Below, piece by piece: positions 1 to 64,000 of a DNA stretch of 64,000 bases (the stretch's first letter is position 1; every line of letters starts with the position of its first letter). Below the pieces are notes generated by a model. It saw nothing but the letters and a program-made list of their open reading frames with translations. It did not search any database and was not told the DNA's origin. A program made the translations under genes and the position numbers. The stretch is from Tachypleus tridentatus. Its lineage: Eukaryota > Arthropoda > Merostomata > Xiphosura > Limulidae. Where the stretch lies: positions 2,046,001-2,110,000 of the forward strand of contig NC_134831.1 in NCBI RefSeq assembly GCF_004210375.1, in the 5' to 3' direction.

Positions 1-719
1 TTGTCTGTTATAATACTCAGTGTAAAGAATTTTAAAAAATTAAATCACTCATTTTCTCTACAATATCAACAATAATTATATATCTGAACATTTCAGTTAT
101 AGTTTTATTTTGATTTGAGATAAGAGACCCAACATATTTTTTTTTAACTTAAAGATGTAATTTGTCCTTATAGAAATACAATATCAGACTGGAAGGTTTT
201 AATCAAATATTAAGTAGTTGGTCCCTGAAGTTTTGACATGTATTTTTTTCTGACCTATGTAGTTCAGTTTTAACAAATAGGATAGAAAATTAAGAGAAAT
301 ATTTTCAATATCATTTCTTGTGGACTGCATACATTTATTTTGGATATTTGAAACAATTTTTGATAAATGTTCTATAAATACTGCATTCTTTAAATCTAAC
401 TAATTTTTTTTTCGTTGGTACTTAGTTTAAAGAAAGATTTTATTTAGATATGGAACAGTATTTCATCTAATATACTTGTACCAGTACCTAACTACTTGAT
501 TTAAGAGTAATGCTGAAATTTTCTTTCAGAGTTAATTTGATTATATTAATTAAACATGCATAAATATATGTAACTACAGTAACTATATGTTTTCTGGGAA
601 TGTGTTTGTATTTTTGTTGCTTGAGGTAATCCTGTAACATTTTTACTGTGAAAATTTTATAATGTGCAGAAATGGAAGCCTACCGTGTTATATAGTTTTT
701 TTAATTTTTCTTAACCCAG

Positions 720-1283
720 ACAGAGTCCTTTGTAAGGCTTTTAGACATCAAAGAAACCTTTAAAAAGCCAGATTCTACCAAATCAAGTAAGAAAATTCAA
801 ATGCCAAAGAGCCAAGATGGAAGGCCAAGTGAAAGAAAGAATAGTGAAGATAAGTGTATTAATAAATGTGACTCAAGTTCACAAGGCAAATATGCTGAGA
901 AGCAGGTAGCCAGGGTAAAAGATAAATGTACAGATGAACATCCTACAGATGAGAACAGTGCAAAGCAGGAAACGAAAAGGGTGAATGATTCTACAAACAA
1001 ACATTCTACAGAAACAAAGGACAAAAATGAGTTGAGGCGGGAGAAAAAATTAAGAGAGAAATTTACGAAAAAACATCCTACAGAAGAAAAAGATAACTTG
1101 AGGAAAAATACCGAAAATAAAGTTAGAGATAAACTTTGTACAGACACTGATAGTAATGGTAGCTTAAACCAAAAAGTAAAAGACAAATCATTCAGTAAAC
1201 AAATAAAATCAGAAGATAGAAACAGTCCAGAAAGAAAAGAGAGGGGAAAGGGAAAAGAAGACTTGGAAAAATTTGACGACAAG
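720..1283 (+). CDS. Exon: lysine-rich linker of LEDGF-like gene
   Basis: The exon opens after a pyrimidine-rich acceptor ending in CCCAG (715-719) and stays open for 188 codons in phase 0, ending at AAG|GTTAAT. The product is very rich in Lys, Glu, Asp, Ser and Thr with repeated KDK, EKK and HPT-E patches, as in the disordered linker between PWWP and IBD in LEDGF/HDGFL2. It does not start at the methionine at 801, because the frame is open back to the acceptor. The donor is a weak match (GTTAAT), so the exact end is the least sure border. The open frame on the opposite strand (797-1282) is a shadow. Confidence 0.75.
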
Positions 1284-4200
1284 GTTAATTTTAATCCTTT
1301 ATTTTAATTCAAAATATTTAACTGTTTTAATGTTGATGTGATTGAAAAGTTTATGACTGTTGTAGCAGTATAAGTTGTGATGTGTTTATTTTAATTTTGA
1401 GGAAGTACATGCATTAGGTGATGTTACTAGAGTAATATATATTTTTGGAGTAAAGTTATCCTTATAGGAAACAATTACCAAACATGTGATTAAACAGATA
1501 AAATAGTGAAATGAAGCTCTGTAAGCTAGTTAATGAGTTAATAATGCTTAAAACAATACATGTATTGTTAATAGTGCTATTTGAAATGCAGGAGTAATAC
1601 TTAAAGTTCACATGTTTAAATCATACATAAGTATAGCAATATAAGAATGTTTTATAGAAAGTTGTGTTCATGTTGTAGTTTTTTGTTTTTTTTTTCTAGT
1701 CAAGTTCGAAAGATGGTTACTCATTAGGGAAGGACAACCACTTGGGTAAAGTCCAACAGAAAGTGTAAGTATATTATATAAATATCATTCAGTTTATCTC
1801 AGAGGAAAGAGATATGGCTGTAAAATGCTAATATTACAAATTTGCTTACATTCTTTGTTAAAACTGTTTCTTCTACTAATGATAATTTCAGTTGGAAACT
1901 GATGCTTAGTAAATTTCCCCATCCTCCAAAATTTGTGTAATTTTTGTTAAAATGTTTTGTGTTGTTCCTTGTTAATGTTTTCTGTTCACCTTTTACATCA
2001 GATGTGCACACATAACACTAAAAGTAATTAATTTTATCAACCCAACAGGTAATTTGAACTTTTATTTCATTAATTATCAATTAACTTGTTACTACTTTGA
2101 GAATCAGTTAGAAATTTCTACTGTACTCTTTTTTTTTTAGTATTTGTTTTTATTTCTGAAGTGGAATTTTACTATAGTTCATTATATGCAGAAAAAACAG
2201 AAGCTGTTGTAAATAATGTTATTTTGACTGATGTTCATGTTGGTATTAAAAACAGAAGTGTGTTTTTCTTCAGATACGTACCTGAGCTGTTAATCTTGAT
2301 ATGATAAAAAATTCTAAAGATATAGTTTAGTATGAGAGTGGGATAAAACTGCATTGTAGGGGGTTAAATGTTATTCTGGTACCCATAGAGTTAGTTAAGT
2401 ATGGATACACAGATATGGAATGTACTGTTTGTTTATATGACTGGCCCCTCTTCACCTTCACATTCCTGTGCATATCTTCTGCAATAGTAACTTTGCTAAA
2501 TTTTTGAAGGAAATAAAAATTATGTTACATGTCAGTCTACCTTTATACTTCAAGAACAATGACATATTTTTTTTCATTTAAAGTAACAGTTAATGGTAAT
2601 AATAAAAGGTTTCTTGACATGATGGTCAGTAAACTAACTATTACACTAAAGGGAGCAGTTGAAACTGTTTACATTTGTTTCTGTTGGAACTGTCAAGTGA
2701 AAAAAATCAACCAGGTTTAGAATGAACTTCTATGGCTATTTCCTAAAATCAATATTTTATATACATTTAGTGCAAAGAAAGAAGAAAAAGAACAAATAAA
2801 GAGAGAAAAACTTGAGAAAAATAAGCGAGAAAGAATTGAAAAACAGAGTAAAAAATGTAAGTCTGCAACACGTGTTGATCCAATTAAAACCAGAAAATTA
2901 CAAGAGAACAAAAGCTTTTAGTCATCTTAAAGTCTCTGATTAAAACCAACAAAATAATAAAGTAAAATTGTTTTATTTAAAACAAATATTTAAATTCATA
3001 ATCATTACGTCTTCCAAAAGCAAGCATGATGTTAATACATTTTGGAAGTTTGATATAAGAAAAACAAAACACTTTTGTATTTCTATATAATGTGTATTTT
3101 GATATGTTTGTTGAAGGATAAAAATGTCTGCTTAGTATTTTGTTTGCAAAAGGAAAAGAGCATTTCACATTTTTGTGTACTTGATATATAGCTTAATGAC
3201 TGACATTTTACAATGCAAGTTAGGGCATGTTTTAGTAACGTGTAGTATCATTGTGTATTGCTTATTACAGAAACCAGTGAGAGAAACATGAAATAAATAT
3301 TCAATGTTTTTGTAGTTTCAGTATTGATTATTACTACATAATTATGTGTTGTTGTATTTATCATGTTTTACAAAGCCTTCTGTTCACCCCTCAGTGTGGA
3401 TTCTTGTACATGGTGAGAGGATCTCCCAGGGAAGGTTCTGTTCTTTCAGTTTACCTCCTCTGGGATCTAAACATCCACCCACATGTTTGCCATATGAGGC
3501 AACCTGTGAAGGGGAAAAGAGGATCCTTGTAGTTCAGTGGTTCAACCCCAACGCACCTCTTTGGCCTTGAATTCCTGTAGACGGGCCACCTTTGAGTGGC
3601 CCCCCTTGGATCAGTTGACTGGTCCACTCGGGCTAGGGTCAACCAAGTACCAGTGTTGTAAATTCTCAACAGGTGTTGTGGACACTGTGTCTCATGCTGG
3701 TGTTTGGGTATAGTGCTCACGAAACCCTGGCATTGCTGTAGTGTCCTTGTTTGACATTGCAGTGCATCCCCTTGTAGGGTTCCATGGTGGGTGGGGTCAG
3801 TGGGCACTGAAATTTCCATTTTCTTTATTATGGATACTCCAATTGAAAATCTTAATAAAATAGTGAAAAAACAGTATAGGTAGATGACCACGTTTTGAAG
3901 ATTCTGAGCAACAATCCTCACCATCCATGCCACTTGTTGTACCTTATTTTCTAATATTGCACTCACTTTCAGACAAACCTTTAGGGCAGATGTTTCCCTT
4001 TTTCATTCAGAAGGGACTAGAGGGACGTGCTGGCTCTCCAAAGTCAGTAAAGAAGCTTCGATCTGGAGACATGTTGGTGGAAACATCCACATTTCAACAC
4101 ATTGAACTCCTCTTGAATTCAAAGGCAATTGGGGATATACCTAGTGATGTTACACCTCATGCTACCTTGAATTCATCATGAGGAGTTATTGTTGAGAGGA

Positions 4201-7200
4201 TTTGAAGAACATCCCAAGGTTGGAGATTCTTGCTGGTTTCTCCACCCAAGGAGTTTCTGCAGTGAGGTGTATCTCCACTTGCAAAGATGGAATCATAGTG
4301 CCAACCATTGTCCTGATTCTGACATTTACATTACCACGTCTGCCTACCCCCTCAAAGCATGGTTATTTTATTTGCAGAGTACAGCCATACATTCCAAACT
4401 CTCTTCGATGTTTCCAGTGTCAAAGGTTCAGTCACTCGAAGATGTCTTGTCGTGGTTCCATGACATGTGCTGGTTGCAGTGGCAAAGATCATGATGCCAG
4501 TCAGTGTGAAACGGACCCTCATTGCATCAGTTGCAATGACTCTCGCCCATCCTACATTTGTTCTTGCCCTAAATGGTTGAAAGAAAAAGAGGTGCAGCGT
4601 TTGAAAACAATTCTAACATTACCTATCTCGAGGATCGAAAATTACTGTCCACCACCTCATTTCGGATGTCTGCTGCTGCACTTCATTTCACAGCTACTGT
4701 GGGAGTGCAGACAGATCTCTCTGTGCCTCCAAAAGAATCATTCTCCAAACAAATGAAAAGTCTTTTGACCTCCATAACAAAATGTTGATGAATCAACTTC
4801 AACACCTATCTCTGTCCCTTGTATACTTTCCACCAAGCCCCAAGATCCACATCCTTTGGTTCCAGATACAGGCATATCCTCAGATTCATCTTCCTCTCTC
4901 ACCCCAAGATGCAAAATAATCATTAGTTCATGTCCTCATTCTCTGGAATCCCCTTCCAACAGCAAAGACCTGCCCAATTGACCCAGGGCAGGATCAATGG
5001 AGGTAGATAGACCTCCCCCACATAAGGACAGTGAGGAAAAAGACATGGTCATAAACAGAAGGGTTCTCCAGCCAATTTCCCTACACGTCATTAAAAAGGG
5101 CCTTTTTTGATACAATGGAACTGTCGAGGTTTACTTTCTAATCTGGATGACATCAAAATACTGATTGCTTCCTACTATCCTGTATGTCTTTTCTTACAGG
5201 AAACATTTCTGAAACCTGCTGATACATTCACCTTTTGGCAATTTTCTTTTTTAAGAAATGACAGGCTGTGTGATGGACGAGTGCATGGAGGGGTGGCTCT
5301 GTTTGCTGATCAGCATGTGCCCACCCTGTCTTTGTCACTCAACACACCCTTGGAGGCCGTAGCCATCCGTGTTTCCTTGGGTCATGCCATCACTATTTGT
5401 TCTCTCTACCTGTCACCTGGAGAAACATATGATCAATCAGACCTTGATGCACTCATTGAACAGTTGTTGTCTCCATTTCTAATCCTGGGGGACTTTAATG
5501 GACATCATCCCCTCCAGGGAAGTGCTGTTATTAATAGGATTGGTTGCTCTGTCGAGCATATGCTCTCAAATCACAACCTTTCTGTTTTCAATACTGGATT
5601 TTTTACTTATTTTCATGCACCTAGTCAGTCCTTTACTGCTATTGTTCCCCTTCATTATTCTCTTATTTTTCGTGGAGGGTTGACAGTAATCATTTTCCTA
5701 TAATTTTGAGAAACTGGCCGTGGTTGATGCCACCCAACCCTCATGCCCTGGTGGAAGCTGGATCAGGCAGACTGGCCCACTTTCACTGCTCTCGCAGAAC
5801 TTAATCCTGCCATCGTCTGTCAGCCATCAATAGACGACTGTGTGGCAGCAGTGACTAACTGTATTATACAAGCAGCTGCTAAATGTATTCCTAAAACCTC
5901 GACACGTTTTCCACTATATCCTTGTTCGTGGTGGAATCCTGCCTGCCACATGGCATGGAAGGCTCAAAAATGGGCCTGGGATACTTTTCGTAGATATCCC
6001 ACACTTTAAAACTGCATTGCTTTCCAGTGGGCCCGTGCACATGCTCAGTGGGTAAAACGTCAAAACCAGAAGGAATCTTGGATTAAGTTCACAACTGGCA
6101 TATCTTCTACCACCAGTTCCAAAGTCATATAGGACAAGATATGAAAGGCCAGTGGACAATACAATTCTGTCCTCCTCTCTATCTTACTCTCTGATGGCCA
6201 AGAAGTTGCTGATATCTAAAGCATTGCCAATACTCTAGGTGAAAGCTTTTGCCAGGTATCTAGCACTTCTGCTTCTTCCTCCACCTTCTTAGCCATCAAG
6301 ACTCAGGCAGAGTGATGACCTCTTTTCTTTTGAGCTGATTGTCTCTATGACTATAATCGTCACTTTACACTGGTGAAACTCAAACTGGCCCTTCATCAGT
6401 CTGATAGTACATTGGTTGGACCTGATGATATGTACTATGAGATTCTGCTCCATCTATCTCCTGCTTCTCTTGCTATTCTTCTGGTTGTTTTTAATCACAT
6501 CTAGCAGGATAATGTTTTTCTTGATGCCTGGTGCCAGGCTATTGTCCTGCCTTTCTCCAAGCCTGGGAAGGATCCCAAGATTCCTTCAAACTACCGTCCA
6601 ACTGCTTTGACGAGCTGTCTCTGTAAGACTTTAGAGAGAATGATTAATGCTCGTCTTGTTTGGTTCCTCGAATCCAACAACCACCTCTTGCCCACCCATC
6701 TGATTCAACTTGAAACGTCAATCAGAGAAGCCTTTCTCAAATGACAACATCTTGTGTCTATATTCTTTGACATTGAGAAGGCTTATGACACAACATGGAG
6801 GTATGGAATTTTGCGAGACCTCCATATATATGGGTTACATGGCCATTTACCAATTTTTTAAATTTTTTTTAATGGACAAGAGATTCCAAGTCCTGTGGGT
6901 TAAACATTTTCCCATTCTTTTCTACAGGAACTTGGAGTCCCTCAGGGCTGTGTTCTGAGTGTTGCGCTTTTCAGTATAAAAATTAATGCCATCACTGAAC
7001 AACTCCCACTCATTGTTGCAAACGGGCTCTATGTCGACGACTTTCATATCTCATATCAGTCGTTGAGCATGAGCTATATTGCTGTGGCCACAAACTGCCC
7101 TCAGTTGTGTACTGAAATGGACCACTGCAAATGGCTTTAATTTATATCTCTTTAAAACCGTTTGCATGCACTTTTGCCGCCAATGGGGTATTTACCCTGA

Positions 7201-10200
7201 TTCTGAACTCCGTATCAGTGAAGTTACGCTGCCTGTTGTCCCTGAGACCAGTATTTTGGACTTATCTTTGATCATAAGCTGACCTTTATACCACAATTAA
7301 GCAGCTACGAATCAAAAGTTCAAGAGCACTGAACATCCTCCGTGTTCTCTCTACCACCACTCCGGGAATGGATCGATGTTTGATGCTAAAGACATATCAT
7401 GCTTTTATTCCATCAAGAACTCGACTATGGATCACTGGTCTATGGTTCATCGGCCTTAAAGATGCTAGACCCTATTCATCATCAAGGACTTTGGCTCTGC
7501 ACTGGGGCTTTCTGCACTTCCCCAGTTCAGAGTTTATACATAGAGTCTCATAAACCTTCTTTGCACCTCTGCCGTTTGCAACTGTCTTAATTATATGCTT
7601 TGAAACTTCATTCCTTACCAAAGCATCCTACCTTGGGTTGTGTTTTCCCTCCTTGATAGGCCATGCTTTTTCAGGCCAGATGGTCTGCAATTGCACCTTT
7701 TGACCTTCGTATCCAGGCATAGTTAGATTAATTGGGTCTGTCCTTGGATAACATTGCTATATCCACTGGTCAGATCATCCCACCATGGCTTATTACAGTT
7801 TCCAAATGTGACCTATCTTTAAGTCATCTGAGAAAAGTAGACACCCCTGATTGGAAATACTGTCTGCTATTTACTGAACATCTTTCGAACAATCTTTCCA
7901 TTCCTATTTATACAGGTGGTTTGAAATCAGGAGACTGTGTGGGCTATGCCATGGTTTGTTGTGGTTTGGGGGTTGCATACCGAATCCCCTCTATAGATTC
8001 TGTGTTCACTGCTGAACTGTACGCCATTTCTCTTTTCCTGGATCATATAGAAGCTAAGCAGTACTCGAACTGCACGATTTATACTTACTCGCTTAGTTCT
8101 CTACTGGCCCTTGAATCGTTTCACGTTGGTTCACACCCTGTTCTTGCCAATATTTAAAACCGACGGGCCCATTTTTCTTTAACATCTACTTTTATTCAGT
8201 TTTTCTGGATACCGGACCATGTTGGTATTTGCAGGAACAAGCTCGCTGACACTGCAGCTAAGTCTATTTGCTCTGGCACTATCACTGCTGTGCCTATCCC
8301 ATACATGGTCTGTGGTCCTGTATTCAAGACTTGGCTCCATGCTAGCTGGCAGTCGAGTTGGGAGTAAGCAATGCAAAAATAAGCTTTTCCAAATAAAACC
8401 CTATATTGGACTTTGGCCATCTTGTTTCTGTAAGGATTGGAAAGAGGAAGTTGTTCTAACTAGTCTATGAATTGGTCACAGTTTTTAACTCCTCATTTTC
8501 TTTTATCTGGAACTGATGCACCAGTGTGTAGTTTGTTTAATGCTCATTCACAATAAGCCACATTTTACTTTCCTGTCATCATTATGATTCACATTGAGAG
8601 CACCATTTTATGCATGTTCTGTCCAAAGTTTGTTCTTAATACCACATGGTACAATAGTTTAAGGGCTAATTGTAAAGAAAAATAATTTGCATTATACTTC
8701 ACTTTGCTAAAGGAATAGTAAATAAACTTTACTTTATTCATCTACCTGACTTCACTTATAGGTGATAGAATCATGTTTTACATGTCTTTCTGGTAGTTTG
8801 AAAGATTTCCAAGTTTGTTGCTGATTGGTGCATGGCATCTCAGGCTGTTATTATCTATGTTCTGAAAGTCTCTACTAAGTCATATTTATTTTTCGGTGAA
8901 ATTTTGAAAAGTTAATTTCTGTAAGATTCTATAAGAGGCACAGAAATGAATAGTACTTGCATTTGTTTGTTATTTGTAATAATTGTAAGTTAATTTTCAA
9001 GTGAAAAATTTTAATATTGAGATATAGTTTTGTCTTATGCTATTTATTTCTGGTAGTAATTTTTATTGGTTTTATTTTTGTGTCATTCAGGTAATTTTAG
9101 TTTAGTTACAAGAAGAATCTTAATGAAAAATTAATTTAAACTGTCCTGTTAAAGAAAAATAGAAAATGAAATTCAAATTATCAAAAACACTCTCCTTAGG
9201 GATTTATTTCTTTTAATAATATTTAATCTTTAAATCTCTTAAGAATATTTGTTATAAGATTATTTGAGTAAAATAGTATTAGGCTTAAAAACGTTTGATA
9301 GGTAATAGGTCAGAATATGTGATTATATTTCAATATAGTTTTAAGATTGATCTTGTAAAGATTATGGTATATCAAACTGATGGCAATGAAAGTTGCTAAA
9401 AGAAATTTTTTGCAGACTCTCTTCTGGAATCCCGGCTTTGTGAACTTGATGAAATAATTAAAAACAGTTTGAGTTTTGCCAGTATGGTAATGTATATTTT
9501 TATTTGTTAATTATATACTTAAGAATTTTTTATTTTATGTGATCTGAGGTGCATTACATTTATAAGAATTCTACAGCCAGTTAGCTTAGCTCTTATAAAC
9601 TGCAGACGTGTTTTTGTTTGTAAAAAAATTTTATTATTATAATTCATAATTGATATCCATAATTTTCAATGAATATGCAGTGTTCCATAATTTGGTCATG
9701 TGTTTGAGGTAAACTTTTTTGTTTGTAATAAATTTTATGGTAATAGTCTGTAATTGATATCCATTATTCTCAATGAATTTTAAGTGTTTCACAATTTAAT
9801 CATGTGTTTAAGGTAAGCGTTGTTTAAATATCCACTTAGGATATTGATCGCTGTATGTCAGCCTTGAATGAACTTGACAACTTACCCATAACACAGTCCG
9901 TCATCAGCAGGGAACCTGATATTATTCACACCATTCGAAAAGTATGTTGCTATATTTCTAGTTTACTGTTTTAGATCATTTTCAAATCAACTTTTCATTG
10001 AGGCTCTTCTGCTTGAACTATATATGATTTAAAAGTTATTTTGGGTTTTTATGTTATTTGTATTATTGTAAATAATCATAAAGTGATGAAAGAAGACAAC
10101 ACATTGTGTTTGAAAATACTAAGTTGAATATCAAATGGTTACATAGATAATTTTTTGTTTCCTGATAAAGAAAAAATTGGGTTTTTATGGAATTAGAAAG

Positions 10201-13200
10201 TAAACATTAATTGTTGGCTAGTCAGTGAAAAAGGAAGTGTGGTTTGATATGATTTCTTTATGTATAAATCTGGATCAGAGTACTTTGAGTGGTTATGAAA
10301 ACATGGATTAAGTTGTCAGTATAAAATAATAATTGTGATAACAGACACAAATTTTGTTTTCCTTTTTAATTTGCAACATTCAATTGGTAAAATGCAGCTT
10401 AATTGTTTATTTGTATTTATGTATGTCAAAGTGGTTTAAATTGTTACCACTTTACAAAGAAATGAAAATTTTTTGTGTCATAGTGCCGCAAGTTTAAGAA
10501 AAGCGATGTCATAAAACAGAAAGCAGAGTATCTCTATCATAAGTTTAAGAACCAGCTTCTTGTCCCTGAGGGAGAGAATTTTGGAACAGTGAGTATTAAA
10601 CTATGAATGCAGAAACTTTCTTGCTGCTAATAAAGAAATTTTTGATTCTTAATATTACACATCATGTAATTTAGTTTTGTCTGGGAATCATGTATGTCAT
10701 ATACTTGATATGTACTTAATCACTGTTGGCTCTACAAGACTGTATAGTTTAAAAGTTATTAGTTAATTTATTTCATGATTATTAATTTTTATAACAGTGT
10801 TAAAAGTTAATTATTTCGAAAGTCATAGTTAAGTTTCTTTTCATAACTTAGTACGAGTCATATGTATGCAATGTAATTGTTGTTCTAGGCTTTCATGATA
10901 TTGTTGACATAATTTTACTCAAAGCTTCAAAGTTTTTTTATTATGCATAATTTTATTGTCATGAGAGGACTAAAAAATTCTATGTTTTAGTCAGAATATT
11001 TATAAATAAGCATTCCACTAGGTAGAAGAAAGAAAGATGAGTGAGAGAAATAATTAGACAAATCTAGACTGTGTGAGTGATTGGCCTTAAAGGGTGATTT
11101 TCAAAGTGAGTTTTAAAGCTGTATTGTAATAACAGACAAAGGAAAAATAATTTGTCTTGTCAATGGGTTCTAAAGTAACTGAACCATCTTGTATGGACTT
11201 TTGACATAAAAAAAAGAGGGACAGTTATTTAAAGCTCTGGATACAAGTGTGGTAACCAACAGAAGTTAATGAAAGTTAGTAAATTGAATATATAGAGAGA
11301 TCTAGATTTAATCTTTCTAAATTTACCATAAATGATATACAGTGGTGACAATTCAAAGTGTAAAAATTGTGTATTGTATGGTAATAAAGAGAGTAGAGAA
11401 AATAATTTCATCTTGTCAGTTGGGTTCTTAAGTAATTGAACAAGCATGTGTGAATGTTTGATATAAAAAAGTGGTAATCCACAAATTAACGTTTGTGAAT
11501 TTGTCACTGATTATATTGTAATAACAGAGATAAAGGAGAATAATTTGTCTTGTGAAAGGGTGTTTTAAAGTAACTGAACTTGCCTGTGTGGTCTTTGACA
11601 AAAAAAGAGATAATTATTTATTAAAGCTTTAGATTCAACTACAGTAAACATTCGTGTAACAAATTTTTGTGCATATGTTGGACTTGATTATTTTATTTTG
11701 AAACGTGGATTGTGAGCTGTCTGTTTATTGTTGAATTTTGCTGTGAACAAGTCACAAACACCTGCTGTAAGAATGTAGCTCTACAAAAACCTGACAATCA
11801 TGCATAAGACTATACTAATAACTTATTATTGGAGAATTAAATTGTTTATATTAATAAAAAGTTCTTGCTCAATGCTTATTCTGATATCAATTTGCCATAA
11901 TAAGTGTTAAATGATTTACTGTCATATGCATATGCACTATAAGTGATCTTTTTTTCATGCTTCACTACAGTGTTAGAGTAAACATGATAATGTTTTCTTT
12001 ATGAAAGTGTTATGGAAGAGCTGTTTTAGTAAATATTTATTCACTCATAATATATGTGATAAAGATGATATGTTTTCAAACTTAAAACAGCCTATTTAGA
12101 GAACTTGTACTATTGTTCTAATTCTGGAAGTATTAAGGAAAATCATTACGTGTGTGTGTCCTTCCAAGTTAAGTGTAGTATGTTGTGTCTAATTAGTAGT
12201 TGTGGGGTCCTTACATATGTACTGAGGTAAAACTTTTAGTATAACTGTAAAAACCAAAATGTGATTGTATCATTGAAGTGATTTTACTCAAAAATATGTA
12301 GTAAAAAACATTTGGTAACTTGTGAAAGTGAACGTTTTTTTAGGGTTAGTATTTAATGTATCCAATTCTTTGTTTTGGTAATTTCTGAAATTTGCATGTT
12401 GTTATTCTTGTTCACTACTTCTTGAAAATTTTGTTAAAAAATCTAATAATTCCTCAAGTTTGCACAGCTGACATTTGTTAAAAGTTCTTCATTAGATTTA
12501 AAATGAAATTTCATTTTAAAATGTTGTTTCAATTTCTTCTAATTTGTTTTAATGAAAAATGTAAAAGTTGATACATAAAGTAAGAGAAAATTAGAAAATT
12601 CTGTGTGTGATAATGTTTTTGTTTACACTTCTTAGCTTGAATTTCATCTTCAAAATCAATGATACAAATTTTCACGCATATTTTTTTTGTATGTACATAT
12701 AATAGTCTTTAAACATTGTTGGCAACAGAAACATGTTAATAGTTTGGTATATGTATGTAATTGCTTTTCTAAAGCTTTGTTTTATACTCATAATTTCATA
12801 ATAACTAAAAGTTTCAGTTTGTTGCAAATTTTTAAACATGTTATTTAATATTATTCATGGCATTAGGAAAGTAGGTGGGCTAAAAAAAAACAATTAAAAA
12901 CAAAAATATGAAACCCTACACATTTGATAGGTGGGCCTATCTTCATCAGGGGCAAATTGGGTATGATTGAATAAAGTGAAGTGTAAATAAAGGTGGAGTG
13001 ACATTGTGGTATATCACCATGATGACACAAAAGGGTTTTCATTTGCTTTTAAATTATTGCTGCAGGTGTAACTCATAACATCTTCACCTTTCACACCTCC
13101 ATCTTTGAAAGAAACTAAAACTAATGTTATTAACTATTGGATTCTCTTCATTGCAGTCTTTGTCAGGTTACAATATCCCAGCTTTTCCTTTAGAGTTTCC

Positions 13201-16200
13201 TTTATCAAAAACTGTTGGCCTTCTTCTACCAGAATCACATTTCATAATTGCCTTCAATATACAGTCATGTGGAAAAGTTAAATATCATAGATATTTAATC
13301 TCAATTTTAACAATACTGAGAGATTATAGGAATATAACTAAACAATTAAAACTGAAGAAAAGACTTTCCAAGATCTTCTGTAAATGTAATGTACAAAAAT
13401 GCATATTCGAACTAAGGAAAAAGTTAGGACACCCCCACATTTATACCTGCATAAAATGGTTCAACTCACACACAGTTGTATCACACTAGGTGCACGTGAT
13501 TAGATCGTTACTCAGCATTGTAAATGAGGCTTGCCCTATTTAAACCTCAGACATTTAGTTTGGTGTGCTCCTCACTGTTGAAGTGAGAGTGAGCACCATG
13601 GTGAGAGCAAAAGAGCTGTCTGAGGCCTTCAAAAAGAAAATTATAGCAGCTTATGAGTCTGGTAAGGGATTTAAAAAGATCTCAAAAGAGTTTGAAATTG
13701 GCCATTCCACTGTCCAGAAAATAGTCAACAAGTGGAGGGCTTTTAAAACAACTGCCAACATGCCCAGGTCTGGTCGTCCAAGCAAGTTCACCCCGAAAGC
13801 AGACTGCAAGATGCTAAAAGAGGTATCCAAAAACCCTAAAATGTCATCACAGGACCTACAGCAGGCTCTGACTACTGTTGATGTGAAAGTGCATGCCTCT
13901 ACAATCAGAAAGAGACTGCACAAGTTTAACTTGCATGGAAGGTGTGCAAGGAGAAAACCTTTGCTCTCTAAAAGAAACATCAAGGCCAGACTGAAGTTTG
14001 CCAGAGAGAATGTAGACAAAGGCCAGGACTTCTGGAATAATGTTCTTTGGACAGATGAGTCCAAAACTGAATTATTTGAACAGAGGACATATTTGGCACA
14101 AACCAAATACAGGATTCCAGGAAAAGAACCTCATACCAACTGTGAAGCATGGAAGTGGAAGTGTCATGGTTTGGGGCTGCTTTGCTGCAGCAGGACCTAG
14201 TCAGTTCACAATCATAGAATCTACCATGAATTCTACTGTGTATCAGAGGGTGCTTGAGGATCATGTGAGACCATCTGTAAGAAAATTAAAACTGAAGTGG
14301 AACTGGACCCTGCAACACGACAATAACCTAAAACATACCAGTAAATCCACCAAGGACTGGCTAAGAAATGGAGAGTCCTGGAATGACCGAGTCAAAGCAC
14401 AGATCTCAATCCCATTGAGATGCTGTGGGGTGACTTGAAATGTGCTGTACATGCAAGAAACCCCTCAAACATCTCACAGCTGAAAGAATTCTGCATTGAG
14501 GAGTGGGGCAAACTTTCTTTAGACCGATGTCAGAGACTGGTAGATGGCTACAAGAAGCATGTCACTGCAGTTATTTCAGCCAAAGGGGGTAACACTAGCT
14601 ATTAGGGGGTAGGGTGTCCTAACTTTTTCTTCAGTTAGAATATGCATTTTTGTAGAATTACATTTACAGAAGATCTTGAGAAGTCTTTTCTTCAGTTTTA
14701 ATTGTTTAGTTATATTCCTATAATCTCTCGGTATCGCTAAAATTGAGATTAAATATCTATATATCCAAAAATGTTACAAAAATACACAGGCTTTCATCGG
14801 GTGTCATAACTTTTTCACATGACTGTACATTTTGATCTTCATCTCATTGTTACCTTCAGAAGAAGACAGTAATTTAACACTTCTTTTTCTTGAACTTTCT
14901 TTGTTTGACCATACTCACCCAAGTATCTGACTACACTCAACATAAACCACTTGTCAACCCTACAACTACAGAAAAAGAAACTATTTCAAAAACTTGGAAA
15001 ACTTGCTGAGGTACCATCAATATGAAAAACACATCATCATGGGCATTAATGACTAGAACTTCTCTAAAAATTGCATCAGTTTCTTGAAAATACCTCTTTA
15101 GAATTTTTGGATGTTACTAAGAACTTTATCAAAATTCTGTTACTGTTCTAAATAAGGAAACCTACTTTTATTACCTCTACAACCTTTCACAGGAAAAAGG
15201 AGAACTAACTCATTTCTTCTGTAAGAGAATAATAAAAACCAGCTTATTAGAAATAGCATTGATTTAATGATATTTACTGTCTCTAATAGAGGCCTGGCAT
15301 GGCCACATGATAATGACACAACTTGTAATCTGAGGGTCGTGGGTTCAAATTCCTGTCGCATCAAACGTGCTCGCTCTTTTAGCTGTGGGGGCTGAAAGGG
15401 TGTGACAGTCAATCCCACTATTCATTGATAAAATAATAGCCTAAGAGTTGGTGGTGGGTGGTGATGACTAGCTGCCTTCTCTCCAGTCTATCACTGCTAA
15501 ATTAAGGATTGCTAGTGCAAATAGTCCTCATGTAGTTTTGTATGAAACTCAAACCAAACGTGTAACAGCATTTTTAACTATCCTCCCTTTTTAATGAAGA
15601 AAATACCATAGAAACCAGCAGTGTACCTGTAACTGTCAAAACACAATATTCTAATTCATGAACATGTGAAAACATAATCTAAAACAACTTCATCTTTCTT
15701 TTACTGGATGCAAACTTCTCAAACTAACACACCTGCAAGTGATGACAATCTTATAAGTCCTACAAGTAATAATCAACTTTTTCCCCATGTCTCCAGTATA
15801 ATTAACCCTTTAAATATAATTCTTTCAAATGTAAAATCCAGTTTCTTTGCTAAGGTCTCAGTTTCTGTCCAAACATTACCTAAAACTCATCTTACTAAAA
15901 TTAAAGCAGAATGATTGTCATTCATATAGTAAAATTTGTTATCCAGTCTTAAAGTTCATAAAACTGCAGATTCTGCAACCAAAAAAAATACTTCAAAATT
16001 ATGATGGAAATTACTTAAACAACACACATCTTCATTTATTTTATACAGTGTAAAGAATGAAACCACCATTATATAAGACAGAATCAACTAACTCTTAGAG
16101 AGCATTTAGATTACTATAAATCTTCTGTTAACACTGAAAAAGACCTGCTCATTGCCCAACACTTCAACTGACCCACTGATTATATAAAAACACAGTGGAA

Positions 16201-18544
16201 ATGAGTCACAGCTGCAACAATTTTTTGAAAGCTAATTTCCAGGTCATCATGGTGGTCTGTTATGATATCACTCTAACATTTCTTACACTTTATTTAGTCA
16301 TTCCCAGTTGATGAAGAAAGGTCCACCTTGTAAAAGGCCTTGAGTTGTATAGTTTCATGTTTTTGTTTTGATGTTATTCTAGGTTTGTAACATTTATGGT
16401 GTAATTTTTATTTGTTGATTATTTTTAGATACTTTCACAAAATCTTGAGTTTTTCATTCCTATCTTACACAGGAAAACAAGACTTCTTTACATCTCTTTT
16501 TCATCTAACAGTTTTTAATTTTGGAAAAGATACACTGTACTGTGTAATGCTTTGCAGTCTTAAGGGAGATTTCTTTTTCATTATACCCAATCATCTTTCC
16601 AACTTCATGTTTTTCAGGCTTCTTTCTTTATGAATTAGTACTCAACATACAGGGAAAAGAGTAGCTACCATCTATACGTGCCCTTAGTTTTCCAATCAAA
16701 ATACCCCATATGTAAAAATAATTGTTTTTATATTTATGTAAGTAAACAAGGCAGTATTTTATACATCTTAAATCATACCTGAAGTGAATATGTCCCAAAT
16801 ATGTTTAAAATGCAGCTATACTGATAGGATAGGCATATTTAGTACAGCTGAGTAGCTGTTGTTATAATAAACTCTTTCATTTTTAATTTATTCAGTATTT
16901 ACCTGTAAACTGTAGGTTTTTGACACAGAAAATGTTAGAAAATGTCAAGAAACTTCTGAGATGGAACATCAGAACAAAAGTGATCCAACTGTTACTGGTA
17001 TGAAAAACTGTTTACTATTCTTATTGTCATATATTCATGCATAAAATATCTATCTTGATAAACAGTTAATTCTTCTAAGGGAGTTACTTAATCCCTGGAC
17101 AACATCTGTAAGAAGTTGCAGTATCTCACTGTAAGTTGTAGTCACAGTTCAAGGTTGTGAGGGAAAACACTTTTATTATCTAATACACACTTAAAATCAC
17201 AAATTTCTCACTGTATAGTAAATGGGTCGAATCCCCTGCATATCACCCCAACAATCCAGATTCCATGAAGTTGTCTGTTTCAGCACAAGATGGTGATAAA
17301 AGTCAAGATGATAGAAATTCTGCAAGAGGAGCTCCTTTGGTACCTTCTTCAAGTGTTTCAGATCCACAGTCTATGTACAGAAATGTTTCTGAGCCTTCTT
17401 CAAGTGATTCAGATCCACAGTCTATGTACAGAAATGTTTCTGAGCCTTCGAATGTAACCATAAGCGTAAGTTAAATGTAAAAGCTTTCTAATTTTAAAGT
17501 TTTTGGAAAGCAGACAGGACTTAAATTATTTATATTTGCAACAAATAAATTAAGTAATGAAAAGAATGCTCACTTATTTTCAAATACCTTTGATTAAAGT
17601 ATCAAAGTTACATTTCTTTTGAGAAAATAAACACCAACTTCATTTTAATATTTTTCTCATCAGAAGTTTGTGAAATGTAACGATATGTTTTTTTAGCTCC
17701 TATTTCATTCTAAATTTTATAATGATAGTAACTTTTCCTATTTTTTACAAAGTTTTCTGGTTATTTAACATTTGAAAGATAAAATGTTACATACAGCATA
17801 AACTTTGGGTTTTCAGTAATCCGTTCTCTTTGTGTTTCTGAAAATCACAGTGTTCATTTTTTCAGTTGGAATAAAATAAGGGAAGGAAAATATTTGCAAT
17901 GAAATGACAAAGGTGAGGCTTAATATAGTCGTAGGAAATATAATAGTCTCTTTGAAAATTGATTTAAGCTTCCTTATTACTTTAAGTTTTTGGAATGACA
18001 ACACCTTTACATTAGACTTTTTTCTAAACACCAGTAAGTACTATAAAATATTGTATCCATAAACTGCTTGTGTTTTATTTATTTGCAACTTAGTAGTTAT
18101 TGTTTGGCTAGACTTCATAACAACTTATAATTAAGTGCTTTTTGATGATTTCATGAAACTTTCATTATTGTGTTATTATCACATCTTTTAGTTGAAATGT
18201 TTTAATATATTTTACTTCTCAACATTGGTGTAAAAATTGAGAATGTTTCTGCACTGTGGTTAGTTTCATATCATTTTTTGTAATTTTTTTAATTTCTGAA
18301 TTTTGTATTTTATCCAATATTGTGCACAAGGAGATGATAAAAAGAGCTGCCACGTTTAGCTTGGAAATGTTCTTTGTTATGTAACGGTACTTGTCCCTCT
18401 GATTAGTTTTTCTCTCTCTGTAGAAATATCTTTTATTCTTCACAATATTAATGTTTTCTTTTATTTCTACTGTAGGAAGAAAACCAGCTACTGTTAGAAG
18501 CACAGGAAGTAAAACAGAGAACATTGGGAGTTACAAATTATTGA
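720..18544 (+). CDS. PSIP1/LEDGF- or HDGFL2-like chromatin protein, C-terminal part (nine exons)
   Basis: Proteins of this family tether partners to chromatin in the nucleus: an N-terminal PWWP domain reads methylated histone H3K36 and a C-terminal IBD binds short motifs in partner proteins. Nine exons are read here: 720-1283, 1700-1764, 2771-2856, 9416-9486, 9840-9941, 10484-10588, 16916-16997, 17284-17465 and 18476-18544. All have AG/GT borders and matching phases, summing to 1326 nt (441 aa plus stop). Order of parts: Lys/Glu/Ser/Thr-rich linker (residues ~1-209), charged helix (~210-238), IBD (~239-330), acidic Ser/Asp-rich tail. The IBD matches human LEDGF at IKNSL, DRC.SALNEL, RKFK and YHKFKN. 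The PWWP domain is not in the window and should lie upstream. LEDGF and HDGFL2 share this layout and arthropods may have a single ancestor-type gene, so no symbol is given. The first exon starts at an acceptor, so the gene begins outside. Exon borders are by eye. Confidence 0.85.
1700..1764 (+). CDS. Small exon of LEDGF-like gene
   Basis: A 65-nt exon follows a long T-run acceptor (TTTTTTTTCTAG) and ends at a GTAAGT donor. It enters in phase 0, leaves two bases of a split Val codon, and encodes a Ser/Lys/Gly-rich stretch (SSSKDGYSLGKDNHLGKV) in keeping with the linker. Confidence 0.6.
2771..2856 (+). CDS. Exon: charged Lys/Glu helix of LEDGF-like gene
   Basis: The acceptor is ACATTTAG and the donor GTAAGT. 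The 86-nt exon completes the Val codon from the previous exon and encodes an alternating Lys/Glu/Arg helix (AKKEEKEQIKREKLEKNKR onward). This matches the charged helical segment that precedes the IBD in LEDGF and HDGFL2. It ends with one base of a split codon that is completed by the next exon, 6.5 kb away beyond a LINE. Confidence 0.75.
3375..8640 (+). mobile_element. I/Jockey-group LINE copy 1, full-length layout, decayed
   Basis: A non-LTR retrotransposon lies in the sense direction in the intron between exons 2771-2856 and 9416-9486. Parts in order: 5' UTR (3375-~3925); ORF1 with gag-like CCHC zinc knuckles (RCFQCQRFSHSKMSC at ~4408, and two more) followed by CPKWLKEKEVQR; ORF2 with apurinic endonuclease (starts IQWNCRG at ~5113, LGDFNGHH at ~5490); reverse transcriptase (YVDD at ~7030-7041); and an RNase H-like domain (IPIYTGG, FTAELYAIS) at ~7890-8150. 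An RNase H after the RT fits I-group clades rather than Jockey proper. ORF2 is broken by many stops and frameshifts, so the copy is dead. The 3' UTR seen in copy 2 is not recognisable beyond ~8640. Confidence 0.9.
9416..9486 (+). CDS. Exon: IBD part 1
   Basis: Acceptor TTTTTTGCAG, donor GTAATG. It encodes the first IBD helix (SLLESRLCELDEIIKNSLSF then ASM). Aligned with human LEDGF, the IKNSL core is kept but the I365-D366 pair reads Phe-Ala. D366 is the main integrase- and partner-contacting residue in human LEDGF. Confidence 0.85.
9609..9820 (+). repeat. Two-unit ~106-bp tandem duplication in intron
   Basis: Two imperfect copies of a ~106-bp AT-rich segment lie back to back just before exon 9840. 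Shared landmarks are TTTTTGTTTGTAA, AATTGATATCCAT, TCAATGAAT and CATGTGTTTGAGGTAA. This is a local duplication with no coding content. Confidence 0.65.
9840..9941 (+). CDS. Exon: IBD part 2
   Basis: Acceptor CCACTTAG, donor GTATGT, phase 0 on both sides, 34 codons. It starts DIDRCMSALNELDNLPIT, aligning with human DVNRCIEALDELASLQVT, and ends at HTIRK (human TTLKK). This is the second helix pair of the IBD. Confidence 0.87.
10484..10588 (+). CDS. Exon: IBD part 3
   Basis: Acceptor TGTGTCATAG, donor GTGAGT, 35 codons, phase 0 on both sides. It encodes CRKFKKSDVIKQKAEYLYHK then FKNQLL, aligning with human [20 protein letters not shown]. The Phe406 equivalent is kept. Val408 is replaced by Lys. 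Confidence 0.87.
11120..11650 (+). repeat. Three diverged tandem repeats in intron
   Basis: Three related blocks start near 11126, 11376 and 11513. Each carries TATTGTAATAA...AGA, AATAATTTGTCTTGT, a GGGTTCTTAAGTAA-like piece, and TTTGACATAAAAAA. The units are clearly diverged, so this is an old minisatellite. The rest of the 10589-12880 intron shows nothing recognisable. Confidence 0.5.
13262..14825 (+). mobile_element. Tc1-type DNA transposon with IR/DR ends
   Basis: The ends are inverted repeats starting CAGTCATGTG, flanked by TA at 13260-13261 and 14826-14827, as expected for Tc1/mariner. The left repeat (13262-13436) and right repeat (14612-14825) each hold an outer and an inner copy of a GAAAAAGTTA-GACACCC motif, the IR/DR layout of the Sleeping Beauty-like Tc1 group. 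The left repeat lacks about 40 bp present in the right one. It is inserted inside the larger inverted-repeat element, so it is younger than that element. Confidence 0.9.
13598..14605 (+). pseudogene. Broken Tc1 transposase (DD34E type)
   Basis: The enzyme would cut and paste the transposon. It starts at MVRAKELSEAFKKKI with two helix-turn-helix parts (GFKKISKEF.IGHSTVQKIV, then STIRKRLHKFNLHGR) and a GRPSKFT hook. The catalytic acidic residues are visible in WTDESK, QHDN and NPIEMLW. The coding frame changes near 14080-14095 and again near 14370, and the LEWPSQ motif has TGA in place of Trp at 14384-14386. No functional protein is expected. Full length would be about 335-340 aa, normal for the family. 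Confidence 0.88.
15291..15560 (+). mobile_element. tRNA-Lys-like SINE, old copy
   Basis: The head is GGCCTGGCATGGCC, the B-box region reads GGGTCGTGGGTTCAAATTC, and the body has GGTGGTGATGACTAGCTGCC and CTGCTAAATTA. The 3' end is diverged (TAGTTTTGTATGAAACTC). It is nested in the inverted-repeat element. It is the most diverged complete SINE copy in this gene. Confidence 0.85.
16916..16997 (+). CDS. Tail exon of LEDGF-like gene
   Basis: It is read as VFDTENVRKCQETSEMEHQN onward, hydrophilic like the tail after the IBD in LEDGF. It has an acceptor at 16914-16915 and donor GTATGA. A second acceptor 21 bases upstream (16894-16895), with a better pyrimidine tract, would open a different frame giving a Leu-rich peptide. 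I prefer the hydrophilic reading because it joins in phase to the next two exons. Confidence 0.55.
17284..17465 (+). CDS. Tail exon with internal 51-bp duplication
   Basis: Acceptor TTGTCTGTTTCAG and a perfect GTAAGT donor. The 182-nt exon encodes an acidic Ser/Asp/Gln-rich tail. A 17-residue block (SSSVSDPQSMYRNVSEP) is repeated in tandem at 17346-17396 and 17397-17447, with one Val/Asp change between copies. The duplication keeps the frame. Confidence 0.7.
18476..18544 (+). CDS. Last coding exon of LEDGF-like gene
   Basis: Acceptor TTTCTACTGTAG, then EENQLLLEAQEVKQRTLGV and TNY, ending at TGA (18542-18544). It joins in phase 0 to the previous exon. The short charged C-terminus fits the family. 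Confidence 0.7.
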   Translation, partial: EENQLLLEAQEVKQRTLGVTNY

Positions 18545-18691
18545 TTTGGAGAAATATTTATTTCTGTGCAGGGATGCATTTTGAATATTTATTTTTTCTT
18601 GAATTATTTACTAATTTGTTTTTTATGTAAGAAAATGACACCAAAATTATTATTAAATAGAGTATATTTACTTATGAATTATTGATGCAAT

Positions 18692-18697
18692 AATAAA
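18692..18697 (+). terminator. Candidate polyadenylation signal of LEDGF-like gene
   Basis: AATAAA lies 148 bases after the stop codon in AT-rich sequence. It is the first canonical signal after the stop. Others follow near 19170-19185. Confidence 0.45.
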
Positions 18698-20943
18698 AAT
18701 TGAGGACCATATGTTAAGGTTTTGGAAGTAACAAATTGTGTTAAAACATACTGACGTTTTTTTCTTTGTCCTCTGAGGTAAAACGAATTACTATGTTTAG
18801 TTTGGAAACATGTTATTGGTATTCTTTTCCTTTGTTATTGATCAGTATTTGTATATTTCTGATTGGTTTCTCTAGTATTTTACTCAGTAGAAATGTAACT
18901 GGTTTGTAAAAATATCTTTTTATCATCATCAACCGATATTCTCATGGTCCAGTGGGTGCTTACATTTATAACTATATAAGTGTTCTAAAAGATTTCATGT
19001 CTAAAACACAGTCTTGGGCTAATTTTAGGGCTCAAATCCATGTTATGTAAGCATTGAATAAAATCATCCATTTCTTTTCATCTTTGTTGAACATAGTCGC
19101 TGTGTGACATCAAAAGAAACTTGATTGAAACAAGTTCATCACTATATATTGGCTGGTACTTGAAATACAGTATTAATAAATAAACGTTTGTTTGGTTTTA
19201 ATGTGTGAACTACTGGTAATTTAACAACCTTATTAGTATGTTTTCACCATTTTATTTTTCAAACAAGATCAGTGCTTCACAAATATGTTAAGTAACTTTT
19301 GTTGTAAATTGTCACTGTTGAGTCGTTTCAATGCATTAAACCTCATTTAAATGCATGTATATCCACATACACATGAAACAAACAGACATCAGCTATAGAT
19401 AACATAATTTGTTCATGTGTAACGTGAATATTTGGATCGAATTATACTTTTAAACCATTACTAGTACAGGCCTATAAGATGCAAATATAGGTGTATCGTT
19501 AAAATCCATGCGTTATGCCATTAAATAATTTTACATACTAGACCTAATGCTAATAAATCTTGTAAACGTTAACAAACAATCTCACAAACAAGTCGATTTT
19601 CTCTAAATTTAAAACATCAGTCATCAGCTTAGAAGGTAAAGGTATTTAATTAAAACTCATTTAGGTCCAGTTTTGTACCACTTGTTTATCTTGAAGTAGA
19701 TAATGAAAACTTAGGAGTCGTACACCTACAGTCTCACACTATGCACACAGCGTTTTGGTGCGTCAGTTTAACAACATAACTAATGAAGCGGCATTTAAAT
19801 TTGTAGCCATTTCTGGTCATAGTCATTCCAAGTTGCTGATATTTAACCTTGTACCGATGGTCCATCCAAATCCTCAGTTCAAAGCTCTAAACGAAAAAAA
19901 AATAAAAATTCTCTATACAATGGGAAAGTCGTACTTGTTTACCTCCCGTATAGCAAATGGTGAGACTAGTTCCGTTTTCATTCGCGGTTGTTACAAAATT
20001 AAGTTTTTAGCCTAATCCTTCGAGAATTGGATAATAAATATATATATAAAATAATCTCACGAATTAGCGCGAAAATAAATTTAACTGTGATCATGAAATA
20101 TAGAAAAAAGTGGTATTAAATAGTGAAGCAAATAGCATTAATTTTCTTGTAATAGTTAAACATGAAATTGTGACTCAAAAATATAAAACCACTATTCAGA
20201 TTTATAGAGATATGTTTACAATTTTGGTTTGAAAACATGCAGAATTTAAATATACTATAAATTAGTTTTATTATTGAAAATTGCAACTGCATTTGTTAAA
20301 ACCATAAATTTTCTTCAGTAGAAAGTTTACTGAATTATAATTTGAGAATTACAGGACGCTATATAACTAAAAGGCTTATAGTACCTTGTTCTAGATTATT
20401 ATATAAATGTTATTTTACATAATGCATAGAATGAGTATATAAAAAGCGATGTCATTATACGTTTATTTATACTACACTTCATTTTAGTTTTGAATTAACT
20501 GAAAACAAGGTTGTCTTTAAAAGAAAGAATCGTGAACTCAAATTATAAAATTGGACTGATCTGTGAATTCGGTTTACAGTATTCTTATTGGTTGCGATTT
20601 TTAAAGCGTTATAGTTTTTTTAGAATTATATAATTGTTATTTATATACTTTTTTATGAGAATGACTTTTTCACAAAATCTTCAACCTACGAAGCAAAATC
20701 TCACCCTCCTCCCTGTGCCCTGGGCATGAAGGAGGTGCTTGATTCTCTATATCCAGATCGCGGAATCATAAACATGCCTGTTTTTAGAGTCATGGCCTCC
20801 TTATAATATTCTCTCTTAGACCCTTAACCGGGGGTATTCCTAATAGTTAAACTCACTCAATGGGGAGTTATTTCATATCGTCAAATAACGTCAAATGTAA
20901 TATAGTTAATCGACTTCCCACATGTTGTATTTTTTGTCGGGGA

Positions 20944-20959
20944 GACGAGTTAACTCGTC
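20944..20959. repeat. 16-bp perfect palindrome in possible transposon relic
   Basis: GACGAGTTAACTCGTC is self-complementary. About 120 bases upstream, TTAACCGGGGGTATTCC has the TTAA-CC look of piggyBac ends. ACGAG...CTCGT palindromes are common in piggyBac-like non-autonomous elements. No matching right end was found, so family membership is a guess. Confidence 0.3.
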
Positions 20960-22871
20960 CTGATGTAGTTTGACCATTTTTCAAACGGAGTGGCCGTTTT
21001 ATCTCGTCTGAGCATTTATTTCTTCTTTAACAGCTATTCTATGTTGTTTACCGGATGGTTTGGTAATGTGGCTATATACTGGTGATATAATGTAGCAGTT
21101 TTTATCACTGAAAGAATGGTAAGTAAAATAGTAAATAAAAACAAATTGTTTTTATTGTGGGATCTAGGAGAAACGTATTAAAGTAAACACTTCACAGAAA
21201 ATAGTTTTTACCATAAGTGAACACTAATATTTACCAAAATAAAAATAAACCAACAAAAACGCTTAAAAGTAAACATAACTTTGTTACTTAGTGTACAGTG
21301 CCCTTATGGGATAAAGTTAAGTTTTCAGACTTAAAAGGCTAAAAATTGGGGTTAGATTCGCCGTAGTGGAACAGCAGGTAACCCGAGAGGTTTTACTCAT
21401 AACAAGCGTTCATTTCCACAACTCTCTTTAGCTGACGTTTAAATTATATAAAAAATATAACATGTAAGATTATGCTCAGAATAGAAATAACGTGAGAATA
21501 ATCTGAGTTAACCTGTTCTCACAGTAGTTTTGTACGATCTGTATAGAAATTCGTGAATGTTTGATGGTGGGGATCTACTAAAGTTAACGTGACATCTATT
21601 AAATGATTTAAAAATATATATTTTGTTTAGTATCAGAGGTTAGGTGAACATCATTAGACAAACCTCTTGGCATGTTTGAAGAAGTAAAAACACTAGATAC
21701 GATGTTAATAAAAACAACAACTAGGTAAATAAATAGCGTTTTAGGCCTAAATCTTTTCGTCTCCAAGTGTTAGCTTGCTCGCTTGCATTTTACGACGGCA
21801 ACAACAGAAAGAAGTGTCAAACGTGGTTCTATATGCGACGTAACATTACTGCTGAGAAAAATAGGTTAAACAATTGCTAAGTGTTTAATGTTTTTGTTTT
21901 CAGAGGATGGCGTTTTAAGCTAGAGCGTGTCGTTAGATCGTCTTACATAGTTTGTTGTAAGGCGAAATGTTAGTTTAAATAAAAATATATTTTTATCTGA
22001 AGTGTAAAGGTGTTTTTTCTTTTACCTTTTATCAAAATGTGCAAATCCGTCCAGTATGCACTACAAATATTTAGAGACAACAACGAATATAAAATGTTTA
22101 TATTTGTTTGCAATTTCTCGCCGGTTTGCAACTCTTTCAGACCTGCGGATTTTCACATCAGAAAGAAAAAAAACATTCCGGAGCCTTAATGAAAAATACA
22201 CTAAAATAGAAACAATTGGTCACAAGCACCAGATAAACTTTACTTCAACCGTTTAGAATATAAATTTATTGAAAATATCAATATTTAAAGAAAAATATTT
22301 ACTTCTATTTGTTCAAAAATTTCTGTTTGCAAAATTTATATCAGTAAAAGTACAGTGTACTTATTTATTAATGGCTCGGATGGACTTGCTTTAGTTCATA
22401 AAGTAGTTCAGTATTTGAAATTATGGTTGTTACCTGAAAGCGTAAATCAACTTCAATATTTAGCCTGTTTCTAAATTTGGTCAGGGATTTAGTTTAGAGA
22501 GAGATAAGTCTGACGAATTCTCTCCCCAACAGGGGTGTTCAGGAACCTTGTAGTTCCTCTTCATCCCCGTCCGAGGAAGATTATTTATCTATCTGTGCAT
22601 GGAAGTGTTTCTATATTTAAATTTCGTTTGTTTGATGTGATGAAGTGAGGTGAGGCAGTATGAACTCGTCGAATGAGAATGCCGAGCGAAAAGAAGGGCT
22701 TTCTTTCTTACACCTCTAGCTAGCATTTATGAGTTTGTGTATCGACTTCTAGGAAGGTAGGCTATGCAAAAAGATAATACAAAATCTAACTTGATGGGCT
22801 TAGAATTGTATGATTGGTTGAAGTATGTCACCTAATGACTTATGGGATACCGCGCTAATGCTTTGTTTGGC

Positions 22872-22990
22872 TATAAAAGTATCGTGTTCTCAGAGTTTAT
22901 TTCTCTCTATATTTTGTCTCTCTGTTTTGCTGTTTATATTCTTTTGTGTCGAAAGGATCTCTCTTTACTCCAAGCAAACTAGTTGAAGTC
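22872..22990 (+). promoter_or_regulatory. Possible TATA promoter
   Basis: TATAAAAG (22872-22879) lies about 25-30 bases before a TCTCAGAG initiator-like site, followed by a pyrimidine-rich leader. No coding sequence is seen downstream before a SINE scrap at 23393. It could belong to an unrecognised gene or a lone repeat end. Confidence 0.3.
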
Positions 22991-23392
22991 AACGTAGAGT
23001 AAGAATTCGTTTAGTGTACAATTTCATGTTATTGTGATCTATATTTTTAATATTTTTATTTAGGTAGTTGTTTACTAGAGGGAGTTCATCGCGATGATAA
23101 CATAATATCTAGAAGGTTGTTTTTTTTTAGTAAGTTGAAATTCTAGGTCCACTTAATGATTTATTCAGTGAGGTATCCAATCAACGAGTTATGAAGTTTA
23201 ATTAACTTTATTTATTTCAGTATCAGTGAGTGAAAGTTACTTGCTTCTATTTATGTGATTCGGTTGATCGATGAGTTAACGTGTTTGTTATCGATTGATT
23301 ATCGAGAAAATTCCTAAAGTAAGTTTGTAAGTGAGTAAGTCGTACGTTAACCTTCGTAATTTCTGTTCAAACGATATCTGTTTATTACAAAT

Positions 23393-23424
23393 GGCGTGCC
23401 TTAACCACCTAGCTATGCCGGACC
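23393..23424 (-). mobile_element. Short fragment of SINE head
   Basis: On the minus strand this reads as the first ~30 bases of the tRNA-like SINE head (GTCCGGCATAGCTAGGTGG onward). The rest of the element is absent. Confidence 0.55.
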
Positions 23425-24271
23425 TAATTCTATGTGAAAAAGTTAAATATGGCCCATGAGTATGATTGTTTGCTAGACTTACTCGTACAATAGAAACAAA
23501 TTACGCACAAGATCACGGTGGAAATAGATGCTATCTACACATGTAACCTTTTGCAAATTTTAATACTTAGAAAATTACAACATTATAGCAAATAAGAGCG
23601 ACTTCTTATTAATTCTTTATAGTGATTCTTTGCATTCAACACCACAAGTAACTTGATTCCAGCTATTCATCGCCTCATCCGAAGTCCAGTATCCTTTGGG
23701 AATTGATGGCTTTTGGTTTTGCTTAACCCTACTGTTATCGTTTTACACACGTATTTCTGAATGTTTCCGTGAAATAATTTACTGAACATCGAAGAAGTTT
23801 CCAATAACATAGGGAGGTTTGCTTAGTTTTGTAGAAATCATTTAAATTTCAATGATGATATTAAAAAAGTGAAAAAATATATTTTGAGTGCTTGGTTGGT
23901 TTGTTTGGCGTTTTATCTGCGTCTTGAGTGTTTGGAGATTAAGAACTTGACAGGCCACTAGGGTCCCACAATGTGCAGGACAAATGTATGTACGTATTTC
24001 ACAAAAACACAGAAATAATTCATGAACTTTAGAAGAAGACTATATTGAACCGAAAATGCGACTCACTAATTTTTGTAGTTGTACAAATTGTATATATTTT
24101 TTATCATTCATTCTGAACGAGTTTCAGTTCATTTTCATTCCTTCTCCATGTTTTGAACTAGTTCTAACTAAACTGCAATATGTAAAGAGAAACTAATCAT
24201 ACAGAGTATAAATTATAGTGTAAAAGTTGACACATACTCACGTGGTCCTAAGCTGTTTGGATCTAACACAA

Positions 24272-24370
24272 CCAGGTGTTCAGGGCGTTCGGGCTCGACT
24301 CGTAATCTTAGGCTCGCAGACTTGAATCCTCGTTGCTCGCCCCTTTCAGCAGTGGGGGCGCTATAATAAG
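24272..24370 (+). mobile_element. Partial tRNA-Lys-like SINE
   Basis: AGGTGTTCAGGGCG, CTCGACTCGTAATCTTAGG, CTCGCCCCTTTCAGCAGTGG and GGGCGCTATAAT match the SINE head and start of the body. The copy stops there. Confidence 0.75.
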
Positions 24371-25338
24371 TTTGCAAGTCTGAGCATACAGCATACTGTT
24401 ATCGTAATTTAAATCTAGTACATGTACCATCTGCTATCCAACGTCTGCACTTTACTGATATGTCATTGAATATACTTGTACTAGGCTTACGATACTACTA
24501 GTGTGGAAATGCTGTGCAAGTTCTCAACCTAGGATTTGCGTAACGTCGGCATGTAAGTTCTTTTTTGAATGACACGACCTTTTACAATGCCATAATCAAA
24601 TTTAATTAAGCAGCTTTGTCATCGAAGTCTGTCACTGTACTCGACATTAAAATGTGGCGTGTGATCCCAAATGTTGTATTGTCCAAATTTCAATTTCTCA
24701 GATTTAAAAAGAAACTTAAAAAAAAATCGCAATTCTAATTTGTATATTACGTGACACATCAAGTTCCTAATTTTGAACAGCAACATTTTTTGACTTTAAT
24801 ATTTCTGTTTGGGGTGGAGGAGTTAGGCACTATGGTAAATAACGTAAAAACTCTAACTTCTACACAATTTATTTATAATATAATGTATTATTACAGTATT
24901 CATTTTTACCTTACCTAAGGTTTTGTACAAGTTTTAAGAAAACATGGTGTACACTGTGCAATGGTCAGGACTAATTTGTACGAAGAAGTAGCGGTGAAAG
25001 TAGTGGCGATAGGGGTGTTTTTTTTGCTACCCACTTTTAACGCCACCTTTTAATGTCTTTTTCACACTGTTTTACGTTATTGAGTATTCAATGGTCATTT
25101 ATCTCGGAAGTGTCTTGCAGGTCAAAGTAGGAAGTGGGTTTAACTCTGAAACGGCTGTTCGTTTCAACATTGTGGTAGCGGTTGTAGTATTAACATTTCG
25201 TCTGAGTTTGTATTATTGCAATAGTGGCAGCCATTGTTTCATTGCATTCTTCCATATGGTGGTAGGGGGCACTCAGAGATGTACAAGATGTTCCCCCACA
25301 TTGTGTGTATGTTGCGTTGTAGAAAATTTAATGTGTTT
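24371..25338. other. Intergenic, no gene recognised
   Basis: Nothing identifiable. The frame at 25091-25402 has no family motif, and its end runs into a reversed SINE. Confidence 0.5.
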
Positions 25339-25435
25339 ATGTGTGCTTTCTCATAGTAAAGCCACACTGGGCTATCTGCTGTGTATACCGAGAGGAATCT
25401 AACTCCTGATTTGAGTTTTGTAACTATGAATACTT
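25339..25435 (-). mobile_element. Second SINE family, 3' part
   Basis: On the minus strand it has a B-box-like AGGAGTTAGATTCCTCTC, then CAGCAGATAGCCC and GTGGCTTTACTATGAGAAA with a CACA-rich tail. This is a different SINE from the common tRNA-Lys type, but both share the GCAGATAGCCC...GTG..GCTTT end. Confidence 0.6.
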
Positions 25436-25744
25436 AGCACTTTCGTATCAGGGAAGAGAAGATATGTTTCTCGGTGTAAGAACGTGGCACTGTCTTTGAA
25501 TTTAGTTAACATTAAGTTACGTCAAAGATAATAAACGCTCATTAACAGCAAAAATGGGGGTGGGGTATGTGTGTCGTAAATCCTCCAGTAGCATATAGGA
25601 CCACAAAGTTTGGTTGATGTTATCCCAGTGATCTAGGGATAGTTACATAAGACAGATACACAAATTTTTCGTGTGCTTGTATATGACGAGGAAGAATATA
25701 AAACTACATCATTATTTTACTTGACTTGCTAATAAATTTATAAA

Positions 25745-28700
25745 CAAATCTACAAATCTCTCCCCTCGATGTGGAATCCTGTTAGATGTTTTCACTGTCA
25801 ACGATTTGGTCACTCTGAAACGTCTTGCCGTGGTTCCTTAACATGTGTCCATTGTGCTGGTAAAGACCATGATACTTTTGAATGCCAACTAGAACCTCAG
25901 TGTATTAACTGTAACGGTTCACATCCTTCCTATTTTACTTCTTGCCCTAAATGGGTGGAAGAGAAAGAAGTACAACGTCTCAGTTTATAATATTACTTAT
26001 CCAGAGGTTCGGAAATTACTATTCCCAACTCCATCTCGGGCGTATGCTGCTGTAACCCATTCCACTAGTACAGTAAGAGTCCAGATAGTCATTTCCGTGA
26101 CTCCTACAGAATACTTAACAACACATCTTAATCTAGTACCCTCCAAAATCAATAAAGTTAACTAATTAGTATCTGCTTCTATCTCTGTCCCTCCCACATC
26201 TTCCAGCTATTGTCCAACTTCACGTTGTTCAAGCCCAGGTGTTTCTATGGGGTCTTCCTCTCTTGACACCCCAAAAAAATAAACAACCCATTCGTTCACG
26301 TCCTCAATCGCTGGAACGTATGTCTATAAACTCCGACCTGCCTTCTCGACCCAGAGTAGGATCACTAGAGAGTGATCGACTCAAGTCTAGTAAAGAAAAA
26401 AAGCGAGGTCGCAAGAAGAAGGTCCCCGTGCCAAATCGTCCTCCAAAATAAAGAAAAATGGCCGCGCTAATCCAATGGAACTGTCGTGGTTTTCAATCAA
26501 ATGTGAATGGCATATAGAATTTGATTGACGTTTATCATCCCAGATGTATTTCTTTACAGGAAACGTTTTTAAAACCTACCAATACAGTCACAATTCAACA
26601 ATACTTCTTATACCAAAATTACAGATCATATATAGGACAAGGACATGGGGGAGTAGCACCGCTGATTGATCAACATGTGCCCACCCAGTCATTGAATACG
26701 CCCTTGGAGGCTGTAGCTATCCGTTTCACCTTTGGTTGTACTATCATTGTTTGCTCTCTGTACCTTATCCCTGGAAAAAAAATTATCATTCCTCAGACCT
26801 TGATGTCCTCATTGAGCAACTGCCAACCCCCTTTCTAATTTTGGGGGATCTTAATGGGCATAACCTCCTCTGGGGTGGTTCTAGTACTGATGTGAGGGGT
26901 CATGCTATAGAGCATATGCTTCTGAATCAGAACCTGTCTCTCTTCAATACTGGCTCTTACACATATTTTCATTCACCCAGTCAGTCATTTACAGCTATAG
27001 ATCTTACTATCTGCTTCACTTTGCTTTTCACTTGTTTTACTTGGAAAGTTGTCATCAATCCACGGGGTAGTGAACATTTTCCTATCATGTTAAGGGAGAT
27101 TGGCCGTGGTCAGTGCCACCTGACCCCTGTGCCTCAGTGGAAGTTAGACCAGACCAACTGGCCCTTTTTCACTGGTCCCTCGGAACTTGATCCTGCTATC
27201 TTTATGTAAATCATCGATAGATGAATGTGTAGCAGAAGTAACTAACTGTATTGTTCAAGCAGCTGCTTAGTGTATCCCTAAATTCTCGACATCTTTCCCA
27301 CGGCATCCCCGCTCTTGGTGAAATTCTGCTTGTTATATAACACGAAAAGCTCGGAAACGTGCTTGGGATAAATTTTGTAGATATCCCATGCTTACAGACC
27401 GTATTGCATTTCAGAAAGCAAGTGCACAGGCTTGGCGAGTTAGACGTCAAAGCAGAAGGAATCTTGGATTAAATTTACCTCCACCATTTCTTCAACCACC
27501 AATTCAAAAGTCATATGGGACAAGATACAGAAGGTGAGTGGACTGTATACTTCTGCCCCCCTCTCTATCTTAATATTCAATGGCCATGAAGTTGCTGATG
27601 GTAAGAGCATTGCCAATGCTTTGGTGAATGTTTCTCTCGTGTATCTAGCTCTTCAAACTCATTACCTTCCTTCTTAGCTAATAAAACACAAGTTGAACAT
27701 CTGCCTCTTTCCTTTTTGACTGATCATCCCTATGACTACAATCACCCTCTTACACTGGTGGAACTCAAACATGCGCTTCATCAATCTGGCAATACATCAG
27801 TTGGACCTGATGGTATACATTATGAGATGTTACGCCACCTTTTTCCTGCTTCTCTTACTATTCTCTTGTCTGTCTTTAACCGGATATGGCAGGAAAATGC
27901 CTTTCCTGATGCTTGGCGCAAAGCTATTGTACTCCCTATTCTTGAACCTGGGAAGGATCCAAAGATTCCTTCGAATTACCGTCACATTGCTTGAACGAGT
28001 TGTCTCAATAAGACATTGGAGAGGATGATTAATGTTCATCTTGTTTGATTCCTTGAATCAAACAACCTTCTCTCACCCACTCGGTGTGGATTCTGAAGAC
28101 AATGCTCTAAGATAGACCACTTAATTTGCCTTGAAGCATCAGTCAGAGAAGCCTTTTTGAAACAACATCTTGTTTGTTTTTTTTATTTAGAAAAAGCTTA
28201 TGATACAACATGAAGATATGGCATCTTACGAGACCTTCAGTCGTACAGATTGCGTGGCAGTTTGCCACTTTTTATTAAAACATTGTTAATGAACTGTTGA
28301 TTCCAGGACCATGTCGGCTCAACACTTTCCCTTTTTTCCCACAGGAATTTGGAGTCCCTCAGGGCTGTGTTCTGAGTGTCAAACTTTCATTATAAAGATT
28401 AATGCCATCAGTGAACAGCTACCCCTTACAGTTGCAAATGGTCTTTTTCGTTGATGACTTTCACATTTTATGTCAGTCATCAAACATGAGGTTTATTGAG
28501 CAGCAACTACAAACTGCAATCAGTCATATACTCAAATGGACCACAGCAGATGGTTTTTAACTTTCTCTCTCCTAAAACTGTTTGCGTACATTTCTACCGC
28601 CAATGGGGGTATTCTTCTAGATCTAGAACTTCGTATTGATGAAGCTGTACTTCCTGTCGTCCCTAAGGCAAAGTTCTTTGGTCTTATATTTGACTATAAA

Positions 28701-30420
28701 TTAATCTTTATATGCCATATCAAGAAGCTTCGTGTCAAATATATAAAAGCACTGAACATCCTCTTTGTCCTCTCTTCCACCTTTTGAGGAGCGGATCGAT
28801 ACTCCATGCTTAAAATTTATTGTGCCTTTTATCAGATCCAAACTTGACTATGGGTCTGTGGTTTATGGTTCTGCCAGAACCTCATCACTGAAAATACTGG
28901 ATCCTATCCACCATCATGGGTTTCGATTAATTTGCTCTGGGGTCTTTCGTACTTCTCCAGTCCAAAGTTTGTATGTGGAGTCCCACGAACCCCCTCTATA
29001 TATTCGCCGTTTGCAACTCTCTCTTATGTATGCTTCCAAACATCGCTCTTTACCACAGCATCCTACTTGAGGTTGTGTTTTCCATCCTTAGTGTGCCACA
29101 CTTTTCTATAATAGAAAATCTGCCGTTGTTCCTTTTAGCCTTCGTATTCGGGCACAATCAGAAAAATTTTATATATCTTTGAATAGCGTAGCAGTATCAA
29201 CAAATCGGCCTCTTCCACCATGACTAATTACTATCCCCAACTGTGACCTATCATTGAGTCATCTGAGGAAGGCCGGTACTCCCGATTGGAAATATCGCTC
29301 TTTATTTGCTAAACATCTCTCAAACAATCCATCCATTCCCATATATACGGATGGTTCAAAATCAGATGACTGTAGGTTCTGCCATGGTTTGTTACAATTC
29401 GGTTGTAGCACACAGAATCCCCTCTATAGTTTCTATGTTCACTGCCGAATTGTGTCATTTCTCTTGCCCTAAATCATATTGACACTATGTAATATACGAT
29501 TTGCACGATTGATACTGATTTACTCAGCTGTCAATTGGCCCTGACATCATTCTGTGTTAGTTTCCATCTTATTCTTATCAATATCCAAAACAAACTGGCC
29601 CATCTTTCTTTACCATCTATTCCTATCCAGTTTTTTGGATACCAGGTCATGTTGGTATTCGTGGGAATGAGCTAGTTGACAGAGCGGCAAAGTCCATATG
29701 CTCTGGCTCTACCACCGCCCCTGTTCCATACATAGACTGTGGTCCAGTAATCAAAACCCCACTACAAACCAGTTGACAGTCGACCTGAAGTGAGCAACGA
29801 AATAATAAGCTTTTTCAAATCAAGCCTCTTTTAGCTCCAGAGCCATCTTGCTTCTATGAAGATCGAAGGGAGGAAGTTGTTTTGGCTAGGCTACGCATTG
29901 GTCAGTTTTTAACTCGCCACTTCCTTTTATCTGGACTGATGCACTAGTGTGTGGTCCGTGTGACACTCAGGTCACAATCGTACATATTTTATTATCATGC
30001 CGTCGTTACAGCCAAGAACGACTACGTCATTTTAAACGTATTTTTAAGGTAGGTTTGCCCTTGACATTAGCCAATGTCGTAGGTGATACTAGCTGCCTCA
30101 CAAATATTTTACATTTTTAAGAACCATTGTTCTTTTCAACTTAATTTAAGGTTTTTATTGGACTATACAAAGTTTTAGTATGATTTCTTTTACACATTTT
30201 AATTTTATTTTGATTTGAACCCAGGACTGGAAAGGTCAACTTCAGGTGACTGACATCAAGTTTGAACTTCATGCTTCAATCTTCCTGGCAGGTCTTTAAT
30301 TTTACATATTTTACGTATTTTTACCTTCATTTCCATATACTATTATAGTGTACTACATCTTGTTTGGTACAAATAGCCTAATAGCTTTGTGCCAATAAAC
30401 ATGAATATCTACCTACCTAC
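25745..30420 (+). mobile_element. I/Jockey-group LINE copy 2, 5'-truncated, 3' end preserved
   Basis: This is the same family as the copy at 3375-8640. It begins within ORF1 (zinc knuckles RCFHCQRFGHSETSC, CVHCAGKDHDTFEC, CINCNGSHPSYFTSC at ~25785-25960). The endonuclease follows at ~26458-27200 (IQWNCRG, LGDLNGHN, FTAIDLTIC, GSEHFPIM). The RT spans ~27716-28560 (SVGPDGIHYEML, FVDD at 28447-28458) and the RNase H ~29330-29700 (IPIYTDGSKSDD). An early stop after the endonuclease start (26516-26518) and several frame changes mean it is dead. The 3' UTR runs to a TACC-type tail (CTACCTACCTAC) at 30420. Just before the tail is TAGCTTTGTGCCAA, shared with the SINEs. Confidence 0.9.
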
Positions 30421-31955
30421 AAATTTCTCTGTTCAACCACAGAAATCCCATCTCATTTCTTTGACTTTCGACATTGCTGACCTACTTTACATGGTTAATG
30501 ACCATGTTCATAGTCAATAAAAAGAGCACATTATTGTCTGAATATGTCTTTGGAGTCTTCATGTAGACTTTCCCGCAAAACTCGTACTGCTGGAAAGCGT
30601 TATATATTTCCTTGTAGGATTAATTGTCGCAAAGAAACCGGCTAAAACTAAATCCGTTTGGATAATTTACTGAAAAATATCGATTTATTAGAGTGTTTGC
30701 TGAACACATCGATAAACGAAGGAAACAATGAGGGCATTAAGGTGAATTTGGCTATGGGAATGGTTTTTTTAATGTGAAATTGGTTTTCATACGAGTATCA
30801 GATGTGGTCATTTTATAATGGAAGGATCGATCAGGAAAATTGGTAAGGTGTTCTGAGTTTAACTAAAAGATTTTGAGCTAAGAAATAAACAAAATGGACA
30901 CCTGATACAAAGAGTAGTCTCAATTAAAGAGACAAGTCACGGTATGCGCGCTTCGTTGGACAGTTGCTGTTTTTGGTTTTACAGGGTCAGCGAATCATTC
31001 TTTTTTTGGTCCCTCGAAATGTTTTCTACTGAACTGATTCATGTTACAAGCCTGATAGAACTGATGTGGCCCTGCATAGTGAGGTGGTTAAGGCAATTGA
31101 CTTGTAATCTGAGGGTCGCGAGTTAGAATCCCCGTCATACTAAACATGCTCGTCTCTTCAGCCGTGGGAACGTTATGATGTGACGGTCAATCCCACTATT
31201 CGTTGGATAAAAGAATAGCCCCACAGTTGGCGGTGTGTGGTGATGACTAGCTGCTTTCCCTCTAGTCTCACGCTGCTAAATTAGAGACGACTAACGCAGA
31301 TAGCACTCGTGTAGCTTTGCGCGAAATTCAAAAACAAACAAACGAACCCTGATAGAGGCCTGAGTAAGTGTGGGTTACTCTGACCCTCGTGTACAATGTA
31401 TAAATACACTTGACAGTTGTTGAAACAAATACAGAGGAAGGAGGAAGAGGTCGACAAAACCTGATCCTCCTGGGTATATAAATACTAATACATAAATAAC
31501 TATGATGAGAGAGCGCGAAACCAAAGGCGAGTTCTCTTCCATTGCCCTCTGAATGAAACGAAAATCAATGGACATTATTGTCTGGTAGTTAGTTTTGTTA
31601 GTACTCCATATATTTCCATCTTTTATGGTACAGAATAAAAAAAGAAACTTTCTGACAGGTAACTTATTTTTACTTATTCCTTTTTTTTTTTTTATTTTAC
31701 ATTTAGTATTCCTCTACTACTAGTGATTGCGTAATTTGGTTCAGGAGATTATGGATTGAATCATCTGAACCCGGCGTCATCATAATTTCAAGATATGTCC
31801 ATCTGTTGTTACACAGCAGATTAATACCAGTGTGGATGCATAATAGAAGAGAGACTCTGTTCCACGCTATTTAAATGTTCGGATTCAGGTAGACGCCACT
31901 TATGAATAAATAGTTTGTCTTTGCGCGTTTTTCAATTCCATTATAAGATGTATCT
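30421..31955. other. Intergenic left flank of transporter array
   Basis: This unique sequence holds one SINE (31066-31349). A TATTTAAA site at 31868 could serve as a promoter for the first transporter copy. A 20-base stretch near 31516 nearly matches the start of the array spacer (AAACCAAAG.CGAGTTCTCT). No gene is recognised. Confidence 0.45.
31066..31349 (+). mobile_element. tRNA-Lys-like SINE with target duplication
   Basis: A complete copy, from the TGGCCCTGCATAG head to the GCGCGAAATTCAAAAACAAA tail. CCTGATAGA occurs just before the head (31051) and right after the tail (31349), a likely target-site duplication. Confidence 0.88.
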
Positions 31956-32660
31956 AATATTCCAAGAAACGCGTGATAAATATATGGATTAATTATGTAT
32001 AACAAAGTGATATTCCAAGATCAACGTAACCAACAAATGAATTAATTGAGAACCACAACTGCAGACGTTTCTTACGGTGTAAAGCAGAGAGAAAATAAGT
32101 TCTTTCAGTTTAATTAAAAATATCGAGAGTCAGCAAAATATGTTCTCTCCATTATTGATGTCTTGTTTCATTGTATGTATTACACCATGGGTGGGCAAGG
32201 CATCTACACAATATCACAACGTAAATAATTCGATATAAACAGAAACTCTGCTATTAACACAACTATCCACGCATTTCATTATTAAAAACGTGTACTTTTA
32301 CATCACTTAATTCACGTATGTGTCCAGAATACCAGTGAATAATAACATATATTGTGTACTTATCGCAGGCATAATTGCACAATCTCTGGACGACATGTGG
32401 TAACCTGAGAGCCCTTTTAAAACCAGATGTTTCGTGGCTATTGCAACAAAACGAGGCAACCTGTACTAAACTTGAAACGAGGGAAGGTAAACCTGAATAA
32501 CGGTGTAATAGTTTTCCATATTTTAAAAGTTACAACTGTAATTTTGTATTCTAATACAGTGAATTAACTCCAGTTCAACATTACGTGTAGAATTACTTTT
32601 TAGGAGAAAAAGTTTGCACAGTGTGTTAGTGTGTTCACAAAATTTCTCTTACTCTTATAG

Positions 32661-33677
32661 ATGATGCTACACAAGGAATTCATAAATAAAGAATCTCAAG
32701 GTGTGGTACTGGCTGTTGTTGCCGCTCTAGCAAGTGCCATAAAAGAATATGTGGTAAGTTTATTGGATTCGTTGACTTCAACGGGAATTGCCGCGTTACG
32801 TAGTACAGGACAAATGATTTTTCTCCTACCCTTATTGGCAATGAAGGAAAATCCAATATGGTTTAACTGTAAGACAAACTTGGAGCTTGCAGCATCATCT
32901 CTTGTTGGAGGAATAGGAACCTTGGGATTTTACTATGGCTGTTACTACTTACCGGTAGCGGAGGCGGCTGTCATCTACTACAGTATGCCAATCTACACAA
33001 CTCTACTTGGCTGTCTGGTATTGAGGGAAAAGTGCAGCTTGCTGAAACTCCTCAGTCTGATACTAACATTGGTAGGTGTACTTTTAGTTCTTCTTCCAGA
33101 GATTATGGGCGTGAAAGAATGGAAAAACATTTCTGATTTTGAGCTAACGCTAGGCGTAGTTATGACTATTGTGGGAGCTTTGGCCGACGCCATTTTAATT
33201 GTGTGGACTCGTCGACTATCAGACCTGTCTTATTTGTCCGTTAATCTCTGGTGGGCTGTCAACGGTGCTCTCTTTTGTTTGGTCATAACCATAGCAACGG
33301 ACTCGTCAATCATGTGGCGGTGCGGATGGGATGGCGTTTCACTCATAAGTTTGTCTATTCTAGATTTAAACGCAGTGATCTCAACAATTTTGGCGTTGAA
33401 ACGTATGGACTCCGGAAACGTATCCATAGCGTGTACAACGGAAATTATTTTTGCCTTGATCTTGCAAGACTTTGCACAACGTGAAACACCAAGTTTATTG
33501 AGCATTACTGGAGCTATTCTCATTATCATAGCAGTAACAGCTACAACATCGTGTACTGAGAAAGCTTTTTCACTTGCCAAGGAATACTGGCACAATATAT
33601 GTATAGATCAGCGGTTAAGGTCAACAGTTTATAACACTGAAAATCGGGATTCGATACTCACTGTGACAGTAGAGTAA
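32661..33677 (+). CDS. SLC35G-like DMT (EamA) transporter, copy 1
   Basis: A 338-codon membrane protein with about ten helices in two EamA-type halves (residues ~14-148 and ~160-304). Landmarks are ALRSTGQMIFLLPLL, LPVAEAAVIYYSMPIYTTLL and a second half ending LLSITGAILIIIAVTAT. SLC35G-type relatives are small-solute transporters of the cell surface or secretory pathway, and the substrate is unknown. The ATG directly follows a splice acceptor (CTCTTACTCTTATAG), so a 5' non-coding exon is expected. Compared with copies 2 and 3 it has about a dozen amino acid changes, including Asn at 201 and 237 inside helices and Cys at 258. An 89-bp deletion after codon 314 replaces the C-terminal tail. If an intron uses the GT at 33601 and the acceptor at 33804-33805, the tail would instead end NISNVFSKVYYNANAFK at 33852, and the deletion would be intronic. 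Confidence 0.88.
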   Translation: MMLHKEFINKESQGVVLAVVAALASAIKEYVVSLLDSLTSTGIAALRSTGQMIFLLPLLAMKENPIWFNCKTNLELAASSLVGGIGTLGFYYGCYYLPVAEAAVIYYSMPIYTTLLGCLVLREKCSLLKLLSLILTLVGVLLVLLPEIMGVKEWKNISDFELTLGVVMTIVGALADAILIVWTRRLSDLSYLSVNLWWAVNGALFCLVITIATDSSIMWRCGWDGVSLISLSILDLNAVISTILALKRMDSGNVSIACTTEIIFALILQDFAQRETPSLLSITGAILIIIAVTATTSCTEKAFSLAKEYWHNICIDQRLRSTVYNTENRDSILTVTVE

Positions 33678-33852
33678 GTTTTCACTGTACAATCTCCAGT
33701 AGAAAGTGTGCCAGAACTGAACAGATAAACTCATATTGTACAGTCGACAGCGCTACCTTGTAAAAGTTTTGTTGCGTCACAGCATTAGTTTGCTGTTGCT
33801 TTCAGCTAACGTGTTCAGCAAAGTATATTACAATGCCAATGCTTTTAAGTAG

Positions 33853-35775
33853 GATGCTATACGTATTACTGCAATATCCTCGGAGGCAGAGGAGATATGA
33901 TTTACTACACCTCTTGAATAAGTGACAGCAAAGGAATAATCATACATTTAAAAGCTTTTTCCTGTACCAAATCGCGTACCTTCTGTTCAATCTGTATAGT
34001 TCGTCAATTAAATACGACTACAAAATTTAAGAAATTACCTTGTAAGTGTTAGTGAATACGAATGACAATCATGGTTCTGAGTCTTCAGAGATGGAGTAAC
34101 TTTACAATATGACATTTCTTAGGTCTTTTAAAATCGAATATTTGTTTATCTGTAACTTCACTAATTGATAGAAGTGTGTATTGGTGGGTTACAATTGACA
34201 ACTGACATGCCTATCTTTTGTTATAGAGTGACCAATATGGGGCATAAGATAAAAGCTACTAAGGCCCTCTACAGTAAGTTCTCTCAAGCCGTAAAACTGC
34301 GAAAAGCTGTCGTATGACATCAGAAAAACAAGTTTCCTCTTTAAATTTTAAACTTCTTGTGGGTGTATTTCTTTTCTTTTGCAATCGCGTTAAGGTTACC
34401 ATGTTGACAGTTGTTATTGTTATTCTTATATCTTTAACCTTCAATGTCACAAAAGATGTAAAAGTAATCGTTCATTTACACGAAGGGAACGTTTCATATT
34501 GAGAGACTGGTGACGTATAGGAGCCGATAATATATAACCATTTAAAAAAAGAACAAATATTTTCCGACAGAAAATGCGAAATAGTATACTTTACATTACA
34601 AAGACAAAGAATTTATTTGTTACAGAGAGTAATCTAGAGTTTTGTTTGTTGTTTTTTTTGAAGAGCTACACTGAGTTAAGTTAGTCCGAAGAATTTCTTT
34701 CAAAAATTATTAACAATTGCGGATCTTTGGTCGCTATGATTACTTTGATCTCTATGCTAGACAAACAGGTAAATAACAGAAGACGCCAAATATCTGACAC
34801 GTGTTGTTGTGTTATCAAGGAAACAGAGTTTCCAACAAATCTGGGACAGGTAACCCCCAACAACAATAGATTCTATCAGAATGTAATGGGAGTGTTCTGT
34901 AGTAGATAACAGAGCTCTCTGTATGGAAATAATTAGACTGAACAAAGCTGTTAAAATATAAATATCCTTATTATAATAAGGCTGAACAAAACTGGTAAAA
35001 GTATAAATAATCTATTATTATAAACTGCACCAAGATAGTAAAAATATAAACATTATTATGATTAGACTGAATAAAGATGTTAAAAATGTAACCAATATAT
35101 TATAATTACACTAAACAAGGCTGGTAAAGATATAAACAGCGTTATAATTGTACTCAACAAAGTTTGTAAACATTCAATTACATGATACACACAACAAAAA
35201 ACACTGTGTATGGAAAGAAAATAGAAATACACAATATTGTATGAAGTGGTTCAGAATAAAGTTCAAACGCCCACGAACGGAATAATACGAAACGTAAATA
35301 AAAACTAGTTTCAACACCTCACATGCTCTCTTCAGTCCAACACTGAACTGAAGAGTATATGTGGAATGCCAAATGTAGTTTCCATTTAGATTGGGAATTA
35401 TAGTGTTAGTATGGGTTTGAGGTTCATTGCACAGTGTATGGATTTGCATGCAACAAACCGGATGTTATACATATTATTACAATATTCCTGCAAGCAGAAG
35501 AGACATCATCTACTACCAAGAAACAAAGTAACCAGAATAGTGATTCTACAATCATGAAGAACCACGTGTTAGTCAAATCGTAAAAAGGAAATAATATTGA
35601 AGAATACACCAATACGGATCACTACTTGTTTACAGTAAACACACAAGTTATAGAACAAAAAACAGTTAAAAATTCACAAGGTAGGACCAGTTGACGCAAC
35701 TCTAAGATAATTATATGTCTGCGATTGATGACAAGAATCAAACTCGTCGATGATTGGCAGCATGTTAGCGGTCGC
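33853..35775 (+). other. Unit 1 region between transporter and internal promoter
   Basis: This non-coding stretch contains an old, diverged second copy of the sequence just after the transporter stop (compare 33850-33900 with 35457-35515, sharing GGATG.TATAC.TATTA and GCAGA.GAGA). It also contains a minisatellite at 34926-35170. Short open frames here are not conserved with meaning. Confidence 0.5.
34926..35170 (+). repeat. Minisatellite, six ~42-bp units (unit 1)
   Basis: Repeated TTATAATTAGACTGAACAAA-type blocks, each followed by GCTGGTAAA.ATATAAAC. The same tract is at 43373-43617 in unit 2. It is missing from unit 3, where a SINE marks a deletion. Confidence 0.75.
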
Positions 35776-35866
35776 TATTTAAAACCTGATCACTCAAAAT
35801 CGTCTTCAGCACGAGAGTACTGTTTCTACTTTGGTTCAGCTCACTCCCAGAACATATCTGCCATTG
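35776..35866 (+). promoter_or_regulatory. TATA + initiator promoter and short leader exon, unit 1
   Basis: TATTTAAAA (35776-35784) is followed 32 bases on by an initiator-like TTCAGC (A at 35808). The leader then ends at a strong donor, CCATTG|GTAAGT (GT at 35867). A 22-bp tandem copy of the donor region follows. No coding exon is evident nearby. The next same-strand acceptor with a gene is the copy 2 transporter at 41024, 5.2 kb downstream, so this may be that gene's first exon. Confidence 0.5.
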
Positions 35867-36189
35867 GTAAGTATAACCACAGCCATTGGCAAGTATAACC
35901 ACAACAACATCATGTAAGGTCAAGTGAAAGAACGCATATGTCCGAATTCAGTCGCAAAAATGAGATCAAAGTAGCTGCAGGGAGAACAGCTGGAAAGTGG
36001 GTAAATCGGCCCTTTGCAACGCATGTGTGTTTTAGCGAATTTTGTTACTTCAGCGATGCGCCGCTTATACAAACTTCAAGGTTTTGTCTTCTGGTTCGTC
36101 AAATAGCAATTTCCCAAAGGTAACCTGTGACTCCATTTGGTTATAATATTGTCATGTGGCTATAATAATGTCACTAAAAAACATTAACC

Positions 36190-36458
36190 GGCCCGGCCTG
36201 GCCAGGTGGTTTCGGCGCTTCACTCGTAATTTGAGGGTCGCGGATTCGAATCCTGTGGCAACAAACATGTTCGCCCTATCAGTCGTGGGGACGGTATAAT
36301 GTGACGTTCAATCCCACTATTCGTTGGTAAAAGAGCAGCTCAAGAGTTGGGCGTGGGTGGTGATGACTAGCTGTCTTCCCTCTAGACTTATACTGCTAAA
36401 TTAGGGACGGCTATCGCAGATAGCCCTCGAGTAGCTTTGCGCGAAATTCAAAACAAAC
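36190..36458 (+). mobile_element. SINE A, unit 1
   Basis: Complete tRNA-Lys-like SINE, with head GGCCCGGCCTGGCCAGGTGG, B box GGATTCGAATCC and end GTAGCTTTGCGCGAAATTC. A second scrap of SINE tail follows (36460-36500). It has orthologous copies in units 2 and 3. Confidence 0.9.
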
Positions 36459-36553
36459 CCTGTAGTCTTGCACTCCTAAATGATCTAGCGCAGATAGTAT
36501 TTGTTTAACTATACGCTCTATACCTATCATATTATTTTTACTTCTTATTCTGG

Positions 36554-36820
36554 TTCATCTTGGCTCGGTGGTTGTGGTGCTCGACTCTTAATCAGGGTCG
36601 CGGATTCGAATCCCCTTAATACCAAACATGCTTGCACTGTCAGCCGTGGGTCGTTATTAAGTCACAGTCCATCACACTATTTGTAGGTAAAGGAGTAGCC
36701 CCAAGAGGTAGCGGATGGTGGTGATGACAATATGCTTTCCTTCTAGTCTTACACTGCTAAATTAGGAATGGCTAGTGCAGACAGTCTTCGTGTAACTTTG
36801 CGCGAAAATTCGTAACAAGG
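36554..36820 (+). mobile_element. SINE B, unit 1
   Basis: A diverged SINE. Its head keeps CTCGACTCTTAATCAGGGTC, with the CTT anticodon of tRNA-Lys, supporting the origin of the family. The body and GCGCGAAAATTC end are recognisable. Confidence 0.85.
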
Positions 36821-37013
36821 AAAATTGATTAGTCGTGTTACCCTATTTAAACATAGTTTGTTGAAGATGTAATATAAACATTCATCATCACACTCTGATC
36901 CCTTTGTAATGAATCTACAGATAGTATTAAAAAAGTAAGGATATATGAATGATATTTCACGGTCATTTTCGATATTTACGAAAAGCTCCATAAAGTATAC
37001 TTGGACATTCGTT

Positions 37014-37266
37014 TCTTAACCATTCGACTTGTATTCCGAGGGTTGCGGGTTCGACTCCCGTGGCACCAAACATGCTCTCTTTCAGCCGTGGAGGGTGTTA
37101 TAATGTAACGGTCAATCCTACTAGTCGTTGGTAAAAGCGTAATCCAAGAGTTGGCGGTGGGTGGTGATGACTAGCTGCTTTCTCTCTAGTCTTGCATTGA
37201 TAAATAAGGGACGGCTAGCACAGATAGCCTTCGTGTTGCTTTGCGCGAAAATAAAAAAAACAAACC
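37014..37266 (+). mobile_element. SINE C, unit 1
   Basis: The first ~20 bases of the head are worn. GGGTTCGACTCCCGTGGCACC and the whole body to GCGCGAAAATAAAAAAAAC are present. Right after it the spacer begins in units 1 and 2, whereas unit 3 continues into other sequence. Confidence 0.88.
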
Positions 37267-39295
37267 AAAGACGAGTTCTCTGGAAGATAGGTTGTTTAGT
37301 GGTGAGAGAACAAGACAAGCAGATTTATTTAAGGCTCCTGACAAGTATGAAGTTATCGCGGGCTCTCCTGAAGTTGAATGATATGTATTGCATATCTAGG
37401 CGTGAACCAACAAACAGCTCTGATCATGAGACAGGAAAAAAAAACATACTTAGAACATCAAAGAATTTCAAACTATACCTTGTTCTTGAGTGTGCGGGTC
37501 GTGGTTTGAAAGCGCCGCTGGATAAACTAAAAAGGGTCCGACGACATGATGTCGAAAGAGAAATTTCAAGATTCGAAACCAACAAGCGCTCTTAAAAAAA
37601 AAAAAGTTCCGTGGCAAGTGTTTAGTTGTACAGGAAGATGAACCTCCCAACTGAGGTGTTCAGGGATGTCGATATTCCCCTTTGCCCCTGCTCGCGATAG
37701 AATTTTGATGTAAACATTGAGAGTTTTGATTAATTTTTCAGTCTAACTTGTTTTTATTTTACTCGGTTGATCCTGAAGGTTGAAGTAGTTTCGGAGAAGA
37801 GCGAACATAGAAGTCTGGACGAATGAAGGTGACGGAGAGAAAGCAATCAATGCCGGTGTCGTAACGTCGTTCTTGCGTTGTTCGACGACGTGGTTTAGAC
37901 GCCGACTTGACTGAAGTTCGAAATAAAAAGAAGCAAGTCGACGAATTATCACTCAAACGTCCCGTGTTCAGGGCCACGGGGGGCTGAGATCTGTAAATCC
38001 GCACTCCTCAGAGTTCGCTGTAGGAGGAAACGGGACTACCCAGAGAAAACCCACTTTCAAGGCCAGGGCGCCGAATAATCTACACTGTCCTTATCCGAAG
38101 TTGCTGAAAAGGAAATCGGGGTCAGTAAGATATTCAGGAGTAAAATACATACCAATTAAGGCAGAAATGTAAAATTAGGGGGTTGGTTGGTAAATAAGAA
38201 CTCATTCCAATCTTAGGTTACACAGAGATCCGGGAAATAGTGGTATGACATTGAGCTGGAAGGAGGTGATGAAGGCAATCATGGGAATGAAGTTGAGTAT
38301 TCCGGTTGATCTTCCTCGGTGTATTGCTCTACTTCGGTTTGGGACGATTTTTGTCTCCTTGCAGTTTTAGTTTGTGTCTTCTGAGTGTTTGTGAGCTTGT
38401 TGTCTGTTGCGACTTACGCGTCTGTAGTTCTAACTTGCGTGGTTGGGTCTTGTGATTGTATTACATGGAGTTATAGTTGTGGTCTGACAGGATCTGTTAC
38501 TTTTCTTCTGATTAGATCGTTGTTGGAGGTGAATGTCATCGACGGTCTGAGTGACATCGTCTTTAGTCCTGGTGGTGAGTATTGAGATATTGTTGGCAGT
38601 AGAGGTTAGCGGCATCGATGAAGTTGTAAGGTTTGCTGGACGTGAGGTATTATGGTTGTCAAGCTCATTGCATTGGAGTGGAAATTATCGTCGGCGGGTA
38701 TGTTCGGGTTTGTAATGAAGATGGTGTAAGATGCAGCCATGGTTGCGTACGTAGTCTGCATCTTGTTTATGTTGACTCGCTACTTTTATGAAATGAGTTG
38801 GTAGATCTGTAGTCCTGAATCGGATTCTGTGTGCTGCATGGAGTTTCGAGGACGTGGCTATTACTAGAGAAAGTTGTATTTCAACTGGGGTTATAGAAAG
38901 ATGAACATTACTTAAGAGTACAGGCTGCTATAATTTTTTATGGAAGAGCACTGGACGTTGTTGTTTGCGGTTGCATTTAAGAAAATGACAAAGAACCCAC
39001 CAAAGCAGTCAAAACCTTGGATGTTAATAAAACAACAAATAATAAAGTAGGTATAACCAAAACGTAAATTACAGAACAAAACCATCAAAATCATGTTGGA
39101 TTTACACTGGTCACTTCAAAACGGAAAAGACAAATTTCAACATAAATAGAGAAAATCTAAAATAATGGTACAGGTAAAATAAACCACCACCACAAAACTC
39201 AGTCATAAACGAAGAAACATAAGGACGTACAGCCAACCCCAACCAGAGATCAAACGTTGCAAAACGATGAGGATAGTCCTAAACACCATTCCCCA

Positions 39296-39296
<1 letters not shown>

Positions 39297-39333
<37 letters not shown>
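39297..39333 (+). repeat. (TA)n microsatellite, unit 1
   Basis: About 18 TA units sit directly before SINE D. The unit 2 counterpart (47751-47777) is about 10 bases shorter. Confidence 0.95.
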
Positions 39334-39335
<2 letters not shown>

Positions 39336-39336
<1 letters not shown>

Positions 39337-39620
39337 GGCCTGGCATGGCCTAGCGCGTTAAGGCGTGTGCTTCGTATTCTGAGGATCGCGGGTTCGCGCC
39401 CGAGTCGTGCCAAACATGCTCGCCCTCCCAGCCGTGGGGGCGTTATAATGTACGGTCAATCCCACTATTCGTTGGTAAAAGAGTAGCCCAAGAATTGGCG
39501 GTGGGTGGTGATTACTAGCTGCCTTCCCTCTAGTCTTACACTGCTAAATTAGGGACGGCTAGCACAGATAGCCCTCGAGTAGCTTTGTGCGAAATTCCAA
39601 AAACAACAACAACAACAAAA
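39336..39620 (+). mobile_element. SINE D, unit 1
   Basis: A complete, well-preserved SINE, from GGCCTGGCATGGCCTAGCGC to GCGAAATTCCAAAAACAAC. It is flanked on both sides by GTATATATATA, so it inserted into the TA repeat. This looks like the youngest subfamily in the window. Confidence 0.93.
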
Positions 39621-40190
39621 GTATATATATATTTTCAAAATAAAATAAAAAGGCCACCTGTAAACTAGACTCCACAGTAGTTTAGTTATTAACAAATAAA
39701 CATTGAAATAGGATTTATGTAATTGTTGTGTGGTTAATGCCTATATATGTTTGGACTTATTATCGCGTCTTAAAAACAGGTATAAACCTGTTTTATACAC
39801 AACTTTGATTTTCAATTACTCATTTGAATATTTAATGCACAAGAGACAGAGCACGAAAAAGACCGACAACTAGATAAAGGTTAGTTTGTTTTCCCGTAGC
39901 TGAAAAATTTTACATATATCTACAGTTTTAATTAATTTTGTTCCTATTCTAAGTTAAACAGCATTCACTTCTAGTCTTTATTAATTTTCTTCCTATGTTA
40001 TGCCACACGGCACTCATTTCTTATAGCTTTAATTACTTTTCTTCTTACGATAAGTTATAGGATACTCGTTACTTTGACACCTTTCTTTTCACTTCACATT
40101 CAAAGTTGGAGGGTGGGCCTTTTTTTGATTGTGCATTTTTGTTTTCTTTGAGAGATATTTAGAGTTTATCTTGTGATTACCAAAGACGAG

Positions 40191-40345
40191 ACGCCCGGCA
40201 TAGCCAGGTGGTTAGGACTCTCGACTCGAAATCTGAAGGTCGTGGGTTTGAATCCCGTGGCACCAAACATGCTCCCTCTTTCAGCCGTGGAGGGCATTAT
40301 AATGTAACGGTCAATCCTACTATACGTTGGTAAAAGCGTAACCCA
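40191..40345 (+). mobile_element. SINE E, cut off at the unit 1/2 junction
   Basis: The head and first half are intact, but the element stops at GGTAAAAGCGTAACCCA and the next unit starts about ten bases later. The missing 3' half marks the duplication breakpoint. The same cut is seen at the unit 2/3 junction. Confidence 0.88.
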
Positions 40346-41023
40346 ATCCCATCAAATATTCCAAGAAACGCATTGTCAATAGATGGATTAATTGAGAACC
40401 ACAACTGCAGACGTTTCTTACGGTGTAAAGCAGAGAGAAAATAAGTTCTTTCAGTTTAATTAAAAATATCGAGAGTCAGCAAAATGTGTTCTCTCCATTA
40501 TTGATGTCTTGTTTCATTGTATGTATTACACCATGAGTGGGCAAGGCATCTACACAATATCACAACGTAAATAATTCTATATAAACAGGAACTCTGCTAT
40601 TAACACAACTATCCACGCGTTTCACGAGACTACTATTTCATTATTAAAAACGTGTACTTTTACATTACTTAATCCACGTATGTGTCCAGAATACCAGTGA
40701 GTAATAATATGTATTGTGTACTTATCGCAGGCACAATTGCACAATCTCTGGACGACATGTGGTAACCTGAGAGCCCTTTTAAAACCAGATGTTTCGTGGC
40801 TATTGCAACAAAACGAGGCAACCTGTACTAAATTTGAAATGAGGGAAGGTAAACCTGAATAACGGTGTAATAGTTTTCCATATTTTAAAAGTTACAACTG
40901 TAATTTTGTATTCTAATACAGTGAATTAACGATAGTTCAACATTACGTGTAGAATTACTTTTTAGGAGAATGAAGTTTGCACAGTGTGTTAGTGTGTTCA
41001 CAAAATTTCTCTTACTCTTGTAG

Positions 41024-42040
41024 ATGATGCTACACAAGGTATTCATAAATAAAGAATCTCAAGGTGTGGTACTGGCTGTTGTTGCCGCTCTAGCAAGTGC
41101 CATAAAAGAATATGTGGTAAGTTTATTGGATTCGTTGACTCCAACGGGAATTGCCGCGTTACGTAGTATAGGACAAATGATTTTTCTACTACCCTTATTG
41201 GCAATGAAGGAAAATCCAATATGGTTTAACTGTAAGACAAACTTGGAGCTTGCAGCATCATCTTTTGTTGGAGGAATAGGAACCTTGGGATTTTACTATG
41301 GCTGTTACTACTTACCGGTAGCGGAGGCGGCTGTCATCTACTACAGTATGCCAATCTACACAACTCTACTTGGCTGTCTGGTATTGAGGGAAAAGTGCAG
41401 CTTGCTGAAACTCCTCAGTCTGATACTAACATTGGTAGGTGTACTTTTAGTTCTTCTTCCAGAGATTATGGGCGTGAAAGAATGGAAAAACTTTTCTCAT
41501 TTTGAACTGACGCTAGGCGTAGTTATGACTATTGTGGGAGCTTTGGCCGACGCCATTTTAATTGTGTGGACTCGTCGACTATCAGACCTGTCTTATTTGT
41601 CCGTTAATCTCTGGTGGGCTGTCATCGGTGCTCTCTTTTGTTTGGTCATAACCATAGCAACGGACTCGTCAATCATGTGGCGGTGCGGATGGGATGGCGT
41701 TTCACTCATAAGTTTGTCTATTCTAGACTTAATCGGAGTGATCTCAACAGTTTTGGCGTTGAAACGTATGGACTCCGGAAACGTATCCATAGCGTTTACA
41801 ACGGAAATTATTTTTTCCTTGATCTTGCAAGACTTTGCACAACGTGAAACACCAAGTTTGTTGAGCATTACTGGAGCTATTCTCATTATCATAGCAGTAA
41901 CAGCTACAACACCGTGTACTGAGAAAGCTTTTTCACTTGCCAAGGAATACTGGCACAACATATGTACGTATATATCTCGTCGAGATCGGAAAGTGACATG
42001 TGAAGCAGAGGTGGAGAAACTGATTCATGATGTGATTTGA
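41024..42040 (+). CDS. SLC35G-like DMT (EamA) transporter, copy 2
   Basis: A 338-codon, ten-helix transporter, 4 amino acid changes from copy 3. Approximate helices are at residues 14-33, 42-60, 73-93, 98-118, 125-146, 160-182, 190-212, 226-247, 254-272 and 280-301, in two EamA-like repeats. The unspliced frame ends with a basic/acidic tail (CTYISRRDRKVTCEAEVEKL). Alternatively a donor at 41964 (T|GTACGT) and the acceptor CTGTTGCTTTCAG (42256-42257) would join in phase to a 15-codon last exon ending at 42304. The ATG abuts the acceptor CTCTTACTCTTGTAG. The likely promoter and leader exon lie in unit 1 (35776-35866). Confidence 0.9.
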   Translation: MMLHKVFINKESQGVVLAVVAALASAIKEYVVSLLDSLTPTGIAALRSIGQMIFLLPLLAMKENPIWFNCKTNLELAASSFVGGIGTLGFYYGCYYLPVAEAAVIYYSMPIYTTLLGCLVLREKCSLLKLLSLILTLVGVLLVLLPEIMGVKEWKNFSHFELTLGVVMTIVGALADAILIVWTRRLSDLSYLSVNLWWAVIGALFCLVITIATDSSIMWRCGWDGVSLISLSILDLIGVISTVLALKRMDSGNVSIAFTTEIIFSLILQDFAQRETPSLLSITGAILIIIAVTATTPCTEKAFSLAKEYWHNICTYISRRDRKVTCEAEVEKLIHDVI

Positions 42041-43372
42041 ATACCCGTCTTTCGATAGATCAGCGGTTAAGGTCAACAGTTTATAACACTGAAAATCGGG
42101 ATTCGATACTCACTGTGACAGTAAAGTAAGTTTTCACTGTACAAGCTCCAGTAGAAAGTGTGCCAGAACTGAACAGATAAACTCATATTGTACAGTCGAC
42201 AGCGCTACCTTGTAAAAGTTTTGTTGCGTCACAGCATTAGTTTGCTGTTGCTTTCAGCTAACGTGTTCAGCAAAGTATATTACAATGCCAATGCTTTTAA
42301 GTAGGATGCTATACGTATTACTGCAATATCCTCGGAGGCAGAGGAGATATGATTTACTACACCTCTTGAATAAGTGACAGCAAAGAAATAATCATACATT
42401 TAAAAGCTTTTTCCTGTACCAAATCGCGTACCTTCTGTTCAATCTGTATAGTTCGTCAATTAAATACGACTACAAAATTTAAGAAATTGCCTTGTAAGTG
42501 TTAGTGAATACGAATGACAATCATGGTTCTGAGTCTTCAGAGATGGAGTAACTTTACAATATGACATTTCTTAGGTCTTTTAAAATCGAATATTTGTTTA
42601 TCTGTAACTTCACTAATTGATGGAAGTGTATACTGGTGGATTACAATTGACAATTGATAAGCTATCTTTTGTTATAGAGTGACCAAGATGGGGCATAAGA
42701 TAAAAGCTACTAAGGCCCTCTACAGTAAGTTCTCTCAAGCCGTAATATTGCGAAAAGCTGTCGTATGACATCAGAAAAACAATTTTCCTCTTTAAATTTT
42801 AAACTTCTTGTGGGTGTATTTCTTTTCTTTTGGAATCGCGTAAAGGTTACCATGTTGACAGTTGTTATTCTTATATCTTTAACCTTCAATGCCACAAAAG
42901 ATGTGAAAGTAATCGTTCATTTACACGAAGGGAACGTGTCATATTGAGAGACTGGTGACGTATAGGAGCCGATAATATATAACCATTTAAAAAAAGAACA
43001 AATATTTTCCGACAGAAAATGCGAAATAGTATACTTTACATTACAAAGACAAAGAATTTATTTGTTACAGAGAGTAATCTAGAGTTTTGTTTGTTGTTTT
43101 TTTTGAAGAGCTACACTGAGTTAAGTTAGTCTGAAGAATTTCTTTCAAAAATTATTAACAATTGCGGATCTTTGGTCGCTATGATTACTTTGATCTCTAT
43201 GCCAGACAAACAGGTAAGTAACAGAAGACACCAAATATCTGACACGTGTTGTTGTGTTATCAAGGAAACAGAGTTTCCAACAAATCTGGGACAGGTAACC
43301 CCCAATAACAATAGATTCTATCAGAATGTAATGGGAGTGTTCTGTAGTAGATAACAGAGCTCTCTGTATGGA

Positions 43373-43617
43373 AATAATTAGACTGAACAAAGCTGTTAAA
43401 ATATAAATATCCTTATTATAATAAGGCTGAACAAAACTGGTAAAAGTATAAATAATTTATTATTATAAACTGCACCAAGATAGTAAAAATATAAACATTA
43501 TTATGATTAGACTGAATAAAGATGTTAAAAATGTCACCATTATATTATAATTACACTAAACAAGGCTGCTAAAGATATAAACAGCGTTATAATTGTACTC
43601 AACAAAGTTTGTAAACA
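43373..43617 (+). repeat. Minisatellite, unit 2
   Basis: Counterpart of the ~42-bp repeat tract of unit 1, nearly identical in unit number and sequence. Confidence 0.75.
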
Positions 43618-44221
43618 TTCTATTACATGATACACACAACAAAAAACACTGTGTATGGAAAGAAAATAGAAATACACAATATTGTATGAAGTGGTTCAGA
43701 ATAAAGTTCAAACGCCCACGAACGGAATAATACGAAACGTAAATAAAAACTAGTTTCAACACCTCACATGCTCTCTTCAGTCCAACACTGAACTGAAGAG
43801 TATATGTGGAATGCCAAATGTAGTTTCCATTTAGATTGGGAATTATAGTGTTAGTATGGGTTTGAGGTTCATTGCACAGTGTATGGATTTGCATGCAACA
43901 AACCGGATGTTATACATATTATTACAATATTCCTGCAAGCAGAAGAGACATCATCTACTACCAAGAAACAAAGTAACCAGAATAGTGATTCTACAATGAT
44001 GAAGAACCACGTGTTAATCAAATCGTAAAAAAGGAAATAATATTGAAGAATACACCAATACGGATCACTACTTGTTTACAGTAAACACACAAGTTATAGA
44101 ACAAAAAACAGTTAAAAATTCACAAGGTAGGACCAGTTGACGCAACTCTAAGATAATTATATGTCTGCGATTGATGACAAGAATCAAACTCGTCGATGAT
44201 TGGCAGCATGTTAGCGGTCGC

Positions 44222-44312
44222 TATTTAAAACCTGATCACTCAAAATCGTCTTCAGCACGAGAGTACTGTTTCTACTTTGGTTCAGCTCACTCCCAGAACA
44301 TATCTGCCATTG
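44222..44312 (+). promoter_or_regulatory. TATA + initiator promoter and short leader exon, unit 2
   Basis: TATTTAAAA (44222-44230), initiator A at 44254 and donor GT at 44313, all as in unit 1. By position it could drive the copy 3 transporter at 49495. Confidence 0.5.
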
Positions 44313-44636
44313 GTAAGTATAACCACAGCCATTGGCAAGTATAACCACAACAACATCATGTAAGGTCAAGTGAAAGAACGCATATGTCCGAATTCAGTCG
44401 CAAAAAAATGAGATCAAAGTAGCTGCAGGGAGAACAGCTGGAAAGTGGGTAAATCGGCCCTTTGCAACGCATGTGTGTTTTAGCGAATTTTGTGACTTCA
44501 GCGATGCGCCGCTTATACAAACTTCAAGGTTTTGTCTTCTGGTTCGTCAAATAGCAATTTCCCAAAGGTAACCTGTGACTCCATTTGGTTATAATATTGT
44601 CATGTGGCTATAATAATGTCACTAAAAACCATTAAC

Positions 44637-44906
44637 CGGACCGGCCTGGCCAGGTGGTTTCGGCGCTTCACTCGTAATTTGAGGGTCGCGCATTCGAATC
44701 CTGTGGCAACAAACATGTTCGCCCTATCAGTCGTGGGGACGGTATAATGTGACGTTCAATCCCACTATTCGTTGGTAAAAGAGCAGCTCAAGAGTTGGGC
44801 GTGGGTGGTGATGACTAGCTGCCTTCCCTCTAGACTTATACTGCTAAATTAGGGACGGCTATCGCAGATAGCCCTCGAGTAGCTTTGCGCGAAATTCAAA
44901 ACAAAC
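44637..44906 (+). mobile_element. SINE A, unit 2
   Basis: Duplicate of the unit 1 SINE A at the same place, with few changes. Confidence 0.9.
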
Positions 44907-45003
44907 CCTGTAGTCTTGCACTCCTAAATGATCTAGCGCAGATAGTATTCGTTTAACTATACGCTCTATACCTATCATATTATTTTTACTTCTTATTCTG
45001 GTT

Positions 45004-45269
45004 CATCTTGGCTCGGTGTTTGTGGTGCTCGACTCTTAATCAGGGTCGCGGATTCGAATCCCCCTTAATACCAAACATGCTTGCACTGTCAGCCGTGGGT
45101 CGTTATTAAGTCGCAGTCCATCACACTATTTGTAGGTAAAGGAGTAGCCCCAAGAGGTAGCGGATGGTGGTGATGACAATATGCTTTCCTTCTAGTCTTA
45201 CACTGCTAAATTAGGAATGGCTAGTGCAGATAGTCTTCGTGTAACTTTGCGCGAAAATTCGTAACAAGG
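45004..45269 (+). mobile_element. SINE B, unit 2
   Basis: Duplicate of the unit 1 SINE B, keeping the CTCTTAATC anticodon-loop sequence. Confidence 0.85.
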
Positions 45270-45462
45270 AAAATTGATTCGTCGTGTTACCCTATTTAAA
45301 CATAGTTTGTTGAAGATGTAATATAAACATTCATCATCACACTCTGATCCCTTTGTAATGAATCTACAGATAGTATTAAAAAGTAAGGATATATGAATGA
45401 TATTTCACGGTCATTTTCGATATTTACGAAAAGCTCCATAAAGTATACTTGGACATTCGTTT

Positions 45463-45714
45463 CTTAACCATTCGACTTGTATTCCGAGGGTTGCGGGTTC
45501 GACTCCCGTGGCACCAAACATGCTCTCTTTCAGCCGTGGAGGGTGTTATAATGTAACGGTCAATCCTACTAGTCGTTGGTAAAAGCGTAATCCAAGAGTT
45601 GGCGGTGGGTGGTGATGACTAGCTGCTTTCTCTCTAGTCTTGCATTGATAAATAAGGGACGGCTAGCACAGATAGCCTTCGTGTTGCTTTGCGCGAAAAT
45701 AAAAAAAACAAACC
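45463..45714 (+). mobile_element. SINE C, unit 2
   Basis: Duplicate of the unit 1 SINE C, followed by the spacer. Confidence 0.88.
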
Positions 45715-45723
45715 AAAGACGAG

Positions 45724-48617
45724 TTCTCTGGAAGATAGGTTGTTTAGTGGTGAGAGAACAAGACAAGCAGATTTATTTAAGGCTCCTGACAAGTATGAAG
45801 TTATCGCGGGCTCTCCTGAAGTTGAATGATATGTATTGCATATCTAGGCGTGAACCAACAAACAGCTCTGATCATGAGACAGGAAAAAAAACATACTTAG
45901 AACATCAAAGAATTTCAAACTATACCTTGTTCTTGAGTGTGCGGGTCGTGGTTTGAAAGCGCCGCTGGATAAACTAAAAAGGGTCCGACGACATGATGTC
46001 GAAAGAGAAATTTCAAGATTCGAAACCAACAAGCGCTCTTAAGAAAAAAAAAGTTCCGTGGCAAGTGTTTAGTTGTACAGGAAGATGAACCTCCCAACTG
46101 AGGTGTTCAGGGATGTCGATATTCCCCTTTGCCCCTGCTCGCGATAGAATTTTGATGTAAACATTGAGAGTTTTGATTAATTTTTCAGTCTAACTTGTTT
46201 TTATTTTACTCGGTTGATCCTGAAGGTTGAAGTAGTTTCGGAGAAGAGCGAACATAGAAGTCTGGACGAATGAAGGTGACGGAGAGAAAGCAATCAATGC
46301 CGGTGTCGTAACGTCGTTCTTGCGTTGTTCGACGACGTGGTTTAGACGCCGACTTGACTGAAGTTCGAAATAAAAAGAAGCAAGTCGACGAATTATCACT
46401 CAAACGTCCCGTGTTCAGGGCCACGGGGGGCTGAGATCTGTAAATCCGCACTCCTCAGAGTTCGCTGTAGGAGGAAACGGGACTACCCAGAGAAAACCCA
46501 CTTTCAAGGCCAGGGCGCCGAATAATCTACACTGTCCTTATCCGAAGTTGCTGAAAAGGAAATCGGGGTCAGTAAGATATTCAGGAGTAAAATACATACC
46601 AATTAAGGCAGAAATGTAAAATTAGGGGGGGTTGGTTGGTAAATGAGAACTCATTCCAATCTTAGGTTACACAGAGATCCGGGAAATAGTGGTATGACAT
46701 TGAGCTGGAAGGAGGTGATGAAGGCAATCATGGGAATGAAGTTGAGTATTCCGGTTGATCTTCCTCGGTGTATTGCTCTACTTCGGTTTGGGACGATTTT
46801 TGTCTCCTTGCAGTTTTAGTTTGTGTCTTCTGAGTGTTTGTGAGCTTGTTGTCTGTTGCGGCTTACGCGTCTGTAGTTCTAACTTGCGTGGTTGGGTCTT
46901 GTGATTGTATTACATGGAGTTATAGTTGTGGTCTGACAGGATCTGTTACTTTTCTTCTGATTAGATCGTTGTTGGGAGGTGAATGTCATCGACGGTCTGA
47001 GTGACATCGTCTTTCGTCCTGGTGGTGAGTATTGAGATATTGTTGGCAGTAGAGGTTAGCGGCATCGATGAAGTTGTAAGGTTTGCTGGACGTGGGGTAT
47101 TATGGTTGTCAAGCTCATTGCATTGGAGTGGAAATTATCGTCGGCGGGTATGTTCGGGTTTGTAATGAAGATGGTGTAAGATGCAGCCATGGTTGCGTAC
47201 GTAGTCTGCATCTTGTTTATGTTGACTCGCTACTTTTATGAAATGAGTTGGTAGATCTGTAGTCCTGAATCGGATTCTGTGTGCTGCATGGAGTTTCGAG
47301 GACGTGGCTATTACTAGAGAAAGTTGTATTTCAACTGGGGTTATAGAAAGATGAACATTACTTAAGAGTACAGGCTGCTATAATTTTTTTATGGAAGAGC
47401 ACTGGACGTTGTTGTTTGCAGTTGCATTTAAGAAAATGACAAAGAACCCACCAAAGCAGTCAAAACCTTGGATGTTAATAAAACAACAAATAATAAAGTA
47501 GGTATAACCAAAACGTAAATTACAGAACAAAACCATCAAAATCATGTTGGATTTACACTGGTCACTTCAAAACGGAAAAGACAAATTTCAACATAAATAG
47601 AGAAGATCTAAAATAATGGTACAGGTAAAAAAAAACACCACCACCACAAAACTCAGTGATAAACGAAGAAACATAAGGACGTACAGCCAACCCCAACCAG
47701 AGATCAAACGTTGCAAAACGATGAGGATAGTCCTAAACACCATTCCCCAGTATATATATATATATATATATATATATGAGGGCCTGGCATGGCCTAGCGC
47801 GTTAAGGCGTGTGCTTCGTAATCTGAGGGTCGCGGGTTCGCGCCCGAGTCGTGCCAAACATGCTCGCCCTCCCAGCCGTGGGGGCGTTATAATGTACGGT
47901 CAATCCCACTATTCGTTGGTAAAAGAGTAGCCCAAGAATTGGCGGTGGGTGGTGATTACTAGCTGCCTTCCCTCTAGTCTTACACTGCTAAATTAGGGAC
48001 GGCTAGCACAGATAGCCCTCGAGTAGCTTTGTGCGAAATTCCAAAAACAACAACAAAAGTATATATATATTTTCAAAATAAAATAAAAAGGCCACCTGTA
48101 AACTAGACTCCACAGTAGTTTAGGTATTAACAAATAAACATTGAAATAGGATTTATGTAATTGTTGTGTGATTAATGCCTATATATGTTTGGACTTATTA
48201 TCGCGTCTTAAAAACAGGTATAAACCTGTTTTATACACAACTTTGATTTTCAATTACTCATTTGAATATTTAATGCACAAGAGACAGGGCACGAAAAAGA
48301 CCGACAACTAGATAAAGGTTAGTTTGTTTTCCCGTACCTGATAAATTTTACATATATCTACAGTTTTAATTAATTTTGTTCCTATTCTAAATTAAACAGC
48401 ATTCACTTCTAGTCTTTATTAATTTTCTTCCTATGTTATGCCACACGGTCCTCATTTCCTATAGCTTTAATTACTCTTCTTCTTACGATAAGTTATAGGA
48501 TACTCGTTACTTTGACACCTTTCTTTTCACTTCACATTCAAAGTTGGAGGGTGGGCCTTTTTTTGATTGTGCGTGTTTTGTTTTCTTTGAGAGATATTTA
48601 GAGTTTATCTTGTGATA
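45724..48617. repeat. 2.9-kb spacer between units 2 and 3
   Basis: Near-identical to 37276-40178, with the same flanking ACCAAAGACGAG repeats (45712-45723 and 48618-48629), TA microsatellite (47751-47777) and SINE D. Confidence 0.6.
47779..48058 (+). mobile_element. SINE D, unit 2
   Basis: Duplicate of the unit 1 SINE D, with fewer AAC repeats in its tail and a shorter TA tract before it. Confidence 0.93.
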
Positions 48618-48628
48618 ACCAAAGACGA

Positions 48629-48784
48629 GACGCCCGGCATAGCCAGGTGGTTAGGACTCTCGACTCGAAATCTGAGGGTCGTGGGTTTGAATCCCGTGGC
48701 ACCAAACATGCTCCCTCTTTCAGACGTGGAGGGCATTATAATGTAACGGTCAATCCTACTATACGTTGGTAAAAGCGTAACCCA
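48629..48784 (+). mobile_element. SINE E, cut off at the unit 2/3 junction
   Basis: Same truncation point as in unit 1, so the junction was copied rather than made twice. Confidence 0.88.
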
Positions 48785-49494
48785 ATCCCATCAAATATTC
48801 CAAGAAACGCATTATCAATAGATGGATTAATTATGTATAACATAATTCCAAGATCAACGTAATCAACAAATGAATTAATTGAGAACCACAACTGCAGACG
48901 TTTCTTACGGTGTAAAGCAGAGAGAAAATAAGTTCTTTCAGTTTAATTAAAAATATCAAGAGTCAGCAAAATGTGTTCTCTACATTATTGATGTCTTGTT
49001 TCATTGTATGTATTACACCATGGGTGGGCAAGGCATCTACACAATATCACAACGTAAATAATTCTATATAAACAGAAACTCTGCTATTAACACAACTATC
49101 CACGCATTTCATTATTAAAAACGTGTACTTTTACATTACTTAATCCACGTATGTGTCCAGAATACCAGTGAGTAATAATATGTATTGTGTACTTATCGCA
49201 GGCACAATTGCACAATCTCTGGACGACATGTGGTAACCTGAGAGCACTTTTAAAACCAGATGTTTCGTGGCTATTGCAACAATACGAGGCAACCTGTACT
49301 AAATTTGAAATGCGGGAAGGTAAACCTGAATAACGGTGTAATAGTTTTCCATATTTTAAAAGTTACAACTGTAATTTTGTATTCTAATACAGTGAATTAA
49401 CGCCAGTTCAACATTACGTGTAGAATTACTTTTTAGGAGAATGAAGTTTGCACAGTGTGTTAGTGTGTTCACAAAATTTCTCTTACTCTTGTAG

Positions 49495-50511
49495 ATGATG
49501 CTACACAAGGTATTCATAAATAAAGAATCTCAAGGTGTGGTACTGGCTGTTGTTGCCGCTCTAGCAAGTGCCATAAAAGAATATGTGGTAAGTTTATTGG
49601 ATTCGTTGACTCCAACGGGAATTGCCGCGTTACGTAGTATAGGACAAATGATTTTTCTCCTACCCTTATTGGCAATGAAGGAAAATCCAATATGGTTTAA
49701 CTGTAAGACAAACTTGGAGCTTGCAGCATCATCTCTTGTTGGAGGAATAGGAACCTTGGGATTTTACTATGGCTGTTACTACTTACCGGTAGCGGAGGCG
49801 GCTGTCATCTACTACAGTATGCCAATCTACACAACTCTACTTGGCTGTCTGGTATTGAGGGAAAAGTGCAGCTTGCTGAAACTCCTCAGTCTGATACTAA
49901 CATTGGTAGGTGTACTTTTAGTTCTTCTTCCAGAGATTATGGGCGTGAAAGAATGGAAAAACTTTTCTCATTTTGAACTGACGCTAGGCGTAGTTATGAC
50001 TATTGTGGGAGCTTTGGCCGACGCCATTTTAATTGTGTGGACTCGTCGACTATCAGACCTGTCTTATTTGTCCGTTAATCTCTGGTGGGCTGTCATCGGT
50101 GCTCTCTTTTGTTTGGTCATAACCATAGCAACGGACTCGTCAATCATGTGGCGGTGCGGATGGGATGGCGTTTCACTCATAAGTTTGTCTATTCTGGACT
50201 TAATCGGAGTGATCTCAACAGTTTTGGCGTTGAAACGTACGGACTCCGGAAACGTATCCATAGCGTTTACAACGGAAATTATTTTTGCCTTGATCTTGCA
50301 AGACTTTGCACAACGTGAAACACCAAGTTTGTTGAGCATTACTGGAGCTATTCTCATTATCATAGCAGTAACAGCTACAACACCGTGTACTGAGAAAGCT
50401 TTTTCACTTGCCAAGGAATATTGGCACAATATATGTACGTATATAACTCGTCGAGATCGGAAAGTGACATGTGAAGCAGAGGTGGAGAAACTGATTCATG
50501 ATGTGATTTGA
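49495..50511 (+). CDS. SLC35G-like DMT (EamA) transporter, copy 3
   Basis: An intact 338-codon transporter of the same ten-helix EamA type. It differs from copy 2 at four residues by eye: Leu for Phe at 81, Thr for Met near 248, Ala for Ser near 265, and Thr for Ser in the tail (ITRRDRK). The ATG follows the acceptor CTCTTACTCTTGTAG. The alternative last exon is available here too (donor GT at 50435, acceptor AG at 50727-50728, stop at 50773-50775). Its likely promoter is in unit 2 (44222-44312). Confidence 0.9.
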   Translation: MMLHKVFINKESQGVVLAVVAALASAIKEYVVSLLDSLTPTGIAALRSIGQMIFLLPLLAMKENPIWFNCKTNLELAASSLVGGIGTLGFYYGCYYLPVAEAAVIYYSMPIYTTLLGCLVLREKCSLLKLLSLILTLVGVLLVLLPEIMGVKEWKNFSHFELTLGVVMTIVGALADAILIVWTRRLSDLSYLSVNLWWAVIGALFCLVITIATDSSIMWRCGWDGVSLISLSILDLIGVISTVLALKRTDSGNVSIAFTTEIIFALILQDFAQRETPSLLSITGAILIIIAVTATTPCTEKAFSLAKEYWHNICTYITRRDRKVTCEAEVEKLIHDVI

Positions 50512-51800
50512 ATACCTGTCTTTCGATAGGTCAGCGGTTAAGGTCAACAGTTTATAACACTGAAAATCGGGATTCGATACTCACTGTGACAGTAGAGTAA
50601 GTTTTCACTGTACAATCTCCAGTAGAAAGTGTGCCAGAACTGAACAGATAAACTCATATTGTACAGTCGACAGCGCTACCTTGTAAAAGTTTTGTTGCGT
50701 CACAGCATTAGTTTGCTGTTGCTTTCAGCTAACGTGTTCAGCAAAGTATATTACAATGCCAATGCTTTTAAGTAGGATGCTATACGTATTACTGCAATAT
50801 CCTCGGAGGCAGAGGAGATATGATTTACTACACCTCTTGAATAAGTGACAGCAAAGAAATAATCATACATTTAAAAGCTTTTTCCTGTACCAAATCGCGT
50901 ACCTTCTGTTCAATCTGTATAGTTAGTCAATTAAATACGACTACAAAATTTAAGAAATTGCCTTGTAAGTGTTAGTGAATACGAGTGACAATCATGGTTC
51001 TGAGTCTTCAGAGATGGAGTAACTTTACAATATGACATTTCTTAGGTCTTTTAAAATCGAATATTTGTTTATCTGTAACTTCACTAATTGATGGAAGTGT
51101 ATACTGGTGGATTACAATTGACAATTGATAAGCTATCTTTTGTTATAGAGTGACCAATATGGGGCACAAGATAAAAGCTACTTAAGCTCTCTACAGTAAG
51201 TTCTCTCAAGCCGTAATATTGCGAAAAGCTGTCGTATGACATCAGAAAAACAATTTTCCTCTTTAAATTTTAAACTTCTTGTGGGTGTATTTCTTTTCTT
51301 TTGCAATCGCTTAAAGGTTACCATGTTGACAGTTGTTATTCTTATGATATCTTTAACCTTCAATGTTACAAAAGATGTGAAAGTAATCGTTCATTTACAC
51401 GAAGGGAACGTTTCATATTGAGAGACTGGTGACGTATAGGAGCCGATAATATATAACCATTTAAAAAAAGAACAAATATTTTCCGACAGAAAATACAAAA
51501 TAGTGTACTTTACATTACAAAGACAAAGAATTTATTTGTTACAGAGAGTAATCTAGAGTTTTGTTTGTTGTTTTTTTTGAAGAGCTATACTGAGTTAAGT
51601 TAGTCTGAAGAATTTCTTTCAAAAATTATTAACAATTGCGGATCTTTGGTCGCTATGATTACTTTGATCTCTATGCCAGACAAACAGGTAAAGAGCAAAA
51701 GACACCAAATATCTGACACGTGTTGTTGTGTTATCAAGGAAACATTTCCCAACAAATCTGGGACAGGTAACCCCCAATAACAATAGATTCTATCAGAATG

Positions 51801-52083
51801 GGCCCGGCATGGCCAAGCATGTTAAGGCGTGCGACTCGTAATCTGAGGGTCGCGGGTTCACATCCCCGTCGCGTCAAACATGCTCGCCCTTTCACCCGTG
51901 GGGGAGTTATAAAGTTACAGTCAATCCCACTATTTGTTGGTAAAAGTGTAGCCCATGAGTTGGCGGTGGGTGGTGATGACTAGATGCCTTCCCTCTCGTC
52001 TTCCACTGCTAAATTAGGGACGGCTAGCATTGATAGCCCTCGAGTAGCTTTGTGCGAAATTCAAAAACAAACAAACAAACAAG
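51801..52083 (+). mobile_element. SINE F, only in unit 3, at a deletion
   Basis: A complete SINE with a (CAAA)n tail. Its left edge abuts TATCAGAATG of the unit and its right edge GTTAGTATGGG. The 521 bp that lie between these points in unit 2 are absent. No target duplication is seen. Confidence 0.9.
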
Positions 52084-52500
52084 CAATATTCCGTTAGTAT
52101 GGGTTTGAAGTTTATTGTACAGTGTATGGATTTGCATGCAATAAACCAGATGTTATACATATTATTGCAATATTCCTGCAGGCAGAAGTGACATCATCTA
52201 TTACCAAGAAACAAAGTAATCAGAGTAGTGATTCCTACGGTTTTGGTTTAAAGCCCACAGAATATCATTTCTACAATCATGAAGAACCACGTGTTAGTCA
52301 AATCGTAAAAAGGAAATAATATTGAAGTATACACCAATACGGATCACTACTTGTTTACAGTAAACACACAAGTTATAGAACAAAAAACCGTTAAAAATTC
52401 ACAAGGTAGGACTAGTTGACGCAACTCTAAGATAATTATATGTCTGCGATTGATGACAAGAATCAAACTCGTCGATGATTGGCAGCATGTTAGCGGTCGC

Positions 52501-52590
52501 TATTTAACACCTGATCACTCAAAATCGTCTTCAGCACGCGAGTACTGTTTCTACTTTGGTTCAGCTCACTCCCAGAACATATCTGCCATT
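52501..52590 (+). promoter_or_regulatory. Weakened promoter block, unit 3
   Basis: The TATA is changed to TATTTAACA, initiator A is at 52533, and the donor reads GCCATT|GTTAAG instead of GGTAAGT. The 22-bp donor-region duplication of units 1 and 2 is absent. No transporter lies downstream in the window, so it looks orphaned. Confidence 0.4.
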
Positions 52591-52874
52591 GTTAAGTATA
52601 ACCACAACAACATCATGTAAGGTCAAGTGAAAGAATGCATATGTCCGAATTCAGTCGCAAAAAATGAGATCAAAGTAGCTGCAGGGAGAACAGCCGGAAA
52701 GTGGGTAAATCGGCCCTTTGCAACGCATATGTGTTTTAGCGAATTTTGTTACTTCAGCGATGCGCCGCTTATACAAACTTCAAGGTTTTGTCTTCTGGTT
52801 CGTCAAATAGCAATTTCCCAGAGGTAACCTGTGACTCCATTTGGTTATAATAATGTCACTAAAAACTATTAACC

Positions 52875-53350
52875 GGCCCGGCCTGGCCAGGTGGTTTCGG
52901 CGCTTCACCCGTAATTTGAGGGTCGCGGATTCAAATCCTGTGGCAACAAATATGTTCGCCCTATCAGTCGTGGGGACGGTATAATGTGACGTTCAATCCC
53001 ACTATTTGTTGGTAAAAGAGTAGCTCAACAGCTGAGCGTGGGTGGTGATGACTAGCTGCCTTCCTTCTAGACCAGGGGTTCTTAACCAGGGGTGCGAAGA
53101 TGATTCCCAAGGGGTGCGAGGATGCCCATGAATAATTAAAGCAAATCTATATTTTTACATAAGAGTATGCTTTATATTTTTAGCTTTTTTTATATTTAAG
53201 TTTCCAGGGGGTGCGAGAAATGATTACTGATTTGAAAGGGTTGCAAACACTGAAAAAGGTTAAGAACCACTGCTCTAGACTTACACTGCTAAATTAGGGA
53301 CGGCGATCGCAGATAACCCTCGAGTAGTGTTGCACGAAATTCAAAACAAA
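52875..53350 (+). mobile_element. SINE A, unit 3, split by a MITE
   Basis: Same SINE as in units 1 and 2, interrupted at 53073-53272 by a 200-bp element and continuing afterwards to its GCACGAAATTC end. Confidence 0.88.
53073..53272. mobile_element. 200-bp hAT-type MITE
   Basis: Terminal inverted repeats are CAGGGGTTCTTAACC and GGTTAAGAACCACTG. It is flanked by an 8-bp target duplication TTCTAGAC/CTCTAGAC (one mismatch), the hAT signature. The interior has no coding capacity and repeats GGGGTGCGA. It is only in unit 3, so it inserted after the triplication. Confidence 0.9.
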
Positions 53351-53446
53351 CCCTCTAGTCTTGCACTCCTAAATGATCTAGCGCAGATAGTATTCGTTTA
53401 ACTATATGCTCTATACCTATCATATTATTTTTACTTCTTATTCTGG

Positions 53447-53714
53447 TTCATCTTGGCTCGGTGGTTGTGGTGCTCGACTCTTAATCAGGGTCGCGGATTC
53501 GAATCCCCCTTAATACCAAACATGCTTGCACTGTCAGCCGTGGGTCGTTATTAAGTCACAGTCCATCACACTATTTGTAGGTAAAGGAGTAGCCCCAAGA
53601 GGTAGCGGATGGTGGTGATGACAATATGCTTTCCTTCTGGTCTTACACTGCTAAATTAGGAATGGCTAGTGCAGATAGTCTTCGTGTAGCTTTGCGCGAA
53701 AATTCGTAACAAGG
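53447..53714 (+). mobile_element. SINE B, unit 3
   Basis: Third copy of SINE B, in the same position as in units 1 and 2. Confidence 0.85.
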
Positions 53715-53908
53715 AAAATTGATTCGTCGTGTTACCCTATTTAAACATAGTTTGTTGAAGATGTAATATAAACATTCATCATCACACTCTGACCCCTTTG
53801 TAATGAATCTACAGATAGTATTAAAATGTTAGGATATATGAGTGATATTTCACGGTCATTTTCGATATTTACGAAAAACTCCATAAAATATACTTGGACA
53901 TTCGTTTC

Positions 53909-54163
53909 TTAGCCATTCGACTTGTAATCCGAGGGTCGCGGGTTCGAATCCCCGTCGCACCAAGGATGCCCTTTCAGCAGCGGGCGCGTTATAGTGTGAC
54001 GGTCAATCCCACCATTCATTAGTAAAATAGTAGCCCAAGAGTTGGCAGTGGGTGGTGATGACTAGCTGCCATCCCTCTTGTCTTCCACTACTAAATTAGG
54101 GACGGATAGCACAGGTAACGCTCGTGTAACTCTGCGCGAAATTCACAAGAAACAAAACAAACA
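53909..54163 (+). mobile_element. SINE C, unit 3
   Basis: It occupies the SINE C position but is closer to the family consensus (GGTTCGAATCCCCGTCGCACC) than the unit 1 and 2 copies, which read CGACTCCCGTGGCACC. It may have been altered by conversion with another SINE, or be the older state. Confidence 0.85.
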
Positions 54164-54560
54164 TTTTTTAATCAGGAAACAGAACGAGATAGTACTCAAA
54201 TTCATGTTTTTCAAAATTACAGAATCCTCCTGCCCATTTATAACGTCAAGAAACGTGTTTTGTAATAAGCAGTAAATAGAAAATTTAAATAGAATAAAAC
54301 AACCATTAATTGTACATGAATAAGCGAAGATTGAAAACAACCATTAATTGTACATGAATAAGCGACGATTGAACTGAGAAATAACCTGTCCTTGGTTATA
54401 CGTAACCACTTCTTTCACATCCAAAGGCTTTGTTGCGAGTCTGAGTGCTCGTAACGCTTAAAGCCGGGTTCCCATACTCGTGGTGGGCACAGTAAAGATA
54501 GCCCATTGTGACGTTTTAAACTTAACAACAAAACTAATAATTTTAATGTCGACAAGTTAT
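54164..54560 (+). repeat. Right flank, old duplicate of 56200-56560
   Basis: It shares ordered landmarks with 56200-56560: CAAAATTACAGAA/CAAAGTTACAGAA, CCTGCCCATTT, AATAAAACAACCA, GCGAAGATTGAAA, CGCTTAAAGCC and GATAGCCCATTGTG. It holds a 38-bp tandem duplication at 54296-54371. There is no gene. Confidence 0.65.
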
Positions 54561-54562
54561 AC

Positions 54563-54806
54563 GCCCACTGAGGCCATGTGGTTAAAATAGCTCGACTTGC
54601 AATTTGAAGGACGCAGGTTTGAATCCCCGTAATATCAAACATACTCGTCCTTTCAAGTGTGGGGGCCTCATCATGTGATGGTCAATCTCATTATTCGTTG
54701 GTAAAAGTGTAGCCCAAGAATTGGTGGTGGGTGGCAGTGACTAGCTGTCTCTCCTTTTTCTTACACTGCTAAGTTGAGGGACAGCTAGCGGAAATAGCCC
54801 TCGATA
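54563..54806 (+). mobile_element. SINE G, old copy
   Basis: CACTGAGGCCATGTGG head, GGTTTGAATCCCCGT B box, GGTGGGTGGCAGTGACTAGC body. It follows TTTTAATGTCGAC, as does SINE H, so the two are probably duplicates of one insertion. Confidence 0.8.
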
Positions 54807-55185
54807 TCAGTGGTACTATATGTTCATCCTGTAATTAATTGGTTATTGTGTTATCTGTAAAGTGTAGCAACCTTTGTCAGTTGGTATTGGTCGTTATACA
54901 TCTGAATGATCTCTATTTAATATTTTAGTCATCTATAAAAACTTGTCACACTTGTAGTTGTAGATGTGTGAGAGGATATTACTTAGTAAGTTTATTTCTT
55001 TTGCTGGTGAGAATTAGATTCCTGTTGCTCTAGCATAATATCATATTTGGTTTTGACATTATAGCTATGTTTTTGTTTGTGGTACTTATTACCACTTACG
55101 GGCAGACCGATATTTACGTAATGAGAGTATACTTCTATATATGTAAAAAAGGCTCGTTTGGGTTAAGAAAATATTTTACGATTAG

Positions 55186-56560
55186 GAGCGAAAGTGGATG
55201 AATCGACCCCTTGCAACGCATGCGTGTTTTAGCGTATTTTGTTACTTCAGCGATGCGCCGCCTACAAAAACTTAAGTTCTTTTTTTCTGGATCGTCAAAT
55301 AATGAATTCTTTTATCACACTATGTAACACATATTTTGTTCCTGGATAGTATGTGTTATTTATTAATTGCTTATGTTGTAAAAGTAGAGAAAATGGCCAT
55401 TATTCCCTTCAAACTTTGCTTTTGTGACCTGGATAATGAAATTTAGAAATTAACCTATTTTCTATGTAAAAAACGGGCAAATTTGCACATTTTTATTTAC
55501 ATAAGGTCTGAATAAAGCAACATATAAATCAAGATTTACATGTATTTATACTAAAGTTGTACAAAAATGTTTAGATGCGAGTAGTTTTTCGAGATTGGCG
55601 ACTGTAATGTAAATCACTTTCACGTATCAGCCCCCAAATAGTCTCTCATAATGTTTTCGTTATACGCTCCCAGGTCACAAAAGCAAAGTTTGAAGAGAAA
55701 AATAGGTCTTTTCCATTTACTTTAGGCATAAGCAATTGGGAAATAACACTTTCTGCCTAAGAACAAAAAAAAAAAGAATAAATTTTGTTACATATTGTTA
55801 TAAACGATTTCCCAACTCCAAATACCAGTGAGTAATAACTTGTTTTGTGTACTTATCACAAACATAATTACACTATCTCTGGACGACATGCAGTGACCCA
55901 TGACCCCATTTAAAGCTTGATATATCCTCTTCGTGGATACCGCAAAAAAGCGAGGCAACCGCTTAAAATAAATGAAACTGATTCGACGTTAGAACGTATT
56001 GGAATTTTATTACAAACATAACCCCCTGCGTCTCATATTTTACCCGATTTAAACATAATTTGTTAAATGTGTAATATGAACATTCGTCATCACACTCTGA
56101 TTTTCTTGCAATGAATCTACTGATAGTTTATAAAGTAAAGATACGTGAGTGATATTTTACGGCCATTTTCGATCGTAACAACAAACTCCATAAGGTATCA
56201 TTGGATATTCATTTCTTTACCCGCAAACAAAATGAGGTCACACTCAAATTTTTCTTGTTCAAAGTTACAGAACACTTCTGCCCATTTCCAACATCGACAG
56301 CGTGCTTTGTAACAAGCACTGAAAAGAAAATTCAAGGAGAATAAAACAACCAACAATTCAACATGAATCAGCGAAGATTGAAACAAAAAATAACGTATCG
56401 TTGGTCAATTGTAACGATTTCATTGGTCACCAGTGGCTTAATTGCGATTCCGAGGCTCTCAACGCTTAAAGCCGAGTTTCGATACTCGTGGTGGGTACAG
56501 CCGAGATAGCCCATTGTGTGGTTTTTTACTTGACAACAAAACCAGCAATGTGTTTATTAA
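55186..56560 (+). repeat. Degraded older copy of unit segments
   Basis: 55186-55312 matches unit sequence around 35992-36115 (CCTTGCAACGCATG, TTACTTCAGCGATGCGCCGC). 55815-55985 matches the region before the transporter (ACCAGTGAGTAATAA, ATCTCTGGACGACATG, CGAGGCAACC). 56035-56200 matches 53724-53880 (CATCACACTCTGA, AATGAATCTAC). The transporter itself is absent. Divergence is much higher than between units 1-3. Confidence 0.7.
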
Positions 56561-56992
56561 CATCATCAGCCTGGATCCATCTTGAACTCGAGCAAAACTT
56601 TAAAATAAACTAGATACAAGAATTTCAAGTTAACAAAGTGATATTTCTTACCTTTAGTGACATTGCACTTTGCCAGCCAGGTAAAAGTACTCTAGCTGAA
56701 ATTTTAACTTCCCTTAAGGTAAAGGGGAACATGCAATTAGATAATTTCAGTCCATTTATAAACCCTAGAAACCTTAACCTATTTTCAACAGAAGCTTAGA
56801 TTTTTTAGCTTAACCATCAGCTACAACAAAATTAGTACCATCACAATTATTTTAGAATAAAACAAGTGGAATTAACAAATAATGAAAATATTGTTGTCAT
56901 CTATTTTCCTCACGAAACGTAATTACATCAACAAAATGCAATTTCTTTCAGCGAAAAAACAAAATTGAAATTTTTAATGTCGACTGGTTATA

Positions 56993-57254
56993 ACTCACCA
57001 TGGGCAGGGGGTTAGAGAGCTTGACTCGAATCGGAAGGTTGAGTGCTCGAATTTTTGTCCCACTAAACATGCTCGCCCCTTTCAGCCATTAGGGCGTTAT
57101 CATGTGATAGCCAATACCTCTAATCTTTATTAAAAGAGTAGCCTAAGAGATAGCGGTGGGTGGTGATGAGTAGTGGCCTTCCCTCTTGGCTTTCGCGGTT
57201 ATATTAAGGACAGATAGCCCTCGTGCAGCTTTGCGCTGAATTCATAACCAAACC
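56993..57254 (+). mobile_element. SINE H, old copy
   Basis: A strongly diverged SINE (CACCATGGGCAGGGGGTTAG head, GGTGGGTGGTGATGAGTAG body, GTGCAGCTTTGCGCTGAATTC end). It is preceded by TTTTTAATGTCGACTGG, like SINE G. Confidence 0.8.
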
Positions 57255-60177
57255 TTATAACAAAGCATGATGAAGTTCGAACAACGTGACTGTATTTCTC
57301 AAAACGTTTTCTATCTACCCCTCAAGCTCTCATCCAAGTCTCGTTTACGAGTGACATAAAGTTAAAAAACACAGAATATCGCCTTACGGCGAAACGTATC
57401 CAGCATCAATTCCTCCATACAGTGGCAAAATTCGTTGTTCCTGTTCTAAATTAACTTACTTTCTACTAGGTTTACACTTAAAAAAATCTTTCTTATAAAT
57501 GTTTTATAATTTCGACATTCGACCATTTAAGGAGAATACAATCCTTACGTCACAGTCACTTCCGCAAAACAAATAGAACCAGAACTTCCAATTTTAAAAT
57601 AGTAATTAAAGTAATATTCTAAATTTAACTGAACGGAAAATCATGAAAGACGAAATTCTATTCAAACATCAATATTTCGATAGAAAAAGTTGGGCAATGA
57701 AGTATTCTTTTTCAAGTTCAGTTGCTAATCCTAGTTTTTTTTTTTATTTAGCGATAAATTTTATTCCTAATAGTTGTGCATTATGTATGTTAATGACGCA
57801 TTTTACCTATTTCGAAACTCCGTTCACATTTGAAAGAATTCCAAGCGTCCCACTATTGTTTGTGAAACCGACAATTTTCTTAATATCTATTCAACTGATC
57901 AGATGACAAGTTTAAACGTTTATCGTAAAATAACAAGTTTTACATATTCGTTGCGGGGTTTATTAACGCCTTTCTTCTCAAACCGAAATAACCATTTTAT
58001 GTAACATTATAATAAATAATGAGCATTTTTTCATCTTGTTCAAATTCTTACAAAACTGAACCTTCACGGGAACTGTAGACACCCGTTAAAACTGAACGGT
58101 TGTTTTACATGAGGTTTTATTCTGACTTCACAATTTATAAAAACAGTTAAAACTTTTTTTTTAAAGACAGGTTAAACAAGTGGTATTTAAATCACCCTTT
58201 ACAATTCAAAACTTATATAGAGCTAAATCCCTATTACCTATCACACACACATACGGTGGCTGCAATGAATTCAGTTACACTTATGAAAAGACAGAATTAT
58301 CAAGTAGACATTGTGAAAGAAGTAACAAGTCCAAGTGGTTATTTGAGGTACTGCAGGTAATGTTTGACTCATTAAAGTTGCTGTGATTGTTGTGGTCCAA
58401 GTGGTTATTTGAGGTACAGTAGTTTTCTCAATTTTATTGCAACAGCCACATTTGCTCTTTAATTCTTCAGGTATATTAGTGTTTATTTCTGTAAATCAGT
58501 TGGTTTGTTGCTATACTGAGGTATTTATGTTACTAAATTGTAATATAAAAAGGCAATTTTCGCATTTCAACTGAAAGAGCCATAGCATACTGATGGGTGG
58601 TACTTAAGTTAAAACACGTTTTCATTTACTTTTTTTTTGCATCAAGTTCAAGCAGTTCCAGGTATTCAAAGATGTATTTTGTAGGTTTTAGACTCTTACT
58701 TGTCATTAGTAGATTGTAAAGACGTTTTTCTTTGTAAATATGTAGTTTATAAAATAAAAACGTAAACTGCATTACACTGGTGTATTTCTCATATTAATAA
58801 TCCTTCTTTCATACATTATAATAGACGTACACAAATATATTAATTCCAAGGGCATAAAATGAAAACTGCAACTATCAAAAATGTCAAACTGTCTTTAAAT
58901 CCTCAAAATAAGGAGTCTTTATTAAAAAGCCAAGAATTCAGAAAACCTAACATAATTATGGAGGTGTGAAAACATTCCAAACCTGCATTCAAAAAGAACA
59001 GGAAGCTGAGAACCAAAGTGGATTAAAAGAAACTGTATATAGTATACAGGCTAAAATGTTTACATTTATATGTCAGAACATAATTGGCACTTCTGTAGAA
59101 TACACAATGTTTTTTTAATTATTGTTAATTAAAATGTGAAGTTGATTAGATAACATAACCAAAATAATAAACTTGTATAACACTTCAAAGTTCACAAGAC
59201 ACTGCAAATATTTATTTCTATACAAAAGTACTCTTTGCTGCCTGATTTTTTTTACATATAGTTTTAACCCGCAGTGACCCTTGCTAAAACTATGAACATC
59301 TCAAGCTTCACATAGCCAAATAAAAAGCCAGTTATAAACTCCATTACTGAAACATTTCAAAAGTAATTAATACACGTCTTGTCTTTTGTCCAAACCTATC
59401 ACGATCATAAGCATCATGCTGGGATCACAGATATAAGTACAGACTGTTATTCTTAATATTGTTAACTTCACAATTTCTTCTAAACCAAATTTTCAATGAC
59501 AAGTAGTAATACTACAATGTGTCAGCCTCTGAACTCTAACCAAGCTAATACCTTAACTAATTTGACATCAGTGAAATGGAGAGAAATATTACATCTGAAC
59601 AAAATAGTTATGAAAGTGAAAATACAAAGTATATACAAGTACGTCATTATTGTGGATATGGTATCACTGGAAAAAAACAAACAAACAAACATTTTTCTAG
59701 AGCTGGTACACATCAAAAACTAATTTAAAGTGGACGACAGTTTAAAACAAAGTTTCAGGAGATGTATTTGAAAAGTAGGCTAAAGACAGAATTTAATAGA
59801 ATATTTAAGGGAATAGAAGGATTACAATCAATGAAGTAGTAGTAACACAACTATGTAGGGCTAGCAGTAATAACTGTAGAATAAAATTCAATAGAATATT
59901 TCAGAAGGTGGTTTTGAAGATAAGTAGGTAAGGATGAACAGTGGAAGAAAGCTTCACAGTGGTTAGTTTTAAATTGTCTTGCTTTATTCTAGTGTAAGTT
60001 TGTGGAGAGTTACTGATTAAAATTTGTTGAATGTGCAAGAAACAGGATTTACAGAAAGTAGTGTACATCAAGGAAGGAATAGGAATAAAAACAGCAGGAA
60101 ATAATTCAGCAAAATAACTAACGAAATTAGATGGACTAGAAAGATTAAACCTGTAGAACACTAGGGCACATCAGATA

Positions 60178-60560
60178 CTGGTTAAAAATAGTTGATGTTG
60201 GTCTGAGAATACTTTGTTTTTCAGAAAGCTGGGAAATATCAAGTTAACTAAATAATAATTTATATCAGTGTGAAAAGAGACAATGTAGTTTCATAGATAA
60301 GTTGGAGATGTAAGCATATGAAATGTATTTTTTTAGAAAAAGCTGAGATGGGTTAACTAAACAGTAAGTTATCAGTCTGAGAAAAGACATCTTAGTTTTG
60401 TGGAAAGGTCAAAACATGTAAGGTTAACTAAGCAACAGTTGATATCGGCCTGAGAACAGATAATTTTGAAGAAAGTTGGGACATCTCCTGTCAACTAAAC
60501 AATTGTTTATATTAGTTTTGGAACAAAGATCAGATCTATAAAAGTTTGTGCCATATCATG
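60178..60560. repeat. Diverged minisatellite
   Basis: About five units of 63-108 bp start near 60178, 60241, 60349, 60421 and 60488. Each has GTTAACTAA.CA, AGTT.ATAT, a GTCTGAGAAAAGA-like piece and a GAAAG-T-GG-ACAT piece. Confidence 0.55.
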
Positions 60561-62462
60561 TTGGAAGTAGTTCAAAACAGACAAGGCAAGTATACATATC
60601 ACAGCATGATGGGAGTCTGTACCAAACAATTACTGTAGAAAAAGTAGTAGTTTTGGTAAACACAAGATGAGTGCTGGTGGGTCTTATAAAAAGTAAATTC
60701 TTCACATAGTTTTGAGTAAATCTGTTAAAACACAGAACTATATATCCTCAAAACTATTAATTATTACACTTTTTTAATCTCGATTGAAAATTTTCATAAG
60801 CTGTTGAGAGAAAACTCGATACATTTATATCTGTACAATGAAAAAAAAACGTGATGTAGGAAGCATATTACATAATTATACATTTGTCACCTAGTTGGTT
60901 TTCTTGCAACAAAATCTGCTTAACTGAATAATTTAATATTGTAAAGAAATTAATGAAATACATGATACCTTTAGGGTTACTTTTGTGACAGAAAAATCAG
61001 TCAACACAGTTATCAATATTAATAACACTTAATACATCATATCTGTAGTTGCCATTCAAATAAACAATCATGATGTGAAAAAACAACAAATCTCTTATTA
61101 CTCTTAGATTACTGCTCATATGCATGTAAAAAAAAAAACTACCATTAGTTCAAAAATGACCTACGTGCTAGTTCATTATTTATAGAATTTCCCCCAAAAA
61201 GCTTCTTATATGTTCAAGGATAATAAGTTCTTCCAGCTATGTATGATTACAAGGTGATTTTAGAGAGTGCTGAAAAGTCATCAAATAAAAAGTAGAGGAT
61301 ACAGTAACTACTTCATACAAGGTAGGACAAAAAATATTTTCTTTACATGAGGAATTATCATAGAGATAGACAAATGGTATTTTGCTGAAAAATTATTTAT
61401 CTGTTATAGTAAAGGTAACTAAGCATACGGTGATTTGATCAAACTAACTAAGCATACAGTGATTTGATCAAATCTCTTGAATCGCACATCCTTTTAAATA
61501 ATTTGTTTTGAAAAAAATGTCAAGTTTTGTATTCACACCACTGACAGTTCTTGAAGATATATGATAAGGTTCTAATCCACAAAAATATTTCTTTTGAACA
61601 TTGATACTGAATATTTACGATTTCTCATGAGGATAAACAACAAATTCTGTTTAATTTTTTCTCCCTACAACCACTTACTAATGAAAACTGTAAATGATAT
61701 TTTAGATTCAGAATTGTGTTAACATTTGTTTTGGATAAAATAACAAAAGAAATATCCAAACTGCTAACCCACCTTTACCTTATGGCATCATTACATTTGC
61801 ATAATAAGCACGCATGGAACTTGGCTTTCAAGGCCAGTGATAACAAGGAATATTGCATAGAGGCGTGTAGTTTTTAAATGATTATAAACTGTAAATTTAC
61901 CAAGCAAATCTGACTTAGATTAGACAATACTCAGTGGTTACCATGTTTTATGTCTGGAGTGTCTGTATTTCAAAAAAAGTTTTGTTTATTAGAAATTAGG
62001 TTTAATGGATGCAAAAGCAGAAGTGGGCTTCATAATGTCACAAAGTCAGATATGGGTTAAATAACTAAAGATAATCATATGTAATCATCCCATGTATAAT
62101 GAGAAAATATACAACTTTCTATAAAAACTTTAATCTTTAATGGAGTCAACTTTCACTTGTTTTTCTCTGTTTTTTTTTTATGAAGTTTTTAGTTTTAAAT
62201 TCATAAAACTGTGATGCAGAATAACTTTTAAAACTGTCCCTTTAAATTTTGAAAAATGTTTTTCAATAGAACCAACATACCTATGAGGAAGAATACGAAA
62301 CTCCAAAAAACACCATGCAAGCTCACTACAACAGGTTAGAAATAGTACACACAAAGTGGTCAAAACTGTTTGATCCTACTTGAATAGTCCTCAATTTTAG
62401 CAGTAACAGAGTATAACAGCTTCAGAAAAGTGTTCTGTGAAATGAACCACAAGAATCCCATG

Positions 62463-62484
62463 GTGTGTGTGTGTGTGTGTGTGT
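62463..62484 (+). repeat. (GT)n microsatellite
   Basis: About 11 GT units in a row. Confidence 0.95.
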
Positions 62485-63613
62485 TTAATTGCAACTGTGC
62501 ACGTCACTGTAAAAAGCCAAATTTCAACCAGATGTTAATGACACTTTTGATGATTTATCTTCACATATTCTGAAGTTGGGTTTGCATTCAAGTATTACCA
62601 AAACATTTTGCTGCAAGTTTTCACACTACCACTTTGACTAAATCTGTTTAAGGTTGTTCCATTTCAAAATAGTTTCCAGTAAGAATACACTGTACATATA
62701 AAAAAAGTTTTGATGTGAGTTGACTCATTATACTCTACTGATAATAATCAGAATTACCTGCCAGTCTTAAAACAAAATTAAGTCTGCTACAGAAATATAT
62801 CTTTTAAGAGCACTGAATGACAATTTGTTTGCAAGATTTTATTATGAGCCTTAACTATCATTTAAAATAGCTTTATTTATTGAAAGCTAAAACCATTATT
62901 TATCAGACTAGACAAAATTCATTTCTGCAGTCTGTAGAATTTAATATTCTGTATCAATGCCATTAATTTCTGAAGACTCCAAAATTATATTTTGACAATA
63001 TTTTTTAGCAGATATAATACACTGAAGAATGATAAAAAACTTCAATAAAAAGTTTTGTTAAATATAAGAAACATTCACCATAAACAATTCATTCAGTTTT
63101 TCTACTGCCAGCATTAGAATTATGTAAATAGAATTTAATTTCTTCCCAGTTATGGGAATATTAGCTATATATTTATAGATTACTTAGATGACAGAACAAA
63201 GAATATTTCAATAATGTTCTATCACCACTTAAAAAAAATTAATAAGAATCACTTATTTACATTTAACAAATATGGCAAGTCAGTAAAACAAAGTAAAACT
63301 TCCAAAGAAAATATTTTAGTGTTTTAGTTTATTTTCATAGTTTAGTATATTTCATGATCTCACGATTTGAAACTTAAACACTTTATATTAATGCATTTTT
63401 TTCTTCCTTTTTTCTGGAATATTTAACCACTTTGGAAAACTTAACTATTTCAAAATAGTTAATTATCGTACAGTTTGTAAAATATAATTAACAGCTTAAA
63501 AGTAGAAATCTAAAAGAAACTAACAATAACTTGTGCTGAGTAAATTATTAAAGCGTGTCCTGAACACACTACAAAGACCATTTCTTCTTGGCTAGATGGT
63601 TAGAGGGATAAAG

Positions 63614-63737
63614 TTAAGAAAACGAAAATTCCTTCAGGTGTTCTTCGATATCTACTCGACAGATTGGACAACGTTTGTTGGTGGTCAGCCACTGGTCAAC
63701 ACACACTATATGGAAGAGATGCATACAAGGGAGACGC
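63614..63737 (-). CDS. Last coding exon of Arkadia (RNF111/RNF165)-type RING-H2 ubiquitin ligase
   Basis: Arkadia-type ligases ubiquitinate negative regulators of TGF-beta/BMP signalling, such as SnoN/Ski, in the nucleus. On the minus strand, an acceptor (CTGTGTTGCAG, AG at 63738-63739) opens a 41-codon exon ending in TAA at 63614-63616. It reads [20 protein letters not shown] then [16 protein letters not shown] and a short FSFS end. It carries the distal RING-H2 ligands: Cys in LPC, both His in MHLFH, Cys in VCVDQW, and the last two Cys in CPIC. Human RNF111 has nearly the same sequence here ([18 protein letters not shown]). It enters with one base of a split Arg codon. The first RING cysteines and the rest of the gene are to the right, outside the window. 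RNF111 and RNF165 cannot be told apart from this exon. Confidence 0.88.
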
Positions 63738-64000
63738 CTGCAACACAGACAAAGCATTTTCACACACCAAATAAACGTGGTAAACATTTTATTGAAACTT
63801 TTCACCAAAGGAGCTTGAAGTACAGATATGCAGTTACAGAGAAAAAAACAAAAAGTAAACAAAGTGTGAAAACAGTAATATTAAGATAAAATCTTCTTCA
63901 CCCATAACGTTTTGAAGCTTATTACTATGACATCTATGTAAAACCAACAAAATCAAAATAATAAAACAGCCTAAAATCATGTCCGAGTTAACCAACACAA

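Follow-up and report, generated by a model that had tools for sequence, protein, structure and literature searches.

A 64,000-nucleotide stretch of the Tachypleus tridentatus genome (the window) contains a small tandem array of genes for a transporter of the EamA/DMT fold, which probably (at a probability of about 0.8) grew and shrank by birth and death through several duplication steps and a crossover that left a hybrid unit. Three gene copies, a mosaic middle unit, fossil pieces of a further unit, and a predicted transporter fold were observed, and from these we infer the order and mechanism of the steps. Taken alone, the gene is ordinary, part of a birth-and-death array within a large expanded family. 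The growth and shrinkage of an array are recorded compactly at this locus, where an old relic without a gene, two younger units, and a probable crossover hybrid adjoin one another, with SINEs at one joint.

Gene copies, units, and fossil pieces

The reading frames of all three copies are open, each with 338 codons, at 32661-33677 (copy 1), 41024-42040 (copy 2), and 49495-50511 (copy 3); these and all features below lie on the + strand. The first-pass annotation had described three intact 338-codon genes, as confirmed here, with spacings of 8399 and 8439 bp, which are slightly off: the start-to-start distances are 8363 (copies 1 to 2) and 8471 (copies 2 to 3). Its count of four residue differences between units 2 and 3 also holds, and these fall at residues 81, 249, 265, and 318. 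Unit 1 (31952-40345) and unit 2 (40346-48789), both with approximate limits, are followed by unit 3 (48790-54163); because the units run from about 31952 to 54163, the limits of 31956-54163 proposed in that annotation are correct for the intact units. Absent from it were the changed C-terminus of copy 1 and a decayed, gene-less unit just outside those limits (55190-56542).

Immediately 5' of the ATG of copy 1 is a pyrimidine-rich tract (32627-32660) with TATAG at its end, where copies 2 and 3 have TTGTAG directly before the ATG. This tract is likely the splice acceptor of an intron in the 5' untranslated region. At the other end of the gene, an 88-bp stretch (41967-42054) present in copies 2 and 3 is missing from copy 1 and is the source of the different C-terminus of copy 1, which is unlike the other two over its entire length past residue 314.

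The units also differ at their right ends. A SINE, of tRNA type by eye and without an Rfam match, occupies the end of the shared unit (37022-37270), and unit 3 has a SINE at the same site (53912-54163). The bodies of these two elements differ at 41 of 215 positions, as opposed to just 7 of 188 in the sequence to the left. Beyond the SINE, units 1 and 2 alone have a 3-kb right segment (37271-40345 in unit 1), which contains a SINE and a 0.95-kb repeat stretch. Among the 40 of 12077 candidates that were scored, this stretch is 72-73% like 10 places on one contig (C1), and part of it is 76% like one place on another (C6). Its longest stop-to-stop frame is 84 codons in the window and 129 codons in one C1 copy examined.

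To the right of unit 3 are gene-less pieces (55190-56542) that are about 13-22% diverged from the units. Three of them resemble parts of unit 1: 55190-55301 is 86.7% like 35993-36105, 55817-55960 is 77% like 32323-32461, which lies upstream of the gene, and 56040-56221 is 81.5% like 36838-37021. The last of these abuts, without a SINE, a 69% copy (56212-56542) of 54164-54534, the sequence that follows unit 3. Searches with the stretches around the head piece and the tail piece gave four matches each, namely the three units and the fossil; with the stretch around the middle piece (the 35993 region), 38 rows were obtained, of which 4, again the units and the fossil, reach the piece. We read these pieces as an older, decayed fourth unit that lost its gene. 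The pieces do not follow the order of the units, the 35993-like piece preceding the 32323-like piece, which calls for either a rearrangement or a second fossil unit.

The notion that unit 3 is a truncated unit was rejected, since in the fossil the unit tail runs straight into the sequence that follows unit 3. From this junction, unit 3 has the old right end, and the 3-kb segment of units 1 and 2 is newer. The possibility that the gene is borne by a dispersed mobile element found no support, in that two of the unit stretches searched match this locus only; with the third, 33 of the 38 rows fall at other places, each shorter than 200 bases and 67-86% identical. Dispersed repeats do occur within the 3-kb segment. 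At the Rfam gathering level, no RNA gene was found in the window, and 4 of 10 translated flanking stretches have a Pfam family at an E value of ≤0.01: a weak hAT end, a RING finger, a Tc1-type HTH, and a weak DDE.

Mosaic structure of the middle unit

Four clean alignment blocks yielded 118 two-state sites, 99 of which remained after the 19 specific to unit 2 were set aside. Left of a single main switch, unit 2 sides with unit 3 at 37 sites and with unit 1 at 11; right of the switch, it sides with unit 1 at 39 sites and with unit 3 at 12. None of 20,000 shuffles equaled this pattern, which 23 of the 99 sites contradict. The inferred switch lies at 34208-34245 in unit 1 coordinates, or about 42659-42696 in unit 2 as placed by the register of family D13. 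With three sequences, such grouping assumes roughly equal rates, and the fossil, used as an outgroup, polarizes four sites only: both shared-derived sites on the left unite units 2 and 3 (2/2), and both on the right unite units 1 and 2 (2/2).

Divergence from the two putative parents is equal. Left of the switch, 23 of 2236 sites distinguish unit 2 from unit 3 (1.03%), and to its right, 55 of 6072 sites distinguish unit 2 from unit 1 (0.91%; P = 0.61); these nonoverlapping ranges replaced limits that overlapped the switch (28/2367 versus 67/6718, P = 0.48). In a narrower right-hand range (34400-39300), the divergence is lower, with 34 of 4889 sites differing (0.70%, P = 0.15). A hybrid with about 1% divergence on either side is the pattern predicted by one unequal crossover, and the middle unit, with a unit-3-like left and a unit-1-like right, resembles the product of such an exchange between units 1 and 3. 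In the protein tree, copies 1 and 2 group together (99/76) on a very short branch, contrary to what the coding DNA indicates.

A rival account has two simple tandem duplications in succession, after which unit 3 converted the left of unit 2 (or unit 1 converted its right); the same local similarity would result. In the right part, units 1 and 2 diverge unevenly, with nearly no differences at 37.3-39 kb and 8/250 near 39.8 kb, and additional conversion is therefore likely to have occurred. As an account of the mosaic itself, conversion needs one extra event and is unlikely, because a crossover alone accounts for the single main switch in the required orientation and for the equal divergence (1.03% versus 0.91%).

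Under the crossover reading, the array would have begun with an early tandem duplication, and the fossil pieces at 55190-56542 would be what is left of one of its products after the loss of the gene. The other product would then have gained a SINE at its end and been duplicated in turn, to give X (now unit 1) and Y (now unit 3). Rightward from its SINE, X has an unlike segment of 3 kb, which SINE-SINE recombination probably brought in. Misalignment of X and Y, with one unequal crossover near 34.2 kb, would have produced the order X, Y-left/X-right, Y, and the 88-bp change, most simply a deletion, would have given copy 1 its different C-terminus. The recent tandem triplication proposed in the first-pass annotation thus stands in part: the array is real and includes recent steps (about 1% and 1.8-3.6% divergence), but the hybrid middle unit and the older fossil argue against a single triplication.

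Allelic differences reach 1% in some animals, so that the divergence on either side of the switch falls within the range expected if haplotypes or a collapsed repeat had been placed in tandem during assembly. The worry about such an artefact is weakened by the 1.8-3.6% divergence of units 1 and 3, which have private indels and SINEs; by a window free of N; and by the stretches tested in the left and right flanks, for which no second near-identical copy was found. A hybrid unit and a fossil unit would also be unexpected from assembly error, and we consider this explanation highly unlikely.

Divergence and constraint among the copies

As the first-pass annotation had stated, the noncoding parts of the units are as similar as the coding parts. 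Coding and flanking differences number 19/942 and 32/1296 for copies 1 and 2 (Fisher exact test, P = 0.57), 18/942 and 37/1296 for copies 1 and 3 (P = 0.17), and 7/942 and 19/1296 for copies 2 and 3 (P = 0.16), such that the coding regions are not significantly better conserved.

That annotation also took the expansion as recent and as of a kind that often signals selection, whether for dosage or for a new substrate. Three open frames, the new C-terminus of copy 1, and a dN/dS of 0.23 between copies 2 and 3 (codons 1-314 have 3 replacement and 4 silent changes) favor retention by such selection. Copies 2 and 3 are probably functional. In copy 1, however, dN/dS relative to the other copies is 0.63-0.68 (based on few changes), and its private changes, 11 replacements and 4 silent, match the neutral proportion (P = 0.77). 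Copy 1 also has Asn in predicted helices at residues 201 and 237 and the lowest Pfam score of the trio, and is probably under weaker constraint. Together with the coding-flank comparison and the 16 further clusters of at least three family matches elsewhere in the genome, these results leave the claim of selection unsupported and the reading improbable.

Predicted protein fold and family expansion

All three proteins score well above the Pfam cutoff of 28.2 bits for EamA (PF00892), with 92.9, 101.9, and 104.6 bits for copies 1, 2, and 3 and E values across the trio from 2.7e-26 to 6.6e-30. The predicted structure of copy 3, which has the top score, has a mean pLDDT of 84.6 and matches 39 PDB chains at an E value of ≤0.001, with TM-scores (by query) of up to 0.73 against solved transporters, and we take these chains to belong to the DMT superfamily. 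The prediction is of a DMT-type, all-helix transporter fold. LicB (7paf), 5i20, the CMP-sialic acid transporter (6oh3), and SLC35B1 (9gs5) match this fold with TM-scores by query of 0.65-0.73 and are distant members, at 12-18% sequence identity. The scores and the predicted fold support the earlier description of a membrane transporter array, as SLC35 superfamily-like; the narrower label "SLC35G-like" follows that annotation and is presumptive. Two sequence searches of the PDB returned 1 and 7 matches, with no named SLC35G among them.

Like the trio, for which the DMT-type fold is predicted, SLC35G proteins (human SLC35G1 and mouse SLC35G3) are animal EamA-type carriers. In the respective reports, the human protein is described as a citrate transporter and the mouse protein as a UDP-GlcNAc transporter (PMC11542916, PMC12611266). 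The stem of the trio in the tree is long, at 1.51 changes per column, and the closest paralogue of the trio in the genome is 32-36% identical; the substrates of SLC35G are therefore not transferable to the trio. The proteins are presumably expressed and would be multihelix carriers or exchangers that move a small anionic or nucleotide-linked metabolite across a secretory-pathway or cell membrane.

The 2.17-Gb genome contains at least 119 scored family matches, including the trio. Among the 119, 106 sit in clusters of two or more, and the trio is one of 17 clusters of at least three. Sequences were retrieved for 85 of the 116 nontrio matches, with 31 left out, and at 67 of these 85 loci the Met-started frame reaches at least 280 codons; the 18 with shorter frames were omitted from the tree. 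Long branches meet in this tree, including those of the trio and its neighbor there (L004), making that placement unsure.

A parent family with more than 100 transporter-like matches in one arthropod genome merits comparative study. Literature searches joining SLC35G with horseshoe crab or Limulus, or seeking an expansion of SLC35G or EamA, returned nothing on horseshoe crabs. By a published criterion for tandem copies, 70% identity as given in the main text of that study, the trio qualifies as three tandem copies, well above the threshold, in a horseshoe crab; within that same main text, "solute carrier" and "transporter" have 0 occurrences. It is conceivable, if doubtful, that horseshoe crabs have a very large, mostly tandem SLC35G-like expansion with single-exon coding sequences, in which the trio would be a live site of birth and death and copy 1 would be gaining an altered C-terminus and perhaps another function.

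The coagulogen family is, to our knowledge, confined to horseshoe crabs, and the coagulogen-family exons of the genome place it in this group. Its Pfam model (PF02035) matched none of 14 control genomes, which as prokaryotes are a weak control, and matched this genome 19 times above the cutoff, with a best score of 100.2 bits.

The three genes and their products

Three frames of 338 codons lie in tandem on the forward strand at 32661-33677 (copy 1), 41024-42040 (copy 2) and 49495-50511 (copy 3); all are real and open, as the first-pass annotation had it when it called the genes intact, and their starts are 8363 and 8471 bp apart, in place of the 8399 and 8439 bp that it gave. Self-comparison sets the surrounding repeat units at about 31952-40345 (unit 1), about 40346-48789 (unit 2) and 48790-54163 (unit 3), with units 1 and 2 being 98.5% alike across 6.8 kb, far above chance. 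Copies 2 and 3 indeed differ at only four residues (81, 249, 265 and 318). Copy 1 departs from both at 11 residues within the first 314 codons, and past residue 314 its C terminus is entirely different because it lacks an 88-bp stretch that is present in copies 2 and 3. The equal length of the three frames is a coincidence.

It is very improbable that the array is an artefact of assembly: the window contains no N, the units are percents apart and carry private insertions, and a second near-identical copy of the tested flank stretches was not found (on the left, the other 39 matches, at 84 to 93%, do not extend beyond base 177 of 591; on the right, there is a single other match, at 79%).

All three copies score far over the cutoff for EamA (PF00892). 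The predicted structure of copy 3, which drew on 70 family members (mean pLDDT, 84.6), resembles 39 chains of solved structures at an E value of 0.001 or less, led by LicB, 5i20, the CMP-sialic acid transporter, nucleotide-sugar transporters and SLC35B1. A sequence search with the family profile retrieves 7 entries, including LicB, 5i20, SLC35B1 and the CMP-sialic acid transporter, and copy 3 as a lone query retrieves only LicB, at an E value of 0.74. The trio may be SLC35G-like transporters. Citrate transport has been reported for human SLC35G1 (PMC11542916) and UDP-GlcNAc transport for mouse SLC35G3 (PMC12611266).

Immediately 5′ of the ATG of copy 1 (32627-32660), and at the equivalent place in units 2 and 3, is a pyrimidine-rich, splice-acceptor-like stretch ending in TATAG or TTGTAG. 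In the family, 38 of 72 loci have an acceptor-like site no more than 90 bases before the first ATG of the longest frame, versus 15 of 72 shuffled sequences (one shuffle per locus), so a 5′ untranslated region (UTR) intron is likely.

Composition of the middle unit

The data do not support the young triplication first proposed as a single event: unit 2 is a mosaic of units 3 and 1, and an older, fossil unit is also present. Four clean alignment blocks provide 118 two-state sites, of which the 19 singling out unit 2 were set aside. Among the remaining 99, the grouping changes at unit-1 position 34208-34245: to the left, unit 2 joins unit 3 at 37 sites and unit 1 at 11, and to the right, it joins unit 3 at 12 sites and unit 1 at 39. 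None of 20,000 shuffles produced a switch of equal strength. Left of the switch, 23 differences in 2236 sites separate units 2 and 3, and right of it, 55 in 6072 separate units 1 and 2 (P = 0.61 for the two values); the divergence of units 1 and 3 is 1.8 to 3.6%, depending on the block.

An unequal crossover between misaligned parental units X and Y probably accounts for the observed order, since it must yield X, a hybrid with the left of Y and the right of X, and Y. Grouping from three sequences alone presumes equal rates; with the fossil as an outgroup, which polarizes just a few sites, shared derived sites join units 2 and 3 on the left (2 of 2) and units 1 and 2 on the right (2 of 2). Twenty-three of the 99 sites run against the switch, the protein tree instead pairs copies 1 and 2 (support of 99/76) on a very short branch, and the divergence of units 1 and 2 is uneven along their right part. 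Later gene conversion within the array is therefore likely.

Fossil pieces and surrounding elements

Decayed, gene-less unit pieces to the right of unit 3 occur at 55190-55301 (resembling unit-1 35993-36105), 55817-55960 (the head, resembling 32323-32461) and 56040-56221 (the tail, resembling 36838-37021), with identities of 77 to 87% and divergences from the units of 14/112 to 31/138. In the genome, the stretches with the head and tail pieces have no matches other than units 1 to 3 and the fossil place (4 of 4 each), and the middle piece is reached by 4 of the 38 matches listed, namely, the three units and the fossil place. No coding remnant besides copies 1 to 3 was found in the 144 kb around the array. 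The order of the pieces departs from that within the units, which calls for either a second fossil unit or a rearrangement.

The fossil tail continues directly, without a SINE, into a copy (69%) of what follows unit 3; unit 3 therefore retains the old right end, with the SINE inserted later and the 3-kb segment of units 1 and 2 being newer. At the unit joint, 41 of 215 sites distinguish the SINE bodies, versus 7 of 188 in the adjoining left sequence, which suggests recombination between SINEs.

A 0.95-kb stretch at 38024-38969, like its counterpart in unit 2, is 72 to 73% similar to 10 places on contig C1 (156 and 167.6-168.4 Mb) among the 40 of 12077 candidates scored and partly similar to one on contig C6; it contains no long frame. 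Two repeat copies at 5110-8529 and 26470-29952, about 73% alike, have translations that by eye resemble LINE-type retrotransposons, and one piece tested against Pfam gave no match. Remains of a Tc1/Sleeping Beauty-type transposase lie at 13598-14600, and L012:4489-5376 (minus strand) has a weak match, under the cutoff, to a hAT transposase dimerization region (E = 0.0091). An adjoining gene contributes a RING-finger exon at 63614-63880 (minus strand), most similar to that of Arkadia, an E3 ligase (2kiz; E = 1.7e-16).

Constraint and the wider family

The dN/dS ratio is 0.68 between copies 1 and 2, 0.63 between copies 1 and 3 and 0.23 between copies 2 and 3, the last on seven changes, 3 of them replacements (P = 0.06). 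Private changes of copy 1 (11 replacements and 4 silent) are in neutral proportion (P = 0.77); at the 11 private positions, the residue that is rarer in the family belongs to copy 1 in 7 cases and to copies 2 and 3 in 4, and asparagines 201 and 237 of copy 1 sit within helices of the predicted model. Together, these suggest weaker constraint on copy 1, without proving its loss. Conservation of the coding parts does not significantly exceed that of the flanks, in keeping with the similarity of coding and non-coding parts that the first-pass annotation had noted. Its proposal of selection for dosage is unsupported.

Tandem arrays of this sort are already known, and the present one adds another example; the size of the transporter family is the more interesting lead. 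No literature linking SLC35G with horseshoe crabs or Limulus was found among the papers searched, and "transporter" does not occur in the main text of the horseshoe crab tandem-copy paper compared. Querying the genome (2.17 Gb, 205 contigs) with copy 2 gave at least 119 matches, a lower bound scored from 374 candidates. With linkage at 500 kb, these fall into 35 groups; 17 of the groups, the trio included, have at least three members, and groups with at least two account for 106 of the 119 matches. Clusters include C4:31.8-33.6 Mb (17 matches), C4:19.3-20.0 Mb (9) and C9:88.2-88.9 Mb (8), among others. The expansion is very large and mostly clustered, and a frame that starts with Met and spans 280 codons or more is present at 67 of the 85 paralogue loci looked at. 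The window corresponds to C7:2046001-2110000 of this genome, which also has 19 matches above the cutoff to the coagulogen family, not known outside horseshoe crabs, versus none in 14 controls; the controls, being prokaryotes, are weak.

The trio forms one clade (support of 100/100) in a tree of 70 proteins, and the stem leading to it is long, at 1.51 changes per column. Its neighbor is a single gene on contig C2 (32 to 36% identity), a placement to which the tree program's caution about false joining of such long branches applies.
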